54,499 bases of DNA, from positions 1 through 54,499 of IMG/VR virus record IMGVR_UViG_3300031951_000212; one strand, given 5' to 3'. The notes beneath the pieces are model-generated. The model was not told the DNA's origin and did not search any database. It saw nothing but the letters and a program-made list of their open reading frames with translations. Source of the DNA: a virus. Below are positions 1 to 54,499 of this stretch, piece after piece. Positions within the stretch are counted from its first letter, which is position 1. Each line of letters begins with the position of its first letter. A program made the translations under genes and the position numbers.

Positions 1-1518
1 ATCCTTTGAGAGTAATCGCATTTTATCAAACTCCCAACCCTCCGCATTCTTTACAATGTAATACTTGGGTGCTGTTCCTGTGGCGAGGTCGAACTTCTCT
101 GATTCCCATGAAGTGCGATAGCCATATGCAGTAGTGTAGAGATTGATAATACCTTTTGGTCTTGTATTACCTTTACCACCAGATGCCTTGTTGCTGGTAA
201 TAGCAGGGAGTGTCGAAGTGGGAATGAATGCTGATGCGGGGAATCCTGCTTTGATGAGTGCAACCATTCCTGTATTGTCAACCAGATTCACCGAGATGTT
301 TGAATTGCCATGTGACTTGATGAAAGCAATCGTGCGTTTGATTGATCCCTTCTTGAGATCATCCACATACCAGAGAGCATTGCTGTCCAGAGAAGCATAT
401 TCTGATTCACTCCACTTGGCACGACCCCATACTCGTTTGCAATAGGATTTGAGATTGTTCTGGCAAAGGTTCTTGATCGACTTGCGAGGTTCGGTGATGT
501 CAATGTTTTTCCACATGACCTTGCCACTAATCAAAGTGGAATTGAGGAAAGACCATTGGTTGTTCAGAAGGTATAGTGCTTTCATTGCATCCAGAAGGTT
601 ATCAGAGTTCTTGATCTGATCCTCGACCTTGGCAACGAAATCCTTCTTGACTTGGGTGATCTTGTCGTTGAGTGCTTGGACTACCCAATCGTGATACATG
701 AGTGCTTCACGACTTGGAGTGACATCCAGTTCACCAATGGCAAACTTAATCACCAATCCTGCTTTGCGAATAATGTCGTAGTGTTCATTGGCGAGTTTGT
801 ATGTGTCGATTGGATATACGACTCCACCCATGACCGCATACGACTGATTCAAAGAAGTGTAAGACTTCCAGAACGATCCCTCGAAATCGCACTTGTCTGT
901 CCAATCCACACTACCACCAGAGATGGTTGGTTTGGTATCAAAGAATCGAAATGCCTTGAAGATTGAATGTGCAAACTCACCAATGTCCGTTTGTTTTACT
1001 GGAATCTGAATCTCGATACCATTTTCCTTGGGTGTTTTCTCCTGTGATACCATAGAAATGGTTGGCATACCTTGTGCATTGAAGTAAGCATTGTAGATGC
1101 GCTTGACTCCCAAGTGGCGGGAAGTAATCGTGAAATTGTCGGTGTAGCAGAAGGGACTTTTGCTACCGAGTCCAAGCATACCAACTTGGGTGTTGGTGTT
1201 GGTCTTGGTAGATGCAAAGTAAGTGGAATAGATTTCGTAGATATTCTCATGGGAGATACCTGTTCCGAAATCTTGGATAGTCAACCAAGGTTCCAGAGCA
1301 TTTGGAATATGAACATGGAACGGACGGGTTGGTTGTCCAGATGCGATATGGGAATCCATTGCATTGCATCCGAGTTCACGCACAATGGCGAGAGGTTTAT
1401 CAGAATACAAACTGGAAAGAATCTGGAATGCTTTCTGTGAAGTCCGCATTTTGAATTGCGCTTCATCAGTAATGTTTCCGATCTGCTCGATAGTAGTTTC
1501 TTTGTCTTGAATAATCAT
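1..1518 (-). CDS. rIIA: RIIA-like protein, GHKL ATPase fold (3' end cut by window edge)
   Basis: The frame is open for 506 codons from the ATG at 1518 to the left edge, so the C-terminus is missing (T4 RIIA is about 725 residues). The GHKL ATP-binding boxes are visible: N-box RELGCNAMD (residues 47-55), DFGTG (83-87) and GMLGLGSKSPF (113-123). Together with the MIIQDKET start and the TDNFTITS stretch they follow T4 RIIA closely. In T4, RIIA is a membrane-associated early protein linked to lysis timing and exclusion of superinfecting or prophage-carrying hosts. The leader carries no Shine-Dalgarno; it is a C/A-rich stretch (1528-1543) also found before the gene at 4240. Several copies of the TGTCTTACA operator-like repeat lie upstream. 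Base composition is less A+T-rich than the tail genes. The N-terminal identity is secure; the function in this host is inferred. Confidence 0.9.
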   Translation of the reverse strand, partial: MIIQDKETTIEQIGNITDEAQFKMRTSQKAFQILSSLYSDKPLAIVRELGCNAMDSHIASGQPTRPFHVHIPNALEPWLTIQDFGTGISHENIYEIYSTYFASTKTNTNTQVGMLGLGSKSPFCYTDNFTITSRHLGVKRIYNAYFNAQGMPTISMVSQEKTPKENGIEIQIPVKQTDIGEFAHSIFKAFRFFDTKPTISGGSVDWTDKCDFEGSFWKSYTSLNQSYAVMGGVVYPIDTYKLANEHYDIIRKAGLVIKFAIGELDVTPSREALMYHDWVVQALNDKITQVKKDFVAKVEDQIKNSDNLLDAMKALYLLNNQWSFLNSTLISGKVMWKNIDITEPRKSIKNLCQNNLKSYCKRVWGRAKWSESEYASLDSNALWYVDDLKKGSIKRTIAFIKSHGNSNISVNLVDNTGMVALIKAGFPASAFIPTSTLPAITSNKASGGKGNTRPKGIINLYTTAYGYRTSWESEKFDLATGTAPKYYIVKNAEGWEFDKMRLLSKD

Positions 1519-1527
1519 AGTGGTTGT

Positions 1528-1543
1528 TTGGTTGTGGTTGGTT
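1528..1543 (-). promoter_or_regulatory. C/A-rich 16-mer leader shared with gene 3563-4240
   Basis: On the minus strand AACCAACCACAACCAA lies 9 nt before the rIIA start codon. The identical 16-mer lies 2 nt before the start of the glycosylase-like gene (4243-4258). It may be an unstructured leader or a protein/RNA target; the role is unknown. Confidence 0.45.
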
Positions 1544-1600
1544 GTTCGTTAGAACGCAATCAATCTCTCATGGGTTCATCCAATGTGCAATAATTATTTT

Positions 1601-1619
1601 TGTAATACTTTGTCTTACA
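1601..1619. promoter_or_regulatory. Operator-like 19-bp dyad upstream of rIIA
   Basis: TGTAATACTTTGTCTTACA is a divergent copy of the dyad TGTAAGACA-N-TGTCTTACA; the left arm has two mismatches. It sits about 85 bp upstream of the rIIA start. Probable protein-binding site by inference from the family of copies in 1.6-4.8 kb. Confidence 0.45.
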
Positions 1620-1626
1620 TTTTATG

Positions 1627-1654
1627 AACCAGGAAATGTCTTACATCTTGTCAA
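1627..1654. repeat. 28-bp direct repeat, copy 1, with TGTCTTACA core
   Basis: The unit AACCAGGAAATGTCTTACA followed by three variable bases and TTGTCAA recurs at 1680-1707 with two mismatches, 53 bp apart. The reverse strand reads TTGACA next to TGTAAGACA, which looks like a -35 element, but no matching -10 was found 16-18 bp away. Confidence 0.55.
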
Positions 1655-1664
1655 TACTTATTTT

Positions 1665-1673
1665 TGTCTTACA
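1665..1673. repeat. TGTCTTACA half-site
   Basis: Isolated exact copy of the 9-bp arm of the operator-like dyad, between the two 28-bp direct repeats upstream of rIIA. Confidence 0.4.
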
Positions 1674-1679
1674 TTTCAC

Positions 1680-1707
1680 AACCAGGAAATGTCTTACAAA
1701 TTGTCAA
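1680..1707. repeat. 28-bp direct repeat, copy 2, with TGTCTTACA core
   Basis: Second copy of the unit at 1627-1654 (26 of 28 positions identical). It contains TGTCTTACA at 1690-1698 and TTGTCAA at its end. Confidence 0.55.
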
Positions 1708-1717
1708 GGAAATATAT

Positions 1718-1736
1718 TGTAATACATTGTCTTACA
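1718..1736. promoter_or_regulatory. Operator-like 19-bp dyad
   Basis: TGTAATACATTGTCTTACA is an inverted repeat with 9-bp arms, one mismatch and a one-base centre. It lies between the terminator hairpin and rIIA. Confidence 0.5.
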
Positions 1737-1755
1737 TTAAATCTATTACAAGAAA

Positions 1756-1785
1756 ATTCCCAAGAGTTTTTAGGCTCTTGGGAAT
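1756..1785 (-). terminator. Rho-independent-type hairpin ending the early leftward operon
   Basis: Perfect 11-bp stem ATTCCCAAGAG / CTCTTGGGAAT with an 8-nt loop. On the minus strand it is followed by TTTTC. It lies 8 bp past the stop of the last gene (1793) of the operon that starts at 4450, so it separates that operon from rIIA. The U-run is short. Confidence 0.65.
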
Positions 1786-1792
1786 CTTTATT

Positions 1793-1969
1793 TCAATCTT
1801 CTTTTAGAATGATTGGGTCGAACACTGGTTCCTCGAAATCTTCTTCCTCGTCTCTGTGAATATCCCGATTATCCCATTTCGATTTAAAACAACTTCCCAT
1901 CCAATCATCAAAATCTTCATTGAAATGATTTCGTTTGAATAGGTCAGGACTGATTGAATAGGTTCTCAT
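1793..1969 (-). CDS. Small acidic hypothetical protein (58 aa)
   Basis: ATG at 1969 overlaps the TGA of the upstream gene (1966) as ATGA, and the frame closes with TGA at 1793. The product starts MRTYSISPDLFKRN and ends in a run rich in Asp and Glu (DEEEDFEEP) followed by FDPIILKED. I recognise no family. It is the last gene before the hairpin at 1756-1785, and the stop-start overlap argues that it is translationally coupled and real. Confidence 0.65.
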   Translation of the reverse strand: MRTYSISPDLFKRNHFNEDFDDWMGSCFKSKWDNRDIHRDEEEDFEEPVFDPIILKED

Positions 1970-2214
1970 AGAATTGTAATTTTAATTTGTTTTGTTTGGA
2001 TTGTATTTCCTTCAATGATGCAGTCGGAGAGATCGTCTGTGAATACAGAACCATACAATCCGGCTATTACCATTTGGGGAATCTCTGGATCAATTTCTAC
2101 ATTTGGATCGAAGAAGTCCATTTCAATATCTTCTCCATCTTCCAGTGTAAGACAATGTATTTCATTTGCCTTTTGTAGTGTGTCGAGTGCTCGTCTGATT
2201 TGTTTTATTTTCAT
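1966..2214 (-). CDS. Hypothetical small early protein (82 aa)
   Basis: A leftward gene in the 4450-1793 operon, starting MKIKQIRRALDTLQKANEIHC. It has an N-terminal basic helix, then an acidic middle (EDGEDIEMDFFDPNVEIDPEIPQ), which suggests a small alpha/beta protein. It is coupled to the next gene by an ATGA overlap. An operator-like dyad (2146-2164) lies inside the coding sequence and encodes the residues EIHCLTL, so the motif is compatible with both roles. No family recognised. Confidence 0.7.
   Translation of the reverse strand: MKIKQIRRALDTLQKANEIHCLTLEDGEDIEMDFFDPNVEIDPEIPQMVIAGLYGSVFTDDLSDCIIEGNTIQTKQIKITIL
2146..2164. promoter_or_regulatory. Operator-like dyad inside a coding sequence
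   Basis: TGTAAGACAATGTATTTCA matches the left arm exactly and the right arm with two mismatches. It is embedded in the gene 1966-2214. Confidence 0.4.
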
Positions 2215-2227
2215 TTTATTTTTGTTT

Positions 2228-2461
2228 TTAGTGGTTGCAGGGTGATCCTTCTACGATATGGAATACTTTGTGCCAGTTGGTTCCTTGGTTTCCATCGAAT
2301 GTGTCATACAATTTTTGTGCAACTGGAATGAAATCATTCCAATTTATTTCAGATTCTTCTTTCTTTAGAAGCTTAACAAAATCCTCTGGTGTCCATGCTT
2401 CAATATAGCAGGAAGGATATTTGTCTTGCAATGCTGCGAGGTCATCGTAGAAATCTGTCAT
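2228..2461 (-). CDS. Hypothetical small early protein (77 aa)
   Basis: Start chosen at 2461 (MTDFYDDLAALQDKYP) because its ATG overlaps the TGA of the upstream gene (2458) as ATGA. An upstream in-frame ATG at 2488 would add an unlikely Arg/Gly-rich extension inside the neighbour. The protein is acidic with aromatic residues (EAWTPEDFVKLL, NWNDFIPVAQKLYD). No family recognised. Same leftward operon as its neighbours. Confidence 0.7.
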   Translation of the reverse strand: MTDFYDDLAALQDKYPSCYIEAWTPEDFVKLLKKEESEINWNDFIPVAQKLYDTFDGNQGTNWHKVFHIVEGSPCNH

Positions 2462-2934
2462 ACAAGTTCCTCCTCGTCTTCTTCCCAAGGTTCATATCCA
2501 AGAGAATCCAAAAGTTCTTCTGGTGCAGATTGAATGTCGTTGTAAAACTCATCATAGTCTCCATCTTGTCCTGCTGTATATCTTCCACAGAATCCCATAC
2601 CTTCTTCGATATATTCCAGAATGAATGTTTCTCCTGTGATTTCAGCAAGTTTCTTGATGATTGGAAGTGGAGGCGCCCATGCTGTATCAAATGAAAATAT
2701 AGTAAAATCATCTGTGAATGATCCATCATATCCATTCCATTTGGTTCCCCAATTCTTTACTCTCCAATTATACCAATCGCTTCCTGCTTCCAGAAGTTTC
2801 TCATCCATTGGAATGATTGATTGAAAGTCAATCTCGTAATCGTTGTCTCCTGCTTCGATCAAATATGGATTCAAAACATTTAGAATGTCTTTTTTACTTT
2901 CAATCATTAAGTGGTTTCTGCAATGATTTGGCAT
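2458..2934 (-). CDS. API92/YubB-like ferredoxin-fold protein (158 aa)
   Basis: The N-terminus MPNHCRNHLMIE, the stretch NWGTKWNGYDGSF, and FSFDTAWAPPLPIIKKLAE are the hallmarks of the API92/DUF1281-like ferredoxin-fold family common on phages and plasmids. An acidic tail (EPWEEDEEELV) follows. The molecular function of the family is not established. It is an early-operon gene whose TGA overlaps the start of the next gene. An operator-like dyad lies about 60 bp upstream of its start (2995-3013). Confidence 0.65.
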   Translation of the reverse strand: MPNHCRNHLMIESKKDILNVLNPYLIEAGDNDYEIDFQSIIPMDEKLLEAGSDWYNWRVKNWGTKWNGYDGSFTDDFTIFSFDTAWAPPLPIIKKLAEITGETFILEYIEEGMGFCGRYTAGQDGDYDEFYNDIQSAPEELLDSLGYEPWEEDEEELV

Positions 2935-2994
2935 AATGTTTTATTCTAATTGGATTGTTTTACTGGTTTTCATGGTCGTATGTTTTATTCATAA

Positions 2995-3023
2995 TGTAAG
3001 ACAATGTATTACAATGTATTGTA
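2995..3023. promoter_or_regulatory. Operator-like dyad plus a third phased decamer
   Basis: TGTAAGACAATGTATTACA (2995-3013) is a near-perfect 19-bp dyad. A third unit TGTATTGTA follows exactly 10 bp on (3015-3023). It overlaps the stop codon of the gene 3009-3239 and lies upstream of the gene starting at 2934. Confidence 0.55.
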
Positions 3024-3239
3024 AAATTGCACAAGTTTTTCAACATCATCTTTTCGTAGCATGATTACTTCTGGTTCAAAACAATCTACTTGGTGAATGA
3101 TGGTGAAATCTTCTGTTTCACAACCATAGACAATAGCAAATTTTTTGAATGATTCTTGATAGTTTGCAACCTTGCAAACACTATCTTCCCATTGAATTGC
3201 TGTCAATAGTTCTTTTTCGTATTCTTTTTGCGTGTTCAT
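3009..3239 (-). CDS. Hypothetical small early protein (76 aa)
   Basis: Starts MNTQKEYEKELLTAI at 3239. Longer in-frame starts would run through the neighbouring gene and the operator-like dyad at 3242, so they are rejected. The C-terminal part CFEPEVIMLRKDDVEKLVQFYNTL looks like a strand-helix. No family recognised. Its TAA falls inside the next dyad (2995-3023), so regulatory sites bracket the gene on both sides. Confidence 0.6.
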   Translation of the reverse strand: MNTQKEYEKELLTAIQWEDSVCKVANYQESFKKFAIVYGCETEDFTIIHQVDCFEPEVIMLRKDDVEKLVQFYNTL

Positions 3240-3241
3240 AG

Positions 3242-3260
3242 TGTAAGACAATGTATTAGT
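3242..3260. promoter_or_regulatory. Operator-like dyad immediately 5' of a start codon
   Basis: TGTAAGACAATGTATTAGT starts 3 nt upstream of the ATG at 3239 and overlaps the stop of the preceding gene (3256). Left arm exact, right arm degenerate. A bound protein here would sit at the initiation region. Confidence 0.5.
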
Positions 3261-3552
3261 AGTTGCCAAATTCCAATTCAGTTTGAAGTTCTTCCCAACG
3301 ATCTTCTTCATAGTCGAGTTGCTGACAATCTGCATCAACAATCTCAATGTTAAGTTCTGCTCCGATATTGGAACGAATTGCTGAAACCATTCCACCTTTG
3401 ACATAGATGGCGATCTTGGGAGTCTTGGTAATAGCTTCCAATCGTTCATCAATATGGTCTGCGATTTTTTCTTGTCCTGCACAACGAAGTGCATTGATTG
3501 CATTGAGCAATAGTATTTGTTCTGTATCTGGTAGTGGTTCTGTTATTTTCAT
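3256..3552 (-). CDS. Hypothetical early protein (98 aa)
   Basis: Start chosen at 3552 (MKITEPLPDTEQ), 10 bp after the stop of the upstream gene (3563); earlier in-frame starts would be buried in that gene. The stretches KIAIYVKGGMVSAIRSN and IEIVDADCQQLDYEEDRWEEL resemble small phage proteins of unknown function with a V/I-rich strand followed by an acidic tail. Function unknown. Confidence 0.7.
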   Translation of the reverse strand: MKITEPLPDTEQILLLNAINALRCAGQEKIADHIDERLEAITKTPKIAIYVKGGMVSAIRSNIGAELNIEIVDADCQQLDYEEDRWEELQTELEFGNY

Positions 3553-3562
3553 TTGATTTATT

Positions 3563-4240
3563 TTAGTTGAGGTTAATGATTTCATCTGACAAGTCACCTT
3601 CTTCAAGAACATGACTCCAGTAGCGGGAATCTTGTTTTTCCTGCTTCCGATCCCAATAGATACACCGAGCAATATAGGGAGGCAAGTCTTTTTTCAAAGA
3701 ATTTTTCACCCAATGGGATTCCAAATCCATATACATTCTACCATGCTTGGTCTGGTTCAAATCGTATGCTTGAAACAAGTGGGTATCCAAGCACACAATC
3801 TCTGCTTCATCTGGATAAATCATCTCAATAGCAAAACTACTCTTTGCCATACCAAGTCCAGTAATCTCTTTTACAATACGATTGCGAAAAGAACTCCAAT
3901 TTTCATTGAGTCCACGATCAAAATTGGAAGGATTACTCCAGAACTTTGTGGTGAATTTTGAAATGAATTTTAATCTATTGTTGTGAAGTCCAACCCTGGA
4001 AGCAATTAGCTTTTCTTCCAAGATATTCCAACGATTCATCCAAGTCCACCAATCCTTGATGTTGTTATATCCAATGATATTTCGTTCCCAAGTGGTATGA
4101 ACGCTCATAAAAGCGAACAAGAACCTTTGGAATCGTTCAGAATCATTGATTGGTTTTAGTTTCTTCCAATAATCATACTGGAATTTGATCTCGTTATCTT
4201 CGATTGAATCGAAGAACTCATCTACTGGTTGTGTATTCAT
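3563..4240 (-). CDS. HhH-GPD-like DNA glycosylase (225 aa)
   Basis: A helix-hairpin-helix-like loop ITGLGMAKSSFA (residues 126-137) is followed about 20 residues later by VCLDTHLFQAY. The Asp (D152) is in the position of the catalytic aspartate of HhH-GPD base-excision glycosylases. Length and spacing resemble the phage and archaeal proteins annotated as 8-oxoguanine-type glycosylases. The usual Schiff-base Lys after GVG is not clearly aligned (A132/K133), so activity could be monofunctional or lost. Early-operon gene; leader C/A-rich without Shine-Dalgarno, with the same 16-mer as rIIA. Substrate unknown. Confidence 0.55.
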   Translation of the reverse strand: MNTQPVDEFFDSIEDNEIKFQYDYWKKLKPINDSERFQRFLFAFMSVHTTWERNIIGYNNIKDWWTWMNRWNILEEKLIASRVGLHNNRLKFISKFTTKFWSNPSNFDRGLNENWSSFRNRIVKEITGLGMAKSSFAIEMIYPDEAEIVCLDTHLFQAYDLNQTKHGRMYMDLESHWVKNSLKKDLPPYIARCIYWDRKQEKQDSRYWSHVLEEGDLSDEIINLN

Positions 4241-4242
4241 GG

Positions 4243-4258
4243 TTGGTTGTGGTTGGTT
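4243..4258 (-). promoter_or_regulatory. C/A-rich 16-mer leader shared with rIIA
   Basis: Identical on the minus strand to 1528-1543 (AACCAACCACAACCAA), ending 2 nt before the ATG at 4240. No Shine-Dalgarno is present. Confidence 0.45.
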
Positions 4259-4264
4259 TTTATT

Positions 4265-4450
4265 TCAAATGTATTTTTTTACTACTAACGACTGCTTTCT
4301 TTCTCCATTATACATGAAGGTAATCAAATCCCTTCCGTATATGTCCTCTGATATATCGAGAAATTCTACATTGTCAACAGGAATTTTCTCCCCATCTACA
4401 ATAACACAAGAAATCTCTTCTGCTATCCAATTACAAATGTCTTCTTCCAT
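4265..4450 (-). CDS. Hypothetical small early protein (61 aa)
   Basis: First gene of the leftward operon, starting MEEDICNWIAEEISCVIVDG. Acidic N-terminus, strand-rich body and a basic end (ERKQSLVVKKYI). No family recognised. Directly upstream (4497-4552) are three TGTAAGACA half-sites, suggesting that the operon promoter is controlled there. Confidence 0.6.
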   Translation of the reverse strand: MEEDICNWIAEEISCVIVDGEKIPVDNVEFLDISEDIYGRDLITFMYNGERKQSLVVKKYI

Positions 4451-4496
4451 GACCCAAAGCTATTCCAAGTATTCTAATACACAAGAAAAATATCAG

Positions 4497-4552
4497 TGTA
4501 AGACAAATTTTTATTGTTCCAGTGTAAGACAAAGTATTTTCAATGTAAGACA
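4497..4552. repeat. Three TGTAAGACA half-sites upstream of the early operon
   Basis: Exact TGTAAGACA at 4497-4505, 4523-4531 and 4544-4552. The last two are followed by AAGTATTT, forming a 21-bp-spaced direct repeat. They lie 47-102 bp upstream of the start at 4450. Confidence 0.55.
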
Positions 4553-4577
4553 AAGTATTTCCTTGACAAAAAATATA

Positions 4578-4606
4578 TTGACAAGGGGTATTTTCAATGC
4601 TACCTT
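4578..4606 (+). promoter_or_regulatory. Sigma70-like promoter reading into the repeat array
   Basis: TTGACA, 17-bp spacer, TACCTT with a TGC extended -10. It points rightward, where there is no gene for about 4.6 kb on this strand but the decamer array begins within 40 bp. A second TTGACA is at 4563. It may make a non-coding or primer transcript. Confidence 0.4.
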
Positions 4607-4642
4607 GGAGGCATGGACAAACCATTTTGTAATAAAATCCAG

Positions 4643-4792
4643 TGTAAGACAGTGTCTTACAATATATTACAATGTATTACAATGTATTACAATTTTATTT
4701 GAATACATTGGAATGTAAGACAACGTCTTACAATGTATTACAATGTATTACAATGCCTTACAATGCCTTACAATGTATTACAATGTCTTACC
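4643..4792. repeat. 10-bp-phased repeat array with two 19-bp dyads
   Basis: It opens with a perfect dyad TGTAAGACAGTGTCTTACA (4643-4661). Units TGT(A/C)TTACAA start at 4653, 4663, 4673 and 4683, then at 4724, 4734, 4744, 4754, 4764, 4774 and 4784. A second dyad TGTAAGACAACGTCTTACA sits at 4714-4732. Eleven decamers in exact 10-bp steps put every unit on one face of the helix. Known analogues of such geometry are replication iterons, plasmid centromeres and cooperative operators. Confidence 0.75.
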
Positions 4793-4875
4793 AGCCCATT
4801 TTTTCCAATTTTTTGTAATATTCTTGTAATTTTTTTTGTAATTTTTTTTGTTTTAAATGAAGTCTAATAAATTTT

Positions 4876-4916
4876 AAATGTATTAAAATGTATTTAAATG
4901 TATTAAAATTGTATTC
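4876..4916. repeat. Second decamer array AAATGTATT(A/T)
   Basis: AAATGTATTA, AAATGTATTT, AAATGTATTA start at 4876, 4886 and 4896, followed by a slightly expanded copy at 4906. The TGTATT core and the 10-bp step match the main array at 4653-4792, so it may be a degenerate extension of it. Confidence 0.5.
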
Positions 4917-5132
4917 TAAGTCTATTTCTAATGTTTTTACAAATATATCAAAATATTCTTCATCCCTGAGTAATCTTTACAAATAAGTCAAAAAAAGTGT
5001 ATAAAAAGATACACCTATAATATAAGAAAATCCTGTATAGTGAAAATAGTTCTTATAATCTTTATTTCCTTAATAACACATGGGAATAAAAGATGGGAGA
5101 ATGTTTTTTTTTCTTCTTGTGTGTATAAAGAA

Positions 5133-5172
5133 AAAGAGAACTCTGTGTATTGAATACAATAGAATTCTCTTT
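5133..5172 (-). terminator. Hairpin terminator downstream of gene 5287-6081
   Basis: Long imperfect stem: AAAGAGAA pairs with TTCTCTTT, and an inner TGTATT-G-AATACA forms the top. On the minus strand the stem is followed by TTTCTTTATAC. It lies about 115 bp past the stop at 5287. Confidence 0.5.
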
Positions 5173-5286
5173 ATTTATGTTATAAGGGGAAATTTGTTTT
5201 AATGTACTATTTGTCTTGGTATTTTTGTTGTGTTGTCAAATAGTGTGGTAATGCTACACCATGTTGTATTAAAACAGAGTGTTGTA

Positions 5287-6081
5287 TTAAATCGGTCTTT
5301 CTCCGATGATCTTTCCTTTTATTGCTTTTACAAATGCATCAATAGTTCCTCCGTTTGCATTCACTGTAGATTTAAATTCTCTCCAATTCCTATCTGCATT
5401 TATTGGATGACGCTTTGGATTTTCAAAGTTTGGACGAGAAGAGAATGGATCACCAGTAATAGTATTATCATTTACTCTTACTGTAATTTCTGTAATAGCT
5501 TTATTTCCCTCATCGTTTATATATTGAATCTTTACTTTCTTTGTTGCCCCAGTACCAAGTTTTCCTTCTTGTCTAATATCTGAATGTCTTCTATATTGAG
5601 GAAAAAGTTCATTGATCACCTTGAACCAAACGTCTCTTGTTGATGGATTCGGTTGTTTGGTTGAATTGTATTTAAAAAACATCTTGAAGAAGTTATATGC
5701 ATCATCACCTCCCAGCAATGCTGTTTTTTCTTCTCCAGTGGAACGATCTAAAACATTATCTTCCAATGGTAATATGTACTTGTTTGTCTTTGGTGGAACA
5801 GGATTTTGTTTTGTAGGAGTAAAGACTTCAAACAATTCTTTCTTTAATTCGGCCTTGAACTTTTCCCCTGCAAAAGAATTCTTTCCCATTTTAATAGGAA
5901 CATTCATTTTATCATTAGCAAAAGTAACTGCATCAAGAAGAAATTTTGGATCTTTGCTGGAAACAAAGTCTTGAATAATAGTTGCTGGGTTTATATCCTT
6001 TGACTGCTTTTCCACGTATCCTGCAATCTGACCTTTAACTTCTTCTGTGATGTAATGACGTACAAGTTTATCGAATTTCAT
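5287..6081 (-). CDS. Putative capsid-internal protein with targeting leader (264 aa)
   Basis: The N-terminus MKFDKLVRHYITE-E resembles the gp22 leader (MKDFSEILKQIDE-S) and the T4 capsid-targeting peptide MKTYQEFIAE-A. ITE at 11-13 fits the gp21 cleavage rule (I/L)xE. The rest is basic and polar, with a helical segment around DDAYNFFKMFFKYN and a strand-rich C-terminal half; no enzyme motif is seen. A late-type TAAATA lies 10 nt before the start, unlike its early neighbours. I infer a protein packaged in the head; its activity is unknown. Confidence 0.55.
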   Translation of the reverse strand: MKFDKLVRHYITEEVKGQIAGYVEKQSKDINPATIIQDFVSSKDPKFLLDAVTFANDKMNVPIKMGKNSFAGEKFKAELKKELFEVFTPTKQNPVPPKTNKYILPLEDNVLDRSTGEEKTALLGGDDAYNFFKMFFKYNSTKQPNPSTRDVWFKVINELFPQYRRHSDIRQEGKLGTGATKKVKIQYINDEGNKAITEITVRVNDNTITGDPFSSRPNFENPKRHPINADRNWREFKSTVNANGGTIDAFVKAIKGKIIGERPI

Positions 6082-6091
6082 ATGTTTATTA

Positions 6092-6097
6092 TATTTA
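6092..6097 (-). promoter_or_regulatory. Late-promoter-like TAAATA before gene 5287-6081
   Basis: GTAAATA, 10 nt before the ATG at 6081; no Shine-Dalgarno. Marks this gene as late, unlike the flanking early operons. Confidence 0.45.
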
Positions 6098-6168
6098 CAA
6101 ACAGTAAAGTCTTTTATTGGAAAAAATTAATTTATTGAAAAATACTAAAATTATATTTAATATATTCT

Positions 6169-6186
6169 AATCTAAATGTTTAGATT
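6169..6186. promoter_or_regulatory. Short perfect palindrome AATCTAAA-TG-TTTAGATT
   Basis: 8-bp arms with a 2-bp centre in the 186-bp gap between genes. It is too A+T-rich to be a good terminator and could be an operator. To its right three ACTTTTT tracts are spaced exactly 21 bp apart (6212, 6233, 6254). Confidence 0.35.
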
Positions 6187-6267
6187 GAAAATTGATTAAC
6201 CCCCTATTTTAACTTTTTTGTCTATTTTAATAACTTTTTTGGTATTTTTAAGTACTTTTTTATACTT

Positions 6268-6552
6268 TTATGAGTAAAAAATAGCACTTTTTGTACCATA
6301 ATAAATTCTTTTTAGTATCTCCGTGAACCTTGAAACGGGATTATCTTCCTTTCCGTTCCATGCAAAATAGAATGGTTCGTATGCCTTAATTGAAGGAATA
6401 ATAAAATACTTCCAGTTCTCTTTTAGAATCGAATACCTTCTCTTCCATTCGGGCATTGGGTAATTTGGATTTGTGATATGTTCAATCGGAGGCATGTACA
6501 TACATTCCTGCCTTTTCATTTCTCTTACATAATCGTTTGGATCAATTTTCAT
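6268..6552 (-). CDS. Hypothetical early protein (94 aa)
   Basis: Starts MKIDPNDYVREMKRQECMYMPPIEH at 6552 and overlaps the preceding gene by 11 nt. Rich in aromatic residues (WKRRYSILKENWKYFIIPS, YEPFYFAWNGK), which suggests a compact helical protein. No family recognised. Last gene of the small leftward operon starting at 7879. Confidence 0.65.
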   Translation of the reverse strand: MKIDPNDYVREMKRQECMYMPPIEHITNPNYPMPEWKRRYSILKENWKYFIIPSIKAYEPFYFAWNGKEDNPVSRFTEILKRIYYGTKSAIFYS

Positions 6553-6763
6553 AGTTATACTTTGTTGCCTCCTCGTTGAATCCTTCCATTATAAGATAGT
6601 TTTTAATATATTCCAGATCTTTTTTACTGATCTTGTTTTTACAATCAACCTCGACCTTTTGTTCCTCCGGTGTCAAACTTTTGATCTTGATATTCATTTT
6701 GATCCCTCGAATCTCAATGTTTCTCAAGGTATAGATTTTTTTGGGTGCTGGATTCTTTTTCAT
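6542..6763 (-). CDS. Hypothetical early protein (73 aa)
   Basis: ATG at 6763 overlaps the TGA of the upstream gene as ATGA, supporting this start over the internal Met at 6697. Basic N-terminus (MKKNPAPKKIY), then a strand and helix segment KIKSLTPEEQKVEVDCKNKISKK... No family recognised. Confidence 0.6.
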   Translation of the reverse strand: MKKNPAPKKIYTLRNIEIRGIKMNIKIKSLTPEEQKVEVDCKNKISKKDLEYIKNYLIMEGFNEEATKYNYEN

Positions 6764-7335
6764 TTTCTTTTTGATTCTCCTTCAAATCTTTTTAATCGAC
6801 AGACACAATACTTGCTAATAGAGCATCTATCGCACGTTCTATCATTATTTAGATATATATCCGGTCTTAAACAAGAACTGGTATGTTTTTCACAGGCTTC
6901 TTTATTGTCTTTCAAGTAAATTGATAATCTTGGTTTATTGAAATCGATCTTGGGTGTGTTTCTTCTTATCTCTTCAATCTCTTCTTCAATTTCCCATTGC
7001 GTCTTAACCTTCTTAACAACTGGTTTCTTTTCCTTTGGTTCAATTAACAGTCTACAATCCTTACACCTTGTAGTGTTTAACATCTTTTCAATGTCTTTTC
7101 CTGCTTTTTCAAATGCATGTTTGAACCCCACGCCTTTTAACTTTGCCGTGTAACTTTTACATTCACAACAGAATATCTCATTGTATGGTAGCTTTTTATG
7201 TTCCTTGTAGTGTTCCAACCACAATGACATACCATCAAATTGGTTCTTTGGTATCTTTTTTGTTTTTTTATTCTTTAGGTTCTTATCTTCAACCTTAGAT
7301 TTGCGTGTTCCTTTTTTATTGATACTATTTCGCAT
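6760..7335 (-). CDS. Cys-rich, probably zinc-binding early protein (191 aa)
   Basis: A very basic N-terminal tail (about 30 residues, many Lys) precedes FCCECKSY and, about 35 residues later, CKDC, a likely zinc-ribbon pairing. The C-terminus carries a second cluster CDRCSISKYCVC. The middle has a charged helix (WEIEEEIEEIRR). It may bind nucleic acid; the family is not recognised. The start at 7335 overlaps the upstream gene by 61 nt, and an internal Met (7230) would avoid this, so the N-terminus is uncertain. Confidence 0.6.
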   Translation of the reverse strand: MRNSINKKGTRKSKVEDKNLKNKKTKKIPKNQFDGMSLWLEHYKEHKKLPYNEIFCCECKSYTAKLKGVGFKHAFEKAGKDIEKMLNTTRCKDCRLLIEPKEKKPVVKKVKTQWEIEEEIEEIRRNTPKIDFNKPRLSIYLKDNKEACEKHTSSCLRPDIYLNNDRTCDRCSISKYCVCRLKRFEGESKRK

Positions 7336-7478
7336 TCTTCTACAAATGTTTGTTTGTTATTAAGATTCTCAGTTAATTTGCTAATATATTTCTGTGTATG
7401 TTTCCTTTTATCTTCTTCCGATAAATCATCACTTTCGAAGTAAACTTTTAGGAAAAATCTGTCCGCTTTGTTTTTCAC
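7275..7478 (-). CDS. Hypothetical early protein (67 aa)
   Basis: Starts MKNKADRFFLKVYFESDDLSEEDK. Charged, with a strand followed by a helical region and a C-terminal strand (ANLRLKIRT). It overlaps both neighbours: 50 nt with the membrane-protein gene upstream and 61 nt with the Cys-rich gene downstream. No family recognised. Confidence 0.5.
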   Translation of the reverse strand: MKNKADRFFLKVYFESDDLSEEDKRKHTQKYISKLTENLNNKQTFVEECEIVSIKKEHANLRLKIRT

Positions 7479-7671
7479 TAAAATACTTATTGTTTTTAAT
7501 GCGCCTTAACTTGTTCATGCAAGCTATTGATATTAACAAGATTGTAATTATAGTGGCGCCAACCCATAATGGTGCCATTACCATAATCCATGGCCAATCT
7601 ATTGCACCAAAAAGCTTTAGCAGTATAAACACTATACACAAAAATGGCGCGAAACCAAGTTTGGATGCCAT
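7429..7671 (-). CDS. Small two-helix membrane protein, Fragile-X-F-associated-like (80 aa)
   Basis: Two hydrophobic helices: FAPFLCIVFILLKLFGAI (about 7-24) and MAPLWVGATIITILLISIACM (about 32-52), joined by DWPWIMV. The LLKLFGAIDWPW...APLW pattern is that of short phage proteins usually annotated as transmembrane Fragile-X-F-associated-like. The C-terminus is basic and cytosolic-looking. Function in phages unknown; a role in the host inner membrane early in infection is inference. Confidence 0.6.
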   Translation of the reverse strand: MASKLGFAPFLCIVFILLKLFGAIDWPWIMVMAPLWVGATIITILLISIACMNKLRRIKNNKYFSEKQSGQIFPKSLLRK

Positions 7672-7675
7672 AATT

Positions 7676-7879
7676 TTATACCTTTCGCATCGGCTTCAAA
7701 ACAAATGAAACCGTGGCAAACGATTCGGTTTTGTTAAGAACGGTATGTTCAACTGTTACAAATCCCTTGGATTGAAAGTCATCAATCTTCTTTTGAATAC
7801 CAACATTGATAACCCTCTCTCTGTCTCCAAATGAAAGGTTGGGTTTGTTTATTTCTATCTTTACTGTTTCTTTTATCAT
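7676..7879 (-). CDS. Hypothetical early protein (67 aa), first of operon
   Basis: Starts MIKETVKIEINKPNLSFGD. Predicted beta-alpha-beta with alternating charged and hydrophobic residues (GFVTVEHTVLNKTESFATVSFVLKP). First gene after the sigma70-like promoter at 7886-7914, with only 6 nt between the -10 box and the ATG. No family recognised. Confidence 0.6.
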   Translation of the reverse strand: MIKETVKIEINKPNLSFGDRERVINVGIQKKIDDFQSKGFVTVEHTVLNKTESFATVSFVLKPMRKV

Positions 7880-7885
7880 AGTACC

Positions 7886-7914
7886 AATATATAGACAAAG
7901 TTTCTGTTTGTCAA
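7886..7914 (-). promoter_or_regulatory. Sigma70-like promoter for the early operon 7879-6268
   Basis: On the minus strand TTGACA (7914-7909), 17-bp spacer, TATATT (7891-7886). The ATG at 7879 lies 6 nt past the -10, so the transcript would start at or next to the start codon. No Shine-Dalgarno is present. Confidence 0.6.
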
Positions 7915-7917
7915 CTT

Positions 7918-9078
7918 TTATCTAGTTTGTGTCTGTGGCTGTGTGGTTGTGGTTGGTGCTTGTGTTTGTTGTTGGGTTGGTGCTTGAGCTTGGGGTTGTG
8001 TTTGAGTCTGTTGTTGAGGCTGTGCTGGTTGTTGTTGTTGGTCTTGTTGTTGAGGCGAAGCCTTCGCCTTCTTATTGGTTATTGGTATTGCAACCCAACT
8101 TGGAAAACTTGTACCTTGACCAACCCATGCAGTATCAGTAAACTTTCCTCTTCCATTAACAACAAGAAGTTTATCTTTTGGTTTCTTTTCACCGGTTTCG
8201 GGTTGCTCTTGTGGTTGTTCCTGTTGCTGTGGTTGTGGTTCTGGTTGTTCCTGTTGCTGTGGTTGTGGTTCTGGTTGTTGTGGTTGCTCTTGTGGTTGCG
8301 TAGCTTGATTCATCCACCTGTTATTAAGTTGTCCTGGTGCAGGATTTGGTTTTCCGTTTGGCATTATCCATTCATCAGTTTCTGCATTATAGGTGTTATC
8401 TCCAACACTTGTGCTAATAACTGTTCCATCTGGTGGTTTTGGTAATGAATCTAATTGTTGTGGAACTGCTTGCTCACTATTTGGATTACGAGGTTTTCTT
8501 GTTCTTTTACCTTTTCTTTTTTCTTCTAATATAGAATTGAAAAGAACAAAAAATTTATTAAAGTTTTCTGGTATAACTACATTTGATAATTTTCCAAGCT
8601 CTTTTGCCTTGTCTCTTGTGACCAATTGCCACTTAGTTGGATTGTTGTTTGTCAATACAAACAAAAAATCTGACTTCTTGGCAGTTTCTGACTTAGAAAA
8701 CAATTCAACTGGAACCTCTTTCTTGCTGTTTATTGCATTTTCAAGTTCTGGCGAAACGTGTATTAACTGTATTGAAAAAGACCCATCATTCTTAATATCA
8801 ATTATCTTACCAACAATATTTGAGTTTCCAAGCATGTTGATATACTGTCCTTTTTTTGGTGGGTTATCTTTACCAAGAACTAAACTCTTTGAATCTTTTT
8901 GTTTTTGTAATGCATCTATTGCAGTACCGGCTTGTTTGAATAGTTGACTTGGATCTTCAGCTGTTTTGATCGCAGTCCCTATTCCACCCGCTGTACTCGC
9001 AGCTACATTTTTTAATCCCGATAAAAAACCTCCTTGTTCATTTAAGGTTGAATCTATTAACTGGTCAAATTTCGCCAT
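7918..9078 (-). CDS. Putative capsid-internal protein with Gln/Pro-rich tail (386 aa)
   Basis: The leader MAKFDQLIDSTLNE-QG has LNE at 12-14, matching the gp21 cleavage rule, and resembles gp22 and the T4 capsid-targeting peptide. After it come a Gly/Ala helical segment, a soluble domain (about 75-190), a basic patch EEKRKGKRTRKPR (about 185-197) and two Gln/Pro-rich tracts (about 255-295 and 345-386) separated by a folded-looking GRGKFTDTAWVGQG segment. The tracts are DNA-level CAG/CCA-type repeats. TAAATA 7 nt before the ATG marks it as late. Inferred head-internal protein; function unknown. Confidence 0.55.
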   Translation of the reverse strand: MAKFDQLIDSTLNEQGGFLSGLKNVAASTAGGIGTAIKTAEDPSQLFKQAGTAIDALQKQKDSKSLVLGKDNPPKKGQYINMLGNSNIVGKIIDIKNDGSFSIQLIHVSPELENAINSKKEVPVELFSKSETAKKSDFLFVLTNNNPTKWQLVTRDKAKELGKLSNVVIPENFNKFFVLFNSILEEKRKGKRTRKPRNPNSEQAVPQQLDSLPKPPDGTVISTSVGDNTYNAETDEWIMPNGKPNPAPGQLNNRWMNQATQPQEQPQQPEPQPQQQEQPEPQPQQQEQPQEQPETGEKKPKDKLLVVNGRGKFTDTAWVGQGTSFPSWVAIPITNKKAKASPQQQDQQQQPAQPQQQTQTQPQAQAPTQQQTQAPTTTTQPQTQTR

Positions 9079-9085
9079 ATTAATA

Positions 9086-9091
9086 TATTTA
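9086..9091 (-). promoter_or_regulatory. Late-promoter-like TAAATA before gene 7918-9078
   Basis: CTAAATA, 7 nt before the ATG at 9078; no Shine-Dalgarno. Confidence 0.5.
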
Positions 9092-9214
9092 GTCCTTTGG
9101 TTTACGTAAAAAGGAAAATGTATATAACCTCAAACATTCTGGATGTTTTTGTTTTACAATAAATTTAATTTCGTTCATTTTGTTTAATTTTATTACAAAC
9201 CAACAACAAGTCAA

Positions 9215-9220
9215 TAAATA
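9215..9220 (+). promoter_or_regulatory. Late-promoter-like TAAATA before gene 9228-9482
   Basis: AATAAATA (9213-9220), 7 nt before the ATG at 9228 on the plus strand. It helps choose 9228 over the upstream ATG at 9180. Confidence 0.5.
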
Positions 9221-9227
9221 TTTTATA

Positions 9228-9482
9228 ATGGATTCATCTATAAATTTTATATATACATACTCAGCTGGAACAAAAACCATTGATGGTGTATTTCCAGTTT
9301 ATAATTTGGATGGTGCAATCGTTTGTAAAAAAACTGAATTGACCATAAATAAAAACAAAAAAAGAATCGAATTGCTTGATGAGGGAGATCCTGTTATTTT
9401 ATTAGCACAAGAAACAAATGAAGATGAAACCTTCGAATTAATAGCAACAATAAGTGGCATTGACTATAATATTTACATTTAA
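9228..9482 (+). CDS. Hypothetical small late protein (84 aa)
   Basis: Start chosen at 9228 (MDSSINFIYTYSAGTKTIDG) because AATAAATA lies 7 nt upstream. An in-frame ATG at 9180 would place that element inside the gene. Strand-rich: INFIYTYSA, GVFPVYNLDGAIVCKKTELTI, DPVILLAQ, FELIATISGIDYNIYI. It looks like a small beta-barrel or a capping domain. First gene of the rightward structural block and divergent from the capsid-internal gene. No family recognised. Confidence 0.6.
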   Translation: MDSSINFIYTYSAGTKTIDGVFPVYNLDGAIVCKKTELTINKNKKRIELLDEGDPVILLAQETNEDETFELIATISGIDYNIYI

Positions 9483-9485
9483 ATG

Positions 9486-9491
9486 TAAATA
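9486..9491 (+). promoter_or_regulatory. Late-promoter-like TAAATA before gene 9498-10322
   Basis: GTAAATA, 6 nt before the ATG at 9498, overlapping the end of the preceding gene. Confidence 0.45.
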
Positions 9492-9497
9492 ATAGAT

Positions 9498-10322
9498 ATG
9501 GCTGGAGTAAAAATCAATAATTTAGAAGAAGCAGATGGAATTCAAGAAACTGATTCTATCATAATTGCAAGATCAAGCAACACAAATAAAATAACAGGTA
9601 AAACATTTATTCAAAATTTCTCAGGTGTAAAAAATGCCACAAATTACGGAAATGGTATTGGTGTATATAAGGGAAGTGTTACATCAACAAACGGTGCCGT
9701 TGGAACGAGTTTACAGTTTAACACGTTGAGTGGTAATAATGGAATTGATGTAAATCTTTCAGGAAGTTTAATTAATATATCTTTAAGTAATAATAGTTTA
9801 AACCTTTTAAATTCTCAAGTAACGACATCAAAAATTTCAGACGGTGCTGTTACTCCCGCAAAACAATCGGGTACTTTGTGTGCAGTTTCAACAAAAAATG
9901 GAACACAGGCAATTCCTGCTTATGCGAGAAGTGTAATAACTGGTTTATCTGCTACAGTAACACCGGTATCTATTGGAGCAAAGGTTTTATTAACTGGTTC
10001 GTTATCAATTGGAGGTATCTATGCTGGTATAATATTAAAAAGAACAATTGGTGGTGTTACAACAGATTTAGCGGTTGGTGTAGATTCTGATCAAATGTCA
10101 CAAGTTACATTTGCTGTAATTAGAAACAGTGGTGATTATAATTCACCACCAACACCAATAAATTATATCGACACTCCTAACACAACATCTCCAGTAACAT
10201 ATAGTGTTGATGTTGTATCAACATGGGGATATATTACATATGTCAACAGAGGTTACTCAGAAGGAAATGCTAGTTATTCCAGTAGGACAATTTCACAAAT
10301 AGCTGCAATAGTTTTACCATAA
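9498..10322 (+). CDS. Tail-fibre-like virion protein (274 aa)
   Basis: The first 40 residues (MAGVKINNLEEADGIQETDSIIIARSS) are a common N-terminal module of phage fibre or appendage proteins. A Ser/Asn/Gly-rich shaft region follows, and then TTSKISDGAVTPAKQSG (about 110-126), a short module that also appears in the fibre genes at 42698 and 44368. The C-terminal 140 residues form a strand-rich domain ending YSSRTISQIAAIVLP, probably the trimer tip. The receptor is unknown. It sits just upstream of the vWA/LamG protein. Confidence 0.55.
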   Translation: MAGVKINNLEEADGIQETDSIIIARSSNTNKITGKTFIQNFSGVKNATNYGNGIGVYKGSVTSTNGAVGTSLQFNTLSGNNGIDVNLSGSLINISLSNNSLNLLNSQVTTSKISDGAVTPAKQSGTLCAVSTKNGTQAIPAYARSVITGLSATVTPVSIGAKVLLTGSLSIGGIYAGIILKRTIGGVTTDLAVGVDSDQMSQVTFAVIRNSGDYNSPPTPINYIDTPNTTSPVTYSVDVVSTWGYITYVNRGYSEGNASYSSRTISQIAAIVLP

Positions 10323-10351
10323 TGCATGGTACTTGATTAAGTATAGAATAT

Positions 10352-13300
10352 ATGTCTATTCAGTTGAATACGATAACACCTCTATCTTATAATAATTGGT
10401 TGTCTAATCAAACAACCTTGAACCCAAATACTGCGCAATTAAAATATGTTGAGTATTTAAATGATTGGTATCGTGTTCAAGGTTTAAAGAAAAATGAAGC
10501 GACAAATCAATTAAAAAACGATTACATCCAGTTAATAAAAGATTTAAGTTTTTTATTTGGTAAAAAAGAAAAAGATCAGTTTTTGGCAGATGTTGACGTT
10601 ACAAAAGACGAAGAATTAGTTTTTTCTATACCATTCTTTGCAAAAAAATTAAAAGAAATAGCTATTCTACTTTCAAAGAAAAGAGAAACAATAAAAGAAG
10701 CAAAATTAAAATATAATTTAATTGGTTCTAATAATGGGTTAGAACGATTAATGTATGAATATATTTTAAAAGGATTTACAAGATCTGATGAAGGTATAAG
10801 CCAAATACCAACATACCATTTAAGTAATTTATTTCCAGAGTTATCTACAGTAAAGGATAATTTTTATATTGAGGTTGAAGAATTACACGACCCAAATACA
10901 TATTTTGATTCAGATCCATCGGTTTCTATAAATGAATATGTTGATGTTCAAGATTTAGTAAATCAAATACCATTTGAAGGATTAAGTGAAGATGAAATTA
11001 TTGGATTGATAACAACTCGTTATCTACCAAGAGTTGCACCAACTCCACTATCAAATTTATTTAATAATTATTTACAAGATGCAAATATAATAGACACAAC
11101 TGTAAGTTTATCATCTTTATCTGGTTTAATATTCAACCAAGTAAATGCATCTGTAAAATACATGGGTGAACCTAGATATGGTTTAACTGCAATAAGATTA
11201 AAGGATGTTTACTTACCAGATAAAGAAATATCAATAAATATGCCACAAGGCAATAGTTGGTTTTTGTGGCCTAGTGGTGATAGAGTTTTAAATGATTTGG
11301 AATTTAACAATGAATTTGTTCCAATAAAATTAAATGAATCATCCTTATTGGAATCTGGTGCAACTGCTGGATCTTCTATATTCTTATCAGATTTAATTTT
11401 CACAGAAAAAAATGGAATGTTGGAAGGTGCTTGGTTACATGGAACTGAAGTTCTAATAATAGAAGACAACATGGAAATAAATTTAGAGCGAGTTTCTTTT
11501 AGAGATTTTATATTTCCATTTGTTGGTTTTAATGTTACACCAAAAGGAAATGTTTTTGACGGTTATAGTATAAAAGATACGATTTTTGAAACGTTTAACT
11601 TGTTTGATCCTCTTAAAAAGAGAGAACTTTTAGAAGCATATTTTACTAGCAATTTACCAAATTCAGGTTCTCACATAATTTATTTAAATCAAACTAGTTT
11701 AGTTGATGCGGGTGCTTATGCTGGAAAATATCCAGATGAATCAGACTGTTTAACAAGCAAATATAAAGTAAATCAATTACCAAATACATACACTGACGAT
11801 ACTAATGGACCATTGGATGAATCATTTCTGTTTAAATTTAATGAAACTGATTTGGTCATAAAACAAGGACTGATAAACATCCAATGGCCAATACAAACAT
11901 TTGATAATAAAAGCGACTTACCAGTTTCAATATCATTAAAAAGTGATACATGTTTACCTGTTATACTAGGAGAAATAGACACTGCAAAAGAAATGATAGG
12001 CGCGACCGCTGGTATTAGTTTTGATGATGCTGATATAATTTATAAACTTAGTAATGATACAGATGAACCAATTGAAGCAGCTTGGCTTGGTGGTCAATCA
12101 ATAAATAATTTAGATTTAAATTATAAATCAATAAACATTTATAATACATCGGCCGTAAAATGCTCAGTTTACAATGAAGGTGTGATTCAACCTAGTTTAA
12201 CTTTCAAGGCAAATCCATCTGAAAAAATATCATTTGTTTGGTGTGATGTTGACACTCCAGCTGATGAAGTTTTTAAATACGTAGAGCATAGTTCAAATTG
12301 TTTGTATGGTAAAAATAAACATGACTACTATGCTGATCAAGATTATAGAAATCCAAATCCTTTATTTTTCAAAAACCATTGGTCGGAATGTACATGTAAG
12401 TCTGTAAATTTTTCACCAATAGGACATAAAGGTAACAAGTTTATAGATTATAATGCATCAACTGACTTTTTATTTGCTGATCCAGACGGTGCTGGTGTTG
12501 ATTTTGCAATAAACACTTGGTCAGACACTAGAAATTTAAATTATGAAAAAAGTCCACAGTTTGGATTTTTTAAATTATCAGATAGTGCAAATGATTCTCC
12601 TATTGGCTGGGGAGAAGGTACTTGGAAAACTCCAAACGAAAAACCATTTATACTTAAAACAGGTAGAAGATACACCTATTGTAGATCATCCTTTAGAAAA
12701 AATAAATCTGCAACAAATCCTTCGCCTTATCTAATTGTAAAATATCCATATAAACAAATAACCGGATATTTAAATTTACAAAATAATTTAGATTTAGTAG
12801 TATTGGTGGATACAAGCCACACTCAAAAATTTGATATAGATGATGTAAAAACAATAGTTTCAGACTTAACTAAGAGAATATTAAATGATAAAAATAAAGT
12901 TGCTAAAGTTTCTGTTGTAACATTTGGAACATATTCTAGTATCATATCTTTTTTAACAACTGATCAATATTTATTAGATTTATATATTAGTGCAATTGGT
13001 GTTTCTGATGAGCCGGAATACTATAAAACTAACATATTAGATGCATTACAAGTAGCAGAATATATTTTATATACAAATACTGAAGTAAACGCAACAACAA
13101 ATTTAAAAGATCTTTGTTCCAATTTAAATTTTATAATAGGAAATCCTCTTCTCAAATCAAAATATACCAATGTTCCATTTTTAAATGGAGATAAAAAAAT
13201 AATAATTTTCACCAATGGTATTGAATCTATTAACATTGGTCTTGGTTTACCACAAGCAGAAAAACTTAAACAAAATGGTGTTAAAATATTTGTAGCTGAT

Positions 13301-15676
13301 GTTGGTGTTAAAATACAGGAAGAAGGAATAGCATATCAACTTGCAAGTAACAATTCATGTTATTTTAACCTTCAAAAATATCTTTTTAATTTAGATGGAA
13401 ATAAACAAAAATTTTCTGAATACATAAGTTATAGACTTGGTAATCAAACACCAATAAAACCATCTTGGAATAAAGCAATTAGAAATGCCGATGGTGCTTG
13501 GGTATCAACCAATGAGGCATCAGACATGATATTAACACCCGGTGATTATTTGATTTATGTGCACCGAGACAATGTTAATTATACTTCAGTAACTGACAAT
13601 ATTATATTTTCGACACCTTCTATAAGTTTTACAATAAACGTAAAGTTAGATGGTTGGGACTATGATAATAGTTATTTTTCTTTAACTGCGGTTGGCCCAG
13701 ATTATGGAGCAAAACCATATTGGGCTAAAGTTTATACTGATATAAATCTTGAAAAAAATTTCGTAAAAGAAACTTCAAAATCCGGTGGTAACGTTCATTA
13801 CTTAGATGAATATGTTCCAGTTTATCAAGCAGATGTAAGTGATATGGTATTGGGTACTGGTGACTTTTTAAGATATAAAAGATTATTAAATAAAAATTTA
13901 AACTGGACACAACCATTAACATTTAATGTTTTATTAGAATCTAATACATGGAAAAAAATAAAAATATCAAAAGAATATTCAAATATACAAAAATTAGTTA
14001 ATAGAAATAAATTAGATGTAATTGGTGAACCTTTAAATGATCCAAGTGATATTATATTAGAAAGCTATTCATCTTTCAATCCTGCATTTTATAATTATTA
14101 TGCTAGAAATCAATTTACATATACCCAAGATTTGTTTAAAGTAAAAAGATGCGCAGAAAGTTTTGTAACATATAATACTGCAATTGAAATAAATCCAGCA
14201 GAACCTTATTTCAACATGTTGAATACTCAATATCCAACTGTTGCAACTGTATCGTTCCCATCAAAATCTTATACAACAAAAGAAATTGGTGATTATATGA
14301 TACCAGAAAACTTAGGTGTCAGTACATATAGAGGTCGTGGATATGATATAAAAATAGACAACGATTCTCTCACTAACATAGATGCAATGAGTGCTGAAAG
14401 AATGTTCAGTGATATTGGAAAGTATGGTTCACGTCAAAGAGGATTAACAAAAAAAGACCAAATAACACCAGTTAAAATTGAAAATATTGATAATAGTTGG
14501 ATATATGAGCCTTATGGTAGAAATGAACGTTCGGGTGTTATAGTTGAAACAAAAGAAAATCAAAAATTTACACCATATCAAACAACATATGAATCTGAAA
14601 ATGAAAACAGATATGGTGTTAGCAGACAAAACGACATTTTCCAATTTTGGTCCCCACCAATTCCAGCAACTTGGAATGAACCAGAAAAGTATCCTTTAAC
14701 ATTTAGAAAAGAAGTATTGCCATTATCATACGAAGAAAGAAAAAATTTATTGTTGGTAGATTCTGGACAATTAAATAAATGGAGAACCGATATTTTTGGA
14801 AATGATTACGGTTTATACAAACAAATTATACCATCTTCGTTTGAAAATTTATTAGTTTGGTATAAATCAACAAACGGTACATTGTCTTCAAATGGTTCAT
14901 TAACAGATTACAATGGTGTGGTAAACACTTGGCTTGATAAAAGTGGAAACGGAAAAAATTTGCTTAGTTTCTCTGCGACGTTAAGTTCAAATTTTTCACG
15001 TACAACAACAGCACCAATACTTTCTGCAAACGTAATAAATGGAAAACCGGCATTGTATTTTGATGGAACTGCATGTCTTTATACAATGTTTAATTTGATT
15101 GAGAGTAAAGAATTATCAGTTTATATTGTCGGTAAATTTTTAAATACCAATACAACATTTTCAAATGACAACTATCAGCCAATGTTGGCTATATCTTTAT
15201 CATCTGAAAACCAAAATTTTACAACTCAATATTTTGATAATCAAACATTTGCATTTTTCCAAAAAAATAATAAAAATGCATTTGGATTTGGCGCACCGTT
15301 TTTTGATTCAACTGCACCGTTAATTAGTGGTACACCAATTGTTTTTGATAACAGCAGAGATTCCAGATTGGACTTAGAAAATTCAAACGAAGGATTCAAG
15401 GTTTTTGAATTTATATTTGACCAACCTTCTGCAACTTCTTATGTAAACAAACAATATTATCTTGGTTCTGTTGATATAAACAAATATTTAGATAAACCTT
15501 TATATGCAACTGCTGGTGAAAACCAAACCGGTGGATTGTGGGTTGGGTCCTATGGTGGTGGTCAGTTCCCAACAAAGTGCTACATTGCCGAAATATTCAT
15601 ATTTGACAGAGCATTATCAAATAGAGAAAGATTGGATATGGAGAATTATTTAGGTGCGGAATATAGATTATTTTAA
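10352..15676 (+). CDS. Giant virion protein with vWA and LamG-like domains (1774 aa)
   Basis: Residues about 810-1030 read as a von Willebrand factor A fold: LVVLVDTSHT (MIDAS-type DxSxT), AKVSVVTFGT, TNILDALQVAEYIL, KKIIIFTNG (Asn where Asp is usual) and GVKIFVADVG. The C-terminal 280 residues (from about 1497) form a concanavalin/LamG-like domain with VNTWLDKSGNGKNL, GKPALYFDG and EIFIFDRALSNRERLDMENYLG. A region near 325-350 (ESSLLESGATAG...FLSD) recurs in the 1148-residue protein at 19289. Probably a tail or appendage protein; adhesion is inferred from the domains. Its end overlaps the convergent gene at 15668 by 9 bp. Confidence 0.7.
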   Translation: MSIQLNTITPLSYNNWLSNQTTLNPNTAQLKYVEYLNDWYRVQGLKKNEATNQLKNDYIQLIKDLSFLFGKKEKDQFLADVDVTKDEELVFSIPFFAKKLKEIAILLSKKRETIKEAKLKYNLIGSNNGLERLMYEYILKGFTRSDEGISQIPTYHLSNLFPELSTVKDNFYIEVEELHDPNTYFDSDPSVSINEYVDVQDLVNQIPFEGLSEDEIIGLITTRYLPRVAPTPLSNLFNNYLQDANIIDTTVSLSSLSGLIFNQVNASVKYMGEPRYGLTAIRLKDVYLPDKEISINMPQGNSWFLWPSGDRVLNDLEFNNEFVPIKLNESSLLESGATAGSSIFLSDLIFTEKNGMLEGAWLHGTEVLIIEDNMEINLERVSFRDFIFPFVGFNVTPKGNVFDGYSIKDTIFETFNLFDPLKKRELLEAYFTSNLPNSGSHIIYLNQTSLVDAGAYAGKYPDESDCLTSKYKVNQLPNTYTDDTNGPLDESFLFKFNETDLVIKQGLINIQWPIQTFDNKSDLPVSISLKSDTCLPVILGEIDTAKEMIGATAGISFDDADIIYKLSNDTDEPIEAAWLGGQSINNLDLNYKSINIYNTSAVKCSVYNEGVIQPSLTFKANPSEKISFVWCDVDTPADEVFKYVEHSSNCLYGKNKHDYYADQDYRNPNPLFFKNHWSECTCKSVNFSPIGHKGNKFIDYNASTDFLFADPDGAGVDFAINTWSDTRNLNYEKSPQFGFFKLSDSANDSPIGWGEGTWKTPNEKPFILKTGRRYTYCRSSFRKNKSATNPSPYLIVKYPYKQITGYLNLQNNLDLVVLVDTSHTQKFDIDDVKTIVSDLTKRILNDKNKVAKVSVVTFGTYSSIISFLTTDQYLLDLYISAIGVSDEPEYYKTNILDALQVAEYILYTNTEVNATTNLKDLCSNLNFIIGNPLLKSKYTNVPFLNGDKKIIIFTNGIESINIGLGLPQAEKLKQNGVKIFVADVGVKIQEEGIAYQLASNNSCYFNLQKYLFNLDGNKQKFSEYISYRLGNQTPIKPSWNKAIRNADGAWVSTNEASDMILTPGDYLIYVHRDNVNYTSVTDNIIFSTPSISFTINVKLDGWDYDNSYFSLTAVGPDYGAKPYWAKVYTDINLEKNFVKETSKSGGNVHYLDEYVPVYQADVSDMVLGTGDFLRYKRLLNKNLNWTQPLTFNVLLESNTWKKIKISKEYSNIQKLVNRNKLDVIGEPLNDPSDIILESYSSFNPAFYNYYARNQFTYTQDLFKVKRCAESFVTYNTAIEINPAEPYFNMLNTQYPTVATVSFPSKSYTTKEIGDYMIPENLGVSTYRGRGYDIKIDNDSLTNIDAMSAERMFSDIGKYGSRQRGLTKKDQITPVKIENIDNSWIYEPYGRNERSGVIVETKENQKFTPYQTTYESENENRYGVSRQNDIFQFWSPPIPATWNEPEKYPLTFRKEVLPLSYEERKNLLLVDSGQLNKWRTDIFGNDYGLYKQIIPSSFENLLVWYKSTNGTLSSNGSLTDYNGVVNTWLDKSGNGKNLLSFSATLSSNFSRTTTAPILSANVINGKPALYFDGTACLYTMFNLIESKELSVYIVGKFLNTNTTFSNDNYQPMLAISLSSENQNFTTQYFDNQTFAFFQKNNKNAFGFGAPFFDSTAPLISGTPIVFDNSRDSRLDLENSNEGFKVFEFIFDQPSATSYVNKQYYLGSVDINKYLDKPLYATAGENQTGGLWVGSYGGGQFPTKCYIAEIFIFDRALSNRERLDMENYLGAEYRLF

Positions 15677-16132
15677 TTCCAACATAGATAATAAATAATC
15701 TGTTTTATTTAACCTTGATATAATTTCTTCTTTTGTGTTGTTAATTCCTGATTTAACTTTAGTGGTGTAATCATTAAACTCTAAAGAAGTCAATAAACAT
15801 TTAATGTTATCTGATAAATTATAATAAACATCAATCATGTTTTCGTTGTCATTGTATTGATCAATGTTTTCTAATTGATTTATTGTGATATTAAATTTTG
15901 GAAATACCACATTGCATTTTTTAGAAGTTCCTATTATTTCTTCTTGTAAAGCATCAAATAAATCATTTAAATCTGAATATAATTCACCTAATATTTCATG
16001 TGCATTATAGTCTGTAACAAACCAATGTAACATTCTAATTATGGAATTAGTTTTATTTAAAATGATTCCAAAAATTCTAACAGAATCTAAGGAAGAATCT
16101 AAATTGGATGTTTTAATTATTTCTATGTTCAT
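15668..16132 (-). CDS. Ferritin/Dps-like helical protein (154 aa)
   Basis: Residues about 33-68 read RMLHWFVTDYNAHEILGELY, then SDLNDLFDALQEEIIG. The LHW...H...LY..L....D...E pattern is that of Dps-like ferritins and of phage families with the same fold (for example DUF5856). The remaining sequence is helical and acidic. In Dps the His, Asp and Glu make an inter-subunit iron site; here only part of the set is visible. It is coupled to the preceding gene by an ATGA overlap and is the last gene of the leftward tail cluster. Enzymatic role unproven. Confidence 0.45.
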   Translation of the reverse strand: MNIEIIKTSNLDSSLDSVRIFGIILNKTNSIIRMLHWFVTDYNAHEILGELYSDLNDLFDALQEEIIGTSKKCNVVFPKFNITINQLENIDQYNDNENMIDVYYNLSDNIKCLLTSLEFNDYTTKVKSGINNTKEEIISRLNKTDYLLSMLELK

Positions 16133-16542
16133 ATTTTATATATTTCAGTTCTAATCAAATATCCATCTAATTCCATATTATTGGTACTGATCAATTTTTT
16201 TTCTTTGTTTTGTTTTTGATTTTCATTTTTTGGTGTTGATTCTTCTTGTTTAAAAGAATTTAAAGTATATCCACCATCAGACACTTCTACTCTATATCCA
16301 GCCTTTATTAAATCGTTTGATAAAGAAGACATTAATTGTTTAAGGTTTTTAAAATAAAGTCTCCAAAATGGAATTGGAAACAATACGTTAAGTGCATTTA
16401 TTCTTTGTGAACAAGCTTGACATGGTTCTTTTTTACCAGTTAATAAAAAAGTAAACCAAGAGAATAATTTACTATGTAATGTACATGCTATTAAATCACC
16501 AAGACCTTTTGAATATCTACATTTTAGATTTGGATTTTTCAT
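16129..16542 (-). CDS. Conserved-looking Cys-containing phage protein (137 aa)
   Basis: Starts MKNPNLKCRYSKGLGDLIAC. Cys8, Cys20 and a CQAC pair (about 41-44) could bind a metal. A hydrophobic stretch NALNVLFPIPFWRLYFKN follows, and then a helix and a Lys/Asn/Gln-rich linker. The C-terminus DGYLIRTEIYKI is strand-like. I cannot name the family. AATAAATA lies 8 nt before the ATG. Its TGA overlaps the start of the ferritin-like gene. Confidence 0.6.
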   Translation of the reverse strand: MKNPNLKCRYSKGLGDLIACTLHSKLFSWFTFLLTGKKEPCQACSQRINALNVLFPIPFWRLYFKNLKQLMSSLSNDLIKAGYRVEVSDGGYTLNSFKQEESTPKNENQKQNKEKKLISTNNMELDGYLIRTEIYKI

Positions 16543-16550
16543 TTATACTT

Positions 16551-16556
16551 TATTTA
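16551..16556 (-). promoter_or_regulatory. Late-promoter-like TAAATA before gene 16129-16542
   Basis: AATAAATA (16558-16551), 8 nt before the ATG at 16542. Confidence 0.45.
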
Positions 16557-16566
16557 TTAAAAAATA

Positions 16567-17733
16567 TTAATTTGCAAATAATTTTTTAGATGCACAAGCC
16601 GAATATGATAGAGCGTTTGTATCTTTAGTAAACATAAATCTAACATTTTTAATATTTTTGTATGGCATTGGCCAAGTTTTTGCTGTTGTTTTTGGTGTTG
16701 GATAACCATTTGATGCTGTGATATTATCAGCATTCCATTCCAAATATGTATCATCAGCATTGTTACTAGTTGCTTTCCATGTATATACCAATGATTCTGT
16801 TGGAGATTTTTCAAAAATAACAGATAATGTTCCATATTTATTCGTTGTTCCATTACATGATGCTATCGCATAACCATAAACATCTCTATTGTACCATTGG
16901 TTGAATAGTATGGGTGAACATTCCCCTATTGCATTTTGTGTAGTTTGTGTATTTACTGTATTGTAATTTTGTATAATGGTGGATTGAACAACTGTTGGTA
17001 CTAAAACGTCTGGACATTTTGTACTTAAAATATTCATAAAAGTCCAGTTGTTATTTCTATTTTGATATCTTATTAATGGAACAATCCCAAAATTACTATC
17101 TTTTTTAAAGAAGTAACCATATATTTTTCTATACTCTTCATTTGGTATTGATGATTGAATGTTTTCATATATCGGTAATGTTTCAGATGTCAGTTTAACA
17201 ACTACTGAATTTGTTAAAACATCATATCCAAATGTTTTAATAATAGATCCGTCATTTTCATAAATTGGTGTTAATAAATTAATTTTTGCGTTTTCATTGA
17301 AATTAATTGCAGGATAATTATCTTCAATATAATCCAAACCTCTTGATGTTAATTCTGAAATAAAAGTGGGTGTGTTTATTTTTATAAAAACATCTTCTAG
17401 TTGATTACCTACATTTGATTTATTAAATTCGTATGAAACTGTTAATTCTTGGTTCATCCAATAGGAACTCAATAATGATATTCCATTGTATGCTCTTTCA
17501 AATGATAATGGGTTTAACATTTGTTTCAGATTATCATCAAATATTTTCTTATTAGAAGATAAATCATAAAAAACAGAAAACAATGGTGTGTTTTCATTTG
17601 TTGTTGTCAAAAACAAAGATGACAAATTACATAAAGCAGAATCTAAAGATAAGAAGTTAAAATTGTGTTTACCCAAAGAATCACCAACACACTCTTGGTT
17701 CAAAATTTGATATGTTAAATTTCTTTCACTCAT
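16567..17733 (-). CDS. Virion protein, member of a three-gene paralogous set (388 aa)
   Basis: The N-terminal 45 residues (ILNQECVGDSLGKHNFNFLSLDSALCNLSSLF) align with the starts of the next two genes. The segment SSYWMNQELTVSYEF corresponds to their KW...(T/S)V.YP(Y/C)I region. The C-terminal 150 residues are unique, with CNGTTNKYGTLSVIFEKSP and a beta-rich end. AGGA 7 nt before the ATG is one of the few Shine-Dalgarno-like sites here. Follows the 257-residue paralogue with almost no gap. Function unknown; position implies a tail or appendage component. Confidence 0.6.
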   Translation of the reverse strand: MSERNLTYQILNQECVGDSLGKHNFNFLSLDSALCNLSSLFLTTTNENTPLFSVFYDLSSNKKIFDDNLKQMLNPLSFERAYNGISLLSSYWMNQELTVSYEFNKSNVGNQLEDVFIKINTPTFISELTSRGLDYIEDNYPAINFNENAKINLLTPIYENDGSIIKTFGYDVLTNSVVVKLTSETLPIYENIQSSIPNEEYRKIYGYFFKKDSNFGIVPLIRYQNRNNNWTFMNILSTKCPDVLVPTVVQSTIIQNYNTVNTQTTQNAIGECSPILFNQWYNRDVYGYAIASCNGTTNKYGTLSVIFEKSPTESLVYTWKATSNNADDTYLEWNADNITASNGYPTPKTTAKTWPMPYKNIKNVRFMFTKDTNALSYSACASKKLFAN

Positions 17734-17734
17734 A

Positions 17735-18508
17735 TTATATTCCTGCTAATATTTCTTGAAACTGCCATTCACAGTTGTTAACTTTAAAGACAAAAGCATT
17801 CATCTCGGGTTGCTCGTATTTGTTTTGATATTCAATTGTTATACTTGCTGCTATAGATGAAGATTTTTGTGGTAAATTATTATCAAAATAACAGTCTATG
17901 TCTTCACAAACTGAACAGTTGACACATCCACCACAAGTGAATCCACCATTATGACAAGTAACGCTTCCACTGTGATAGCATTTGGAACAATGTACACATA
18001 TTTTTTGGTCTGCTGTTGAACACATTGTAGCATCCATTAATTCTAATGTTTCTTTTGTTGGTGTATCTTGTGAATAATTTAAACTATAAACTATCATTTG
18101 CTGTGTTTCTATATAATTTGGTTTACCGACTTTAGATAAAATTGGATAATTTAAATTTATCCAACTTAATATTCTTGATTGTGCTTCCGATGGATTTTGT
18201 TCTACTAGTCTATTTTCAAAAATACAAGGATACCAAACTGTTAATGGTGTTAACCATTTTGAACTACTTTCTTCAAAAACAGTAGTAGCTTCTGCCCAAG
18301 TTGGATAACTAACTTTAATTTCTCTTGATGATTCTTTCCATTCTTGTTTTTTTGCTTCATATAATGCTGCCATTGGTAGCCAATAATTGATCGCACTTGT
18401 TTGTATGTTCGTTAAGATTACATCTAAATTTTCATAATTTTGATTTATAGCGGAAAGAGTATTGCCAATTGAATCCGAAGTTGTTATTTGAAAAATTGTG
18501 TTTGTCAT
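17735..18508 (-). CDS. Cys-rich virion protein, paralogue of its neighbours (257 aa)
   Basis: Start chosen at 18508 (MTNTIFQITTSDSIGNTLS) because this ATG overlaps the TGA of the upstream gene (18505); the longer frame would need a TTG. The N-terminal motif DSIGNTLSAINQNYENLD and SKWLTPLTVWYPCIFE match the neighbours. Residues about 165-210 hold a dense Cys cluster (ICVHCSKC, CHNGGFTCGGCVNCSVC), plausibly zinc-binding or disulfide knots. Virion role inferred from position. Confidence 0.6.
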   Translation of the reverse strand: MTNTIFQITTSDSIGNTLSAINQNYENLDVILTNIQTSAINYWLPMAALYEAKKQEWKESSREIKVSYPTWAEATTVFEESSSKWLTPLTVWYPCIFENRLVEQNPSEAQSRILSWINLNYPILSKVGKPNYIETQQMIVYSLNYSQDTPTKETLELMDATMCSTADQKICVHCSKCYHSGSVTCHNGGFTCGGCVNCSVCEDIDCYFDNNLPQKSSSIAASITIEYQNKYEQPEMNAFVFKVNNCEWQFQEILAGI

Positions 18509-19287
18509 ATTTGTAATGTCCAATCTCCTTCTGATTCTTTTTTATACTTAAATTTAAAACATCTTGCCGTATATGTATCATTATATGTATTACTAACTTG
18601 TAATAGTTTTAATAATTTACTTCCGGTACTTGGACATGACCCAGTTGAGCAAGACGTGGTGATATTTGTAGCACATCTACTATAAGCATTAATACAAAAG
18701 TGTCTACCACCTTCATTTAAATTACACCCTCGATGTAAATTACCACATTGATTACCAGAACAACATATTTGTTTTGGTTGCACTACTGGTAAACATTTTT
18801 CTTCATATTTTCCAGAAAAAGAAAAAGTGAATGTATCTATTTGATATAAATTTATATAAACCATTACTTCTTGTGAAAGACAATAATTTTGTGGCGAAAA
18901 ATTTAAAAGTAACCAATCTTTGATGGTTTGTTTATATGAAACAATGTTTGAATAATAATCGTTAATTTCTAAAATATAAGGATAAATCACAGAAAACTCT
19001 TTAATCCATTTGGCACTAGTTGATGTAACACAAGAATACATACTATTGTATTCAGATTTTCTACCAAGTGTATTAGCAGAACCTAAACTCCAATCTGCGC
19101 TATTTTGTGCAAAATATGTGTAAAGACTATTAAATTGATTTGAAAAATCCATTAAAATGTCAGTATTTGCCGATAATGTATTAAAATTAAAATTTAATAT
19201 ATTAAAAGAATCAGAAAGACATAATCTTTCATCTATAAGATAGATGTTGTTACACGTTTTATCTGTTTTTTCAAATTGAATACTCAT
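18505..19287 (-). CDS. Cys-rich virion protein, paralogue of its neighbours (260 aa)
   Basis: Shares with the gene at 17735 the N-terminal region (DSFNILNFNFNTLS), the middle AKWIKEFSVIYPYILE...IKDWLLLNF, the EVMVYINLYQ strand, and a Cys cluster at about 178-225 (ICCSGNQCGNLHRGCN, CINAYSRC, TTSCSTGSC). The Cys spacing differs between the two proteins, so the knots have diverged. Two nt separate it from the upstream giant gene. Function unknown. Confidence 0.6.
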   Translation of the reverse strand: MSIQFEKTDKTCNNIYLIDERLCLSDSFNILNFNFNTLSANTDILMDFSNQFNSLYTYFAQNSADWSLGSANTLGRKSEYNSMYSCVTSTSAKWIKEFSVIYPYILEINDYYSNIVSYKQTIKDWLLLNFSPQNYCLSQEVMVYINLYQIDTFTFSFSGKYEEKCLPVVQPKQICCSGNQCGNLHRGCNLNEGGRHFCINAYSRCATNITTSCSTGSCPSTGSKLLKLLQVSNTYNDTYTARCFKFKYKKESEGDWTLQI

Positions 19288-19288
19288 T

Positions 19289-22200
19289 TTATTTCCAATT
19301 TATTTTATACAAGTTAGCCTGTGCTGGTGCTACTTTATTTAAATTATTTTTTATAGAATCTTCTATTATCATTTTAATTTCACTACTAACATTTAGATTG
19401 TATATGTTAATGTTATAGTATTTACTCTTGCTTCCCGGAAGTTGCATCTTGTACCAGTTTTTAATATCTTCTATGTATGATCTTTTACCCACAGCCATGT
19501 TCCATAACATTTTTTTATCTTTTGAACCATAATCAGAAGAAAGATATATTTGTTCAATTACACTTTTTGGTAATCCTTTTGCATAAAATCTTAGATCTGA
19601 TACTCTGCCGATAAATTTATATCCATCGTTTATTTGTATGATATCGTTTAAGTTTGTATTTTTAATATTTTGAACACCTAACAATAAAGAGGTTCTGTAA
19701 TCATAATAAAGTTGATATTCTTTTGGTGTGAAAGTTATTTTTTGAATTTCAAAACCATCTAAATATGATGAAACTAATCCTTCAGTAGAATCAAAAGATA
19801 ATGCGAAATGATGCCATCCTGGAGTTAATGAAGAAATTGTGTAATTTAAACTTAATAGTTGTGCTTTTTTATTGTTAACATCTGCTATTTTTAATTTCCA
19901 ACTTAATTTCTTTGTGGACAATTTATATTTTCTAATATAATCATATCCAGTAAAATCACCGAATGCCCCAATTGTGCATTGTTCATCGTTAGTTAACGAT
20001 ATTAAATCTAATCTTATTAGCAAGTTTCCATTTGAATCTATTTGATATAATATGTTTTCATCTACATCGATTAATATCAACCTATCTTCTGTTTTTGATT
20101 GTTCACCACATTTGAATGTATTTGAATCGATAGGAACTCTTATAAAGCCAAGGTATCTTTTCTTTGCAGTATTATCTAAACATCTATTAACTGGTAAAGA
20201 TGACGATTTACCTATTCTAAATGTCATTACAATTTTTTCTTTTACTAAGTCTATTTTTGATATAGAATCTTGATCGTGTGAAATCCATAGGTTGTTATCA
20301 GCATCACATATGATATCTTGAACTGCACCTATGTTTGCAAAAATTTGACTTGATGCTATGTTTAATGGGTCTGCACATTTATATAAATTTCCACCTATAA
20401 TCTGCCAAACGGTGTTGTTATTATCTACTGTTGATAATGTACCATATACTGGTATCACGTTATCATTTAAATCTATTTGTATTTGGTTTGTGTTTAATGG
20501 CAAGTTATTGTCGTCAATGTAAACACCATATGTGTTATATACTACATATTTTTTATTAACATTGTCATACACATAAACATTTTCATTGCTATCAATTTCA
20601 ACTTGAGAAATATTGTTGACATATTCTATTTTAAGAGAAACCAAAACTTGATCATCTATGCTTATTTTTTTAGCAGTTTTATTTCCGGTATCAAAAACCC
20701 AAAAACTGTAATCTGACAATCTCTTAATGATTTCATTGTTTGAAAATTCGTTTTTTACCGAAACTTCAAAACTACTAATTCGGCCAAACCTATAATTTAT
20801 GTTATGGTATTTGTTTGTATTTCTATTTATTAAACTAATAATAGGTGTTGTTAAAGATGATTCATTAATAAGACCAAATCCACTATTGAAGTAATTTCCA
20901 AATATTTGATTGCCGTTTATTGAATTCCAATCATCAACATTTACCCACATTGCAACAGTTAATTTTGTTTGTTCCAATAAAATTGATTTAGCAGGAAACA
21001 ACACGTGGTTTGTTCCATCCAACTCGATATATTCTCCTTTTAAATTTTCTGGTTTATTGAAATATAAAATTCCATCATTTTTATACTTTGAAGAATCTAA
21101 AACCGGGTCACTATCCCAAGATTTAACATGTATTATTTTTGCACCTTCTGGTAAATGATCATCGTTTGATGCATTATCTACATAATTTAAATAACTCTGT
21201 CTGGTTTTTTTACCAACATGAAAAAATCTATATAATGCACCAGGTTCTAAATAAAGTTGAGACGGAACATCATATACATAATATAAATTTGGTTCTATTT
21301 TTTGGTGATATGAATAAACTTTAGATGTTAATGCTTGGTTTACTGTGTAATAAGCAGAATTATAATATCTATCTAACCAGACTCTTTCTCCGTTTGAACT
21401 CAAGCACAACCAAGAACATAACCATGTGTTGTTTGTTATATCTTTAAACTCGTTTTTTATAGATGGTGGTTGCGGTGCATCCAATATTTTTTGAGAATAA
21501 TCTTCGAGTTTGAAAAATAATCTGTCGGATATATATGGTGTTTCTCCTGCCAATGCACCATCTTCTAATAAGTTTGATTCTTGTATTCTTTGTCTTGGTG
21601 CGGTTGGTGCAAAATGAAATGCTGTGTCCACGTCTGTTTCAAAATCCATCTTTAATGTATTAGAATGAAACCCTAAAAATATTTGCTCTAATCCATTTAA
21701 TTGGTTTGTTCCGCTGAATATTTTATCATATCTTCTTCTGACGCCATATTTTTCATTTTCAACTTCTGAATTTTTAGCATAAAAAGAATAATTGTATTCT
21801 GGTGTTTGATAATTTTTAAGACCATGTACGTAAACTGGATAGTTAGCAACGTTGTCGTTTATTACCGGATATTCGTATGGAAATATACCTAAATAGTTTT
21901 GAGCATAATCCATTTTTTTATATTCTGGTAATATTTCCAATTCAGTTTTTTTGTCTAATGGGTTTGTTTGATATTTTGCCAAAAAACTATCTTTAATATC
22001 AGTATTATTAGAAATTGGTTTTTTGTAAGTTATTAATTTAAAAACAGATGATTTGGGAAAATCCATTTCTTTAAAAAATGGTGGAAATGAGCTAAGACCA
22101 TATGCCATTGTACCAAATACTTGATTAACTATCAACATTTCATCAGTTAAAACTATTTCTTTTAAAAATGGATCATATTGAAACAATATTAAAGTTTCCT

Positions 22201-22735
22201 CACCTAACAAATAAGAAAATTTTTGTCTATCTATGGTTGGATATATTCTTGGAAAGAATATTAAATTTCCTTGCCCTGTTCCTTGTAACCAAGTTAAATA
22301 CTCTTTGTTTTTTTGAAACTGAACCATCACATAATCATCTTTGAAATCAAAAATAAAATTATCTTCTACTGTAAAATTTGATCTTTCAGTTGGTAATAAT
22401 CTATTCCATGCTTCATTTTCAATTTTTTTATTTGTTAAAATTTTCGAATTTAAATCAGCTATTGGTGTGACTATTCTACTAAGATTTTGATTTTCTCCAT
22501 AATTTTTATTTTTTTCTAAAAATTCGTTTTGTTTATATAAATCTGTTAAAAATAATCCAGTTTTTTTATTTAAAGTTATGTCATTGCAACTATATAAACA
22601 TTCGTGTAAATTAAATCTAATTCCATTATCAAATATAAGAGGAGTGTATTTTATATTGAAATCACTAGCCGCTAAATTAAATTTTACCGGATTCCAATAA
22701 ATCTCAGATACTTTATGGAAGTTAATATTAGACAT
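19289..22735 (-). CDS. Giant virion protein, LamG domain with an inserted beta-propeller (1148 aa)
   Basis: Residues about 539-650 begin a LamG fold (SWDSDPVLDSSKYKNDG, EYIELDGTNHVLF, KLTVAMWVNV). At about 655-930 an NHL/Vgb-like propeller intervenes, with repeated blades of the type QVEIDSNENVYVYD, DIICDADNNLWISH and ILIDVDENILYQID. The LamG fold then resumes at about 955-1075 (LTPGWHHFALSFD, SYLDGFEIQKI, GRVSDLRFYAKGLPKSVIEQIY). A region at 386-410 (ESNLLEDGALAGETPYISDRLFF) is shared with the gene at 10352. Tail or baseplate-distal structural role inferred from the cluster. Confidence 0.65.
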   Translation of the reverse strand: MSNINFHKVSEIYWNPVKFNLAASDFNIKYTPLIFDNGIRFNLHECLYSCNDITLNKKTGLFLTDLYKQNEFLEKNKNYGENQNLSRIVTPIADLNSKILTNKKIENEAWNRLLPTERSNFTVEDNFIFDFKDDYVMVQFQKNKEYLTWLQGTGQGNLIFFPRIYPTIDRQKFSYLLGEETLILFQYDPFLKEIVLTDEMLIVNQVFGTMAYGLSSFPPFFKEMDFPKSSVFKLITYKKPISNNTDIKDSFLAKYQTNPLDKKTELEILPEYKKMDYAQNYLGIFPYEYPVINDNVANYPVYVHGLKNYQTPEYNYSFYAKNSEVENEKYGVRRRYDKIFSGTNQLNGLEQIFLGFHSNTLKMDFETDVDTAFHFAPTAPRQRIQESNLLEDGALAGETPYISDRLFFKLEDYSQKILDAPQPPSIKNEFKDITNNTWLCSWLCLSSNGERVWLDRYYNSAYYTVNQALTSKVYSYHQKIEPNLYYVYDVPSQLYLEPGALYRFFHVGKKTRQSYLNYVDNASNDDHLPEGAKIIHVKSWDSDPVLDSSKYKNDGILYFNKPENLKGEYIELDGTNHVLFPAKSILLEQTKLTVAMWVNVDDWNSINGNQIFGNYFNSGFGLINESSLTTPIISLINRNTNKYHNINYRFGRISSFEVSVKNEFSNNEIIKRLSDYSFWVFDTGNKTAKKISIDDQVLVSLKIEYVNNISQVEIDSNENVYVYDNVNKKYVVYNTYGVYIDDNNLPLNTNQIQIDLNDNVIPVYGTLSTVDNNNTVWQIIGGNLYKCADPLNIASSQIFANIGAVQDIICDADNNLWISHDQDSISKIDLVKEKIVMTFRIGKSSSLPVNRCLDNTAKKRYLGFIRVPIDSNTFKCGEQSKTEDRLILIDVDENILYQIDSNGNLLIRLDLISLTNDEQCTIGAFGDFTGYDYIRKYKLSTKKLSWKLKIADVNNKKAQLLSLNYTISSLTPGWHHFALSFDSTEGLVSSYLDGFEIQKITFTPKEYQLYYDYRTSLLLGVQNIKNTNLNDIIQINDGYKFIGRVSDLRFYAKGLPKSVIEQIYLSSDYGSKDKKMLWNMAVGKRSYIEDIKNWYKMQLPGSKSKYYNINIYNLNVSSEIKMIIEDSIKNNLNKVAPAQANLYKINWK

Positions 22736-22746
22736 TGTTTACTATA

Positions 22747-22752
22747 TATTTA
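22747..22752 (-). promoter_or_regulatory. Late-promoter-like TAAATA before gene 19289-22735
   Basis: AATAAATA (22754-22747), 11 nt before the ATG at 22735. Confidence 0.45.
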
Positions 22753-22754
22753 TT

Positions 22755-23450
22755 TTAAAGTAAGGAATAATGTCTTGAGTTTTGAATATCCAATGTTAAA
22801 AAAGGAACTATGCCATCGATTTTTGATATTTCATAATTTCTTTTTTTGCTTATCATTAGACTAATCAAAGCGAATTGTTTTAATTTACTCCTAAAAATAA
22901 AAGATATGTTATAGTTGGATGTGGTTGGGTTATAACATATTTTAGGAGTCTCTATGGTTGGTGTAAAATTAAACCAAGATTCTGGGTTTATAAAGTATAA
23001 TTCAATAACTTCTCTTACTCTTTGTTCTGTTATTCCGGAATTACAATCAAATTCTTTTAAATTAAGTAAAAATTTCAAAGATTTGTTTTCTATACTTAAA
23101 AATTCAATATCGGTAAAAAATACTTTTCGATCTTTTTCATTAAACCAATAATCAATTTGTGTTGTTTTTCTTTCATTAAAAAAATAATTTCTTGTAAATG
23201 ATTGAAAAGAATTATCTTCCCCTATAAATATTTTTTCAAAAAAACAACCATTTAAAGTTTCAATAAATATACAATCATAAAAAACATCAAATCGGGTTAT
23301 TTCGTTTTTGATCAGATTATCATACAATTTTGGTATTTCAGAATATTTTAAATAAATGGAAGAAAGTGTTTTATTGGCACTTTGTGTAAATCCGTTTGGA
23401 TTTCTTAACCAAAGCTCTCCAAATGTTTCAGATTCATTATATAAACTCAT
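22755..23450 (-). CDS. Hypothetical tail-cluster protein (231 aa)
   Basis: Starts MSLYNESETFGELWLRNPNGFTQSANK. Aromatic-rich and mixed alpha/beta, with YFFNERKTTQIDYWFNEKD and ESWFNFTPTIETPKICYNPTTSNYNISFIF; it ends in LDIQNSRHYSLL. I recognise no family. It lies between the PKD-like protein and the LamG/propeller protein in one leftward run with short gaps, so a structural role is likely. Confidence 0.55.
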   Translation of the reverse strand: MSLYNESETFGELWLRNPNGFTQSANKTLSSIYLKYSEIPKLYDNLIKNEITRFDVFYDCIFIETLNGCFFEKIFIGEDNSFQSFTRNYFFNERKTTQIDYWFNEKDRKVFFTDIEFLSIENKSLKFLLNLKEFDCNSGITEQRVREVIELYFINPESWFNFTPTIETPKICYNPTTSNYNISFIFRSKLKQFALISLMISKKRNYEISKIDGIVPFLTLDIQNSRHYSLL

Positions 23451-23458
23451 AAAAATAA

Positions 23459-24250
23459 TTACATTCCAATATCCATTATACTTGAATTCGCTGTTATTGG
23501 TTGAACAAATGATATTGGGAATTTTGTTTCTATTTGTGTTACGTTTTCTTTTTCAAAAGGTTGTAGTAATTTATATGGTCTGGTTTCTGTTTCTTGGGAT
23601 GTGGTCTGTGTTGCAATATTTCTTTCCCATCTTATCAGTGCTGGTAAAATAAAATTAGGACTTTGACTTTCAAAGTTATAAAAAACTTTATCATCAACAT
23701 CAAACATTCTTGTTGATATTAAATGTAAGTCTTTAAAATAGTTATTAATTTCACCATCCAAGGATGGAGGATTTAAAAAAAGATTTACATAATATCTTTC
23801 ATATTCTTTAACTCCAATTTGATATATTCTTATTTCAACAACAAACAATCTTCTTTCTGGCGCATCTAAATAAAAAGTTTCTTCTATTGGATAGTTTCTA
23901 ACATCTCCTGGATCAGATGAATATGGTAAACTATATGTTTTTTCTGATGTTAAACCATAATAAAAATTTTGAGTGTGAACGTTTCCATTACCAAAATCAT
24001 ATTCTATTTTATAAACTTTAGAATCTGTTTCAAGAGTAGCTGGGTTTAATAATAATGTGAATGGAGCAAACGTATCAATAGTCGTTTGACTAAAGTAATC
24101 GACCGATAAAACTACTGATGTTGCTTCAAGTGTTAATGTGTTTTGTGCAAAAAGTATTACGTTATCATATTCATCACCAATTACTCTTGGTACGAATTGA
24201 ATTCCACTAGTAGAACTTACTAAAGATATGAATACATTTTGAGATGCCAC
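23459..24250 (-). CDS. Hypothetical tail-cluster protein with PKD-like segment (263 aa)
   Basis: The start codon is GTG at 24250, 6 nt after CTAAATA. The first half is beta-rich; YKIEYDFGNGNVHTQNFYYG (about 80-99) resembles the core of a PKD/Ig-like domain, as does the fuller WDFGDG copy in the gene at 35833. The second half (RRLFVVEIRIYQIGVKEYERYYVNLF) continues in strands. C-terminus polar (TTSQETETRPYKLLQPFEKE). Structural role inferred. Confidence 0.55.
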   Translation of the reverse strand: MASQNVFISLVSSTSGIQFVPRVIGDEYDNVILFAQNTLTLEATSVVLSVDYFSQTTIDTFAPFTLLLNPATLETDSKVYKIEYDFGNGNVHTQNFYYGLTSEKTYSLPYSSDPGDVRNYPIEETFYLDAPERRLFVVEIRIYQIGVKEYERYYVNLFLNPPSLDGEINNYFKDLHLISTRMFDVDDKVFYNFESQSPNFILPALIRWERNIATQTTSQETETRPYKLLQPFEKENVTQIETKFPISFVQPITANSSIMDIGM

Positions 24251-24256
24251 AATTAA

Positions 24257-24262
24257 TATTTA
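24257..24262 (-). promoter_or_regulatory. Late-promoter-like TAAATA before gene 23459-24250
   Basis: CTAAATA, 6 nt before the GTG start at 24250. Confidence 0.5.
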
Positions 24263-24288
24263 GTTTTTTTATTTAGAATACAAACATT

Positions 24289-27200
24289 TTAAATATTAAC
24301 ATTGCATCTGGTTACTACGTATGAAGTACTATTATTAACGTGTCTTTTGGCTGTGGTCCATTGTCCATTATATCCACACGACCAAAGATCTCCATACTGA
24401 TCTGCTGCGGTCCATCCGGTTCCGGAGTACCACCCCCAACATGTAAAATCAACAAATTTTAAATCAGCTGGCTTAATTACTTTTGAAAAACTGTTGTTTT
24501 GAGCGGTTGTTCCTATTCCCTTTTGACCGTATCCACTATATCCGCTAACATATAGATCACCGAATGAATCTAATGCCACGAAAAATGCATATGCATTATC
24601 ACACCCTAGCACTTTTACTATATTCGATAATCCTGGATTTTGTGGTATACCTGTATTATTTGTATTGCCATTACCAAGTTGTCCTTGGTTGTTATATCCA
24701 AACGTTCTAACTGTATTATTGTCCAATATTACTGCAACAGATCCTCCATGATAATCATTTACTGCAAAATCTTTAACAGTTCTACCAGTAAAAACAACTT
24801 CTTCAAATGTTGTTCTGTATCCACCAGTTGTACCATTTCCCAATTGACCATATGAGTTGTAACCAGCGGTATAAAATTTACCATTTGGCGACAATATAAA
24901 TGCAGCAGCAGATGAGTTATACATACCAGCTAAATATTTTTCAACTAACATTGTTGGATGTTGTACAAATGTAGTTCTTGTAGTATAATCCCCAGTAGCA
25001 AGTCCAAATTGTCCTCCTCCATTCGAACCACAAAAATGTATATTTTTATTGCTATCTATTGCTGCAATATATCCATAACTTGTATATGTGTCTCCAATTG
25101 CATATGCTTTAACTATTGTTTTTGATGCGATTGATCCAAGAGTAATTAATTGTGGTGCGTTTCTTTGGAGATTATCATTTGTTCCAAATCTATACTGCCC
25201 ATTGTATCCCCATGCATACAATTTTCCATCAGAAACAGCGGTACAAAATGCCGCACCATCATTTCCATTTTCACAAGAAAAATGTGTTACGTTTGTAACT
25301 CCGGTTATTCTTTCAAATATATTTCTATTCGATGTATCACCTAATCCTAATTGACCATAAGCATTATATCCAGTAGAATATAAATTTCCCAAGTTAGTTA
25401 ATAAATACTGAGAATATCTTTGGAAATAATGTTTAACGATAAATTCACCAGGTAATAAACCAATGGCTATAACTTGATGATAACCTTGATCCGCGTAATT
25501 TACATCACCCAATCCTAGTCTCGTACCACCTTCACAATATCCAGCAACCCACAACTTGTTTGTTTTAGATATAAACGATGTTGTTCTGTACAGAGATCCA
25601 TTACCAACATAATTATCAAACTCTGGAAATCTTAAAAATGCCTTATCTCCGTCTATGTTTGTTAAACCAGATCCGTCACCATAGAAAACTTGACCAGAAA
25701 TATTTCCGCTAACAGAAAGACTTCCGCTTGTTATTCTTGTATTTCCTACAACGTGTAGTTTTTCTGTTGGTGCAGTTGATCCAATTCCGACTTTACCATC
25801 GTCGGTTATTCTCATCTTTTCAGTTGGTGCTGTTCCAGCTGCTGGTGTTGTTGTAAATAAAAGTCTGGATGGTATACTATCAACAGCAGGAACGTCATCA
25901 ACCTGTGCTATTATTGCGGCACTTTCATTATTTGAATCAACTCCATCGGATCCATACCAACGTATTGCGCCGAGATTATCACCATTTGCCACAATTGTAT
26001 TATTTTCAACTACTGCACCTCTTGATTTTAAAAATCTTAAATCTGGCGAATGTGCAGCATTATTACTGTATGTTCCAAGCACTAACGGTGAATAGCCACC
26101 AACGGTAACTTGAAGATGTTCAAAATTAGTTCCAGCATTTGCAACAGAATATGCACTAACATATCCGTTTATAATTCTACCCGCATTATCAACTACTGTT
26201 GGTGTTGTGTCATTTGCTGCATCTTCAATATAAATAGAATTTCCGGTTCCAGCATTTGATATTTTTATTGCATCTAAAGTCCCTGCTGATGGAATGTCAA
26301 TAAATGCACCACCACTAACTTTTAAATAAAATGAAGATAAACTACCAGTTCTAACAAAATTGTTTCCGAAACCGTTTACGTTTCCAACATGAACACCACT
26401 TGTGTTACCTGTTATATTTGCATCAACTTGTTTGTTTGTAACAATAAGTTCTGGGACTGTTAAAGTTCCAGACATGGTATCTCCTGTTTTTAATACAGCA
26501 TTTGGAACATTGAATACACCATATGATACATAATCTAATACATAACTATTATTTTTAGCTGCTTCTGCTAATACTATTGTGCTTCCGTTTGTTGCTGTAA
26601 AATCTGTCCCGTTTACAAGTTTTACACCATTCAAAAACACATCTAATGCACCAACTCTATATTTGTCAACATTAACTGTGGTTTGACCAGTTGTTAAATT
26701 TACTGTTCCTCTCGCAGAAGCACTTGTTGCACAAACAGTACTGAATACGCTATTCCAATTTGAGCTTAATTCTCTTATCCTAGTTGGAATTAAGTTACCA
26801 CTATTTACAAATATAAACGTGACACCTTCACTTAACCTCTGCGCACACAAACTGAAATAATCTGATGCATCATCCCATTCTGTACTATTTCCAGTTCTTC
26901 CCGCATAATTTATATAAATTACGTCATTTACTGTTAAAGGTCCAGTCATTGTTCCACCTGATAATGGCACATACTCCAAAGATGGAAAATTGTTTATTCT
27001 AACATATCTAGCATCACCGGATAGATTTGTTAAATATGTACCAGAATTTATCGAATATATTGTTCCAGCTGATCCACCAGTTCCCCAATTAGCAGAATTT
27101 GTTCTTGTTGTAGAAAAAATGCTTAATTGGTTTGCGCTGTTATTTCCAGTAAATGTTGCAGCTGATTTTAAAATGTTTCCATGTGTAACCCAATCTGGAT

Positions 27201-28797
27201 AAACTATATCTATATTTTCCCATGCAGCAGAATTTGAGTTTACATTAGAATAAACACTTCTTATGTTTGCACTATTATTTCCAACAAAAGTTCTTGATTC
27301 AAGATGGAATGCACTTACATTATTCCAAGTAGAAGTTCCTTGTAATATGTTTGCACTATTGTTTCCAACAAAAGTTCTTGCTCCTAAATCAAATGTGCTT
27401 ACAGAATTCCAATTTGAATATGCGGAATTCCAATTATTACCATTATTAAGTACTTCTGTTGATGCGGTGTTCCAGTTATTACTATTTCCAGATCCACCAT
27501 ATATAACCGGTGCTGTTATTGATGTATTAGAAACTATTGTTCCTGTAACAACAGTATTGTTTGTAACAAACAAATTACGTGTAATTAATTCATTTCCAAC
27601 CACTAATTTTTGACCAATGGTTGCACTAGTATCAATAGTTAAACTAGTAGCACTCTGTTGAATTAATGTGGGGTTAACATTAACAATTGGACCATATGCA
27701 GTTAATGATCCCCTTAAAACCAAGTTACTTGCTATTTCTACTGATCCACTAATATTTAAATTGTTTGTTATAAGACCACCATCTGATTTTAAATATGTTG
27801 TTGGTATAGCTAAAATATCAGCACTGTTGTTTCCAACAAAAGTTCTGGCTCTTAATTCAAATGCGCTGGTAGAATTCCAATGAGAATAGACCGATTGCCA
27901 ATTCGCACTAGTGTTTCTAACAACTGTTCTTGCTGCTAATTCAAAAGAACTGGTTGTGTTCCAAGTAGAATAAACACTATTCCAGTCAATAGAATTACCG
28001 GTTTTATCATATATTACACTATTAGATGAAATATTTCCATTAACCGTTAATACTTCATTTGGTGTACTAGTTCTTACACCAACACCATCTAAAACAAAAA
28101 CATTACTAGCTGTTAATGCTCCACTAGCACTAACATTTCCAGATAAAGTCAAATCTGCTCTGACATCATTTGTTTTAATTGAAACATTTCCAAATGAATC
28201 CACCACAAATGGACTAGAATCATTATGTTCATCTGAAATTTTTAAAGCATAGCCATTTCCATTTTGGACTATAAACAACGCACCATCTCCATTAAAAGAC
28301 GATATTGTTATATTATTTGTTGTAAAAATATTTCTAGCACTTAATGTATTACTAGTAGAAAGATTGTTTATATACGTGTATGCATTTTGATCTATGTAAT
28401 ATGCTGTTAATACTCGTATTGCTGATATACTAGATATGCTTCTAACAAAAACAAAATTATCTTTTATTTCATCATACGAAAATTTAAATCCACTCAATCC
28501 CGTTAAAGCTAAATTTTCACTAAACGAAGATTCTCCTATAAAAAATTCTGGTTTGTCGTTGTTGTTTTCCGGATTAACTATCATGGTTATGTAACCAGAA
28601 GTTAATGATTTTGTTAATAAATTAGAAGAAGCACCATAAACCCAAGTTGCATAATCCTGTATTTTGGTATAATCAATAATATCTTGTGAATTTGTTTTTC
28701 TAGTAACACCATCTTGTTGTATTGGAAATATTTCACTTCCATTGTATACTTGTGCAACTGGTAGTTCTACTATTAATCTTGTTCTGATTTCAGCCAT
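24289..28797 (-). CDS. Giant tail-fibre protein with RCC1 beta-propeller tip (1502 aa)
   Basis: The N-terminus (MAEIRTRLIVELPVAQVYNG) is followed by a shaft with a repeated unit of the form WNS(V/A)YS.WNS.S.F.L.ARTFVGNNSANI (about 270-570, five or more copies, also visible as DNA repeats). Fibre modules of the type VTDDGKVGIGSTAPTEKLHVVGN come next (about 985-1020). The last 420 residues (about 1080-1490) hold seven RCC1-type blades such as STGYNAYGQLGLGD, TAGYNSYGQLGNGT and TFGYNNQGQLGNGN, closed by SCGYNGQW. Seven blades are the full RCC1 propeller. Receptor binding is inferred from the tip position. Confidence 0.75.
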   Translation of the reverse strand: MAEIRTRLIVELPVAQVYNGSEIFPIQQDGVTRKTNSQDIIDYTKIQDYATWVYGASSNLLTKSLTSGYITMIVNPENNNDKPEFFIGESSFSENLALTGLSGFKFSYDEIKDNFVFVRSISSISAIRVLTAYYIDQNAYTYINNLSTSNTLSARNIFTTNNITISSFNGDGALFIVQNGNGYALKISDEHNDSSPFVVDSFGNVSIKTNDVRADLTLSGNVSASGALTASNVFVLDGVGVRTSTPNEVLTVNGNISSNSVIYDKTGNSIDWNSVYSTWNTTSSFELAARTVVRNTSANWQSVYSHWNSTSAFELRARTFVGNNSADILAIPTTYLKSDGGLITNNLNISGSVEIASNLVLRGSLTAYGPIVNVNPTLIQQSATSLTIDTSATIGQKLVVGNELITRNLFVTNNTVVTGTIVSNTSITAPVIYGGSGNSNNWNTASTEVLNNGNNWNSAYSNWNSVSTFDLGARTFVGNNSANILQGTSTWNNVSAFHLESRTFVGNNSANIRSVYSNVNSNSAAWENIDIVYPDWVTHGNILKSAATFTGNNSANQLSIFSTTRTNSANWGTGGSAGTIYSINSGTYLTNLSGDARYVRINNFPSLEYVPLSGGTMTGPLTVNDVIYINYAGRTGNSTEWDDASDYFSLCAQRLSEGVTFIFVNSGNLIPTRIRELSSNWNSVFSTVCATSASARGTVNLTTGQTTVNVDKYRVGALDVFLNGVKLVNGTDFTATNGSTIVLAEAAKNNSYVLDYVSYGVFNVPNAVLKTGDTMSGTLTVPELIVTNKQVDANITGNTSGVHVGNVNGFGNNFVRTGSLSSFYLKVSGGAFIDIPSAGTLDAIKISNAGTGNSIYIEDAANDTTPTVVDNAGRIINGYVSAYSVANAGTNFEHLQVTVGGYSPLVLGTYSNNAAHSPDLRFLKSRGAVVENNTIVANGDNLGAIRWYGSDGVDSNNESAAIIAQVDDVPAVDSIPSRLLFTTTPAAGTAPTEKMRITDDGKVGIGSTAPTEKLHVVGNTRITSGSLSVSGNISGQVFYGDGSGLTNIDGDKAFLRFPEFDNYVGNGSLYRTTSFISKTNKLWVAGYCEGGTRLGLGDVNYADQGYHQVIAIGLLPGEFIVKHYFQRYSQYLLTNLGNLYSTGYNAYGQLGLGDTSNRNIFERITGVTNVTHFSCENGNDGAAFCTAVSDGKLYAWGYNGQYRFGTNDNLQRNAPQLITLGSIASKTIVKAYAIGDTYTSYGYIAAIDSNKNIHFCGSNGGGQFGLATGDYTTRTTFVQHPTMLVEKYLAGMYNSSAAAFILSPNGKFYTAGYNSYGQLGNGTTGGYRTTFEEVVFTGRTVKDFAVNDYHGGSVAVILDNNTVRTFGYNNQGQLGNGNTNNTGIPQNPGLSNIVKVLGCDNAYAFFVALDSFGDLYVSGYSGYGQKGIGTTAQNNSFSKVIKPADLKFVDFTCWGWYSGTGWTAADQYGDLWSCGYNGQWTTAKRHVNNSTSYVVTRCNVNI

Positions 28798-28803
28798 TTT
28801 TTA

Positions 28804-28809
28804 TATTTA
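28804..28809 (-). promoter_or_regulatory. Late-promoter-like TAAATA before gene 24289-28797
   Basis: AATAAATA (28811-28804), 6 nt before the ATG at 28797. Confidence 0.5.
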
Positions 28810-29226
28810 TTATTTGGGTTCAACAATAAGCCATGCTACCGTACTTCTGTCGGCAGTTTGAGTTGATTGTATTGTGAAAGTATTAGTTATTAAATTTTTA
28901 GAAGATATATATAGGTATCCAACTGTACCAAATATAGCTTGATGAGACAAGAAGATGAGAGAATCTTGGGTTAACGTTGGTGTTGCGGTTTTTACTGATG
29001 CCGTACCACCAGTTCCAAGTGTTGCAGAACCAACAAAAGAACCACTCAAAACATGAAATGCTGACATTGTAATAGAACCACTTGCACTCAAAGAACCATT
29101 TAAGAAAAAACTTCCTTGAAATGGTGCGGTTGGGCTTGCAATTGGATCGTGTCCAGCATCTGGGTTGTTCACGTCAACATTCGTGTGATGATTTTTTCTG
29201 TGAAATTTTGAATGGAACCTGTTCAT
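28810..29226 (-). CDS. Small fibre-associated protein with His-rich N-terminus (138 aa)
   Basis: Starts MNRFHSKFHRKNHHTNVDV, a His/Arg-rich head, followed by DPIASPTAPFQGSFFLNGSLSASGSITMSAFHVLSG, a beta-type shaft with alternating Ser/Gly, and a C-terminal domain ending DRSTVAWLIVEPK. The layout (short head, shaft, capping domain) is that of small phage fibre or collar proteins. It lies between two giant tail genes. The His cluster could bind metal; not tested by any visible motif. Family uncertain. Confidence 0.55.
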   Translation of the reverse strand: MNRFHSKFHRKNHHTNVDVNNPDAGHDPIASPTAPFQGSFFLNGSLSASGSITMSAFHVLSGSFVGSATLGTGGTASVKTATPTLTQDSLIFLSHQAIFGTVGYLYISSKNLITNTFTIQSTQTADRSTVAWLIVEPK

Positions 29227-29234
29227 TATTGAAA

Positions 29235-29240
29235 TATTTA
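29235..29240 (-). promoter_or_regulatory. Late-promoter-like TAAATA before gene 28810-29226
   Basis: GAATAAATA, 8 nt before the ATG at 29226. Confidence 0.5.
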
Positions 29241-29265
29241 TTCTTTATTAATATTTAATACAATA

Positions 29266-32200
29266 TTACGTTTTATAAAGAGGATTTATTGTTGCGTTAA
29301 AATCATCACAACATTGACTAGATGCCGCCCCCCAAAGTGTTGTTGTTGCATATTTTATTGGAAAATTTTCTTCTAATTCCGAATAGGTTATCGGGTTGAT
29401 ATTGCATATTCTTATAACCGGTAAACTTAAATTGTAACAAGACATTGCTTTCCATGACCAACAGAACGGAGAAAAACATCCTTTGTTGATTCCAGATTGT
29501 ACTCTAACGTCAGAAACTGTTAAGTAGTCTCTTAATAAATCCAATGCATCGTATATTTTTTTAAATTCTCTGTTTAAAACTTGAGGTATGTGAAACTCAT
29601 TTACAGCAATACCAATATCTTCGTCTTCTATGTAATCAGAGAAAGTTGGTCTATCTTCAGTTGAAATTGGTGTTAATGTGAAATATGAAACAATTCCAGC
29701 TGGTAGTTGTTCAGTTACAACCACAAATTTAGAATCTATTATATCTCTATAGTTTTTGATGTTTTGAACGAGTCTTAATAAAGATCTATTATAATTAATA
29801 TCTTCTGCGAATTCTTCCCTGTTTAATTTTAACTGGTCTAGTGTCCAGAAATTTTGTTCTAAACCATCACCAACCCTAAACAACTCAACAATATCTTGTA
29901 TTTTTAATATACTGTTTTGTGTGGAAATTAATAAAGATCTAAAGTTTGATTTTTGTATATCAGTATATGTTAAATTTGCTGAACTTGGTATATCAACATT
30001 TCCAACAAAAATTCCAGCTGCTGAATACTTGTAAATTCCTTTTTTTGTAAGAACATATATGAAATCACCAACTTCATCAAAAGATATTTTTAATAATTCC
30101 GAATTATCATTTGTTTCATACAACTCTATAACTTGGAAATAATCATATGAAAATTGGTCAAAAACGTATATTCTGTTATTTTTCGTTAAGACATAAACAA
30201 AAGATATGTTTTTATCTGGATGAACAACCACACTTTCCGGTTGATATGTTTCAAAATCAACAGTATAATAAGTATGCGCCCAATTTAAATCACTTGTGAA
30301 TTGTTTTACACATTTATTACCATAATCTAAAACATAGACAAAATCATTTGAGTATGTTATATCAACTGGAGAATTAAATTTATTTGGCTCATCTTTTGAT
30401 CCAAAACTTCCTATATTAAGTTGAATGTTTATTTGTGGCACATAAGACAAATCTAAATTAAATTTATAAACTTTATTTCTTAATGTATCTGTCACATAAA
30501 CATAATGTCCAGTATCATCAGTAAATGAATCCATTGAAATAGGATTAGGTATTAATGGTGAAACATCGTTCCAATTTTCAAAAGTCAATTCAAATGGAAT
30601 CTTACCAGCTGAAAATGCTCTTATCTTGGTTCCATCTATTACCAAAAAATGACCATCTACTTCTGAAATAGATTTTATATTTTTAAAACTATTTGTAGGA
30701 TTTGATGTTGCAAGATCTGGTTTATTCCATTCTAAAAAACCATAATCTCTAGTGTTCCACTGAATTCCTCTAGCCGTATTGGATGATTCGCATCCCAACC
30801 AACCGTAAAACAATGTTGGTGATGTTGATTTAATTGTTTGCGAATTAAATCTTAAATATTCAAAATTAGAATGTAATCTTTCAATTGCAGTATTGAATAT
30901 GTCAACATCCCCAAATTCATTTGGCTGAATATTTATTTGTTCTAAATTGTACGTATTTTCTGATTCGTTTCCGAATGAAAGAATTGTGTCATTAAGTAAT
31001 CTAATCTTTCTTTGATCATATTTTGGCCATTCTTGATATATTGTTATTGGTGCTTCTAATGACAAATTTTTAACTTGACCTGTATTATACGTTACTTCAA
31101 AAGAAATATTGTAAACACCTGGAGTAGTATAAGAATATTGAATAGTTGATGACGCATCCGAATATATCGAAACTCCACTATTTTCACCAAAATTTGTTTT
31201 ATATGTTGATATATAAATGTTTTGTGTGTTTTCCGGTGTTTCGTATTGCACAAAAATTGTTTGTCCAGTAGTTGCATAATAAGTAGATAGAAAAACTTCT
31301 GGCATTACAGATGTACTATATGCTACTAAAGAAACTGGTCCAGCTGTAACGGTTTGGTTTAATAATTTCCAGAGTTCTCTTTCTCCACTATAAAATTCAA
31401 TAATTGTATCAAATGGGTGTTCAACTGCACTACCAGCATTGTATAAATTATAAACATCTGCTGATTTCAAACCTCTTGACCATATTCCCATAGCATCCAA
31501 TGAAACTGGTTTATCAAGACCGTTAATTCGGAAAGGATAACCATTTGATGTTTTAATATAATCAATCAATGCATCAGATAAAAATATTTCATCTGCTATT
31601 AATTTATTGTTTATGTAAACACTTAAAAATTTATTTGTTGCTGAAAAAACAACATGGTTCCATTTGTTTTTTGTTACAAATGGACCATTATATATAACAG
31701 CTTGGTTATATTTTGGTGAATTATCATACAATATTAATGGTGCGGTGCTTATTGTTATACCACTCATTGGATCGACAGATGAACCGTCTGATGATTTTGT
31801 TATGAAATTATTTCTTCTGCTAGTAGTTGGTTCTATTTCTAATTTTTCCCAATATGAAATTGTCCAATCTGCACCAAAATCAAATCCGCTTGTCTGTAAG
31901 TAAACACCGCTTACAGCAGATAATGAATTACCTATTAATCCAATTGCGCTCAAAGGTAAAGAACTAACTTCCGGTAAAGATGTTACCTTCAAGTTAAACC
32001 CATTTCCTGTTGCATCAAATCTTGTTCCCGATAATTCATTAAATTTCCAGAAAGCAACTAAGTTTGCTGTTAACGGTTGTGTTGGATATAAATCAAATGT
32101 TTGTGGCGGAATCCACATTGCCATATTACCAGAAACAGACAAATTCAAATTATTCATCTTGTATTTGGTTACATTTAAAGGAACTGCTGGATCACCGGTA

Positions 32201-35200
32201 CTTAATATAAATAAATCATATGTCCCCTTTAATGCTGGTACATATTGATATGTTTTCCAATATGCAGACGAAAGTGTGTATATGAGATATAAACCAGATA
32301 ATATACTTTGTAAATGCTGAGTTGGTTGTGCGCTCAAATCTTTACCACCATCACCAACAAAATATTGATCAACCGTTAATATTCTGTTTTCATCCAAATC
32401 AATACCAGTTAATGCTGAACTAAACATCACGTTTATAGTATCGTATGGTTTTAAATAAGGAGATTGTGTAAATTTAGCAGTTACATTTTTATTTAAAGTT
32501 GAACCATATGGAACAGTTGCTGCTGTGATTGGAAACTGTCTTGTAACAAAATCAAATGGAACAGTTGTTGTATATGTTAACCCATTATATTCTGGGTATT
32601 TTGGACCTGTTGCTAATATGTTTATTTTGAGTCCTGTTTTTTGATAAAACTCACTCCTATATGGAAATTCTATAAATCCTAATTTAGATGAAAGTTGACC
32701 AGCGTATGTTTTTTCTGCGCCAACATAAACATTATAATTGTCTATACCGGTTGTTTTTGTTGCAGAGATATAAAAACCTTGTGTTTCCGATTTTTTGTTT
32801 CTATATGCAGTTGGTCCCTGTGCTAATGTATAATTATATTCATCGAGTAATTTAAGATACATTCCACTTAAACCCCATGTGTAAGGAGGGAAGACAATAA
32901 ATTCTAATTTTTTATTAAATTCATTGTATTCTTCTGTGAAAATTGTGAATTTAGTTTCTGTGTTTTGTGGAACAGACCAATTTGGAACTGTTGCACCCAA
33001 TGCACATAAGCTTATTGTTGTTGTTCTTATTGACGGGTTTACTATTTCATAAGTAAAAATAGCTATATCTGAAAACTTTGTAGATGATAACGTTTTTGTA
33101 GTACCATTATCGGAAACAGCTTTCCAACAAAAACTTTTTGCTTTAATTTTTGGTAAAACATCAGTGTTTGCAAAAAATTTAAAATAATTTGTGTCACTAT
33201 TTGGTCTTGTTAAAACATATTGTCCATTTCTAGTGTTTGAAATTTCGTTTGTGTTTGGAAATACATTGTATAACACACTAAAATCTGTATTAAAAACATT
33301 TATGCTTGGTGTTGACTCGTATATAAAATTATAAACACCAGATATTGGAGGACTTACTACATTAGAATATGCATAAACACTAATTAAATGTTTTAAAGGT
33401 GTTCCCTTGTTGTTGGCGTTATTTGGATCTATTAAATTTCCAATGTTTAAGTTTAATGCACTCAGGTTAAATGCAAAATTTTTCTCACCAAATTTATAAT
33501 CTCTGTTATTAATGTATTTTGCAGTTATTGGTATTGTTTTTGAATTATTTAAATTATCATAAGACCATGTCCAATATATTGGTAAAGTAGCTGGTAATGT
33601 ATATTTTACACCTTTAAAGTTTATTGCTGCTGATAACTGAATAGATTTTGAATTTTGGAGATTTAAAATAGATTTTGATAAATCTAATGAGAATTTTTTA
33701 TCAGAATAAACATTAAACAAAGTTTCGTCTGTTTGATAGTATGTTATTTGATCATACTTTTGAGATGATATAGAAACAGTTATATTATTAGGACCATATC
33801 CAGATACTCTTACTGTAGATGTTCTACTGTCAAGTTTAACAGCACTGTTGGGAATTATTCTTTGTAGAAATCTATTATTTGAATCTATAGCACTTATAAA
33901 ACAATTGTTTACTTCTGGTGTAAAATTCCAATTAATTAAACTGTTTGTTAAATCTTTATATGGGTATATGTTTATATTGTTTAAATGACTAACAGTTAAA
34001 TCTACAAAATTCTGTTCTTCATTCAATCTTTTTAAAAAGATGTTTCCAATCGGTTGTTGTCTATATCCATTTGCAAAATTAAATTTAACAACACTGAAAG
34101 AATCTATTGTGTTTCCTATGGATGTACTAAGAGAAGGTCTTAGTATTAAATCAATTTCTCCAAATTCGTTATTATACAAAATTTTAAAATTACCAGCTGA
34201 ATTTGCTGGAATCCATGGTGTAACATGTAAATTGTATGTATAATATGTTTTGTCATCTGGACTATAAAAACATGAAAATGTTGATAATAAACTTGAAAAG
34301 TAAGATACATCATCCACTGTTGTTTTTATAGGAATTAATTTAAAAACATCTTTTTCCGCATATGTTGATAAATCTAAAGATAAGGTGTTATAATCTGCAC
34401 ATAATTTGTTTAAAAACTTTGCAGAAAAAGTGTCTAATTCTGTAATAGCAGAAGACAAATAAAAATTTAAATTATTAGTTTCTGATTTTAAAGCATAACC
34501 TAAATCTGGTGAATCAAATGATAATATATAAGAATAATAATGTGGTGGGTATTCGGTATACCAACTAGTTTTAGTTGTATTAAAATCAGAAACAGGGGCT
34601 ATCAAAGAACTTAAAGATTGAACTGATTTGTTTGTTGTATCAATTAAAATTGAATTTACAGTATTGTGTACAGCATCGTTTAAAAGAAATGGATTATTGC
34701 AAATGTATCTTAATGAGAGATTAGATCCAGGTACACCAGAAACTAATGGTACTATGTTACCGCTTCTGTCATATGTTATGAAATTATAATATTTAAATGA
34801 TGATGTTGTAGTGTTTATATCACAACTCAATATACTGTTTTGAGTTGATTGTAACGGAAGATTAATGTTTACAGTACTTTGGACTAATTGCAAAGTTAAA
34901 TTAGATTTATCTTTATTTTTTAGAATATAACTACTACCAAATCCATTGTTGTTATCATATTCTTCCATGAAAAGATGCGCTAATCTAATATTTTCCCCAT
35001 TGATCAATTCATTTGGAGAAAACATAACATCATACGCAACCATAATTGTATCAGGTCTTATGAAGCTGTTATTTTTACCCAATACCGTGTTATATTTTAT
35101 TGGATTATAATAAGAAGTTGTGTTTGTTTTTGGTGTAAAATATATAACATTTTTTTTCGAAAATTGATCATTTCCACTTATCGAATAATATAAATTTACA

Positions 35201-35796
35201 TTTTGAGGAACACTTAAAAAGTTTTGTTTGTTTGATTTGTTTTCATAATGTTTTTTGAATGCTTGTCTTTCAGCATCATATGATAAAAAATTAAAATTAC
35301 AAGAACTTACTAAAACAGCAGATGTTACAAGCTCATAATTATTTGAACTTATTTTTCTGGCACTTATTGGTCTTAAAAATAATTTATGTGGATATAATAA
35401 ATAAGAAAAATTTATTGTTTCACTTGTATTTGTTTCTTCTAACTCGTTTATATCTTCAGAAACTATGTTTTTCTCTAGAGTAAAGTAATTAAAAAAATCG
35501 CCAGTGTTGTCTAGTCTTAATGAAGAAAGATTAAACACAAATCTTGAATTTTCATTAAAACTTAAAACTGTTCTCTGTAAGGCACTATCATAAGAATAAT
35601 TAGAATTAATGAATTCATATGTGTTTTTAATTGACTGACTATCAACTTCATTACTTGGTTCATTAAAATATTTAAATTTATTTTCTGCAAATAAATTTTC
35701 TAAATTAGGATCGATTATATCGAAATCCATTTTTACATTATAAACTTCATTTGGCCAATTGCCGCTTGGAGAAATTATAAAAGATTCTTGTGCCAT
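29266..35796 (-). CDS. Giant tail protein with Ig-like, LamG and NHL propeller domains (2176 aa)
   Basis: The longest gene in the window. About 1200 residues of beta-rich, Asn/Ser/Tyr-rich sequence come first. A LamG fold follows at about 1250-1460 (LVAFWKFNELSGTRFDATGNG, WTISYWEKLE, NKWNHVVFSATNKFLSVYINNKL, DAMGIWSRGLKSADVYNLYN), then a PKD-like segment near 1540-1580 (YTTPGVYNISFEVTYNTG). An NHL-type propeller lies at about 1720-1940 (YVYVTDTLRNKVYKFN, PVDITYSNDFVYVLDYGNKCVKQF, YVLTKKGIYKYSAAG). The C-terminus has Cys-containing segments (CFSPFCWSWKAMSCYN). Position next to baseplate genes suggests a baseplate- or fibre-associated structural protein. Confidence 0.65.
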   Translation of the reverse strand: MAQESFIISPSGNWPNEVYNVKMDFDIIDPNLENLFAENKFKYFNEPSNEVDSQSIKNTYEFINSNYSYDSALQRTVLSFNENSRFVFNLSSLRLDNTGDFFNYFTLEKNIVSEDINELEETNTSETINFSYLLYPHKLFLRPISARKISSNNYELVTSAVLVSSCNFNFLSYDAERQAFKKHYENKSNKQNFLSVPQNVNLYYSISGNDQFSKKNVIYFTPKTNTTSYYNPIKYNTVLGKNNSFIRPDTIMVAYDVMFSPNELINGENIRLAHLFMEEYDNNNGFGSSYILKNKDKSNLTLQLVQSTVNINLPLQSTQNSILSCDINTTTSSFKYYNFITYDRSGNIVPLVSGVPGSNLSLRYICNNPFLLNDAVHNTVNSILIDTTNKSVQSLSSLIAPVSDFNTTKTSWYTEYPPHYYSYILSFDSPDLGYALKSETNNLNFYLSSAITELDTFSAKFLNKLCADYNTLSLDLSTYAEKDVFKLIPIKTTVDDVSYFSSLLSTFSCFYSPDDKTYYTYNLHVTPWIPANSAGNFKILYNNEFGEIDLILRPSLSTSIGNTIDSFSVVKFNFANGYRQQPIGNIFLKRLNEEQNFVDLTVSHLNNINIYPYKDLTNSLINWNFTPEVNNCFISAIDSNNRFLQRIIPNSAVKLDSRTSTVRVSGYGPNNITVSISSQKYDQITYYQTDETLFNVYSDKKFSLDLSKSILNLQNSKSIQLSAAINFKGVKYTLPATLPIYWTWSYDNLNNSKTIPITAKYINNRDYKFGEKNFAFNLSALNLNIGNLIDPNNANNKGTPLKHLISVYAYSNVVSPPISGVYNFIYESTPSINVFNTDFSVLYNVFPNTNEISNTRNGQYVLTRPNSDTNYFKFFANTDVLPKIKAKSFCWKAVSDNGTTKTLSSTKFSDIAIFTYEIVNPSIRTTTISLCALGATVPNWSVPQNTETKFTIFTEEYNEFNKKLEFIVFPPYTWGLSGMYLKLLDEYNYTLAQGPTAYRNKKSETQGFYISATKTTGIDNYNVYVGAEKTYAGQLSSKLGFIEFPYRSEFYQKTGLKINILATGPKYPEYNGLTYTTTVPFDFVTRQFPITAATVPYGSTLNKNVTAKFTQSPYLKPYDTINVMFSSALTGIDLDENRILTVDQYFVGDGGKDLSAQPTQHLQSILSGLYLIYTLSSAYWKTYQYVPALKGTYDLFILSTGDPAVPLNVTKYKMNNLNLSVSGNMAMWIPPQTFDLYPTQPLTANLVAFWKFNELSGTRFDATGNGFNLKVTSLPEVSSLPLSAIGLIGNSLSAVSGVYLQTSGFDFGADWTISYWEKLEIEPTTSRRNNFITKSSDGSSVDPMSGITISTAPLILYDNSPKYNQAVIYNGPFVTKNKWNHVVFSATNKFLSVYINNKLIADEIFLSDALIDYIKTSNGYPFRINGLDKPVSLDAMGIWSRGLKSADVYNLYNAGSAVEHPFDTIIEFYSGERELWKLLNQTVTAGPVSLVAYSTSVMPEVFLSTYYATTGQTIFVQYETPENTQNIYISTYKTNFGENSGVSIYSDASSTIQYSYTTPGVYNISFEVTYNTGQVKNLSLEAPITIYQEWPKYDQRKIRLLNDTILSFGNESENTYNLEQINIQPNEFGDVDIFNTAIERLHSNFEYLRFNSQTIKSTSPTLFYGWLGCESSNTARGIQWNTRDYGFLEWNKPDLATSNPTNSFKNIKSISEVDGHFLVIDGTKIRAFSAGKIPFELTFENWNDVSPLIPNPISMDSFTDDTGHYVYVTDTLRNKVYKFNLDLSYVPQINIQLNIGSFGSKDEPNKFNSPVDITYSNDFVYVLDYGNKCVKQFTSDLNWAHTYYTVDFETYQPESVVVHPDKNISFVYVLTKNNRIYVFDQFSYDYFQVIELYETNDNSELLKISFDEVGDFIYVLTKKGIYKYSAAGIFVGNVDIPSSANLTYTDIQKSNFRSLLISTQNSILKIQDIVELFRVGDGLEQNFWTLDQLKLNREEFAEDINYNRSLLRLVQNIKNYRDIIDSKFVVVTEQLPAGIVSYFTLTPISTEDRPTFSDYIEDEDIGIAVNEFHIPQVLNREFKKIYDALDLLRDYLTVSDVRVQSGINKGCFSPFCWSWKAMSCYNLSLPVIRICNINPITYSELEENFPIKYATTTLWGAASSQCCDDFNATINPLYKT

Positions 35797-35809
35797 TTGT
35801 TTACGTTAA

Positions 35810-35815
35810 TATTTA
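35810..35815 (-). promoter_or_regulatory. Late-promoter-like TAAATA before gene 29266-35796
   Basis: CTAAATA, 13 nt before the ATG at 35796; same CTAAATATTAA core as before the gene at 24250. Confidence 0.45.
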
Positions 35816-35832
35816 GATGTAAAACCTCTGTT

Positions 35833-38800
35833 TCAATCATTATCCAGTAAATTTAATCCTCTGTATAATTCGTAATTAAATAATGTTTCCAACATACCTT
35901 CATCGCCTGACCAAATTTTATTAGATGAAACATTATAATTTAATGATGTATTTGAATTGTTCCAATCTATTATTCCTTCTAACTGGGAGTTTGGGGTACT
36001 TGGTACAAATTCAAAAAATTCATAATAATTTTTCCAATCAGATTCAAGTTTTATAAAATCAGCTAATACACTTATATTATAAGTTGAAAGAGAATTAATA
36101 ACACCGGTGTTAATTAAATTATATTTATTTAAAGATTTTATTTTTAATACAACTGGTGTTCCCGCCGAAACAACGTATGTATTTGAATTTAATAAATTTC
36201 CTCTATTTAAATTACCTGTTGTTTCATAATCAATAAAACTATTTGTTGTTTTGTCAAAAGTTCCCCAAAGTTTAGTTTTATTAATACTTGCCAAATCCAT
36301 TAATCTTTTAATTAATAATGGATAATTCAATCTATAATCATCTGTATTTAAATCAATAGATTCTGCTAAATCGTATAATGAATTTATTGTGCAAACATCT
36401 ATATCTTTTTGATTTCTTAAAAAATTTGAAATTTTCTCATAAGACATGACACCTAAATCATCTTGTGATTCTTTTCCAAAGATTGATGTTAAAAAGTTAT
36501 TAAACAAATTAGAACTTTCACGTAAGGAAGGAATAAATGAAACAGATTTGATTTGTTCTGCTAAATCATGATTTTCATTTATTTTGAAAAAAATAAATGG
36601 ATTTTTTTCATAAAAATCAAGTTTTCTTGATTCTCCAGTTATTTGTTTTGTATATGTATTAGTTTGAAAATATTTGTTATTCCAACGCCAACCAGTCCAA
36701 TCTCCGGTTACTTTCATTTCACTTATCCAAGGATGATACTCCATCAGAGTTGGTGCTGATTTATTTAATAAAATTCCTAAGAAGTAATCAATATCTAAAA
36801 TATTTTCTTGGGTGGATGGGTAAAAATTAAATCCTTTTGGATTTACATAAAAATTATCTATAATTGTTTTTTTGTTTATGTCAAAAATTACTATTTTGTT
36901 TTCTAAAGAATTTATAACAAAAATATTACTTTTACCATCAAACGCAATCCCCTTTAATGCTGTATCTTCTATATTTCCCAATACATCAATATAAATTGGT
37001 TCTGATGCAACTTTAGTTCCAGATGTTTTGATATACTCAGTTGGTGTTATCCCTAACTCAACTTGAGCACCCCAAGCATTTAAACCTACACTTTTTACTC
37101 CTGTTAATTCAAAGGAAGATGTTCCATAATATGTAGATGATATACCATCATGCAAAGAAATTATAAAATTAGAATTGTTTGTTGTGTTTCCAGAAATATA
37201 GCATCTATACCATCCTTCATCTGCTTCTACTAATCCAGCAGAGCCATTTTTAATAGAATATGTTTTTGCAGTAAGATCAAATACAGTAGATGCATATATT
37301 CCATTATTTCCAGATAATGACAATTGTGCATGTGCTCTATTTTCTGGCTTTAAATATATTGATGCAACCTGATTGCCACTAATATAAAAACTATTACTTG
37401 TAAGATTATATTCTGATAAATTATTATTATTTTCAACTATATAAGAACCGGTGTTTGTATAATCTGGAGCAATTTCTGCATTTTTAACAACAATAACATT
37501 TTGTTTTGTCCAATATGAATTTTCAAAATTTTGTGACCAATTTAATACGTTTTCATAAGAATTTTTATATAAATAATTTTTTGTATCAACCCAATTTGGT
37601 ATATTTGAATATATATCATTCAATGGAATTTTATATGATTTAAATGTATCATTTTCAATACAACCAATATATTGATAACTAAACGTAAACCAAGGATTTT
37701 GATTAACATCAATTGTTAAATAATTTAATCCATTAAAAGGACCGAATGTACTTAAAACAACACCGTTTGTGTTTCTTTTTTGTAAAAAATTTGAATTTCT
37801 ATATACATTATTTGATAATGCAATCCAAACGTTGTCGTTTTTATCACACAAAATTTCTTGTGGTGATGTGCAAAGAGGAAAATAAATTGAACTTAAAACA
37901 ATTCCATTTGAAGATACTTTCGACACATAACTACTAAATGGGTTTGAAAATGTTATCCATGCATTATTTTTTGTATCAGTATCTACGCCGGTTGGGTTTA
38001 TAAAATTTTGAAAATATGTTATACTATCGGAAGTTACTTTATAATAAGTGCTATCATACACCCATTCAAACGGAACATCGTATTGTGATTGTTCTAATAA
38101 TGCAGTTGATGGATATGTGTGAGTTAATGGTTCAACAGCAAACAATAAATTTCCACTACTGTCAAACTTTAAAGTTGATGTTGTGTCATGCAAAGTAACC
38201 CAAATGTTTTGATCTCCATCTAATGCACAATAAGCAGGAGATGCAAATTTAACATTCAAAAGTTTTTTAAAATCTATTGAACAAAGAATATTCCCATTTG
38301 TAGAAACTCTATACATTTTATCCAAATCAGAATCAATACACCACGCATGATAATTTGGTAAATTCATTGCAGCAATACACTCTATACCATGAATACCGGT
38401 AATAGCCGTAGCATCAGTGTTAAAATCTGGTTTTGTTAATAATGGCATTTCAAATGATTTTATTACTGCTTTATCTTGATTATTAATAGTTTTATTATTA
38501 AAATATAAACTAGCGGTGTGCGGATTTTTAATATATTGTACCGTGTTTAATAAACCAGATGAGCCATTTGGTATCCATATTGTGGGATTAAATTGGTTCG
38601 CTGATAAATTTGGTAGTTTAAATATCGCAGACGCTGTCAATGATTGATTTAATGCTGAGTTTGAAACATTAAAAAATCCTTTATAATAACCAGCAACTTT
38701 GTATGTTGTGTCATCTATATACTTGAATTCAAAAGGTTTAGGTGAAATATTTGAACTTAAGTTTATAAACCCTACACTTAAAGGAACTGATGCTGTATTA

Positions 38801-39750
38801 TCGTAAGGTATATATTCTGTAAAAAAGGAATCTGGTTGAAGTAATTTAACACCATTTCCATCTGGGTGTGTATCTTTATACTCTAAAGTTTTAAAAGTTG
38901 GATTTATTATTAATGGTATGTCAGAGTTTACCCATCTTGGATTTGAGTGTTCTCTTATGCCGTTTTCTGTTATTCTTAAGTTGTCTGGTGTTCTCCACAA
39001 AACAATGTATGGAACAATTGCTTGAGCTAAACTGTTACTTAAGTTTGGTAAACCTTCGTTTATATTTTTAAAATCTTTTGATATACTAATTGCACTTGTT
39101 TGCAATGTTGCTATGATTGTTGTATATGGTTGATTATTAAAAGCCAAATCAAAATTATAAAAATCATCAACAAAATAAAATTCAGCTGTTCCAGTTACAC
39201 CAGCAACTAATCCATTCTCATCAAGTTTTCCATCTTCATTTGCTTTTATTATCGTGTCTGTTGTTTTTATATGTGATATTTGATTTCCATCTTTATCTAA
39301 AAACCTCCATTGTGGTCTTAAAAAAGTCCATTTATTATTAGGGTCTTGTGGTGAATATGATCTAGAATAATTTGCATATAAATCAATAACGTGTGGCTCT
39401 GTACTAGATGATGTTATGTTTACTTTAAATGGATATCTGTTTAAATGGCCAGCAAATGTTGGTGGTGGAACGAAATCAAAATAGACGGAATCATTTAAAA
39501 ATAAATCTACATTTATTTTTTTTTGAAAAAGATCAAATGCACTGCCATTATAGTAAGCATTCAATATTACGTTATAAGAACTTGGGTTTAAATATATGTG
39601 AGATGGTGTTTTTTCTCTACTTCTAACGCCATCACCAAAATCCCATAAAAATTTTGTATATGCTTTTTGATTTAATACACCAGCATCAAAATTAAATCTT
39701 GTTATGTTGACATAACCATCTGTTTTTGAAACTGAAAATTCCGTTGCCAT
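35833..39750 (-). CDS. Large baseplate-region protein with PKD, propeller and carbohydrate-binding-like domains (1305 aa)
   Basis: A PKD core WDFGDGVRSREKTPSHIY sits at about 35-55. An NHL/Vgb-like propeller spans about 450-710 (YCALDGDQNIWVTLHD, GVDTDTKNNAWITFSN, EILCDKNDNVWIALSN). A jelly-roll carbohydrate-binding-like domain lies at about 735-915 (NVLNWSQNFENSYWTKQNV ... GLNAWGAQVELGITPTEYI). More propeller-like sequence (GIAFDGKSNIFVINS) and a mixed C-terminal domain (1010-1305) with helices follow. It lies 10 nt after gp6 in the same direction, so it probably attaches to the baseplate. No enzyme motif seen. Confidence 0.65.
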   Translation of the reverse strand: MATEFSVSKTDGYVNITRFNFDAGVLNQKAYTKFLWDFGDGVRSREKTPSHIYLNPSSYNVILNAYYNGSAFDLFQKKINVDLFLNDSVYFDFVPPPTFAGHLNRYPFKVNITSSSTEPHVIDLYANYSRSYSPQDPNNKWTFLRPQWRFLDKDGNQISHIKTTDTIIKANEDGKLDENGLVAGVTGTAEFYFVDDFYNFDLAFNNQPYTTIIATLQTSAISISKDFKNINEGLPNLSNSLAQAIVPYIVLWRTPDNLRITENGIREHSNPRWVNSDIPLIINPTFKTLEYKDTHPDGNGVKLLQPDSFFTEYIPYDNTASVPLSVGFINLSSNISPKPFEFKYIDDTTYKVAGYYKGFFNVSNSALNQSLTASAIFKLPNLSANQFNPTIWIPNGSSGLLNTVQYIKNPHTASLYFNNKTINNQDKAVIKSFEMPLLTKPDFNTDATAITGIHGIECIAAMNLPNYHAWCIDSDLDKMYRVSTNGNILCSIDFKKLLNVKFASPAYCALDGDQNIWVTLHDTTSTLKFDSSGNLLFAVEPLTHTYPSTALLEQSQYDVPFEWVYDSTYYKVTSDSITYFQNFINPTGVDTDTKNNAWITFSNPFSSYVSKVSSNGIVLSSIYFPLCTSPQEILCDKNDNVWIALSNNVYRNSNFLQKRNTNGVVLSTFGPFNGLNYLTIDVNQNPWFTFSYQYIGCIENDTFKSYKIPLNDIYSNIPNWVDTKNYLYKNSYENVLNWSQNFENSYWTKQNVIVVKNAEIAPDYTNTGSYIVENNNNLSEYNLTSNSFYISGNQVASIYLKPENRAHAQLSLSGNNGIYASTVFDLTAKTYSIKNGSAGLVEADEGWYRCYISGNTTNNSNFIISLHDGISSTYYGTSSFELTGVKSVGLNAWGAQVELGITPTEYIKTSGTKVASEPIYIDVLGNIEDTALKGIAFDGKSNIFVINSLENKIVIFDINKKTIIDNFYVNPKGFNFYPSTQENILDIDYFLGILLNKSAPTLMEYHPWISEMKVTGDWTGWRWNNKYFQTNTYTKQITGESRKLDFYEKNPFIFFKINENHDLAEQIKSVSFIPSLRESSNLFNNFLTSIFGKESQDDLGVMSYEKISNFLRNQKDIDVCTINSLYDLAESIDLNTDDYRLNYPLLIKRLMDLASINKTKLWGTFDKTTNSFIDYETTGNLNRGNLLNSNTYVVSAGTPVVLKIKSLNKYNLINTGVINSLSTYNISVLADFIKLESDWKNYYEFFEFVPSTPNSQLEGIIDWNNSNTSLNYNVSSNKIWSGDEGMLETLFNYELYRGLNLLDND

Positions 39751-39760
39751 ATTTTATGTA

Positions 39761-41566
39761 TTAAAAATCTGAAATTTTAATAGAACCTGTTGTTTCTATT
39801 ATTTTTATTTTAGATGAAACGTTTTCAATATTGTTAAAAATTGGATATTTAAAACTTTCAAGTTGAATATTTTGAGTATATACTTCTGAATCAGCTAATG
39901 GATAATAATAGTTCCAAACTAATAAAGAAACACCTTCAATGTATGAATCTGTATCAGATCTATAGGTTTGAACTTTCTTAACGCCATCTATATTCAATAT
40001 GCTAGTAGATAATTGATATATATCAATTAACTGACCAAGTTTATTTTCTTGTCTTTTAAATGTGTTTTTTAACAACATTTGAATATCAGATAAAATTGCA
40101 GAATTTGATCTTCTGCTGTTTGCCTCTTTTGTTATTGCTAAATAAGAAGAATCCAGATCGTTTGGTGATGCATCAGAACCAACCTTTTCTACATAAAAAT
40201 CTAAATACATATAAACAGGATCCATTGGAACTATTTGTGATGTCAGTGTTTTGCTTTGCTGAAGACCACTTATTATAAGTTCTTTCTGTGCTGGTGCTAT
40301 GTATTTTTGTGATTCACTTTTTGGAACCATGTAAACATATAAATTGTTAAAATTACAACTATTTGCAAATTTTATTTGATTTAACAAAATTTGATTATCG
40401 TCCTGTGGTTTATTTAAACCTATGTTGTAAAGATATCTTATATGACTTCTTAAGTAATCATCGTTGTTAACAACTCTAACATCTGTTAATAAATTTGAAT
40501 AATTTGTTTTTATAAAAGTCTCATAATCATTAGACGTTACAAGTCTGTATTGTGATCTGAAATTTTTAGCTGCGTTTTTTCTTATATCAGATACATTTTC
40601 TTCATCAGAATAATACGTAGAAGGATAATCGTTTTGTGTCTGTACGTATTGTAAATTGTTTGGTGATAAAATTTCTCCAAATGTGTTTAAAGAAATATCG
40701 GTATATATTTCTTTAAATCTTAAAGAATTGTATGTTACAATTTTTGATAAATTTATTGCACCGGGTCCTATATTTGAAACGTCTTTATCTATGTTCAAAT
40801 AGTAAATCGCAACCTGATCACCTTCTTTTAGTTTTTTACCGTTTATATCGTCTCCAAACTTAATTTCATATCTTTTGTTTTCATTAAAACGAATTTGGTA
40901 TATGTTATCATTTGGTCCATATAAAAATGTTTCTGGAACTCTATCCCATTCTTCCCAAGTATTTCTATCTTTTTGTTTAACAAAAATAAAAATATTAAAA
41001 TGGTCTACATAAACAGAATCGTTTAATGCCAAATAGACTATTTCGTTTTCAATTCCTAATGCAGTATGTGTTGGATACTCTTGGAACAATCCTTGATATA
41101 AAAGATATCTATTTGATACATCACTTATTACGGCTTCTCCGTCGGTTGGTTTATAAAACTTTATATCAGTATTAAAAGAATAATATGTTCCACCAACAGA
41201 AATATAACTAAATCGAGGTATTACATAATTTTTAATTGGTAAATTTTGACTTGTATTCAAAACAAATGGAACGTTTTGTCCTAGTCTTCCAATTGGATTA
41301 TAATTTAAAATTTTTACCAACCTATTCATGTTCTCATATATCTGAGTTTCTGAATACATTGATTCTGATGAAGTCTTATTCAAGTAATATAGTAGTGTGC
41401 TGAAAGAAAAACTAATAACATCTATCAATGCAGAAAGATTTGAACCTTGATAGTTTTGATCAGTAAAAACTTCACCTTGGTTCAATCTACTAACAATTAA
41501 GTCTCTTATGCTAGTAGCATCAAAACTAACGTATGAATTTTTATTTAATAAATTATCGGTTGCCAT
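39761..41566 (-). CDS. 6: Baseplate wedge protein gp6
   Basis: 601 residues (T4 gp6 is 660). The N-terminal region FTDQNYQGSNLSALIDVISFSFSTLLYYLN and the Arg/Glu-rich middle (NKRYEIKFGDDINGKKLKEGDQVAIYYLN) are characteristic of gp6. The C-terminal half is the baseplate J-like part (NDYETFIKTNYSNLLTDVRVVNNDD; RRSNSAILSDIQMLLKN). In T4, gp6 dimers tie neighbouring wedges into the inner baseplate ring and interact with gp25. The gene for gp25 is immediately upstream, 15 nt away, as expected for this module. Confidence 0.85.
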   Translation of the reverse strand: MATDNLLNKNSYVSFDATSIRDLIVSRLNQGEVFTDQNYQGSNLSALIDVISFSFSTLLYYLNKTSSESMYSETQIYENMNRLVKILNYNPIGRLGQNVPFVLNTSQNLPIKNYVIPRFSYISVGGTYYSFNTDIKFYKPTDGEAVISDVSNRYLLYQGLFQEYPTHTALGIENEIVYLALNDSVYVDHFNIFIFVKQKDRNTWEEWDRVPETFLYGPNDNIYQIRFNENKRYEIKFGDDINGKKLKEGDQVAIYYLNIDKDVSNIGPGAINLSKIVTYNSLRFKEIYTDISLNTFGEILSPNNLQYVQTQNDYPSTYYSDEENVSDIRKNAAKNFRSQYRLVTSNDYETFIKTNYSNLLTDVRVVNNDDYLRSHIRYLYNIGLNKPQDDNQILLNQIKFANSCNFNNLYVYMVPKSESQKYIAPAQKELIISGLQQSKTLTSQIVPMDPVYMYLDFYVEKVGSDASPNDLDSSYLAITKEANSRRSNSAILSDIQMLLKNTFKRQENKLGQLIDIYQLSTSILNIDGVKKVQTYRSDTDSYIEGVSLLVWNYYYPLADSEVYTQNIQLESFKYPIFNNIENVSSKIKIIETTGSIKISDF

Positions 41567-41581
41567 TATATTATAATTACC

Positions 41582-42088
41582 TTATATTGAAATTTGTCCC
41601 CCATATTGAGCTAATATATTTAGAACACTTTCTTTTTTAAATTCTAAAAATCTATATGCAACGCTAATATTATATTGACTTTGATCTGGATTAGGTAAGA
41701 CCAAAATTTTTAGTACCTCTATTCTTGGTTCATATTTTTCTAATGATGTTAGTATGTCATCACCTATTGCTCTTGCATAAATTTCTGTTATTGGTTCAAA
41801 CAAATATTGTTCTAATGAAGAACCAAATTCAGGTGTCAAAAGTTTTTGTCCTTTTCTAGTTGAAAAAATGTTTCTAACCGAATTTCTTATAGCTTCCAAA
41901 TCATTATCCACTAATATATCATTTGTATCAGATGGTGTTTTTCCAACCCCAATACTTTTTGCCGTTATAATGTCTAAATGTAAATCAGTGTAAACAGTTT
42001 TTACAACTTCAACCTTTGTAGATGGTGTTGTGTATTGGTTGTTTACCTGTTTAGGTCTTACTAAATTGTTTAAATCTATTGTTGCCAC
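41582..42088 (-). CDS. 25: Baseplate wedge protein gp25 (lysozyme-like family)
   Basis: 168 residues from a GTG start at 42088 (VATIDLNN); the longer frame would need a TTG at 42115 with no other support. The family core is clear: AIRNSVRNIFSTRKGQKLLTPEFG, SSLEQYLFEPITEIYARAI and the EPRIEVL motif typical of the gp25/GPW family. In T4, gp25 sits at the baseplate-sheath interface and helps nucleate the sheath. It is the first gene of the leftward tail run and is divergent from the gene at 42170. Confidence 0.85.
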   Translation of the reverse strand: MATIDLNNLVRPKQVNNQYTTPSTKVEVVKTVYTDLHLDIITAKSIGVGKTPSDTNDILVDNDLEAIRNSVRNIFSTRKGQKLLTPEFGSSLEQYLFEPITEIYARAIGDDILTSLEKYEPRIEVLKILVLPNPDQSQYNISVAYRFLEFKKESVLNILAQYGGQISI

Positions 42089-42151
42089 TCTGTAAATACT
42101 TATTTGAAAAATCAATTAATCGATTTATATGGTTTTTGATGCTTTCAAAAG

Positions 42152-42157
42152 TAAATA
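42152..42157 (+). promoter_or_regulatory. Late-promoter-like TAAATA before gene 42170-42688
   Basis: GTAAATA, 12 nt before the ATG at 42170 on the plus strand. Confidence 0.45.
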
Positions 42158-42169
42158 TATTATAATACC

Positions 42170-42688
42170 ATGTCAAAGTTCAACAAATTCGATACACTAT
42201 TAGAGACTGCATTTTCACATTATTCAAATGGTGGTTTCAGAGAAGGTTCACCTGTTAAAGTTAAAAAACAATTTTTAACATCACCATATTGTCAAGAACA
42301 TTATGGTAGAGATACTAACTTTTTTAATTTCTTAAAAGATTTAATTGAACGTGATGTATTCTTTTTTATTAAACGTGTTGCTGGTGCAGGATCTGAGCAA
42401 AATGTAAAAGATGCTAATGCTAACGAAGGAACTGGTAAGGTTTATTTAATATTAAAAATGGACCCAAGAACTGTTTCTACTGCAACAGAAATGGCTGAAT
42501 TTGTTGTTCCTGGAAATTGGGATTATGTTGAAGTATTAAATTTTGGTCCAAATCTTCCACCAGTTCAAGGTGTTCCTAATAATTACGAACAACCAATTGG
42601 TACAAAACCAGAACCAGTTACTGTTAACATTAATATTGGTAATCAACCAACTGATAATTCTTTACCTACAAAAAATATATCAATTTAA
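42170..42688 (+). CDS. Putative capsid-internal protein with targeting leader (172 aa)
   Basis: Leader MSKFNKFDTLLE-TAFSHY has LLE at 10-12, in line with gp21 cleavage and with the leaders of gp22 and the genes at 5287 and 7918. After it come a basic strand (SPVKVKKQFLTS), a helix FNFLKDLIERDVFFFIKRV and a segment VYLILKMDPRTVSTATEMAEFVVPG. The tail is Pro/Asn-rich (VQGVPNNYEQPIGTKPEP). It is the only rightward gene among the surrounding tail genes. Packaged-protein role inferred. Confidence 0.55.
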   Translation: MSKFNKFDTLLETAFSHYSNGGFREGSPVKVKKQFLTSPYCQEHYGRDTNFFNFLKDLIERDVFFFIKRVAGAGSEQNVKDANANEGTGKVYLILKMDPRTVSTATEMAEFVVPGNWDYVEVLNFGPNLPPVQGVPNNYEQPIGTKPEPVTVNINIGNQPTDNSLPTKNISI

Positions 42689-42697
42689 AAGTAAATC

Positions 42698-43930
42698 TTA
42701 AATTCTATATCTTACAATAACAATACCGGAACCGCCGTTCCCACTTCCTCTGTTTATCCAATTGGTACTATTATTAGACCAATAAGATCCTGCTCCACCA
42801 CCGCCACCGGTACCGTCTATTGCATCAGGAGTTCCGCTACCCAAAGTTGATGCATTTATTTCTACAGGATAATTTAAATATGTATAAAATCTGGTTGTTC
42901 CAAACCCTCTTCCTCCACCATGCCATCCCATGCCCGCTTTTTCACTGCTGTTTGCACCACCACCGCCACCACCAGCATAGTATCTTAATGTACCAGATAT
43001 GGTAAATGGTGCTCCTCTTCCACCCGATGCTGGTGGATCATCAACATTTCCTCCTTGTGTATATGGGTCGCCACCACCTTGACCCCAAGTATTTCCCGCT
43101 GTACCAGCACCACCACCACCAGCGCCAGTATATCCACCAGCAATAACTCCACCGTCATTTCCAAATGCCTGTGCTCCAGACATCGCAGTTTGAATAGATC
43201 TTCCTGCTAAATTTTCATCCCACGCAGTACCACCACCAGATCCACCATCTCTGCCGTATCCAACGTCTGTTGCACCACCACCGCCACCACCAAGTGCTAT
43301 AAATGAACCAAAAAATGAATTTTGCCCATTGTTTCCACCTGATGATACTTGAAAAGCAAGTCCTAATCCACCATCTCCAACATATACTGGTATTGTTCCA
43401 ACATTAACATAATGATCTTTTTTATATAAAACACCGCCACCACCACCGCCGCCATTTGCATTTGTTGTATTTCTATTTCCACCAGATCCACCACCAGCAA
43501 CGACTAAAAATTCAACAACACCAGATCTTGTTACAACAAATGATGATCCTCCAAGAGTAGTATATGTGTGTGTTCTATATGTAAACCCATCAGCCGGATC
43601 TACTATTGTTGCTACTGTCCCGCCGGTTGCAGACGCTGGTCTTTTTTCGTTCATCTGTAACCATAAACCAGATAAAGAATCATACCATTCAAAAAATCCA
43701 AAATCGGTATTGAACCTAACTGAACCATTAGCCGGTGATGCTGGTCTTTGAGCAGTTGTTCCTGCTGGTAGTCCCATATATCCAGTACTAGAGTTAATTT
43801 TATCCGAATAAATATTCGGTGAAAATAAAGTAGGTGTTAAATGTCTACTTTCAATAGCATTATCTGCAATATTAGCAGCTGCAATAGTATTTGTTGCCAA
43901 TGATTTTGATGTGATTTTTGTCTGTGCCAT
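42698..43930 (-). CDS. Glycine-rich tail adhesin (410 aa)
   Basis: The N-terminus (AQTKITSKSLATNTIAAANIADNAIESRHLTP) is a fibre coupling module. A structured domain around FNTDFGFFEWYDSLSGLWLQMNEKRPAS is a typical fibre capping unit. From about residue 135 the protein is a glycine-rich domain with many GGGGGG runs (VVAGGGSGGN, ALGGGGGGATDVG) and the characteristic ending GGSGIVIVRYRI. Glycine-rich domains of this type, including T4-type gp38 adhesins, form polyglycine-II sandwiches whose loops recognise the receptor. Last gene of a four-gene leftward fibre run. Confidence 0.75.
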   Translation of the reverse strand: MAQTKITSKSLATNTIAAANIADNAIESRHLTPTLFSPNIYSDKINSSTGYMGLPAGTTAQRPASPANGSVRFNTDFGFFEWYDSLSGLWLQMNEKRPASATGGTVATIVDPADGFTYRTHTYTTLGGSSFVVTRSGVVEFLVVAGGGSGGNRNTTNANGGGGGGGVLYKKDHYVNVGTIPVYVGDGGLGLAFQVSSGGNNGQNSFFGSFIALGGGGGGATDVGYGRDGGSGGGTAWDENLAGRSIQTAMSGAQAFGNDGGVIAGGYTGAGGGGAGTAGNTWGQGGGDPYTQGGNVDDPPASGGRGAPFTISGTLRYYAGGGGGGANSSEKAGMGWHGGGRGFGTTRFYTYLNYPVEINASTLGSGTPDAIDGTGGGGGAGSYWSNNSTNWINRGSGNGGSGIVIVRYRI

Positions 43931-43937
43931 TTTATAT

Positions 43938-43943
43938 TATTTA
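43938..43943 (-). promoter_or_regulatory. Late-promoter-like TAAATA before gene 42698-43930
   Basis: GAATAAATA, 7 nt before the ATG at 43930; overlaps the stop of the preceding gene. Confidence 0.5.
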
Positions 43944-44366
43944 TTCTTCCAATAAGATATTGGGCCATGTTGATTTGATTTCTTCCAAATTATCTGGTAA
44001 AAAAGTATTTGGTAAATCTCTTAATTCTTGTTTTTTAGTTGAAATTATTTTTTGTAATTCGGTGTCTCCTTTTTCCAAGGCTAACATGAATTGAAGATCT
44101 AGCTTTTCAAAACGTTTTTTTCTTGCTTCTCTCCATTTGTTTTTTTGAACTTCTTTTGCTTTTTCTAAATTTAATTTAACACCAACGTCTTTATCAAATT
44201 CATATCCTTCTGGATAAAAATAGTTATCATAAAAAACATTATCAACAACAACGTATTCAAGACCATCATCTGTTACTTTTTCCAAAGTTTCCTCTACAGT
44301 AAAACCTTCTAATGGAAATGTTATTGATGGATGTCCTGTTAATTCTTTTTTTACTATTACTTTCAT
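43941..44366 (-). CDS. Tail-fibre assembly chaperone-like protein (141 aa)
   Basis: C-terminal half WREARKKRFEKLDLQFMLALEKGD, then KKQELRDLPNTFLPDNLEEI. The R..R..KL..LD..F..AL..GD...KKQ.LRD.P pattern matches phage tail assembly chaperone domains that end tail-fibre operons. The N-terminal half is a small strand-rich domain (HPSITFPLEGFTVEETLEKV). It lies 1-2 nt after the fibre gene (44368) and just before the adhesin, which fits a folding or attachment role for one of them. Confidence 0.65.
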   Translation of the reverse strand: MKVIVKKELTGHPSITFPLEGFTVEETLEKVTDDGLEYVVVDNVFYDNYFYPEGYEFDKDVGVKLNLEKAKEVQKNKWREARKKRFEKLDLQFMLALEKGDTELQKIISTKKQELRDLPNTFLPDNLEEIKSTWPNILLEE

Positions 44367-44367
44367 A

Positions 44368-45804
44368 TTATCTAAAAAATGCTAAATATATTCCAACAGA
44401 ATCGTCATAACTATTGGCCCATGTACCAAGATAAATTCTAGATGTTGTTCTATTTCCAAGTCTATTGTCTTCTTGAACATTCCAAGCAGTATAATTAGTT
44501 TCATTATATTGAATACCGCCAAGTTGTACATAATATAAATCTTCAAATGGAGTATCAAAATATACTACATATCTTCCAGCTGCTGTTCTAGTTATATTTG
44601 ATATATTATAAGATGATCTTATACCATCTGATGAATAACTCCAACCAGCAACTGTTCCAGTTCCAACTAAATTTACAGTGGATGTTGCATTTTGTGTATA
44701 CTGAATTCTTGCTTGTGTTCCACTTATTATTTCTATTACTTCAGCTTGTACTCCTTTATTAGCAACCGCAGGTATTCCACCTAGTGAATTATATGCATTT
44801 GCAACATTAATATAAAAAGTAAGACCAAGTTGAAAATTTTGACTCCAACCAGAACCTGTAAATATTCCGGTACTTTGACCGGCTTGTGTTGTTATGCTAT
44901 ATGTGGTTCCTGCTACCGAATTACCTATCCATGCTCCGTTGAAATTAACCCATGCTTTACAAGTCGTAACACTTCCGCGAATGTCATTACCCCTCATGTC
45001 TAATGGAACGCTCATATCAAAGGAAGATGTGTCACTTCTTTGCATGATATTCCAAATTGGTCTACCACCACCAGTTGAATTGGTTCCATATAAAACAAGA
45101 TTATTATCAGTTTGACATGCTAATCTTGGATTTGTTCCACTTCCATCTGTGAATCTTAACGCTGTGTTATTACTACCAAGTCTTATGCTGCCTCTTACGT
45201 CTAGTTTATCTAGTGGTGTACCACCACCAATGCAAGCATTTCCAGCAGAATCTATTTTAACCGTGTTTGTAGCAGCACCAATTGGTCCATTCCATATATT
45301 AAATGAATTATCAGTTGCTTCTTTTGTGACATGGAATCCAGTTGAATTATTAGCTCCAAGCTGTATTGCAGCATAATTTGAATAATTCAAATGTAAGTTT
45401 GTTGCTGGTGAAGAATGTCCTAATGCTACGTTACTACTGGTATTCCAAACTGGAGCACCTGTGCTTAATTTATCGGGAGTAACGGATCCTGCTCCAAGTT
45501 TTGCATTTGTAACTCCACCATCATTTGGAACTACTGAATTTATAACATATGGTGAATTATTATAAATTACAACAACCTTTGCTCCACTGTCAGGAGCAGA
45601 TGTAAATGTAATCGTATTATTGTTTACTGTATAATCTACAACTGGTTCTTGTACTGCACCATCCAAAGTAACGATTAGTTCATTTGCATTTGTTAGTCCC
45701 GTTGAACCAGCTATTGTAAAAGAAACAGTAGAACCATTTCCGGTTAAAACGGTTTTCGTTGGAGTTATTGGAAAATTATCTGCTACAATTCTTGCTAATG
45801 ACAT
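44368..45804 (-). CDS. Tail fibre protein (478 aa)
   Basis: N-terminal module MSLARIVADNFPITPTKTVLTGNG followed by strand-rich sequence with YTVNNNTITFTSAPDSGAKVVVIY (about 58-81), as in many short tail fibres. GGVTNAKLGAGSVTPDKLS (about 95-113) is the shared fibre module, and KIDSAGNACIGGGTPLDKLDVRGSI another common repeat type. The C-terminal domain (GIRSSYNISNITRTAAGRYVVYFDTPFEDLYYVQLGG) is a widespread trimeric tip fold. Followed directly by the chaperone-like and adhesin genes, so the three probably form one host-recognition unit. Confidence 0.75.
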   Translation of the reverse strand: MSLARIVADNFPITPTKTVLTGNGSTVSFTIAGSTGLTNANELIVTLDGAVQEPVVDYTVNNNTITFTSAPDSGAKVVVIYNNSPYVINSVVPNDGGVTNAKLGAGSVTPDKLSTGAPVWNTSSNVALGHSSPATNLHLNYSNYAAIQLGANNSTGFHVTKEATDNSFNIWNGPIGAATNTVKIDSAGNACIGGGTPLDKLDVRGSIRLGSNNTALRFTDGSGTNPRLACQTDNNLVLYGTNSTGGGRPIWNIMQRSDTSSFDMSVPLDMRGNDIRGSVTTCKAWVNFNGAWIGNSVAGTTYSITTQAGQSTGIFTGSGWSQNFQLGLTFYINVANAYNSLGGIPAVANKGVQAEVIEIISGTQARIQYTQNATSTVNLVGTGTVAGWSYSSDGIRSSYNISNITRTAAGRYVVYFDTPFEDLYYVQLGGIQYNETNYTAWNVQEDNRLGNRTTSRIYLGTWANSYDDSVGIYLAFFR

Positions 45805-45810
45805 TTCATA

Positions 45811-45816
45811 TATTTA
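45811..45816 (-). promoter_or_regulatory. Late-promoter-like TAAATA before gene 44368-45804
   Basis: GGTAAATA, 6 nt before the ATG at 45804. Confidence 0.5.
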
Positions 45817-45833
45817 CCAAATATATATTAATT

Positions 45834-46760
45834 TCAAAAGTATTTTTTAATGTTCAAAATACAGCAAAAGAAGTTTATTTCGTGATCAAGAACAAAATTG
45901 TCTCTATAAATGTGTTCTCCGAGATCAAGCATTATTGTTTTTTTCTTTTCTTCAGAAAGATTTGAATCGTATATAATTTCAAATAATTCTCTTAAAAGGT
46001 TCTGGTAATTAGATCCAAAGTTTTTTTCCTCGGAAATAACAACTTTTCTTATTTCTAATGGACTTATATTTGAACAAAGGGAAGAAAAAATATTATCTGC
46101 CAAGTTTTTAACTTGGTTTGTTTCTTTTATTGTTAAAACTCCACTAACAGAAAATTTTTGTAAATCATTGATAATTCTTCGTATATCTGGAAAGTTATTG
46201 GTTATGTATTCTACCAATCTTTGCTTTTGGTCTTCCTCTACTTTAATATTTTCCGACTTTAATACAAAACAGCACCTTTTGATACAATCATCCAAAGTTG
46301 GAATTATGTTAAAAAGTAAACATCTGGAATGTAATGGTTCAATTATCTTCTTAAAATAGTTTGCAGTTAGAATAAAACGAGTGGTGGATGCATATTCCTC
46401 CATTACGTTTCTCAGTATTCTTTGACTTTCACCAGATAACCCATCTGCCTCATCCAATATAATAACCTTCTTCTTTCCATCCAAAGAACGAGTCTGAGAA
46501 AAAGATATTACCTTGTTTCTAATAGTATCTACACCGTTTTCATCCGATGCATTTATATAAAGATATTGACACTTTAATATGTCATTTACTATAATCTTGG
46601 CAAGCGATGTCTTTCCACCGCCAGCATTTCCATAAAACAACAAATGTGGGGTGTCATCATTTATTGATGAAAAGAACTCTCTATTGTCCGAAGACAATAC
46701 TAGTTCATTTAAATTTTTAGGGGCATATTTCTGAACCCACAAATCTTGATATCTGTTCAT
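45834..46760 (-). CDS. 44: Sliding-clamp loader large subunit gp44 (308 aa)
   Basis: AAA+ ATPase with the RFC-type layout: WVQKYAPKNLNELVL start, Walker A GNAGGGKT (44-51), Walker B VIILDEAD (99-106), sensor 1 in LTANY, and the SRC motif (145-147) with the arginine finger. Length is near T4 gp44 (319). With gp62 it loads the gp45 clamp onto primer-template DNA; in T4 the clamp also activates late promoters with gp55 and gp33. TTAAATAAAGG precedes the ATG, giving both a TAAATA and a weak AAGG. It lies among virion genes, unlike the T4 order. Confidence 0.9.
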   Translation of the reverse strand: MNRYQDLWVQKYAPKNLNELVLSSDNREFFSSINDDTPHLLFYGNAGGGKTSLAKIIVNDILKCQYLYINASDENGVDTIRNKVISFSQTRSLDGKKKVIILDEADGLSGESQRILRNVMEEYASTTRFILTANYFKKIIEPLHSRCLLFNIIPTLDDCIKRCCFVLKSENIKVEEDQKQRLVEYITNNFPDIRRIINDLQKFSVSGVLTIKETNQVKNLADNIFSSLCSNISPLEIRKVVISEEKNFGSNYQNLLRELFEIIYDSNLSEEKKKTIMLDLGEHIYRDNFVLDHEINFFCCILNIKKYF

Positions 46761-46764
46761 CCTT

Positions 46765-46770
46765 TATTTA
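46765..46770 (-). promoter_or_regulatory. TAAATA element before gp44
   Basis: TAAATA followed by AAGG and the ATG at 46760 (4-nt spacer). The AAGG may act as a weak Shine-Dalgarno; a late promoter here is uncertain. Confidence 0.3.
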
Positions 46771-46805
46771 AAAGGATAACTCAAACTTTTTTTAAATCAA
46801 GAGAA

Positions 46806-46976
46806 TTAACCTTTCAGAAGTTCTTTTCCAGAAAATGAATTGTTAATTTCTCCCAATGTGTCATTTGGGTTTGGTGTTTTAACACCTTGATTCATTGAAA
46901 GCCAACTGATAAGCTCTTGAACTTTCTCATTATCAATATAAAATGTACCTACTCCTTGAATTGTTACTTGATTCAT
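46806..46976 (-). CDS. Small hypothetical protein (56 aa)
   Basis: Starts MNQVTIQGVGTFYIDNEK at 46976 and closes with TAA at 46806. Strand-turn-strand beginning, a helix VQELISWLSMNQG, then a polar tail ending FSGKELLKG. A perfect TATAAATA lies 5 nt before the ATG, the best late-promoter match in the window, which strongly supports the gene. The promoter lies back-to-back with the one for the terminase-like gene at 47015. Function unknown. Confidence 0.65.
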   Translation of the reverse strand: MNQVTIQGVGTFYIDNEKVQELISWLSMNQGVKTPNPNDTLGEINNSFSGKELLKG

Positions 46977-46981
46977 GTTAC

Positions 46982-46989
46982 TATTTATA
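46982..46989 (-). promoter_or_regulatory. Perfect T4-type late promoter TATAAATA
   Basis: TATAAATA on the minus strand, 5 nt before the ATG at 46976, so transcription would begin about at the start codon. Confidence 0.6.
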
Positions 46990-46990
46990 C

Positions 46991-46996
46991 TAAATA
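46991..46996 (+). promoter_or_regulatory. Late-promoter-like TAAATA before gene 47015-47491
   Basis: CTAAATA, 18 nt before the ATG at 47015 on the plus strand, adjacent to the divergent TATAAATA at 46982-46989. Confidence 0.4.
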
Positions 46997-47014
46997 TTCA
47001 AAACATCAATAATT

Positions 47015-47491
47015 ATGAGTGACGAAATCGATTCAATTATACAAGAACTTAAAGCAGATGAAATTGCACCAACGTTTTTAACAAGAAAGAAAGAACCAGA
47101 ATCTGAAAAACTCACAGATGAAAACGTAGGCGAATACGTATACAAAAAATCATCCGAATTAGTAGATTCTACTTTAAGTGCAGTACAGTCTTTGAAAGAC
47201 ACTGTATTAACAGGAAGCGATCCAAAAGAAATAGCTGCTCTATCTACTTTGATAAATGCTGCAACAAAAGCACTTGATCAACTTAATAAAATTAATCTTC
47301 AAAATAAACAAACTAAGAGCAATGAGGAAATGAAGAAACTTGAAATAGCAGCAAATAGCAAAAAACCAGTTCTTCCTAATACCACGAATGTTCTTATTGC
47401 AACAAGAGACGAAATAATGAATCAGTTGTTTGATAAACCAAGTAGAAGAGAAAAACTTCAATTGACAGATTCAGAAATTATTGAGCAATAA
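47015..47491 (+). CDS. 16: Probable small terminase subunit gp16 (158 aa)
   Basis: Layout matches gp16-type small terminases: acidic disordered start (MSDEIDSIIQELKADE), central helices (EYVYKKSSELVDSTLSAVQSLKDTV; EIAALSTLINAATKALDQLNKINLQNKQ) forming a likely coiled coil, then a short strand and a terminal helix (TTNVLIATRDEIMNQLFD). In T4, gp16 forms rings that recognise DNA and regulate the gp17 motor during packaging. No gp17 is in the window. It faces the capsid gene across a shared terminator, unlike the co-linear T4 order. Confidence 0.5.
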   Translation: MSDEIDSIIQELKADEIAPTFLTRKKEPESEKLTDENVGEYVYKKSSELVDSTLSAVQSLKDTVLTGSDPKEIAALSTLINAATKALDQLNKINLQNKQTKSNEEMKKLEIAANSKKPVLPNTTNVLIATRDEIMNQLFDKPSRREKLQLTDSEIIEQ

Positions 47492-47515
47492 TTTTTTTTA
47501 TTTATTTTTAAAAAG

Positions 47516-47551
47516 AGAAAACCCACTAGCATTTCTACTAGTGGGTTTTCT
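47516..47551. terminator. Bidirectional terminator between gp16-like and gp23
   Basis: Perfect 14-bp stem AGAAAACCCACTAG / CTAGTGGGTTTTCT with an 8-nt loop. T-rich DNA follows on both strands. It lies between the converging genes ending at 47491 and 47576, so it can stop transcripts from both. Confidence 0.85.
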
Positions 47552-47575
47552 TTGATTGTACTACGAATTACACTA

Positions 47576-49027
47576 TTAGAGGTATAAACGACCGTTGTCT
47601 TGAGCGACATTGGCAGTTCCAAGACCAGAAACGATGATAGTATGGTAGTATAAGTTAGCACCGAAGATATGATCAACAACACCGTAACGAGTCATAAGAC
47701 CTACTCTTGGCGAGAAGTCGTTAGGACCAATTGTGCGCTGGATCATAACTGGGATGTATGGGCAATATACAATACCTGTATCATAGTATTCTGTTCCTTT
47801 GTAACCTAAAAGAGCGTACTCCAAAGCTGCATTTCGCTGTCCGGCAAGATACTGAGCGTCTGTACGTGTGTCGCGGTAAACGGTGAAACGTCCACCCAAT
47901 GTACCAACTTTGGCAACGCCTGTTGGCTGGGTGTTAATGTTTCCGTTTACTGGCATCCACTGAAACTCGGGCAACATCTCAAGGATTGCGCAAACGCGAG
48001 GTGTAGCGATAATGAAATTAGCACTACCACGGCGGTTACGAATTGCGATGCGGTTAGCTTCGACAATTACCTTTGAGTAGAAGTCACGGTTTCTCTCACC
48101 CAACCAACGTGCGTCGGCTGACTGAGCGTACCAGAACGAGTATCCTGTTCCTTTACCAGCATTGAGACAGACTTGAATCATTCTGATAACCATTTCACGG
48201 TCGATTTCGGCCTGAATTTCATACGACATAGCGTTTGTTAATTCAGAGTCGATATCTAAACCATTCATGTTCTTCAAGTCTTGTTCGAGTTCAACAGACC
48301 AGCGAGCGGCGAGGCGGCGTGTACCGGCTTCGACTGCTGTCTTGCTGAATTCTACAGTAACTTGAGGAATGTTACCAGTCAACTCGAAATCTTTGAGCAT
48401 AGCAGCAACACCACGATCAGAACCAATGATTGAAAAATCATTATGGCCTGATAAGAATGTTGAGCTTGTTCCTGTGAATCGAGTATCCAAGTATTGATAG
48501 CCTAATTCGGCGTTGTCGGATTCTCTGCGGTCAAGACCGTTAGAACCAGATGTAGTGGAACCTGTGGCATAACCATCAAGTCCATTTGCACCGAGACTAT
48601 CTGCCTCATAGCGATAACGGAGAGCGAAAGCTAAACCGACTGGGCCACTCATTGGCTGTACGCCAACAATCTCATTTGTGATAAGCTCAGGGAAAGTTCT
48701 GCGAACCATTGGGATAAGAATCTTAGGTAAGCGAGAGTCTCCTGTTGCATATCTATCACCGGAAACCACATTGCCGTTGTTGCCGTAGATGTCTCCAGAT
48801 GCAGGGGATCCGAAAACCCCACCAGCACCAGCGACATTACTACCGGCTTCTTCAATACACCAGCGTTCTTGGTTTTCCATGAGGATTGCAGTAGTTAAAC
48901 GAGCATGTTCGTCTTCGATTGCAGAAACCTTATCGGAACTGTAATTGAGGACTGGTGCCCATTTTTCTACAAGCTGTTGGGCGCGTGAGCGATCAATGTA
49001 GCCTGTTGATGGATTAACTTTTCTCAT
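47576..49027 (-). CDS. 23: Major capsid protein gp23 (483 aa)
   Basis: Clear gp23: IGVQPMSGPVGLAFALRYRYEAD, RWSVELEQDLKNMNGLDIDSELTNAMSYEIQAEIDREMV, GTLGGRFTVYRD, YDTGIVYCPYIPVMIQRTIGPNDFSPRVGLMTRYGV. The N-terminal 60 residues are the pro-piece; CIEE followed by AGSN at 57-64 fits gp21 cleavage after Glu60 (T4 cuts after Glu65 in LTE-A). The mature protein forms the hexamers of the head. A strong AGGAG lies 9 nt before the ATG, and the gene is clearly more G+C-rich than its neighbours. Scaffold gp22 is 40 nt upstream. Confidence 0.95.
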   Translation of the reverse strand: MRKVNPSTGYIDRSRAQQLVEKWAPVLNYSSDKVSAIEDEHARLTTAILMENQERWCIEEAGSNVAGAGGVFGSPASGDIYGNNGNVVSGDRYATGDSRLPKILIPMVRRTFPELITNEIVGVQPMSGPVGLAFALRYRYEADSLGANGLDGYATGSTTSGSNGLDRRESDNAELGYQYLDTRFTGTSSTFLSGHNDFSIIGSDRGVAAMLKDFELTGNIPQVTVEFSKTAVEAGTRRLAARWSVELEQDLKNMNGLDIDSELTNAMSYEIQAEIDREMVIRMIQVCLNAGKGTGYSFWYAQSADARWLGERNRDFYSKVIVEANRIAIRNRRGSANFIIATPRVCAILEMLPEFQWMPVNGNINTQPTGVAKVGTLGGRFTVYRDTRTDAQYLAGQRNAALEYALLGYKGTEYYDTGIVYCPYIPVMIQRTIGPNDFSPRVGLMTRYGVVDHIFGANLYYHTIIVSGLGTANVAQDNGRLYL

Positions 49028-49067
49028 AATTTGTTCTCCTATGGATAGAATACGAATTAAAAAGGAA

Positions 49068-49964
49068 TTACTTCCTCATTAATTCATTCAGATATTCGTT
49101 AACAGGACCAAAGTCGCTGTCGATATTTGTAGCGGATTCTGTTACAACTTTTTGTGGAATAACTTTAGCATCACGGCTTACAGCCTTTTGCTTTGCTTCT
49201 TTCACAAGTTCAGTTGTAGCTTCTGATTCGCTACGTTCGAACATCTCAACAACATAGTTAAAATTCTCTTCAATATAAGAACCGTTCTTGTCGTTCAATA
49301 ACTTGAATATAAAGTCTTTTTTGACTGATGGCATTCCTTTAGTTTTTTCTTCTAAAAGGATATGTGATTCCATCTTATTAATCTTTTCTAAGAGAGTTTC
49401 ATTCTCTTTATAAGATTCATTCAATTTTTCCGAGAGTTCATCAATTTTTGTTTTACCAACGCTAATTGATTCTTTGATTGATGAATCAACAAAATCTCTG
49501 TCGATTCCAACCAACTCACGGATAGTATCAAGCTGTTTACGAGCATATGTGTTCGCAACAGCTTCTTCTAATTGTGTCTCTGGTAAAATTTTTTCCAGAT
49601 ACAAGTCCAAATAAGTGCTGACCTTTTCAACAATATTATTTGTAAAATCTTCGGCTTTTTCTGATAAAGCCTTTTTATAGAAACTAGAAATCATTTCTAA
49701 TTTTTGTGTATGATTTTCTGTAATGGCTTCAACAACTTTTTGTAATTTATCAGAATGGTCGCTGTCAATAGCTTCCAATAATTTTTCTAATTTACTAGCA
49801 TGATCATCATCTTGTTTTGAAAGAGCACTTTCAACTTCCAATTTTGTTCTTGATTCTACTTTTTCGTTTACAGCAGCTTCAAATGCTTCTGTGATTGCTT
49901 TTGCTGTTTCTTGATCGATTACGCTTTCATCGATTTGTTTAAGTATTTCAGAAAAATCTTTCAT
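49068..49964 (-). CDS. 22: Prohead scaffolding core protein gp22 (298 aa)
   Basis: Acidic, almost wholly helical protein with long heptad-like runs (HASKLEKLLEAIDSDHSDKLQKVVEAI), directly between gp21 and gp23 as in T4. N-terminus MKDFSEILKQIDE-SV carries an IDE site at 11-13, as for capsid-targeting peptides. Further LxE sites occur along the chain, fitting degradation by gp21 during maturation. It assembles the inner core on which gp23 polymerises. Confidence 0.8.
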   Translation of the reverse strand: MKDFSEILKQIDESVIDQETAKAITEAFEAAVNEKVESRTKLEVESALSKQDDDHASKLEKLLEAIDSDHSDKLQKVVEAITENHTQKLEMISSFYKKALSEKAEDFTNNIVEKVSTYLDLYLEKILPETQLEEAVANTYARKQLDTIRELVGIDRDFVDSSIKESISVGKTKIDELSEKLNESYKENETLLEKINKMESHILLEEKTKGMPSVKKDFIFKLLNDKNGSYIEENFNYVVEMFERSESEATTELVKEAKQKAVSRDAKVIPQKVVTESATNIDSDFGPVNEYLNELMRK

Positions 49965-49976
49965 GTTATATATTAT

Positions 49977-49982
49977 TATTTA
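49977..49982 (-). promoter_or_regulatory. Late-promoter-like TAAATA before gp22
   Basis: GGTAAATA, 12 nt before the ATG at 49964. A GAAAGG stretch overlaps its 5' side but is about 20 nt from the start, too far for a Shine-Dalgarno. Confidence 0.4.
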
Positions 49983-50003
49983 CCTTTCTTTGATTACAAA
50001 TCA

Positions 50004-50222
50004 TTACATTTTTTCTTTTTTAAAAACATCGGATGATTTTTCTTTTTTATCATCGCACTTTTCTTTTTTCTTCTTGTTCTTTGAAGAAACTTTTTCGTAT
50101 GTTTTCTTAATCTTTTGTTTTGTTTTTTCCTCAACGATTTTTTGCAAATCTTTATTTGCATCGGAAAATTTGTCTTCACAAAGATTTGTTAAAAATTTAG
50201 AGATGAGTTTTTTTAATTCCAT
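50004..50222 (-). CDS. Prohead core protein, gp67-like (72 aa)
   Basis: Starts MELKKLISKFLTNLCEDKFSDANKDLQKIVEEK, then a highly charged, Lys-rich tail with Asp/Glu (KNKKKKEKCDDKKEKSS). Position between gp21 and gp22, small size, helical start and low-complexity charged tail match the T4 core protein gp67 and its relatives. T4 gp67 has a more acidic tail, so the tail charge is atypical. It would be part of the scaffolding core and processed by gp21. Confidence 0.5.
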   Translation of the reverse strand: MELKKLISKFLTNLCEDKFSDANKDLQKIVEEKTKQKIKKTYEKVSSKNKKKKEKCDDKKEKSSDVFKKEKM

Positions 50223-50229
50223 ATAGTAT

Positions 50230-50235
50230 TATTTA
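50230..50235 (-). promoter_or_regulatory. Late-promoter-like TAAATA before gene 50004-50222
   Basis: GATAAATA, 7 nt before the ATG at 50222. Confidence 0.5.
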
Positions 50236-50253
50236 TCTAATTAAATTTACAAA

Positions 50254-50925
50254 TTAAATAGTTTTTAATTTATTAATAAAATCAATTAAACACTCTTTTA
50301 AATATTGCTTCGAATTATGCTTAGGAAGATTTGAAATCTTCTTTTCAAAATTTTCATAAAATGGTTCTAATTCACCATTGTCACTTAAAACCCATTGCTT
50401 TGATTCTAATATACCATTTACAAATGCAGTTGGAACAGATGGGTCAGCAACAACATCAATTGCTACCAATCTAAAATCAGAAACCATTCCAACGCCACTC
50501 TTATTTGGTTCTACTCTACCAAGTGCTCTCGAAGAAACTCCAAGTTTAACACCGTCCATAATAAGTGATCTAACGATCTGTCCCATTGGGGTTGAAAGGA
50601 TTTTTGATGTTCCTTCAAAAATGTCGCCATTTTGTTTTAATTCTGTAACTAAATGACAAGCTCTTTCCAAATTAACTTCTGGTGAAGTTGGATGATTTAA
50701 TTCACCAGTTGCTCTATTGTTTACAATCATTTCAGAAGTATAACGATTAACTTCTTCAACCATTTGTTCTAGTGGGTAGACCCTGTTGTTTCTATTTGGT
50801 TTGTTTGCCATTAAGAATGGTCCTTTTACCTTTAATGTTGATGGAGCATTCCTATTTTGCTCCTCAACCAAATATTTTAATTCGTAACAAGGTGATTCGA
50901 CTAATAGATTATAAACATTGCTCAT
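50254..50925 (-). CDS. 21: Prohead maturation protease gp21 (223 aa)
   Basis: Peptidase U9/S80-type prohead protease. NRNNRVYPLEQM is the conserved entry. The catalytic His is in RATGELNHPTS (H78), the nucleophilic Ser in GVSSRALG (S131/S132), and VAIDVVADPSVPTAFV holds the third conserved segment. Length is near T4 gp21 (212). It cleaves after (I/L)xE in gp22, gp23 and internal proteins and then itself; LVE near residues 8-10 is a possible self site. Located next to gp67-like, gp22 and gp23. Confidence 0.9.
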   Translation of the reverse strand: MSNVYNLLVESPCYELKYLVEEQNRNAPSTLKVKGPFLMANKPNRNNRVYPLEQMVEEVNRYTSEMIVNNRATGELNHPTSPEVNLERACHLVTELKQNGDIFEGTSKILSTPMGQIVRSLIMDGVKLGVSSRALGRVEPNKSGVGMVSDFRLVAIDVVADPSVPTAFVNGILESKQWVLSDNGELEPFYENFEKKISNLPKHNSKQYLKECLIDFINKLKTI

Positions 50926-50959
50926 ATATGATGCTAATAATTACTTACACGGTACAATA

Positions 50960-51418
50960 TCAATTTAAATGTTTTTCATTTAAAATTATAAAAATATATC
51001 CCTTTCTTCCGCACCAATCTTTTGCTGCTGCCCATTTTGCACAATTTATTGCATATGTATAATTCTCATACAGAATAGTTTTTTGTTTTTTCTTTGCTGA
51101 TATAGTTGGTGGTTTAGTTTGTCTTTCTGGTTTTACTTCTATTAATAATTTTTTTATTTCTCCATCTTTTGATTTTAGTTTTGCAACAAGATCAACAAAA
51201 TATCTATGTGTTTTCCCGTCTTTAGGAGACACATAAGGTATTACAACTGATTCAGAAGACCAATTTAATACGTTTGGATTATTATCCAAATAACGAAAAG
51301 CTTTTAGTTCCAATGAACTTCTATATACTATAGCACCTCTACCAATATATTTATTTTTATTTTTTGGTTGATAAATTCCTTGTGTAAAATTTGGATTTTT
51401 TCTTGTGAATTTATTCAT
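50960..51418 (-). CDS. 4: Head completion nuclease gp4 (152 aa)
   Basis: RSSLELKAFRYLDNNPNVLNW, SESVVIPYVSPKDGKTHRYFVDL and LLIEVKPERQTKPP match T4 gp4 (50) across its whole length. The D...ExK arrangement (VDL, then IEVKP) is a PD-(D/E)xK nuclease core. In T4 gp4 completes the head after packaging, possibly trimming DNA before neck attachment. Its ATG touches the stop of the gp13-like gene, so neck and completion proteins are coupled. Confidence 0.85.
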   Translation of the reverse strand: MNKFTRKNPNFTQGIYQPKNKNKYIGRGAIVYRSSLELKAFRYLDNNPNVLNWSSESVVIPYVSPKDGKTHRYFVDLVAKLKSKDGEIKKLLIEVKPERQTKPPTISAKKKQKTILYENYTYAINCAKWAAAKDWCGRKGYIFIILNEKHLN

Positions 51419-52305
51419 TAGCCAATAAAGAATCTTGTTGGAGAACGATCTACCATATCGCTCATCAATTCTTTTTCAAGCTCGTCTTTTTCTTTTTCAC
51501 CTTGTCGTAACAAATCAGCAGCATTAACTGTTTGTCCTCCAAATAAATTTGTTCCAGAATATTTTCCACGAACATGTCCGATTGTTATTTTTGTCAATGC
51601 CAAAGTATAACGATATACCCAAAGTTGGGACACCAAATATTTTATTGGTTTTTGCATTTTACAGCCAATCAAACCAAAATACGTTTGTGCTTTACTTGGT
51701 TCTGGAATAATTTTTAAAATTTGTGTATCTGGATCAAATCTTAAATATGGTGTAAGTGCCAACATTTTTTCTCTTGTATCCAGCCAGTTTTTTAGTGCAT
51801 ACCAAGTAACTAAATCATATCCAACATTACCAAGTAAGTGTCCGAAATATGCCTGTTGAGCAATCGTGTGTTCAATTGTGAAAAGAGTATTGACACCAGA
51901 ATTATTTCCTTCATTGAAAGAAAATACATCAATAACTCTTCTGTAATCATCCATGTCAAAATCAACACCACCACTTAAATTTGGCATTAAACTATCTGGA
52001 TTTGAATTAAACATTTCGGGTGAAGTGTTAAACAATCTTCCAATTGGAAGACCATATCCACTGATATATAAATCTGATCTAAAAATTAAATACTCTTCTG
52101 TTTCTCCTGCAAATTTTGTAAAATATTCAATAGCAATATCAATTAATTCATAAATCTGTTCACTGCTTATTTCAATTTGAACAAGAGGCTCTCCCAAGGT
52201 TCTCCTAATTCTTTGTGCCAAGTGATCATAACTTTTAATCTGTGAATTAAAAGTAGTACTACCATGAAAAGAATTAGGTAAAACGGGTTGGGTTGGATAA
52301 GACAT
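51418..52305 (-). CDS. 13: Neck protein, gp13-like head-tail connector (295 aa)
   Basis: The segment LAQRIRRTLGEPLVQIEISSEQIYELIDIAIEYFTKFA (about 29-66) has the RRLG.P.(V/I)xI...QIYD.ID.A...F pattern of T4-type gp13 neck proteins. Length is close to T4 gp13 (309). The middle has an Asn-rich loop and then TPYLRFDPDTQILKIIPEPS. The charged C-terminus (KEKDELEKELMSDMVDRSP) is helical. It would bind the portal after packaging together with gp14. A perfect TATAAATA lies 6 nt before its ATG. Neighbours gp4 and the head genes agree. Confidence 0.6.
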   Translation of the reverse strand: MSYPTQPVLPNSFHGSTTFNSQIKSYDHLAQRIRRTLGEPLVQIEISSEQIYELIDIAIEYFTKFAGETEEYLIFRSDLYISGYGLPIGRLFNTSPEMFNSNPDSLMPNLSGGVDFDMDDYRRVIDVFSFNEGNNSGVNTLFTIEHTIAQQAYFGHLLGNVGYDLVTWYALKNWLDTREKMLALTPYLRFDPDTQILKIIPEPSKAQTYFGLIGCKMQKPIKYLVSQLWVYRYTLALTKITIGHVRGKYSGTNLFGGQTVNAADLLRQGEKEKDELEKELMSDMVDRSPTRFFIG

Positions 52306-52311
52306 ATATTA

Positions 52312-52319
52312 TATTTATA
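52312..52319 (-). promoter_or_regulatory. Perfect T4-type late promoter TATAAATA before gp13-like gene
   Basis: TATAAATA, 6 nt before the ATG at 52305, overlapping the end of the upstream gene. Confidence 0.6.
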
Positions 52320-54499
52320 TGTTATTAGTATGTGGAATTAATTTACTTGCTTTCTGAACACCTTCGTTAATAACTTTTTGGTTGTTGATAATTTGTTGTA
52401 ATGTTCCAGTGGTTCCAAATTCTAGAATATTTCTACCTGTTGTGATAGTATCAGAATATAATAAAACAGTTCCAGAAACATTAACTCTAGCATAGATAGT
52501 TCCAGAATATGTTACTCCTTGTACTATACTTCCATATTTAAATCTACTAATAGTTCCAGTTAATGTTTCTCCAGCATTATTGTTGGCATCTCTGTCACCT
52601 TCTGATGGATAAAATGTAAAGGATGTAATACCACCCAATATGTATTCACTGTCCAAGTTATTCGCACGTATTTTAACATCGTCTGAATATGTTGTTCCGT
52701 TTACTGCTGAAATGGCACCTGTTGATGCAAATATAATTTCTTCTGATAATCCAGATGATTTTAAAGTTAATAAATTTGAAGAACTACTGTAGTTTAATAA
52801 TGTACTTGCTGTTGCATCAAGTGTTACATTTTTATTAATTGTAATTGATCCAAATGCTTTACTATAAAATGGAACATAATCAATACCAACCGGAGTAGTA
52901 GTCCAATAATTTAAATAATTGTAAATTTTTTCCGATGTATCCAAGTTTAAGTATGTTGAAACAGTTTGAGCATTTGAAGTAACAAATGTGTCCGGTGTAT
53001 AATTTGGAGATATTGTAATCGTTGCTCCAACACTCGGATTAACAACAAAACTATCTTGGATGAATTGATATCCGTAATTTGCAATCTGATATGTCCATGT
53101 TCCTGTCGCATCAGATGGTAATATTATTGCACCATCTGTATTTTGATAATATTGCCTTGCCCCTGTATTATCGTAGATAGCCAAATAACCGCCTTGTAAT
53201 GTAACGTTGAGAATAGTTGGAATGAAATCAGCAATTTCTGCATCAAGAGCGTTAGCAATAGTTGAATTTGTTTTCTTAATTGTAACGATACCAGAACCAT
53301 CATTTTGAACGGTATCCATCGTACAATCTGTATATTCAATGGTTGTATTAGAATTTGTATTATAAGCTAATGTTCCTTCCATATATATACCAGACAAGCT
53401 AACCGGTGTTGCTTGATAGACGTTACCGTAAATGTCTATTTCTCCAATTGTTGAACCACTGGAAAGATAAATGTTACCGGTTGTCTTTAATCCAATAAAA
53501 TTATTACCACTCGAAAGTAACGGAGTTTTGATTGTTAATGTACTAGATGCACTCGCATAAGCAAATCCAGTAGACGCTGAATTATCAATTACAATATTTT
53601 TAGAACCAAAATCTAATATATTACCATCTCTTGTATAAAGATCGGTATAAGCTGTTAATGATGGATTAGTAACCGACCAGTAGTTTGATGCATCATAAAC
53701 ATAATCGAGATTGTTGATTGTGGATATAGCTGATACTTGATTTTCTGTTAAAGTTGTTAAAGTGTTTACAGTTCTATTTGGTAATGTCTCATCAAAATTA
53801 AATCCATAATGCCTACATTTTGGATTAATAGGGTTAAATGCTAACCCATCTAAATATACTCTAGCATTCGTAGATGATGTTTGACTATATAGAGTCATTA
53901 TAATGTTTCCTTCTACAGCAGGAGTTACCGTTAAATCAAATTTTTGCCAAACATCTGGCGTTGGAGAGCAACTAAAAGTGCGGGTAACTGTAGAAGTATT
54001 TACGCTGTCATTGAATGTTATATAAGGCAATGTATTTGTGCCATAAGAAGACGTATATCTTATATAACCAACAAATCTTTTTGGTATATTAATATTAGAA
54101 GATATATTTTCTTTAAAGTAATGCTCAGTATTAGTTACTAATGTTGAAATTTCATATGACGCCAATCCTCTATTTCTCATTCCATAATTTCCACTCAAAT
54201 TGTAGAAACTGTTCATTCTTTCATTGACCAATGGATTTCTATTCTTAGAATATGTATTAACGACTAAATCCTTCGAACCTCTATTACCATCTTTATTATA
54301 AGAAAAAGTCACACTCGACAATGAACAGTTTCTAATTTCATGTGTACCAGAAGTTGCCGCTGAACCACCGACAATATAGTTTGCGGAGGGCACACCAAAC
54401 ATTTGAATAGTGCAATTATCAAAAAGATTATATTGAACAAAGCTACCAACTTGAACAAATATTGCCTGTTGATTAAAAGTGCCTAATTGTCTAAGGTGA
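52315..54499 (-). CDS. Large fibre or appendage-like virion protein, 5' end beyond window
   Basis: The frame is open through the right edge, 32 codons upstream of the first in-window ATG (54402), and reads LRQLGTFNQQAIFVQVGSFVQYN into it, so the N-terminus is missing. At least 727 residues are present. Strand-rich and Thr/Ser/Asn-rich: a jelly-roll-like part near VWQKFDLTVTPAVEGNIIMTLYSQ, then beta-helix-like runs (NFIGLKTTGNIYLSSGSTIGEIDIYG) and repeated modules. The C-terminus FGTTGTLQQIINNQKVINEGVQKASK is helical. It looks like a fibre or decoration protein next to the neck genes; exact role unknown. Confidence 0.55.
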   Translation of the reverse strand, partial: HLRQLGTFNQQAIFVQVGSFVQYNLFDNCTIQMFGVPSANYIVGGSAATSGTHEIRNCSLSSVTFSYNKDGNRGSKDLVVNTYSKNRNPLVNERMNSFYNLSGNYGMRNRGLASYEISTLVTNTEHYFKENISSNINIPKRFVGYIRYTSSYGTNTLPYITFNDSVNTSTVTRTFSCSPTPDVWQKFDLTVTPAVEGNIIMTLYSQTSSTNARVYLDGLAFNPINPKCRHYGFNFDETLPNRTVNTLTTLTENQVSAISTINNLDYVYDASNYWSVTNPSLTAYTDLYTRDGNILDFGSKNIVIDNSASTGFAYASASSTLTIKTPLLSSGNNFIGLKTTGNIYLSSGSTIGEIDIYGNVYQATPVSLSGIYMEGTLAYNTNSNTTIEYTDCTMDTVQNDGSGIVTIKKTNSTIANALDAEIADFIPTILNVTLQGGYLAIYDNTGARQYYQNTDGAIILPSDATGTWTYQIANYGYQFIQDSFVVNPSVGATITISPNYTPDTFVTSNAQTVSTYLNLDTSEKIYNYLNYWTTTPVGIDYVPFYSKAFGSITINKNVTLDATASTLLNYSSSSNLLTLKSSGLSEEIIFASTGAISAVNGTTYSDDVKIRANNLDSEYILGGITSFTFYPSEGDRDANNNAGETLTGTISRFKYGSIVQGVTYSGTIYARVNVSGTVLLYSDTITTGRNILEFGTTGTLQQIINNQKVINEGVQKASKLIPHTNNI

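Follow-up and report, generated by a model that had tools for sequence, protein, structure and literature searches.

The TAAATA boxes that stand just upstream of many start codons in the window (the whole 54,499-nucleotide stretch of viral DNA analysed, from a relative of phage T4) are probably late promoters of the phage T4 type, with a TAARTA core read by the sigma factor gp55; RNA would start at or near the AUG, and the mRNAs would be leaderless or nearly so. In the proposed mechanism, host RNA polymerase carrying the phage-encoded gp55 would read the TAARTA boxes, with a gp45-type clamp as the likely activator. Compared with T4 or cyanophages, the core would lie about 20 nt nearer the start codon, and for most box-led late genes transcription would begin from the AUG or 0–3 nt before it. 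The resulting late mRNAs would be translated without a Shine-Dalgarno (SD) sequence, genes internal to late operons being reached via read-through and coupling. The exception would be gp23, the capsid gene, with an upstream promoter, a leader and an SD sequence.

Boxes in the window

All 19 TAAATA boxes that an earlier, sequence-only reading had placed before start codons on both strands were found again with the spacers it had claimed, 13 of them at 4–8 nt. On the plus strand, such closely spaced boxes are located at 9215–9220 (spacer 7, ORF 9228–9482) and 9486–9491 (spacer 6, ORF 9498–10322); both are retained, with unchanged spacers, in the related genome G001. On the minus strand they are found at 9086–9091 (spacer 7, ORF 7918–9078), 16551–16556 (spacer 8, ORF 16129–16542; retained in G001 and G004, spacer 6), 24257–24262 (spacer 6, GTG-start ORF 23459–24250; TAAGTA with spacer 5 in G001), 28804–28809 (spacer 6, ORF 24289–28797, tail-fibre-like with RCC1-like repeats; retained in G001 with spacer 10), 29235–29240 (spacer 8, ORF 28810–29226; retained in G001 with spacer 11 and G005 with spacer 10), 43938–43943 (spacer 7, ORF 42698–43930) and 45811–45816 (spacer 6, tail fibre ORF 44368–45804). 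The minus-strand box at 46765–46770 (spacer 4), before the gp44 clamp loader gene, has no promoter-spaced counterpart in five relatives and is probably a chance occurrence. It is followed, on the same strand, by boxes at 46982–46987 (spacer 5, ORF 46806–46976; part of a full TATAAATA at 46982–46989, not retained in the G005 and G004 orthologues), 50230–50235 (spacer 7, ORF 50004–50222; retained in G001 and G003 with spacer 6 and G004 with spacer 7) and 52312–52317 (spacer 6, gp13 homologue; part of TATAAATA at 52312–52319, with TAAGTA at spacer 7 in G001, G003, G005 and G004).

The remaining six boxes have longer spacers. Those on the minus strand are located at 6092–6097 (spacer 10, ORF 5287–6081), 22747–22752 (spacer 11, ORF 19289–22735; retained in G001 with spacer 8 and in G005 and G004 with spacer 6), 35810–35815 (spacer 13, ORF 29266–35796; retained in G001 with spacer 12 and in G005 and G004 with spacer 9) and 49977–49982 (spacer 12, gp22 scaffold gene). 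The last is missing from the closest relative, G001, is retained in G003 (spacer 11) and G005 (spacer 13), and reads TAAGTA in G004 (spacer 17). Two are on the plus strand, at 42152–42157 (spacer 12, ORF 42170–42688; retained in G001 with spacer 9 and G003 with spacer 12) and 46991–46996 (spacer 18, ORF 47015–47491; TAAGTA in G001 with spacer 10 and G003 with spacer 20).

It is position, not abundance, that is special about TAAATA in the window. The genome has an A+T content of 69%, and window-wide the hexamer is not over-represented (112 copies versus 132 expected). At spacers of 3–20 it precedes 18 of 34 starts, where the genome rate predicts 0.6. When compared to 2000 dinucleotide shuffles of the 30-nt regions that precede starts, 12 boxes are observed at spacer 4–8 (shuffle mean 1.15, maximum 6) and 18 of the 34 starts carry one at spacer 4–18 (mean 3.4, maximum 11). 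The T4 late motif invoked in the sequence-only reading holds for this enriched core but not for the full octamer TATAAATA, which occurs 6 times in the window versus 11.8 expected. The first TA of the octamer is poorly kept, position −13 not being conserved and position −12 being A in 104 of 189 cases in clade I and 42 of 65 in G007. The true motif is TAARTA, not the full T4 octamer. TAAGTA copies had been overlooked, for example on the minus strand at 42097–42102 (spacer 8), before the gp25 homologue (41582–42088), and at 50942–50947 (spacer 16), before the gp21 protease gene (50254–50925).

Specificity and conservation in relatives

The pattern extends to five relatives. Among 901 genes, TAAATA is present at spacer 4–8 before 147, versus 20.5 in shuffled sequences, and TAAGTA before 41, versus 4.9. 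None of the 17 other one-base variants shows a comparable excess at this spacing in the same genes, the next being TATATA with 26 versus 17, and there is no enrichment of AAAATA, TAAAAA or TTAATA. At spacer 4–13, TAARTA precedes 246 of 903 starts, but only 9 of 3052 internal in-frame ATGs. Twelve of 14 boxes are retained in G001. Among orthologues the spacer drifts while the box stays, as for gp25, with spacers of 8, 8, 13, 11, 11 and 5.

Late and early genes

Boxes precede 33 of 56 virion genes and 5 of 49 replication (early) genes (p=1.7e-7). When only genes with an upstream gap of more than 12 nt or a divergent neighbour are compared, the difference persists, with 28 of 42 late genes versus 5 of 28 early genes (p=7.5e-5); an equal frequency before early genes had been named beforehand as the outcome that would speak against late promoters. 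The box is scarce where the upstream gene overlaps (11 of 195) and frequent at gaps of 16–40 nt (67 of 134). About a quarter of all genes bear a box, and it is absent from 14 of the 42 gap-matched late genes.

Shine-Dalgarno sequences and the capsid gene

Box-led genes do lack an SD sequence, as had been noticed from the sequence: the SD core is found before 19 of 904 starts, versus 13 of 901 in a control window. The AGGAG reported before the box-less capsid gene is likewise present, at 49036–49040 on the minus strand, upstream of the gp23 major capsid gene (47576–49027); no box lies within 300 nt of this gene. Only the capsid gene departs from the background level of SD sequences. A more far-reaching proposal, that this T4-superfamily lineage gave late expression over to leaderless mRNAs with gp23 as the sole SD-led, leadered gene, appears rather doubtful; if it were true, phage bS21 or bS21-poor ribosomes could split translation between the capsid and all other virion proteins.

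Late transcription proteins

A search for gp55 and gp33 homologues, which the sequence-only reading had suggested, was successful for the former. The late sigma factor gp55 was detected in G001, G003, G005 and G007 by similarity to PHROG 234 (E to 3e-27) and to the solved structure of T4 gp55 (7d7c, E 6e-11), and the protein of the relatives keeps Y97 and T99, pocket residues named for gp55 (PMC7892883). For gp33, a small, fast-evolving protein, neither PF16805 nor the cyanophage gp33 gave a match. A gp45-type clamp was detected through PHROG 223 (E 8e-12 in G007), with homologues by sequence in other relatives, while the Pfam model for the gp45 C-terminus gave no match. Both gp55 and gp45 were detected in relatives only, the loci being outside the 54-kb fragment.

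Box spacing and the predicted RNA start

The spacer has its mode at 6 in the clade of the window and at 5 in the G007 clade, with a sharp drop below 4–5; the first T of the box is thereby placed 11–12 nt before the start codon. In T4, a cyanophage and an equally A/T-rich pelagiphage, boxes are mostly 14–39 nt from the ATG (mode 27–29 in T4, about 15–38 in S-SM2 and mostly 15–20 in Mosig, GC 0.325). Rhodothermus phage RM378 does not share a box at the spacing seen here. Since the T4 late box occupies positions −13 to −6 (PMC2988020), the leader length equals the spacer minus 5. With this geometry, RNA would start at the AUG or at most about 3 nt from it, and spacing and T4 geometry together strongly suggest leaderless late mRNAs. 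For spacers of 10–18, leaders of 5–13 nt are predicted. At the predicted start (offsets 6–8, in an A/T-rich flank) the base preference is weak, and the purine signature is weak and differs between clades. A divergent gp55 could have a start site unlike that of T4. Between −80 and −21 upstream of box-led genes, no second motif was detected.

Alternative explanations

TAARTA could be a late promoter from which gp55 starts RNA elsewhere, or the mRNAs could be read-through products processed later, in both cases with ordinary leaders. Some box-led genes do have spacers of 10–18, transcription of late operons would continue through genes without a box, and gp23 would carry a leader. However, RNA cannot start downstream of the AUG; given the many genes with spacers of 4–6, the start can thus be no more than about 6 nt past the box, and box-led genes are devoid of a second motif further upstream. 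We regard ordinary leaders as unlikely. Even less probable is that TAARTA is not a promoter but a late-gene-specific translation element of the mRNA, read for instance by ribosomes containing phage bS21. The motif does occupy the ribosome-binding position, bS21 genes were located in three relatives, and late ribosome retuning is proposed for such phages, predicted to infect Bacteroidetes, in a report on bS21-encoding myoviruses (PMC9723584). Against this, the spacing drifts between orthologues, the box matches the T4 late core, gp55 genes are present, and without this motif as promoter no late promoter would be detectable in the phages.

A general A/T-rich translation signal of the host, with Kozak-like adenines, had been offered as a rival by the sequence-only reading. 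Flavobacterium prefers A at −3, −6, −12 and −13 (PMC6847099), and 69% A+T is in keeping with such a signal, but it is highly improbable here, being incompatible with the rarity of the box before the replication genes of the same genomes. Furthermore, enrichment extends to TAAGTA but to none of AAAATA, TAAAAA and TTAATA, and Mosig, with the same GC content, does not show such a pattern. As to the host itself, the Bacteroidetes primary promoter TAnnTTTG is not enriched, which neither favours nor excludes a Bacteroidetes host; bS21 similarity points to no single host, with mixed solved-structure matches and one cyanobacterial match (37%) in a genome scan. Finally, chance occurrence of the boxes in an A/T-rich genome would agree with a window-wide TAAATA count no higher than expected, but is ruled out by the position-specific excess, far over the shuffles, and by conservation among relatives.

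Comparison with known systems

T4 is the textbook model of late transcription, and late promoters had been taken to lie at a distance from the start that lets a ribosome-binding site fit in between. A late promoter re-spaced so as to remove the leader, in many uncultured phages and before dozens of genes, would offer a natural set for studies of leaderless translation and makes a clear, testable prediction. A literature search largely confined to journals outside subscription found no earlier report of re-spaced leaderless late promoters. In the Bacteroidetes species studied, leaderless transcripts are rare, amounting to 5.5% of mRNAs in F. psychrophilum (PMC9723704), and in B. thetaiotaomicron about 3.7% of 5′ UTRs are shorter than 10 nt (PMC7366714).

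The boxes resemble T4 late promoters (TATAAATA; gp55/gp33/gp45) in their core, their late-gene bias, the A/T-rich start region and the lack of a detectable second upstream motif; relatives also encode gp55 and a clamp of the gp45 type. They differ in that the octamer is reduced to TAARTA, the box is 5–6 nt from the AUG (mostly 27–29 in T4), an SD sequence is lacking and gp33 was not found with PF16805 or cyanophage gp33. With the cyanophage and pelagiphage late promoters (NATAAATA; S-PM2, S-SM2, Mosig) they share a late box and the company of T4-superfamily virion and replication genes; gp55 is present in cyanophages, as in the relatives here. The boxes of those phages, however, are 15–38 nt from the start, often with an SD sequence in between. 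The bS21-encoding myoviruses (PMC9723584) are likewise SD-poor and A/T-rich, and three relatives encode bS21, although the available part of that account describes no late promoters or leaders, and in G001 the bS21 gene sits elsewhere. The closely spaced boxes are also similar to those of TA-led leaderless bacterial genes, in which a −10-type box has its first T about 11–12 nt before the start codon, a position taken as a mark of leaderless genes (BMC Genomics 2011, PMC3160421); unlike in those genes, the box here is a predicted site for a phage late sigma factor, mainly before the late genes of one phage lineage.

Gene content of the fragment and its relatives

The window, a complete IMG/VR virus record of 54,499 bases, is a fragment of a T4-related myophage genome and encodes homologues of gp4, gp6, gp13, gp21, gp22, gp23, gp25 and the clamp loader gp44. 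Among annotated phages, cyanophages come nearest, with about 35% identity in gp23 and gp44; its closest kin are all uncultured contigs, with gp23 identities of up to 88%. Five of these relatives were analysed: G001 and G003 (211 kb each), G007 (230 kb), G005 (126 kb) and G004 (112 kb). Genes were called by our own codon-score method, with starts chosen without use of the upstream sequence; start-codon errors are expected in a few genes, which would blur a peak in box-to-start spacing, not create it.

The gp44 gene (45834–46760) is located within the structural cluster, flanked by a tail-fibre gene and gp23, outside any replication block. Amid the tail genes, a Dps-like starvation-inducible protein (PHROG 858) is encoded at 15668–16132, and the tail-fibre-like protein encoded at 24289–28797 ends in repeats like those of RCC1, the regulator of chromosome condensation. 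In region 1–5000 the G+C content reaches 0.41, above the remainder, and convincing long genes are not seen; this region may be of different origin or non-coding.

A conserved box close to the start codons

All 19 TAAATA boxes listed before start codons by the sequence-only reading, and their spacers, were correct on rechecking the window. TAAATA is not above chance frequency across the window as a whole; at spacers of 3–20 nt it precedes 18 of 34 window genes, versus 0.6 expected at the genome rate. When the 30-nt upstream region of each gene was shuffled in 2000 runs, boxes at spacers of 4–18 nt averaged 3.4, with a maximum of 11, against 18 observed. The same concentration near starts is present in all five relatives.

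At spacers of 4–8 nt before 901 genes, the count of TAAATA is 147 against an expectation of 20.5, and that of TAAGTA 41 against 4.9, with no comparable excess for the other 17 one-base variants, the next being TATATA (26 versus 17.3) and TAATTA (23 versus 15.4). The enriched late-gene motif is TAARTA, and the strong enrichment of these two sequences only argues for a protein-recognised site, not for A/T-richness. TAARTA lies 4–13 nt upstream of 246 of 903 starts, compared with 9 of 3052 internal in-frame ATGs. The preceding base (T4 position −12) is preferentially A (104/189 in the clade of the window, 42/65 in G007), and position −13 shows no conservation. The share of TAAGTA among boxes is 27% in the window's clade but 3 of 65 in G007, a difference that suggests a changed gp55 specificity at −8.

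Association with late genes

Late and early genes were classed by similarity to proteins of T4 and cyanophage S-SM2. TAARTA at spacers of 3–18 nt precedes 33 of 56 virion genes; for replication or nucleotide genes the figure is 5 of 49 (p = 1.7e-7). With both sets limited to genes with an upstream gap above 12 nt or a divergent neighbour, the counts are 28/42 and 5/28 (p = 7.5e-5); the motif is not equally common before early genes, in keeping with the late role that the sequence-only reading had assigned to it. At these spacers it is absent before gp41, gp43, gp47, gp61, gp32, uvsX and uvsW in every relative analysed. The box is infrequent where a gene overlaps its upstream neighbour (11/195) and frequent at gaps of 16–40 nt (67/134).

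Between orthologues, the box is kept while the spacer drifts (8, 8, 13, 11, 11 and 5 nt for gp25; 16, 14, 13, 18, 17 and 5 for gp21). Among the window boxes, 14 stand before genes that have a G001 orthologue, and 12 of these are retained there, the exceptions being those of gp44 (46765) and gp22 (49977). The gp44 box, for which none of the five relatives shows an equivalent at promoter spacing, is probably a chance occurrence.

Late transcription machinery

The sequence-only reading had proposed looking for gp55 and gp33 elsewhere in the genome. The late sigma factor gp55 was found in four relatives (G001, G003, G005 and G007), outside the window fragment, while searches for the co-activator gp33 gave no detection. 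The gp55 homologue matches the late sigma factor group PHROG 234 and, at E = 5.7e-11, the T4 gp55 chain of a solved structure (7d7c). Tyr97 and Thr99, two residues of the pocket by which T4 gp55 reads the box in its structure (PMC7892883), are conserved, and His95 is replaced by Phe, as in the cyanophage. A gp45-type clamp is encoded in G007 (PHROG 223, E = 8e-12), also outside the window fragment, and has homologues by sequence in other relatives. No convincing second motif is present at −80 to −21 of box-led genes. If TAARTA did not serve as the late promoter, none would be recognisable in these gp55-encoding phages; the boxes are very likely gp55-type late promoters.

Shine-Dalgarno sequences and the capsid gene leader

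Shine-Dalgarno (SD) cores precede 19 of 904 starts, near the background given by a control window (13 of 901), bearing out the claim that these genes lack an SD. The capsid gene gp23, described as having an SD and no box, is the conserved exception: an SD is present in five of six genomes (and, when a less strict rule was applied to wider relatives, in 26 of 53), and five of six lack a TAARTA box within 300 nt. A hairpin often stands above the SD in the leader; leaders that contain a hairpin and, in most cases, a strong SD are found in the window (49028–49092, minus strand) and in L002, L007, L030 and L061, the other genes being without SD.

Three relatives, G003, G001 and G007 (loci L082, L083 and L084), encode a divergent ribosomal protein bS21, whose gene in G007 adjoins gp15, close to gp20. 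Ribosomes of F. johnsoniae without bS21 gain SD recognition (PMC9976891), and myoviruses with bS21 and predicted Bacteroidetes hosts have been described (PMC9723584). Any connection of the gp23 leader with these findings would be a guess.

The SD loss is compatible with a Bacteroidetes host; the Bacteroidetes-type TAnnTTTG promoter is not enriched, and bS21 similarity is uninformative on the host. Leaderless mRNAs account for 5.5% in F. psychrophilum (PMC9723704), and 5' UTRs below 10 nt for about 3.7% in B. thetaiotaomicron (PMC7366714). Leaderless late mRNAs would depart from the host's own practice if that host is a flavobacterium.

Spacing and comparison with known systems

In deduplicated sets, the commonest spacer is 6 nt in the window's clade (68 genes, with 32 at 5 nt) and 5 nt in the G007 clade (79 genes, with 51 at 6 nt), where just 4 of 660 genes have spacers below 4 nt. 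Since the T4 late box spans −13 to −6 (PMC2988020), the predicted leader is the spacer minus 5, or 0–1 nt at the modes. As RNA cannot start downstream of the AUG, the many genes with spacers of 4–6 nt alone place the start no further than about 6 nt past the box, which equals the T4 value. Base preferences at the predicted RNA start are weak. Most box-led late mRNAs are likely to be leaderless or to have leaders no longer than about 3 nt.

That phages can make leaderless transcripts is already known (remark in PMC5312081), and an in-silico survey calls leaderless genes by a −10-type box beginning some 12 nt ahead of the start codon (PMC3160421), the same kind of mark as the box placement found here. 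In Rhodothermus phage RM378 (L177), a different A/T motif, TATTTAAAATAAA, directly abuts the start codon of several genes. An earlier description of such promoter-start spacing in T4-like phages was not found in a literature search; relative to known late promoters, the spacing is the new aspect. Measured identically, late boxes lie mostly 27–29 nt from the start in T4 and 15–38 nt in cyanophage S-SM2, against modes of 6 and 5 nt in the two clades here, while in Pelagibacter phage Mosig, with a GC content (0.325) almost like that of the window, they are mostly 15–20 nt away, often with an SD in between.
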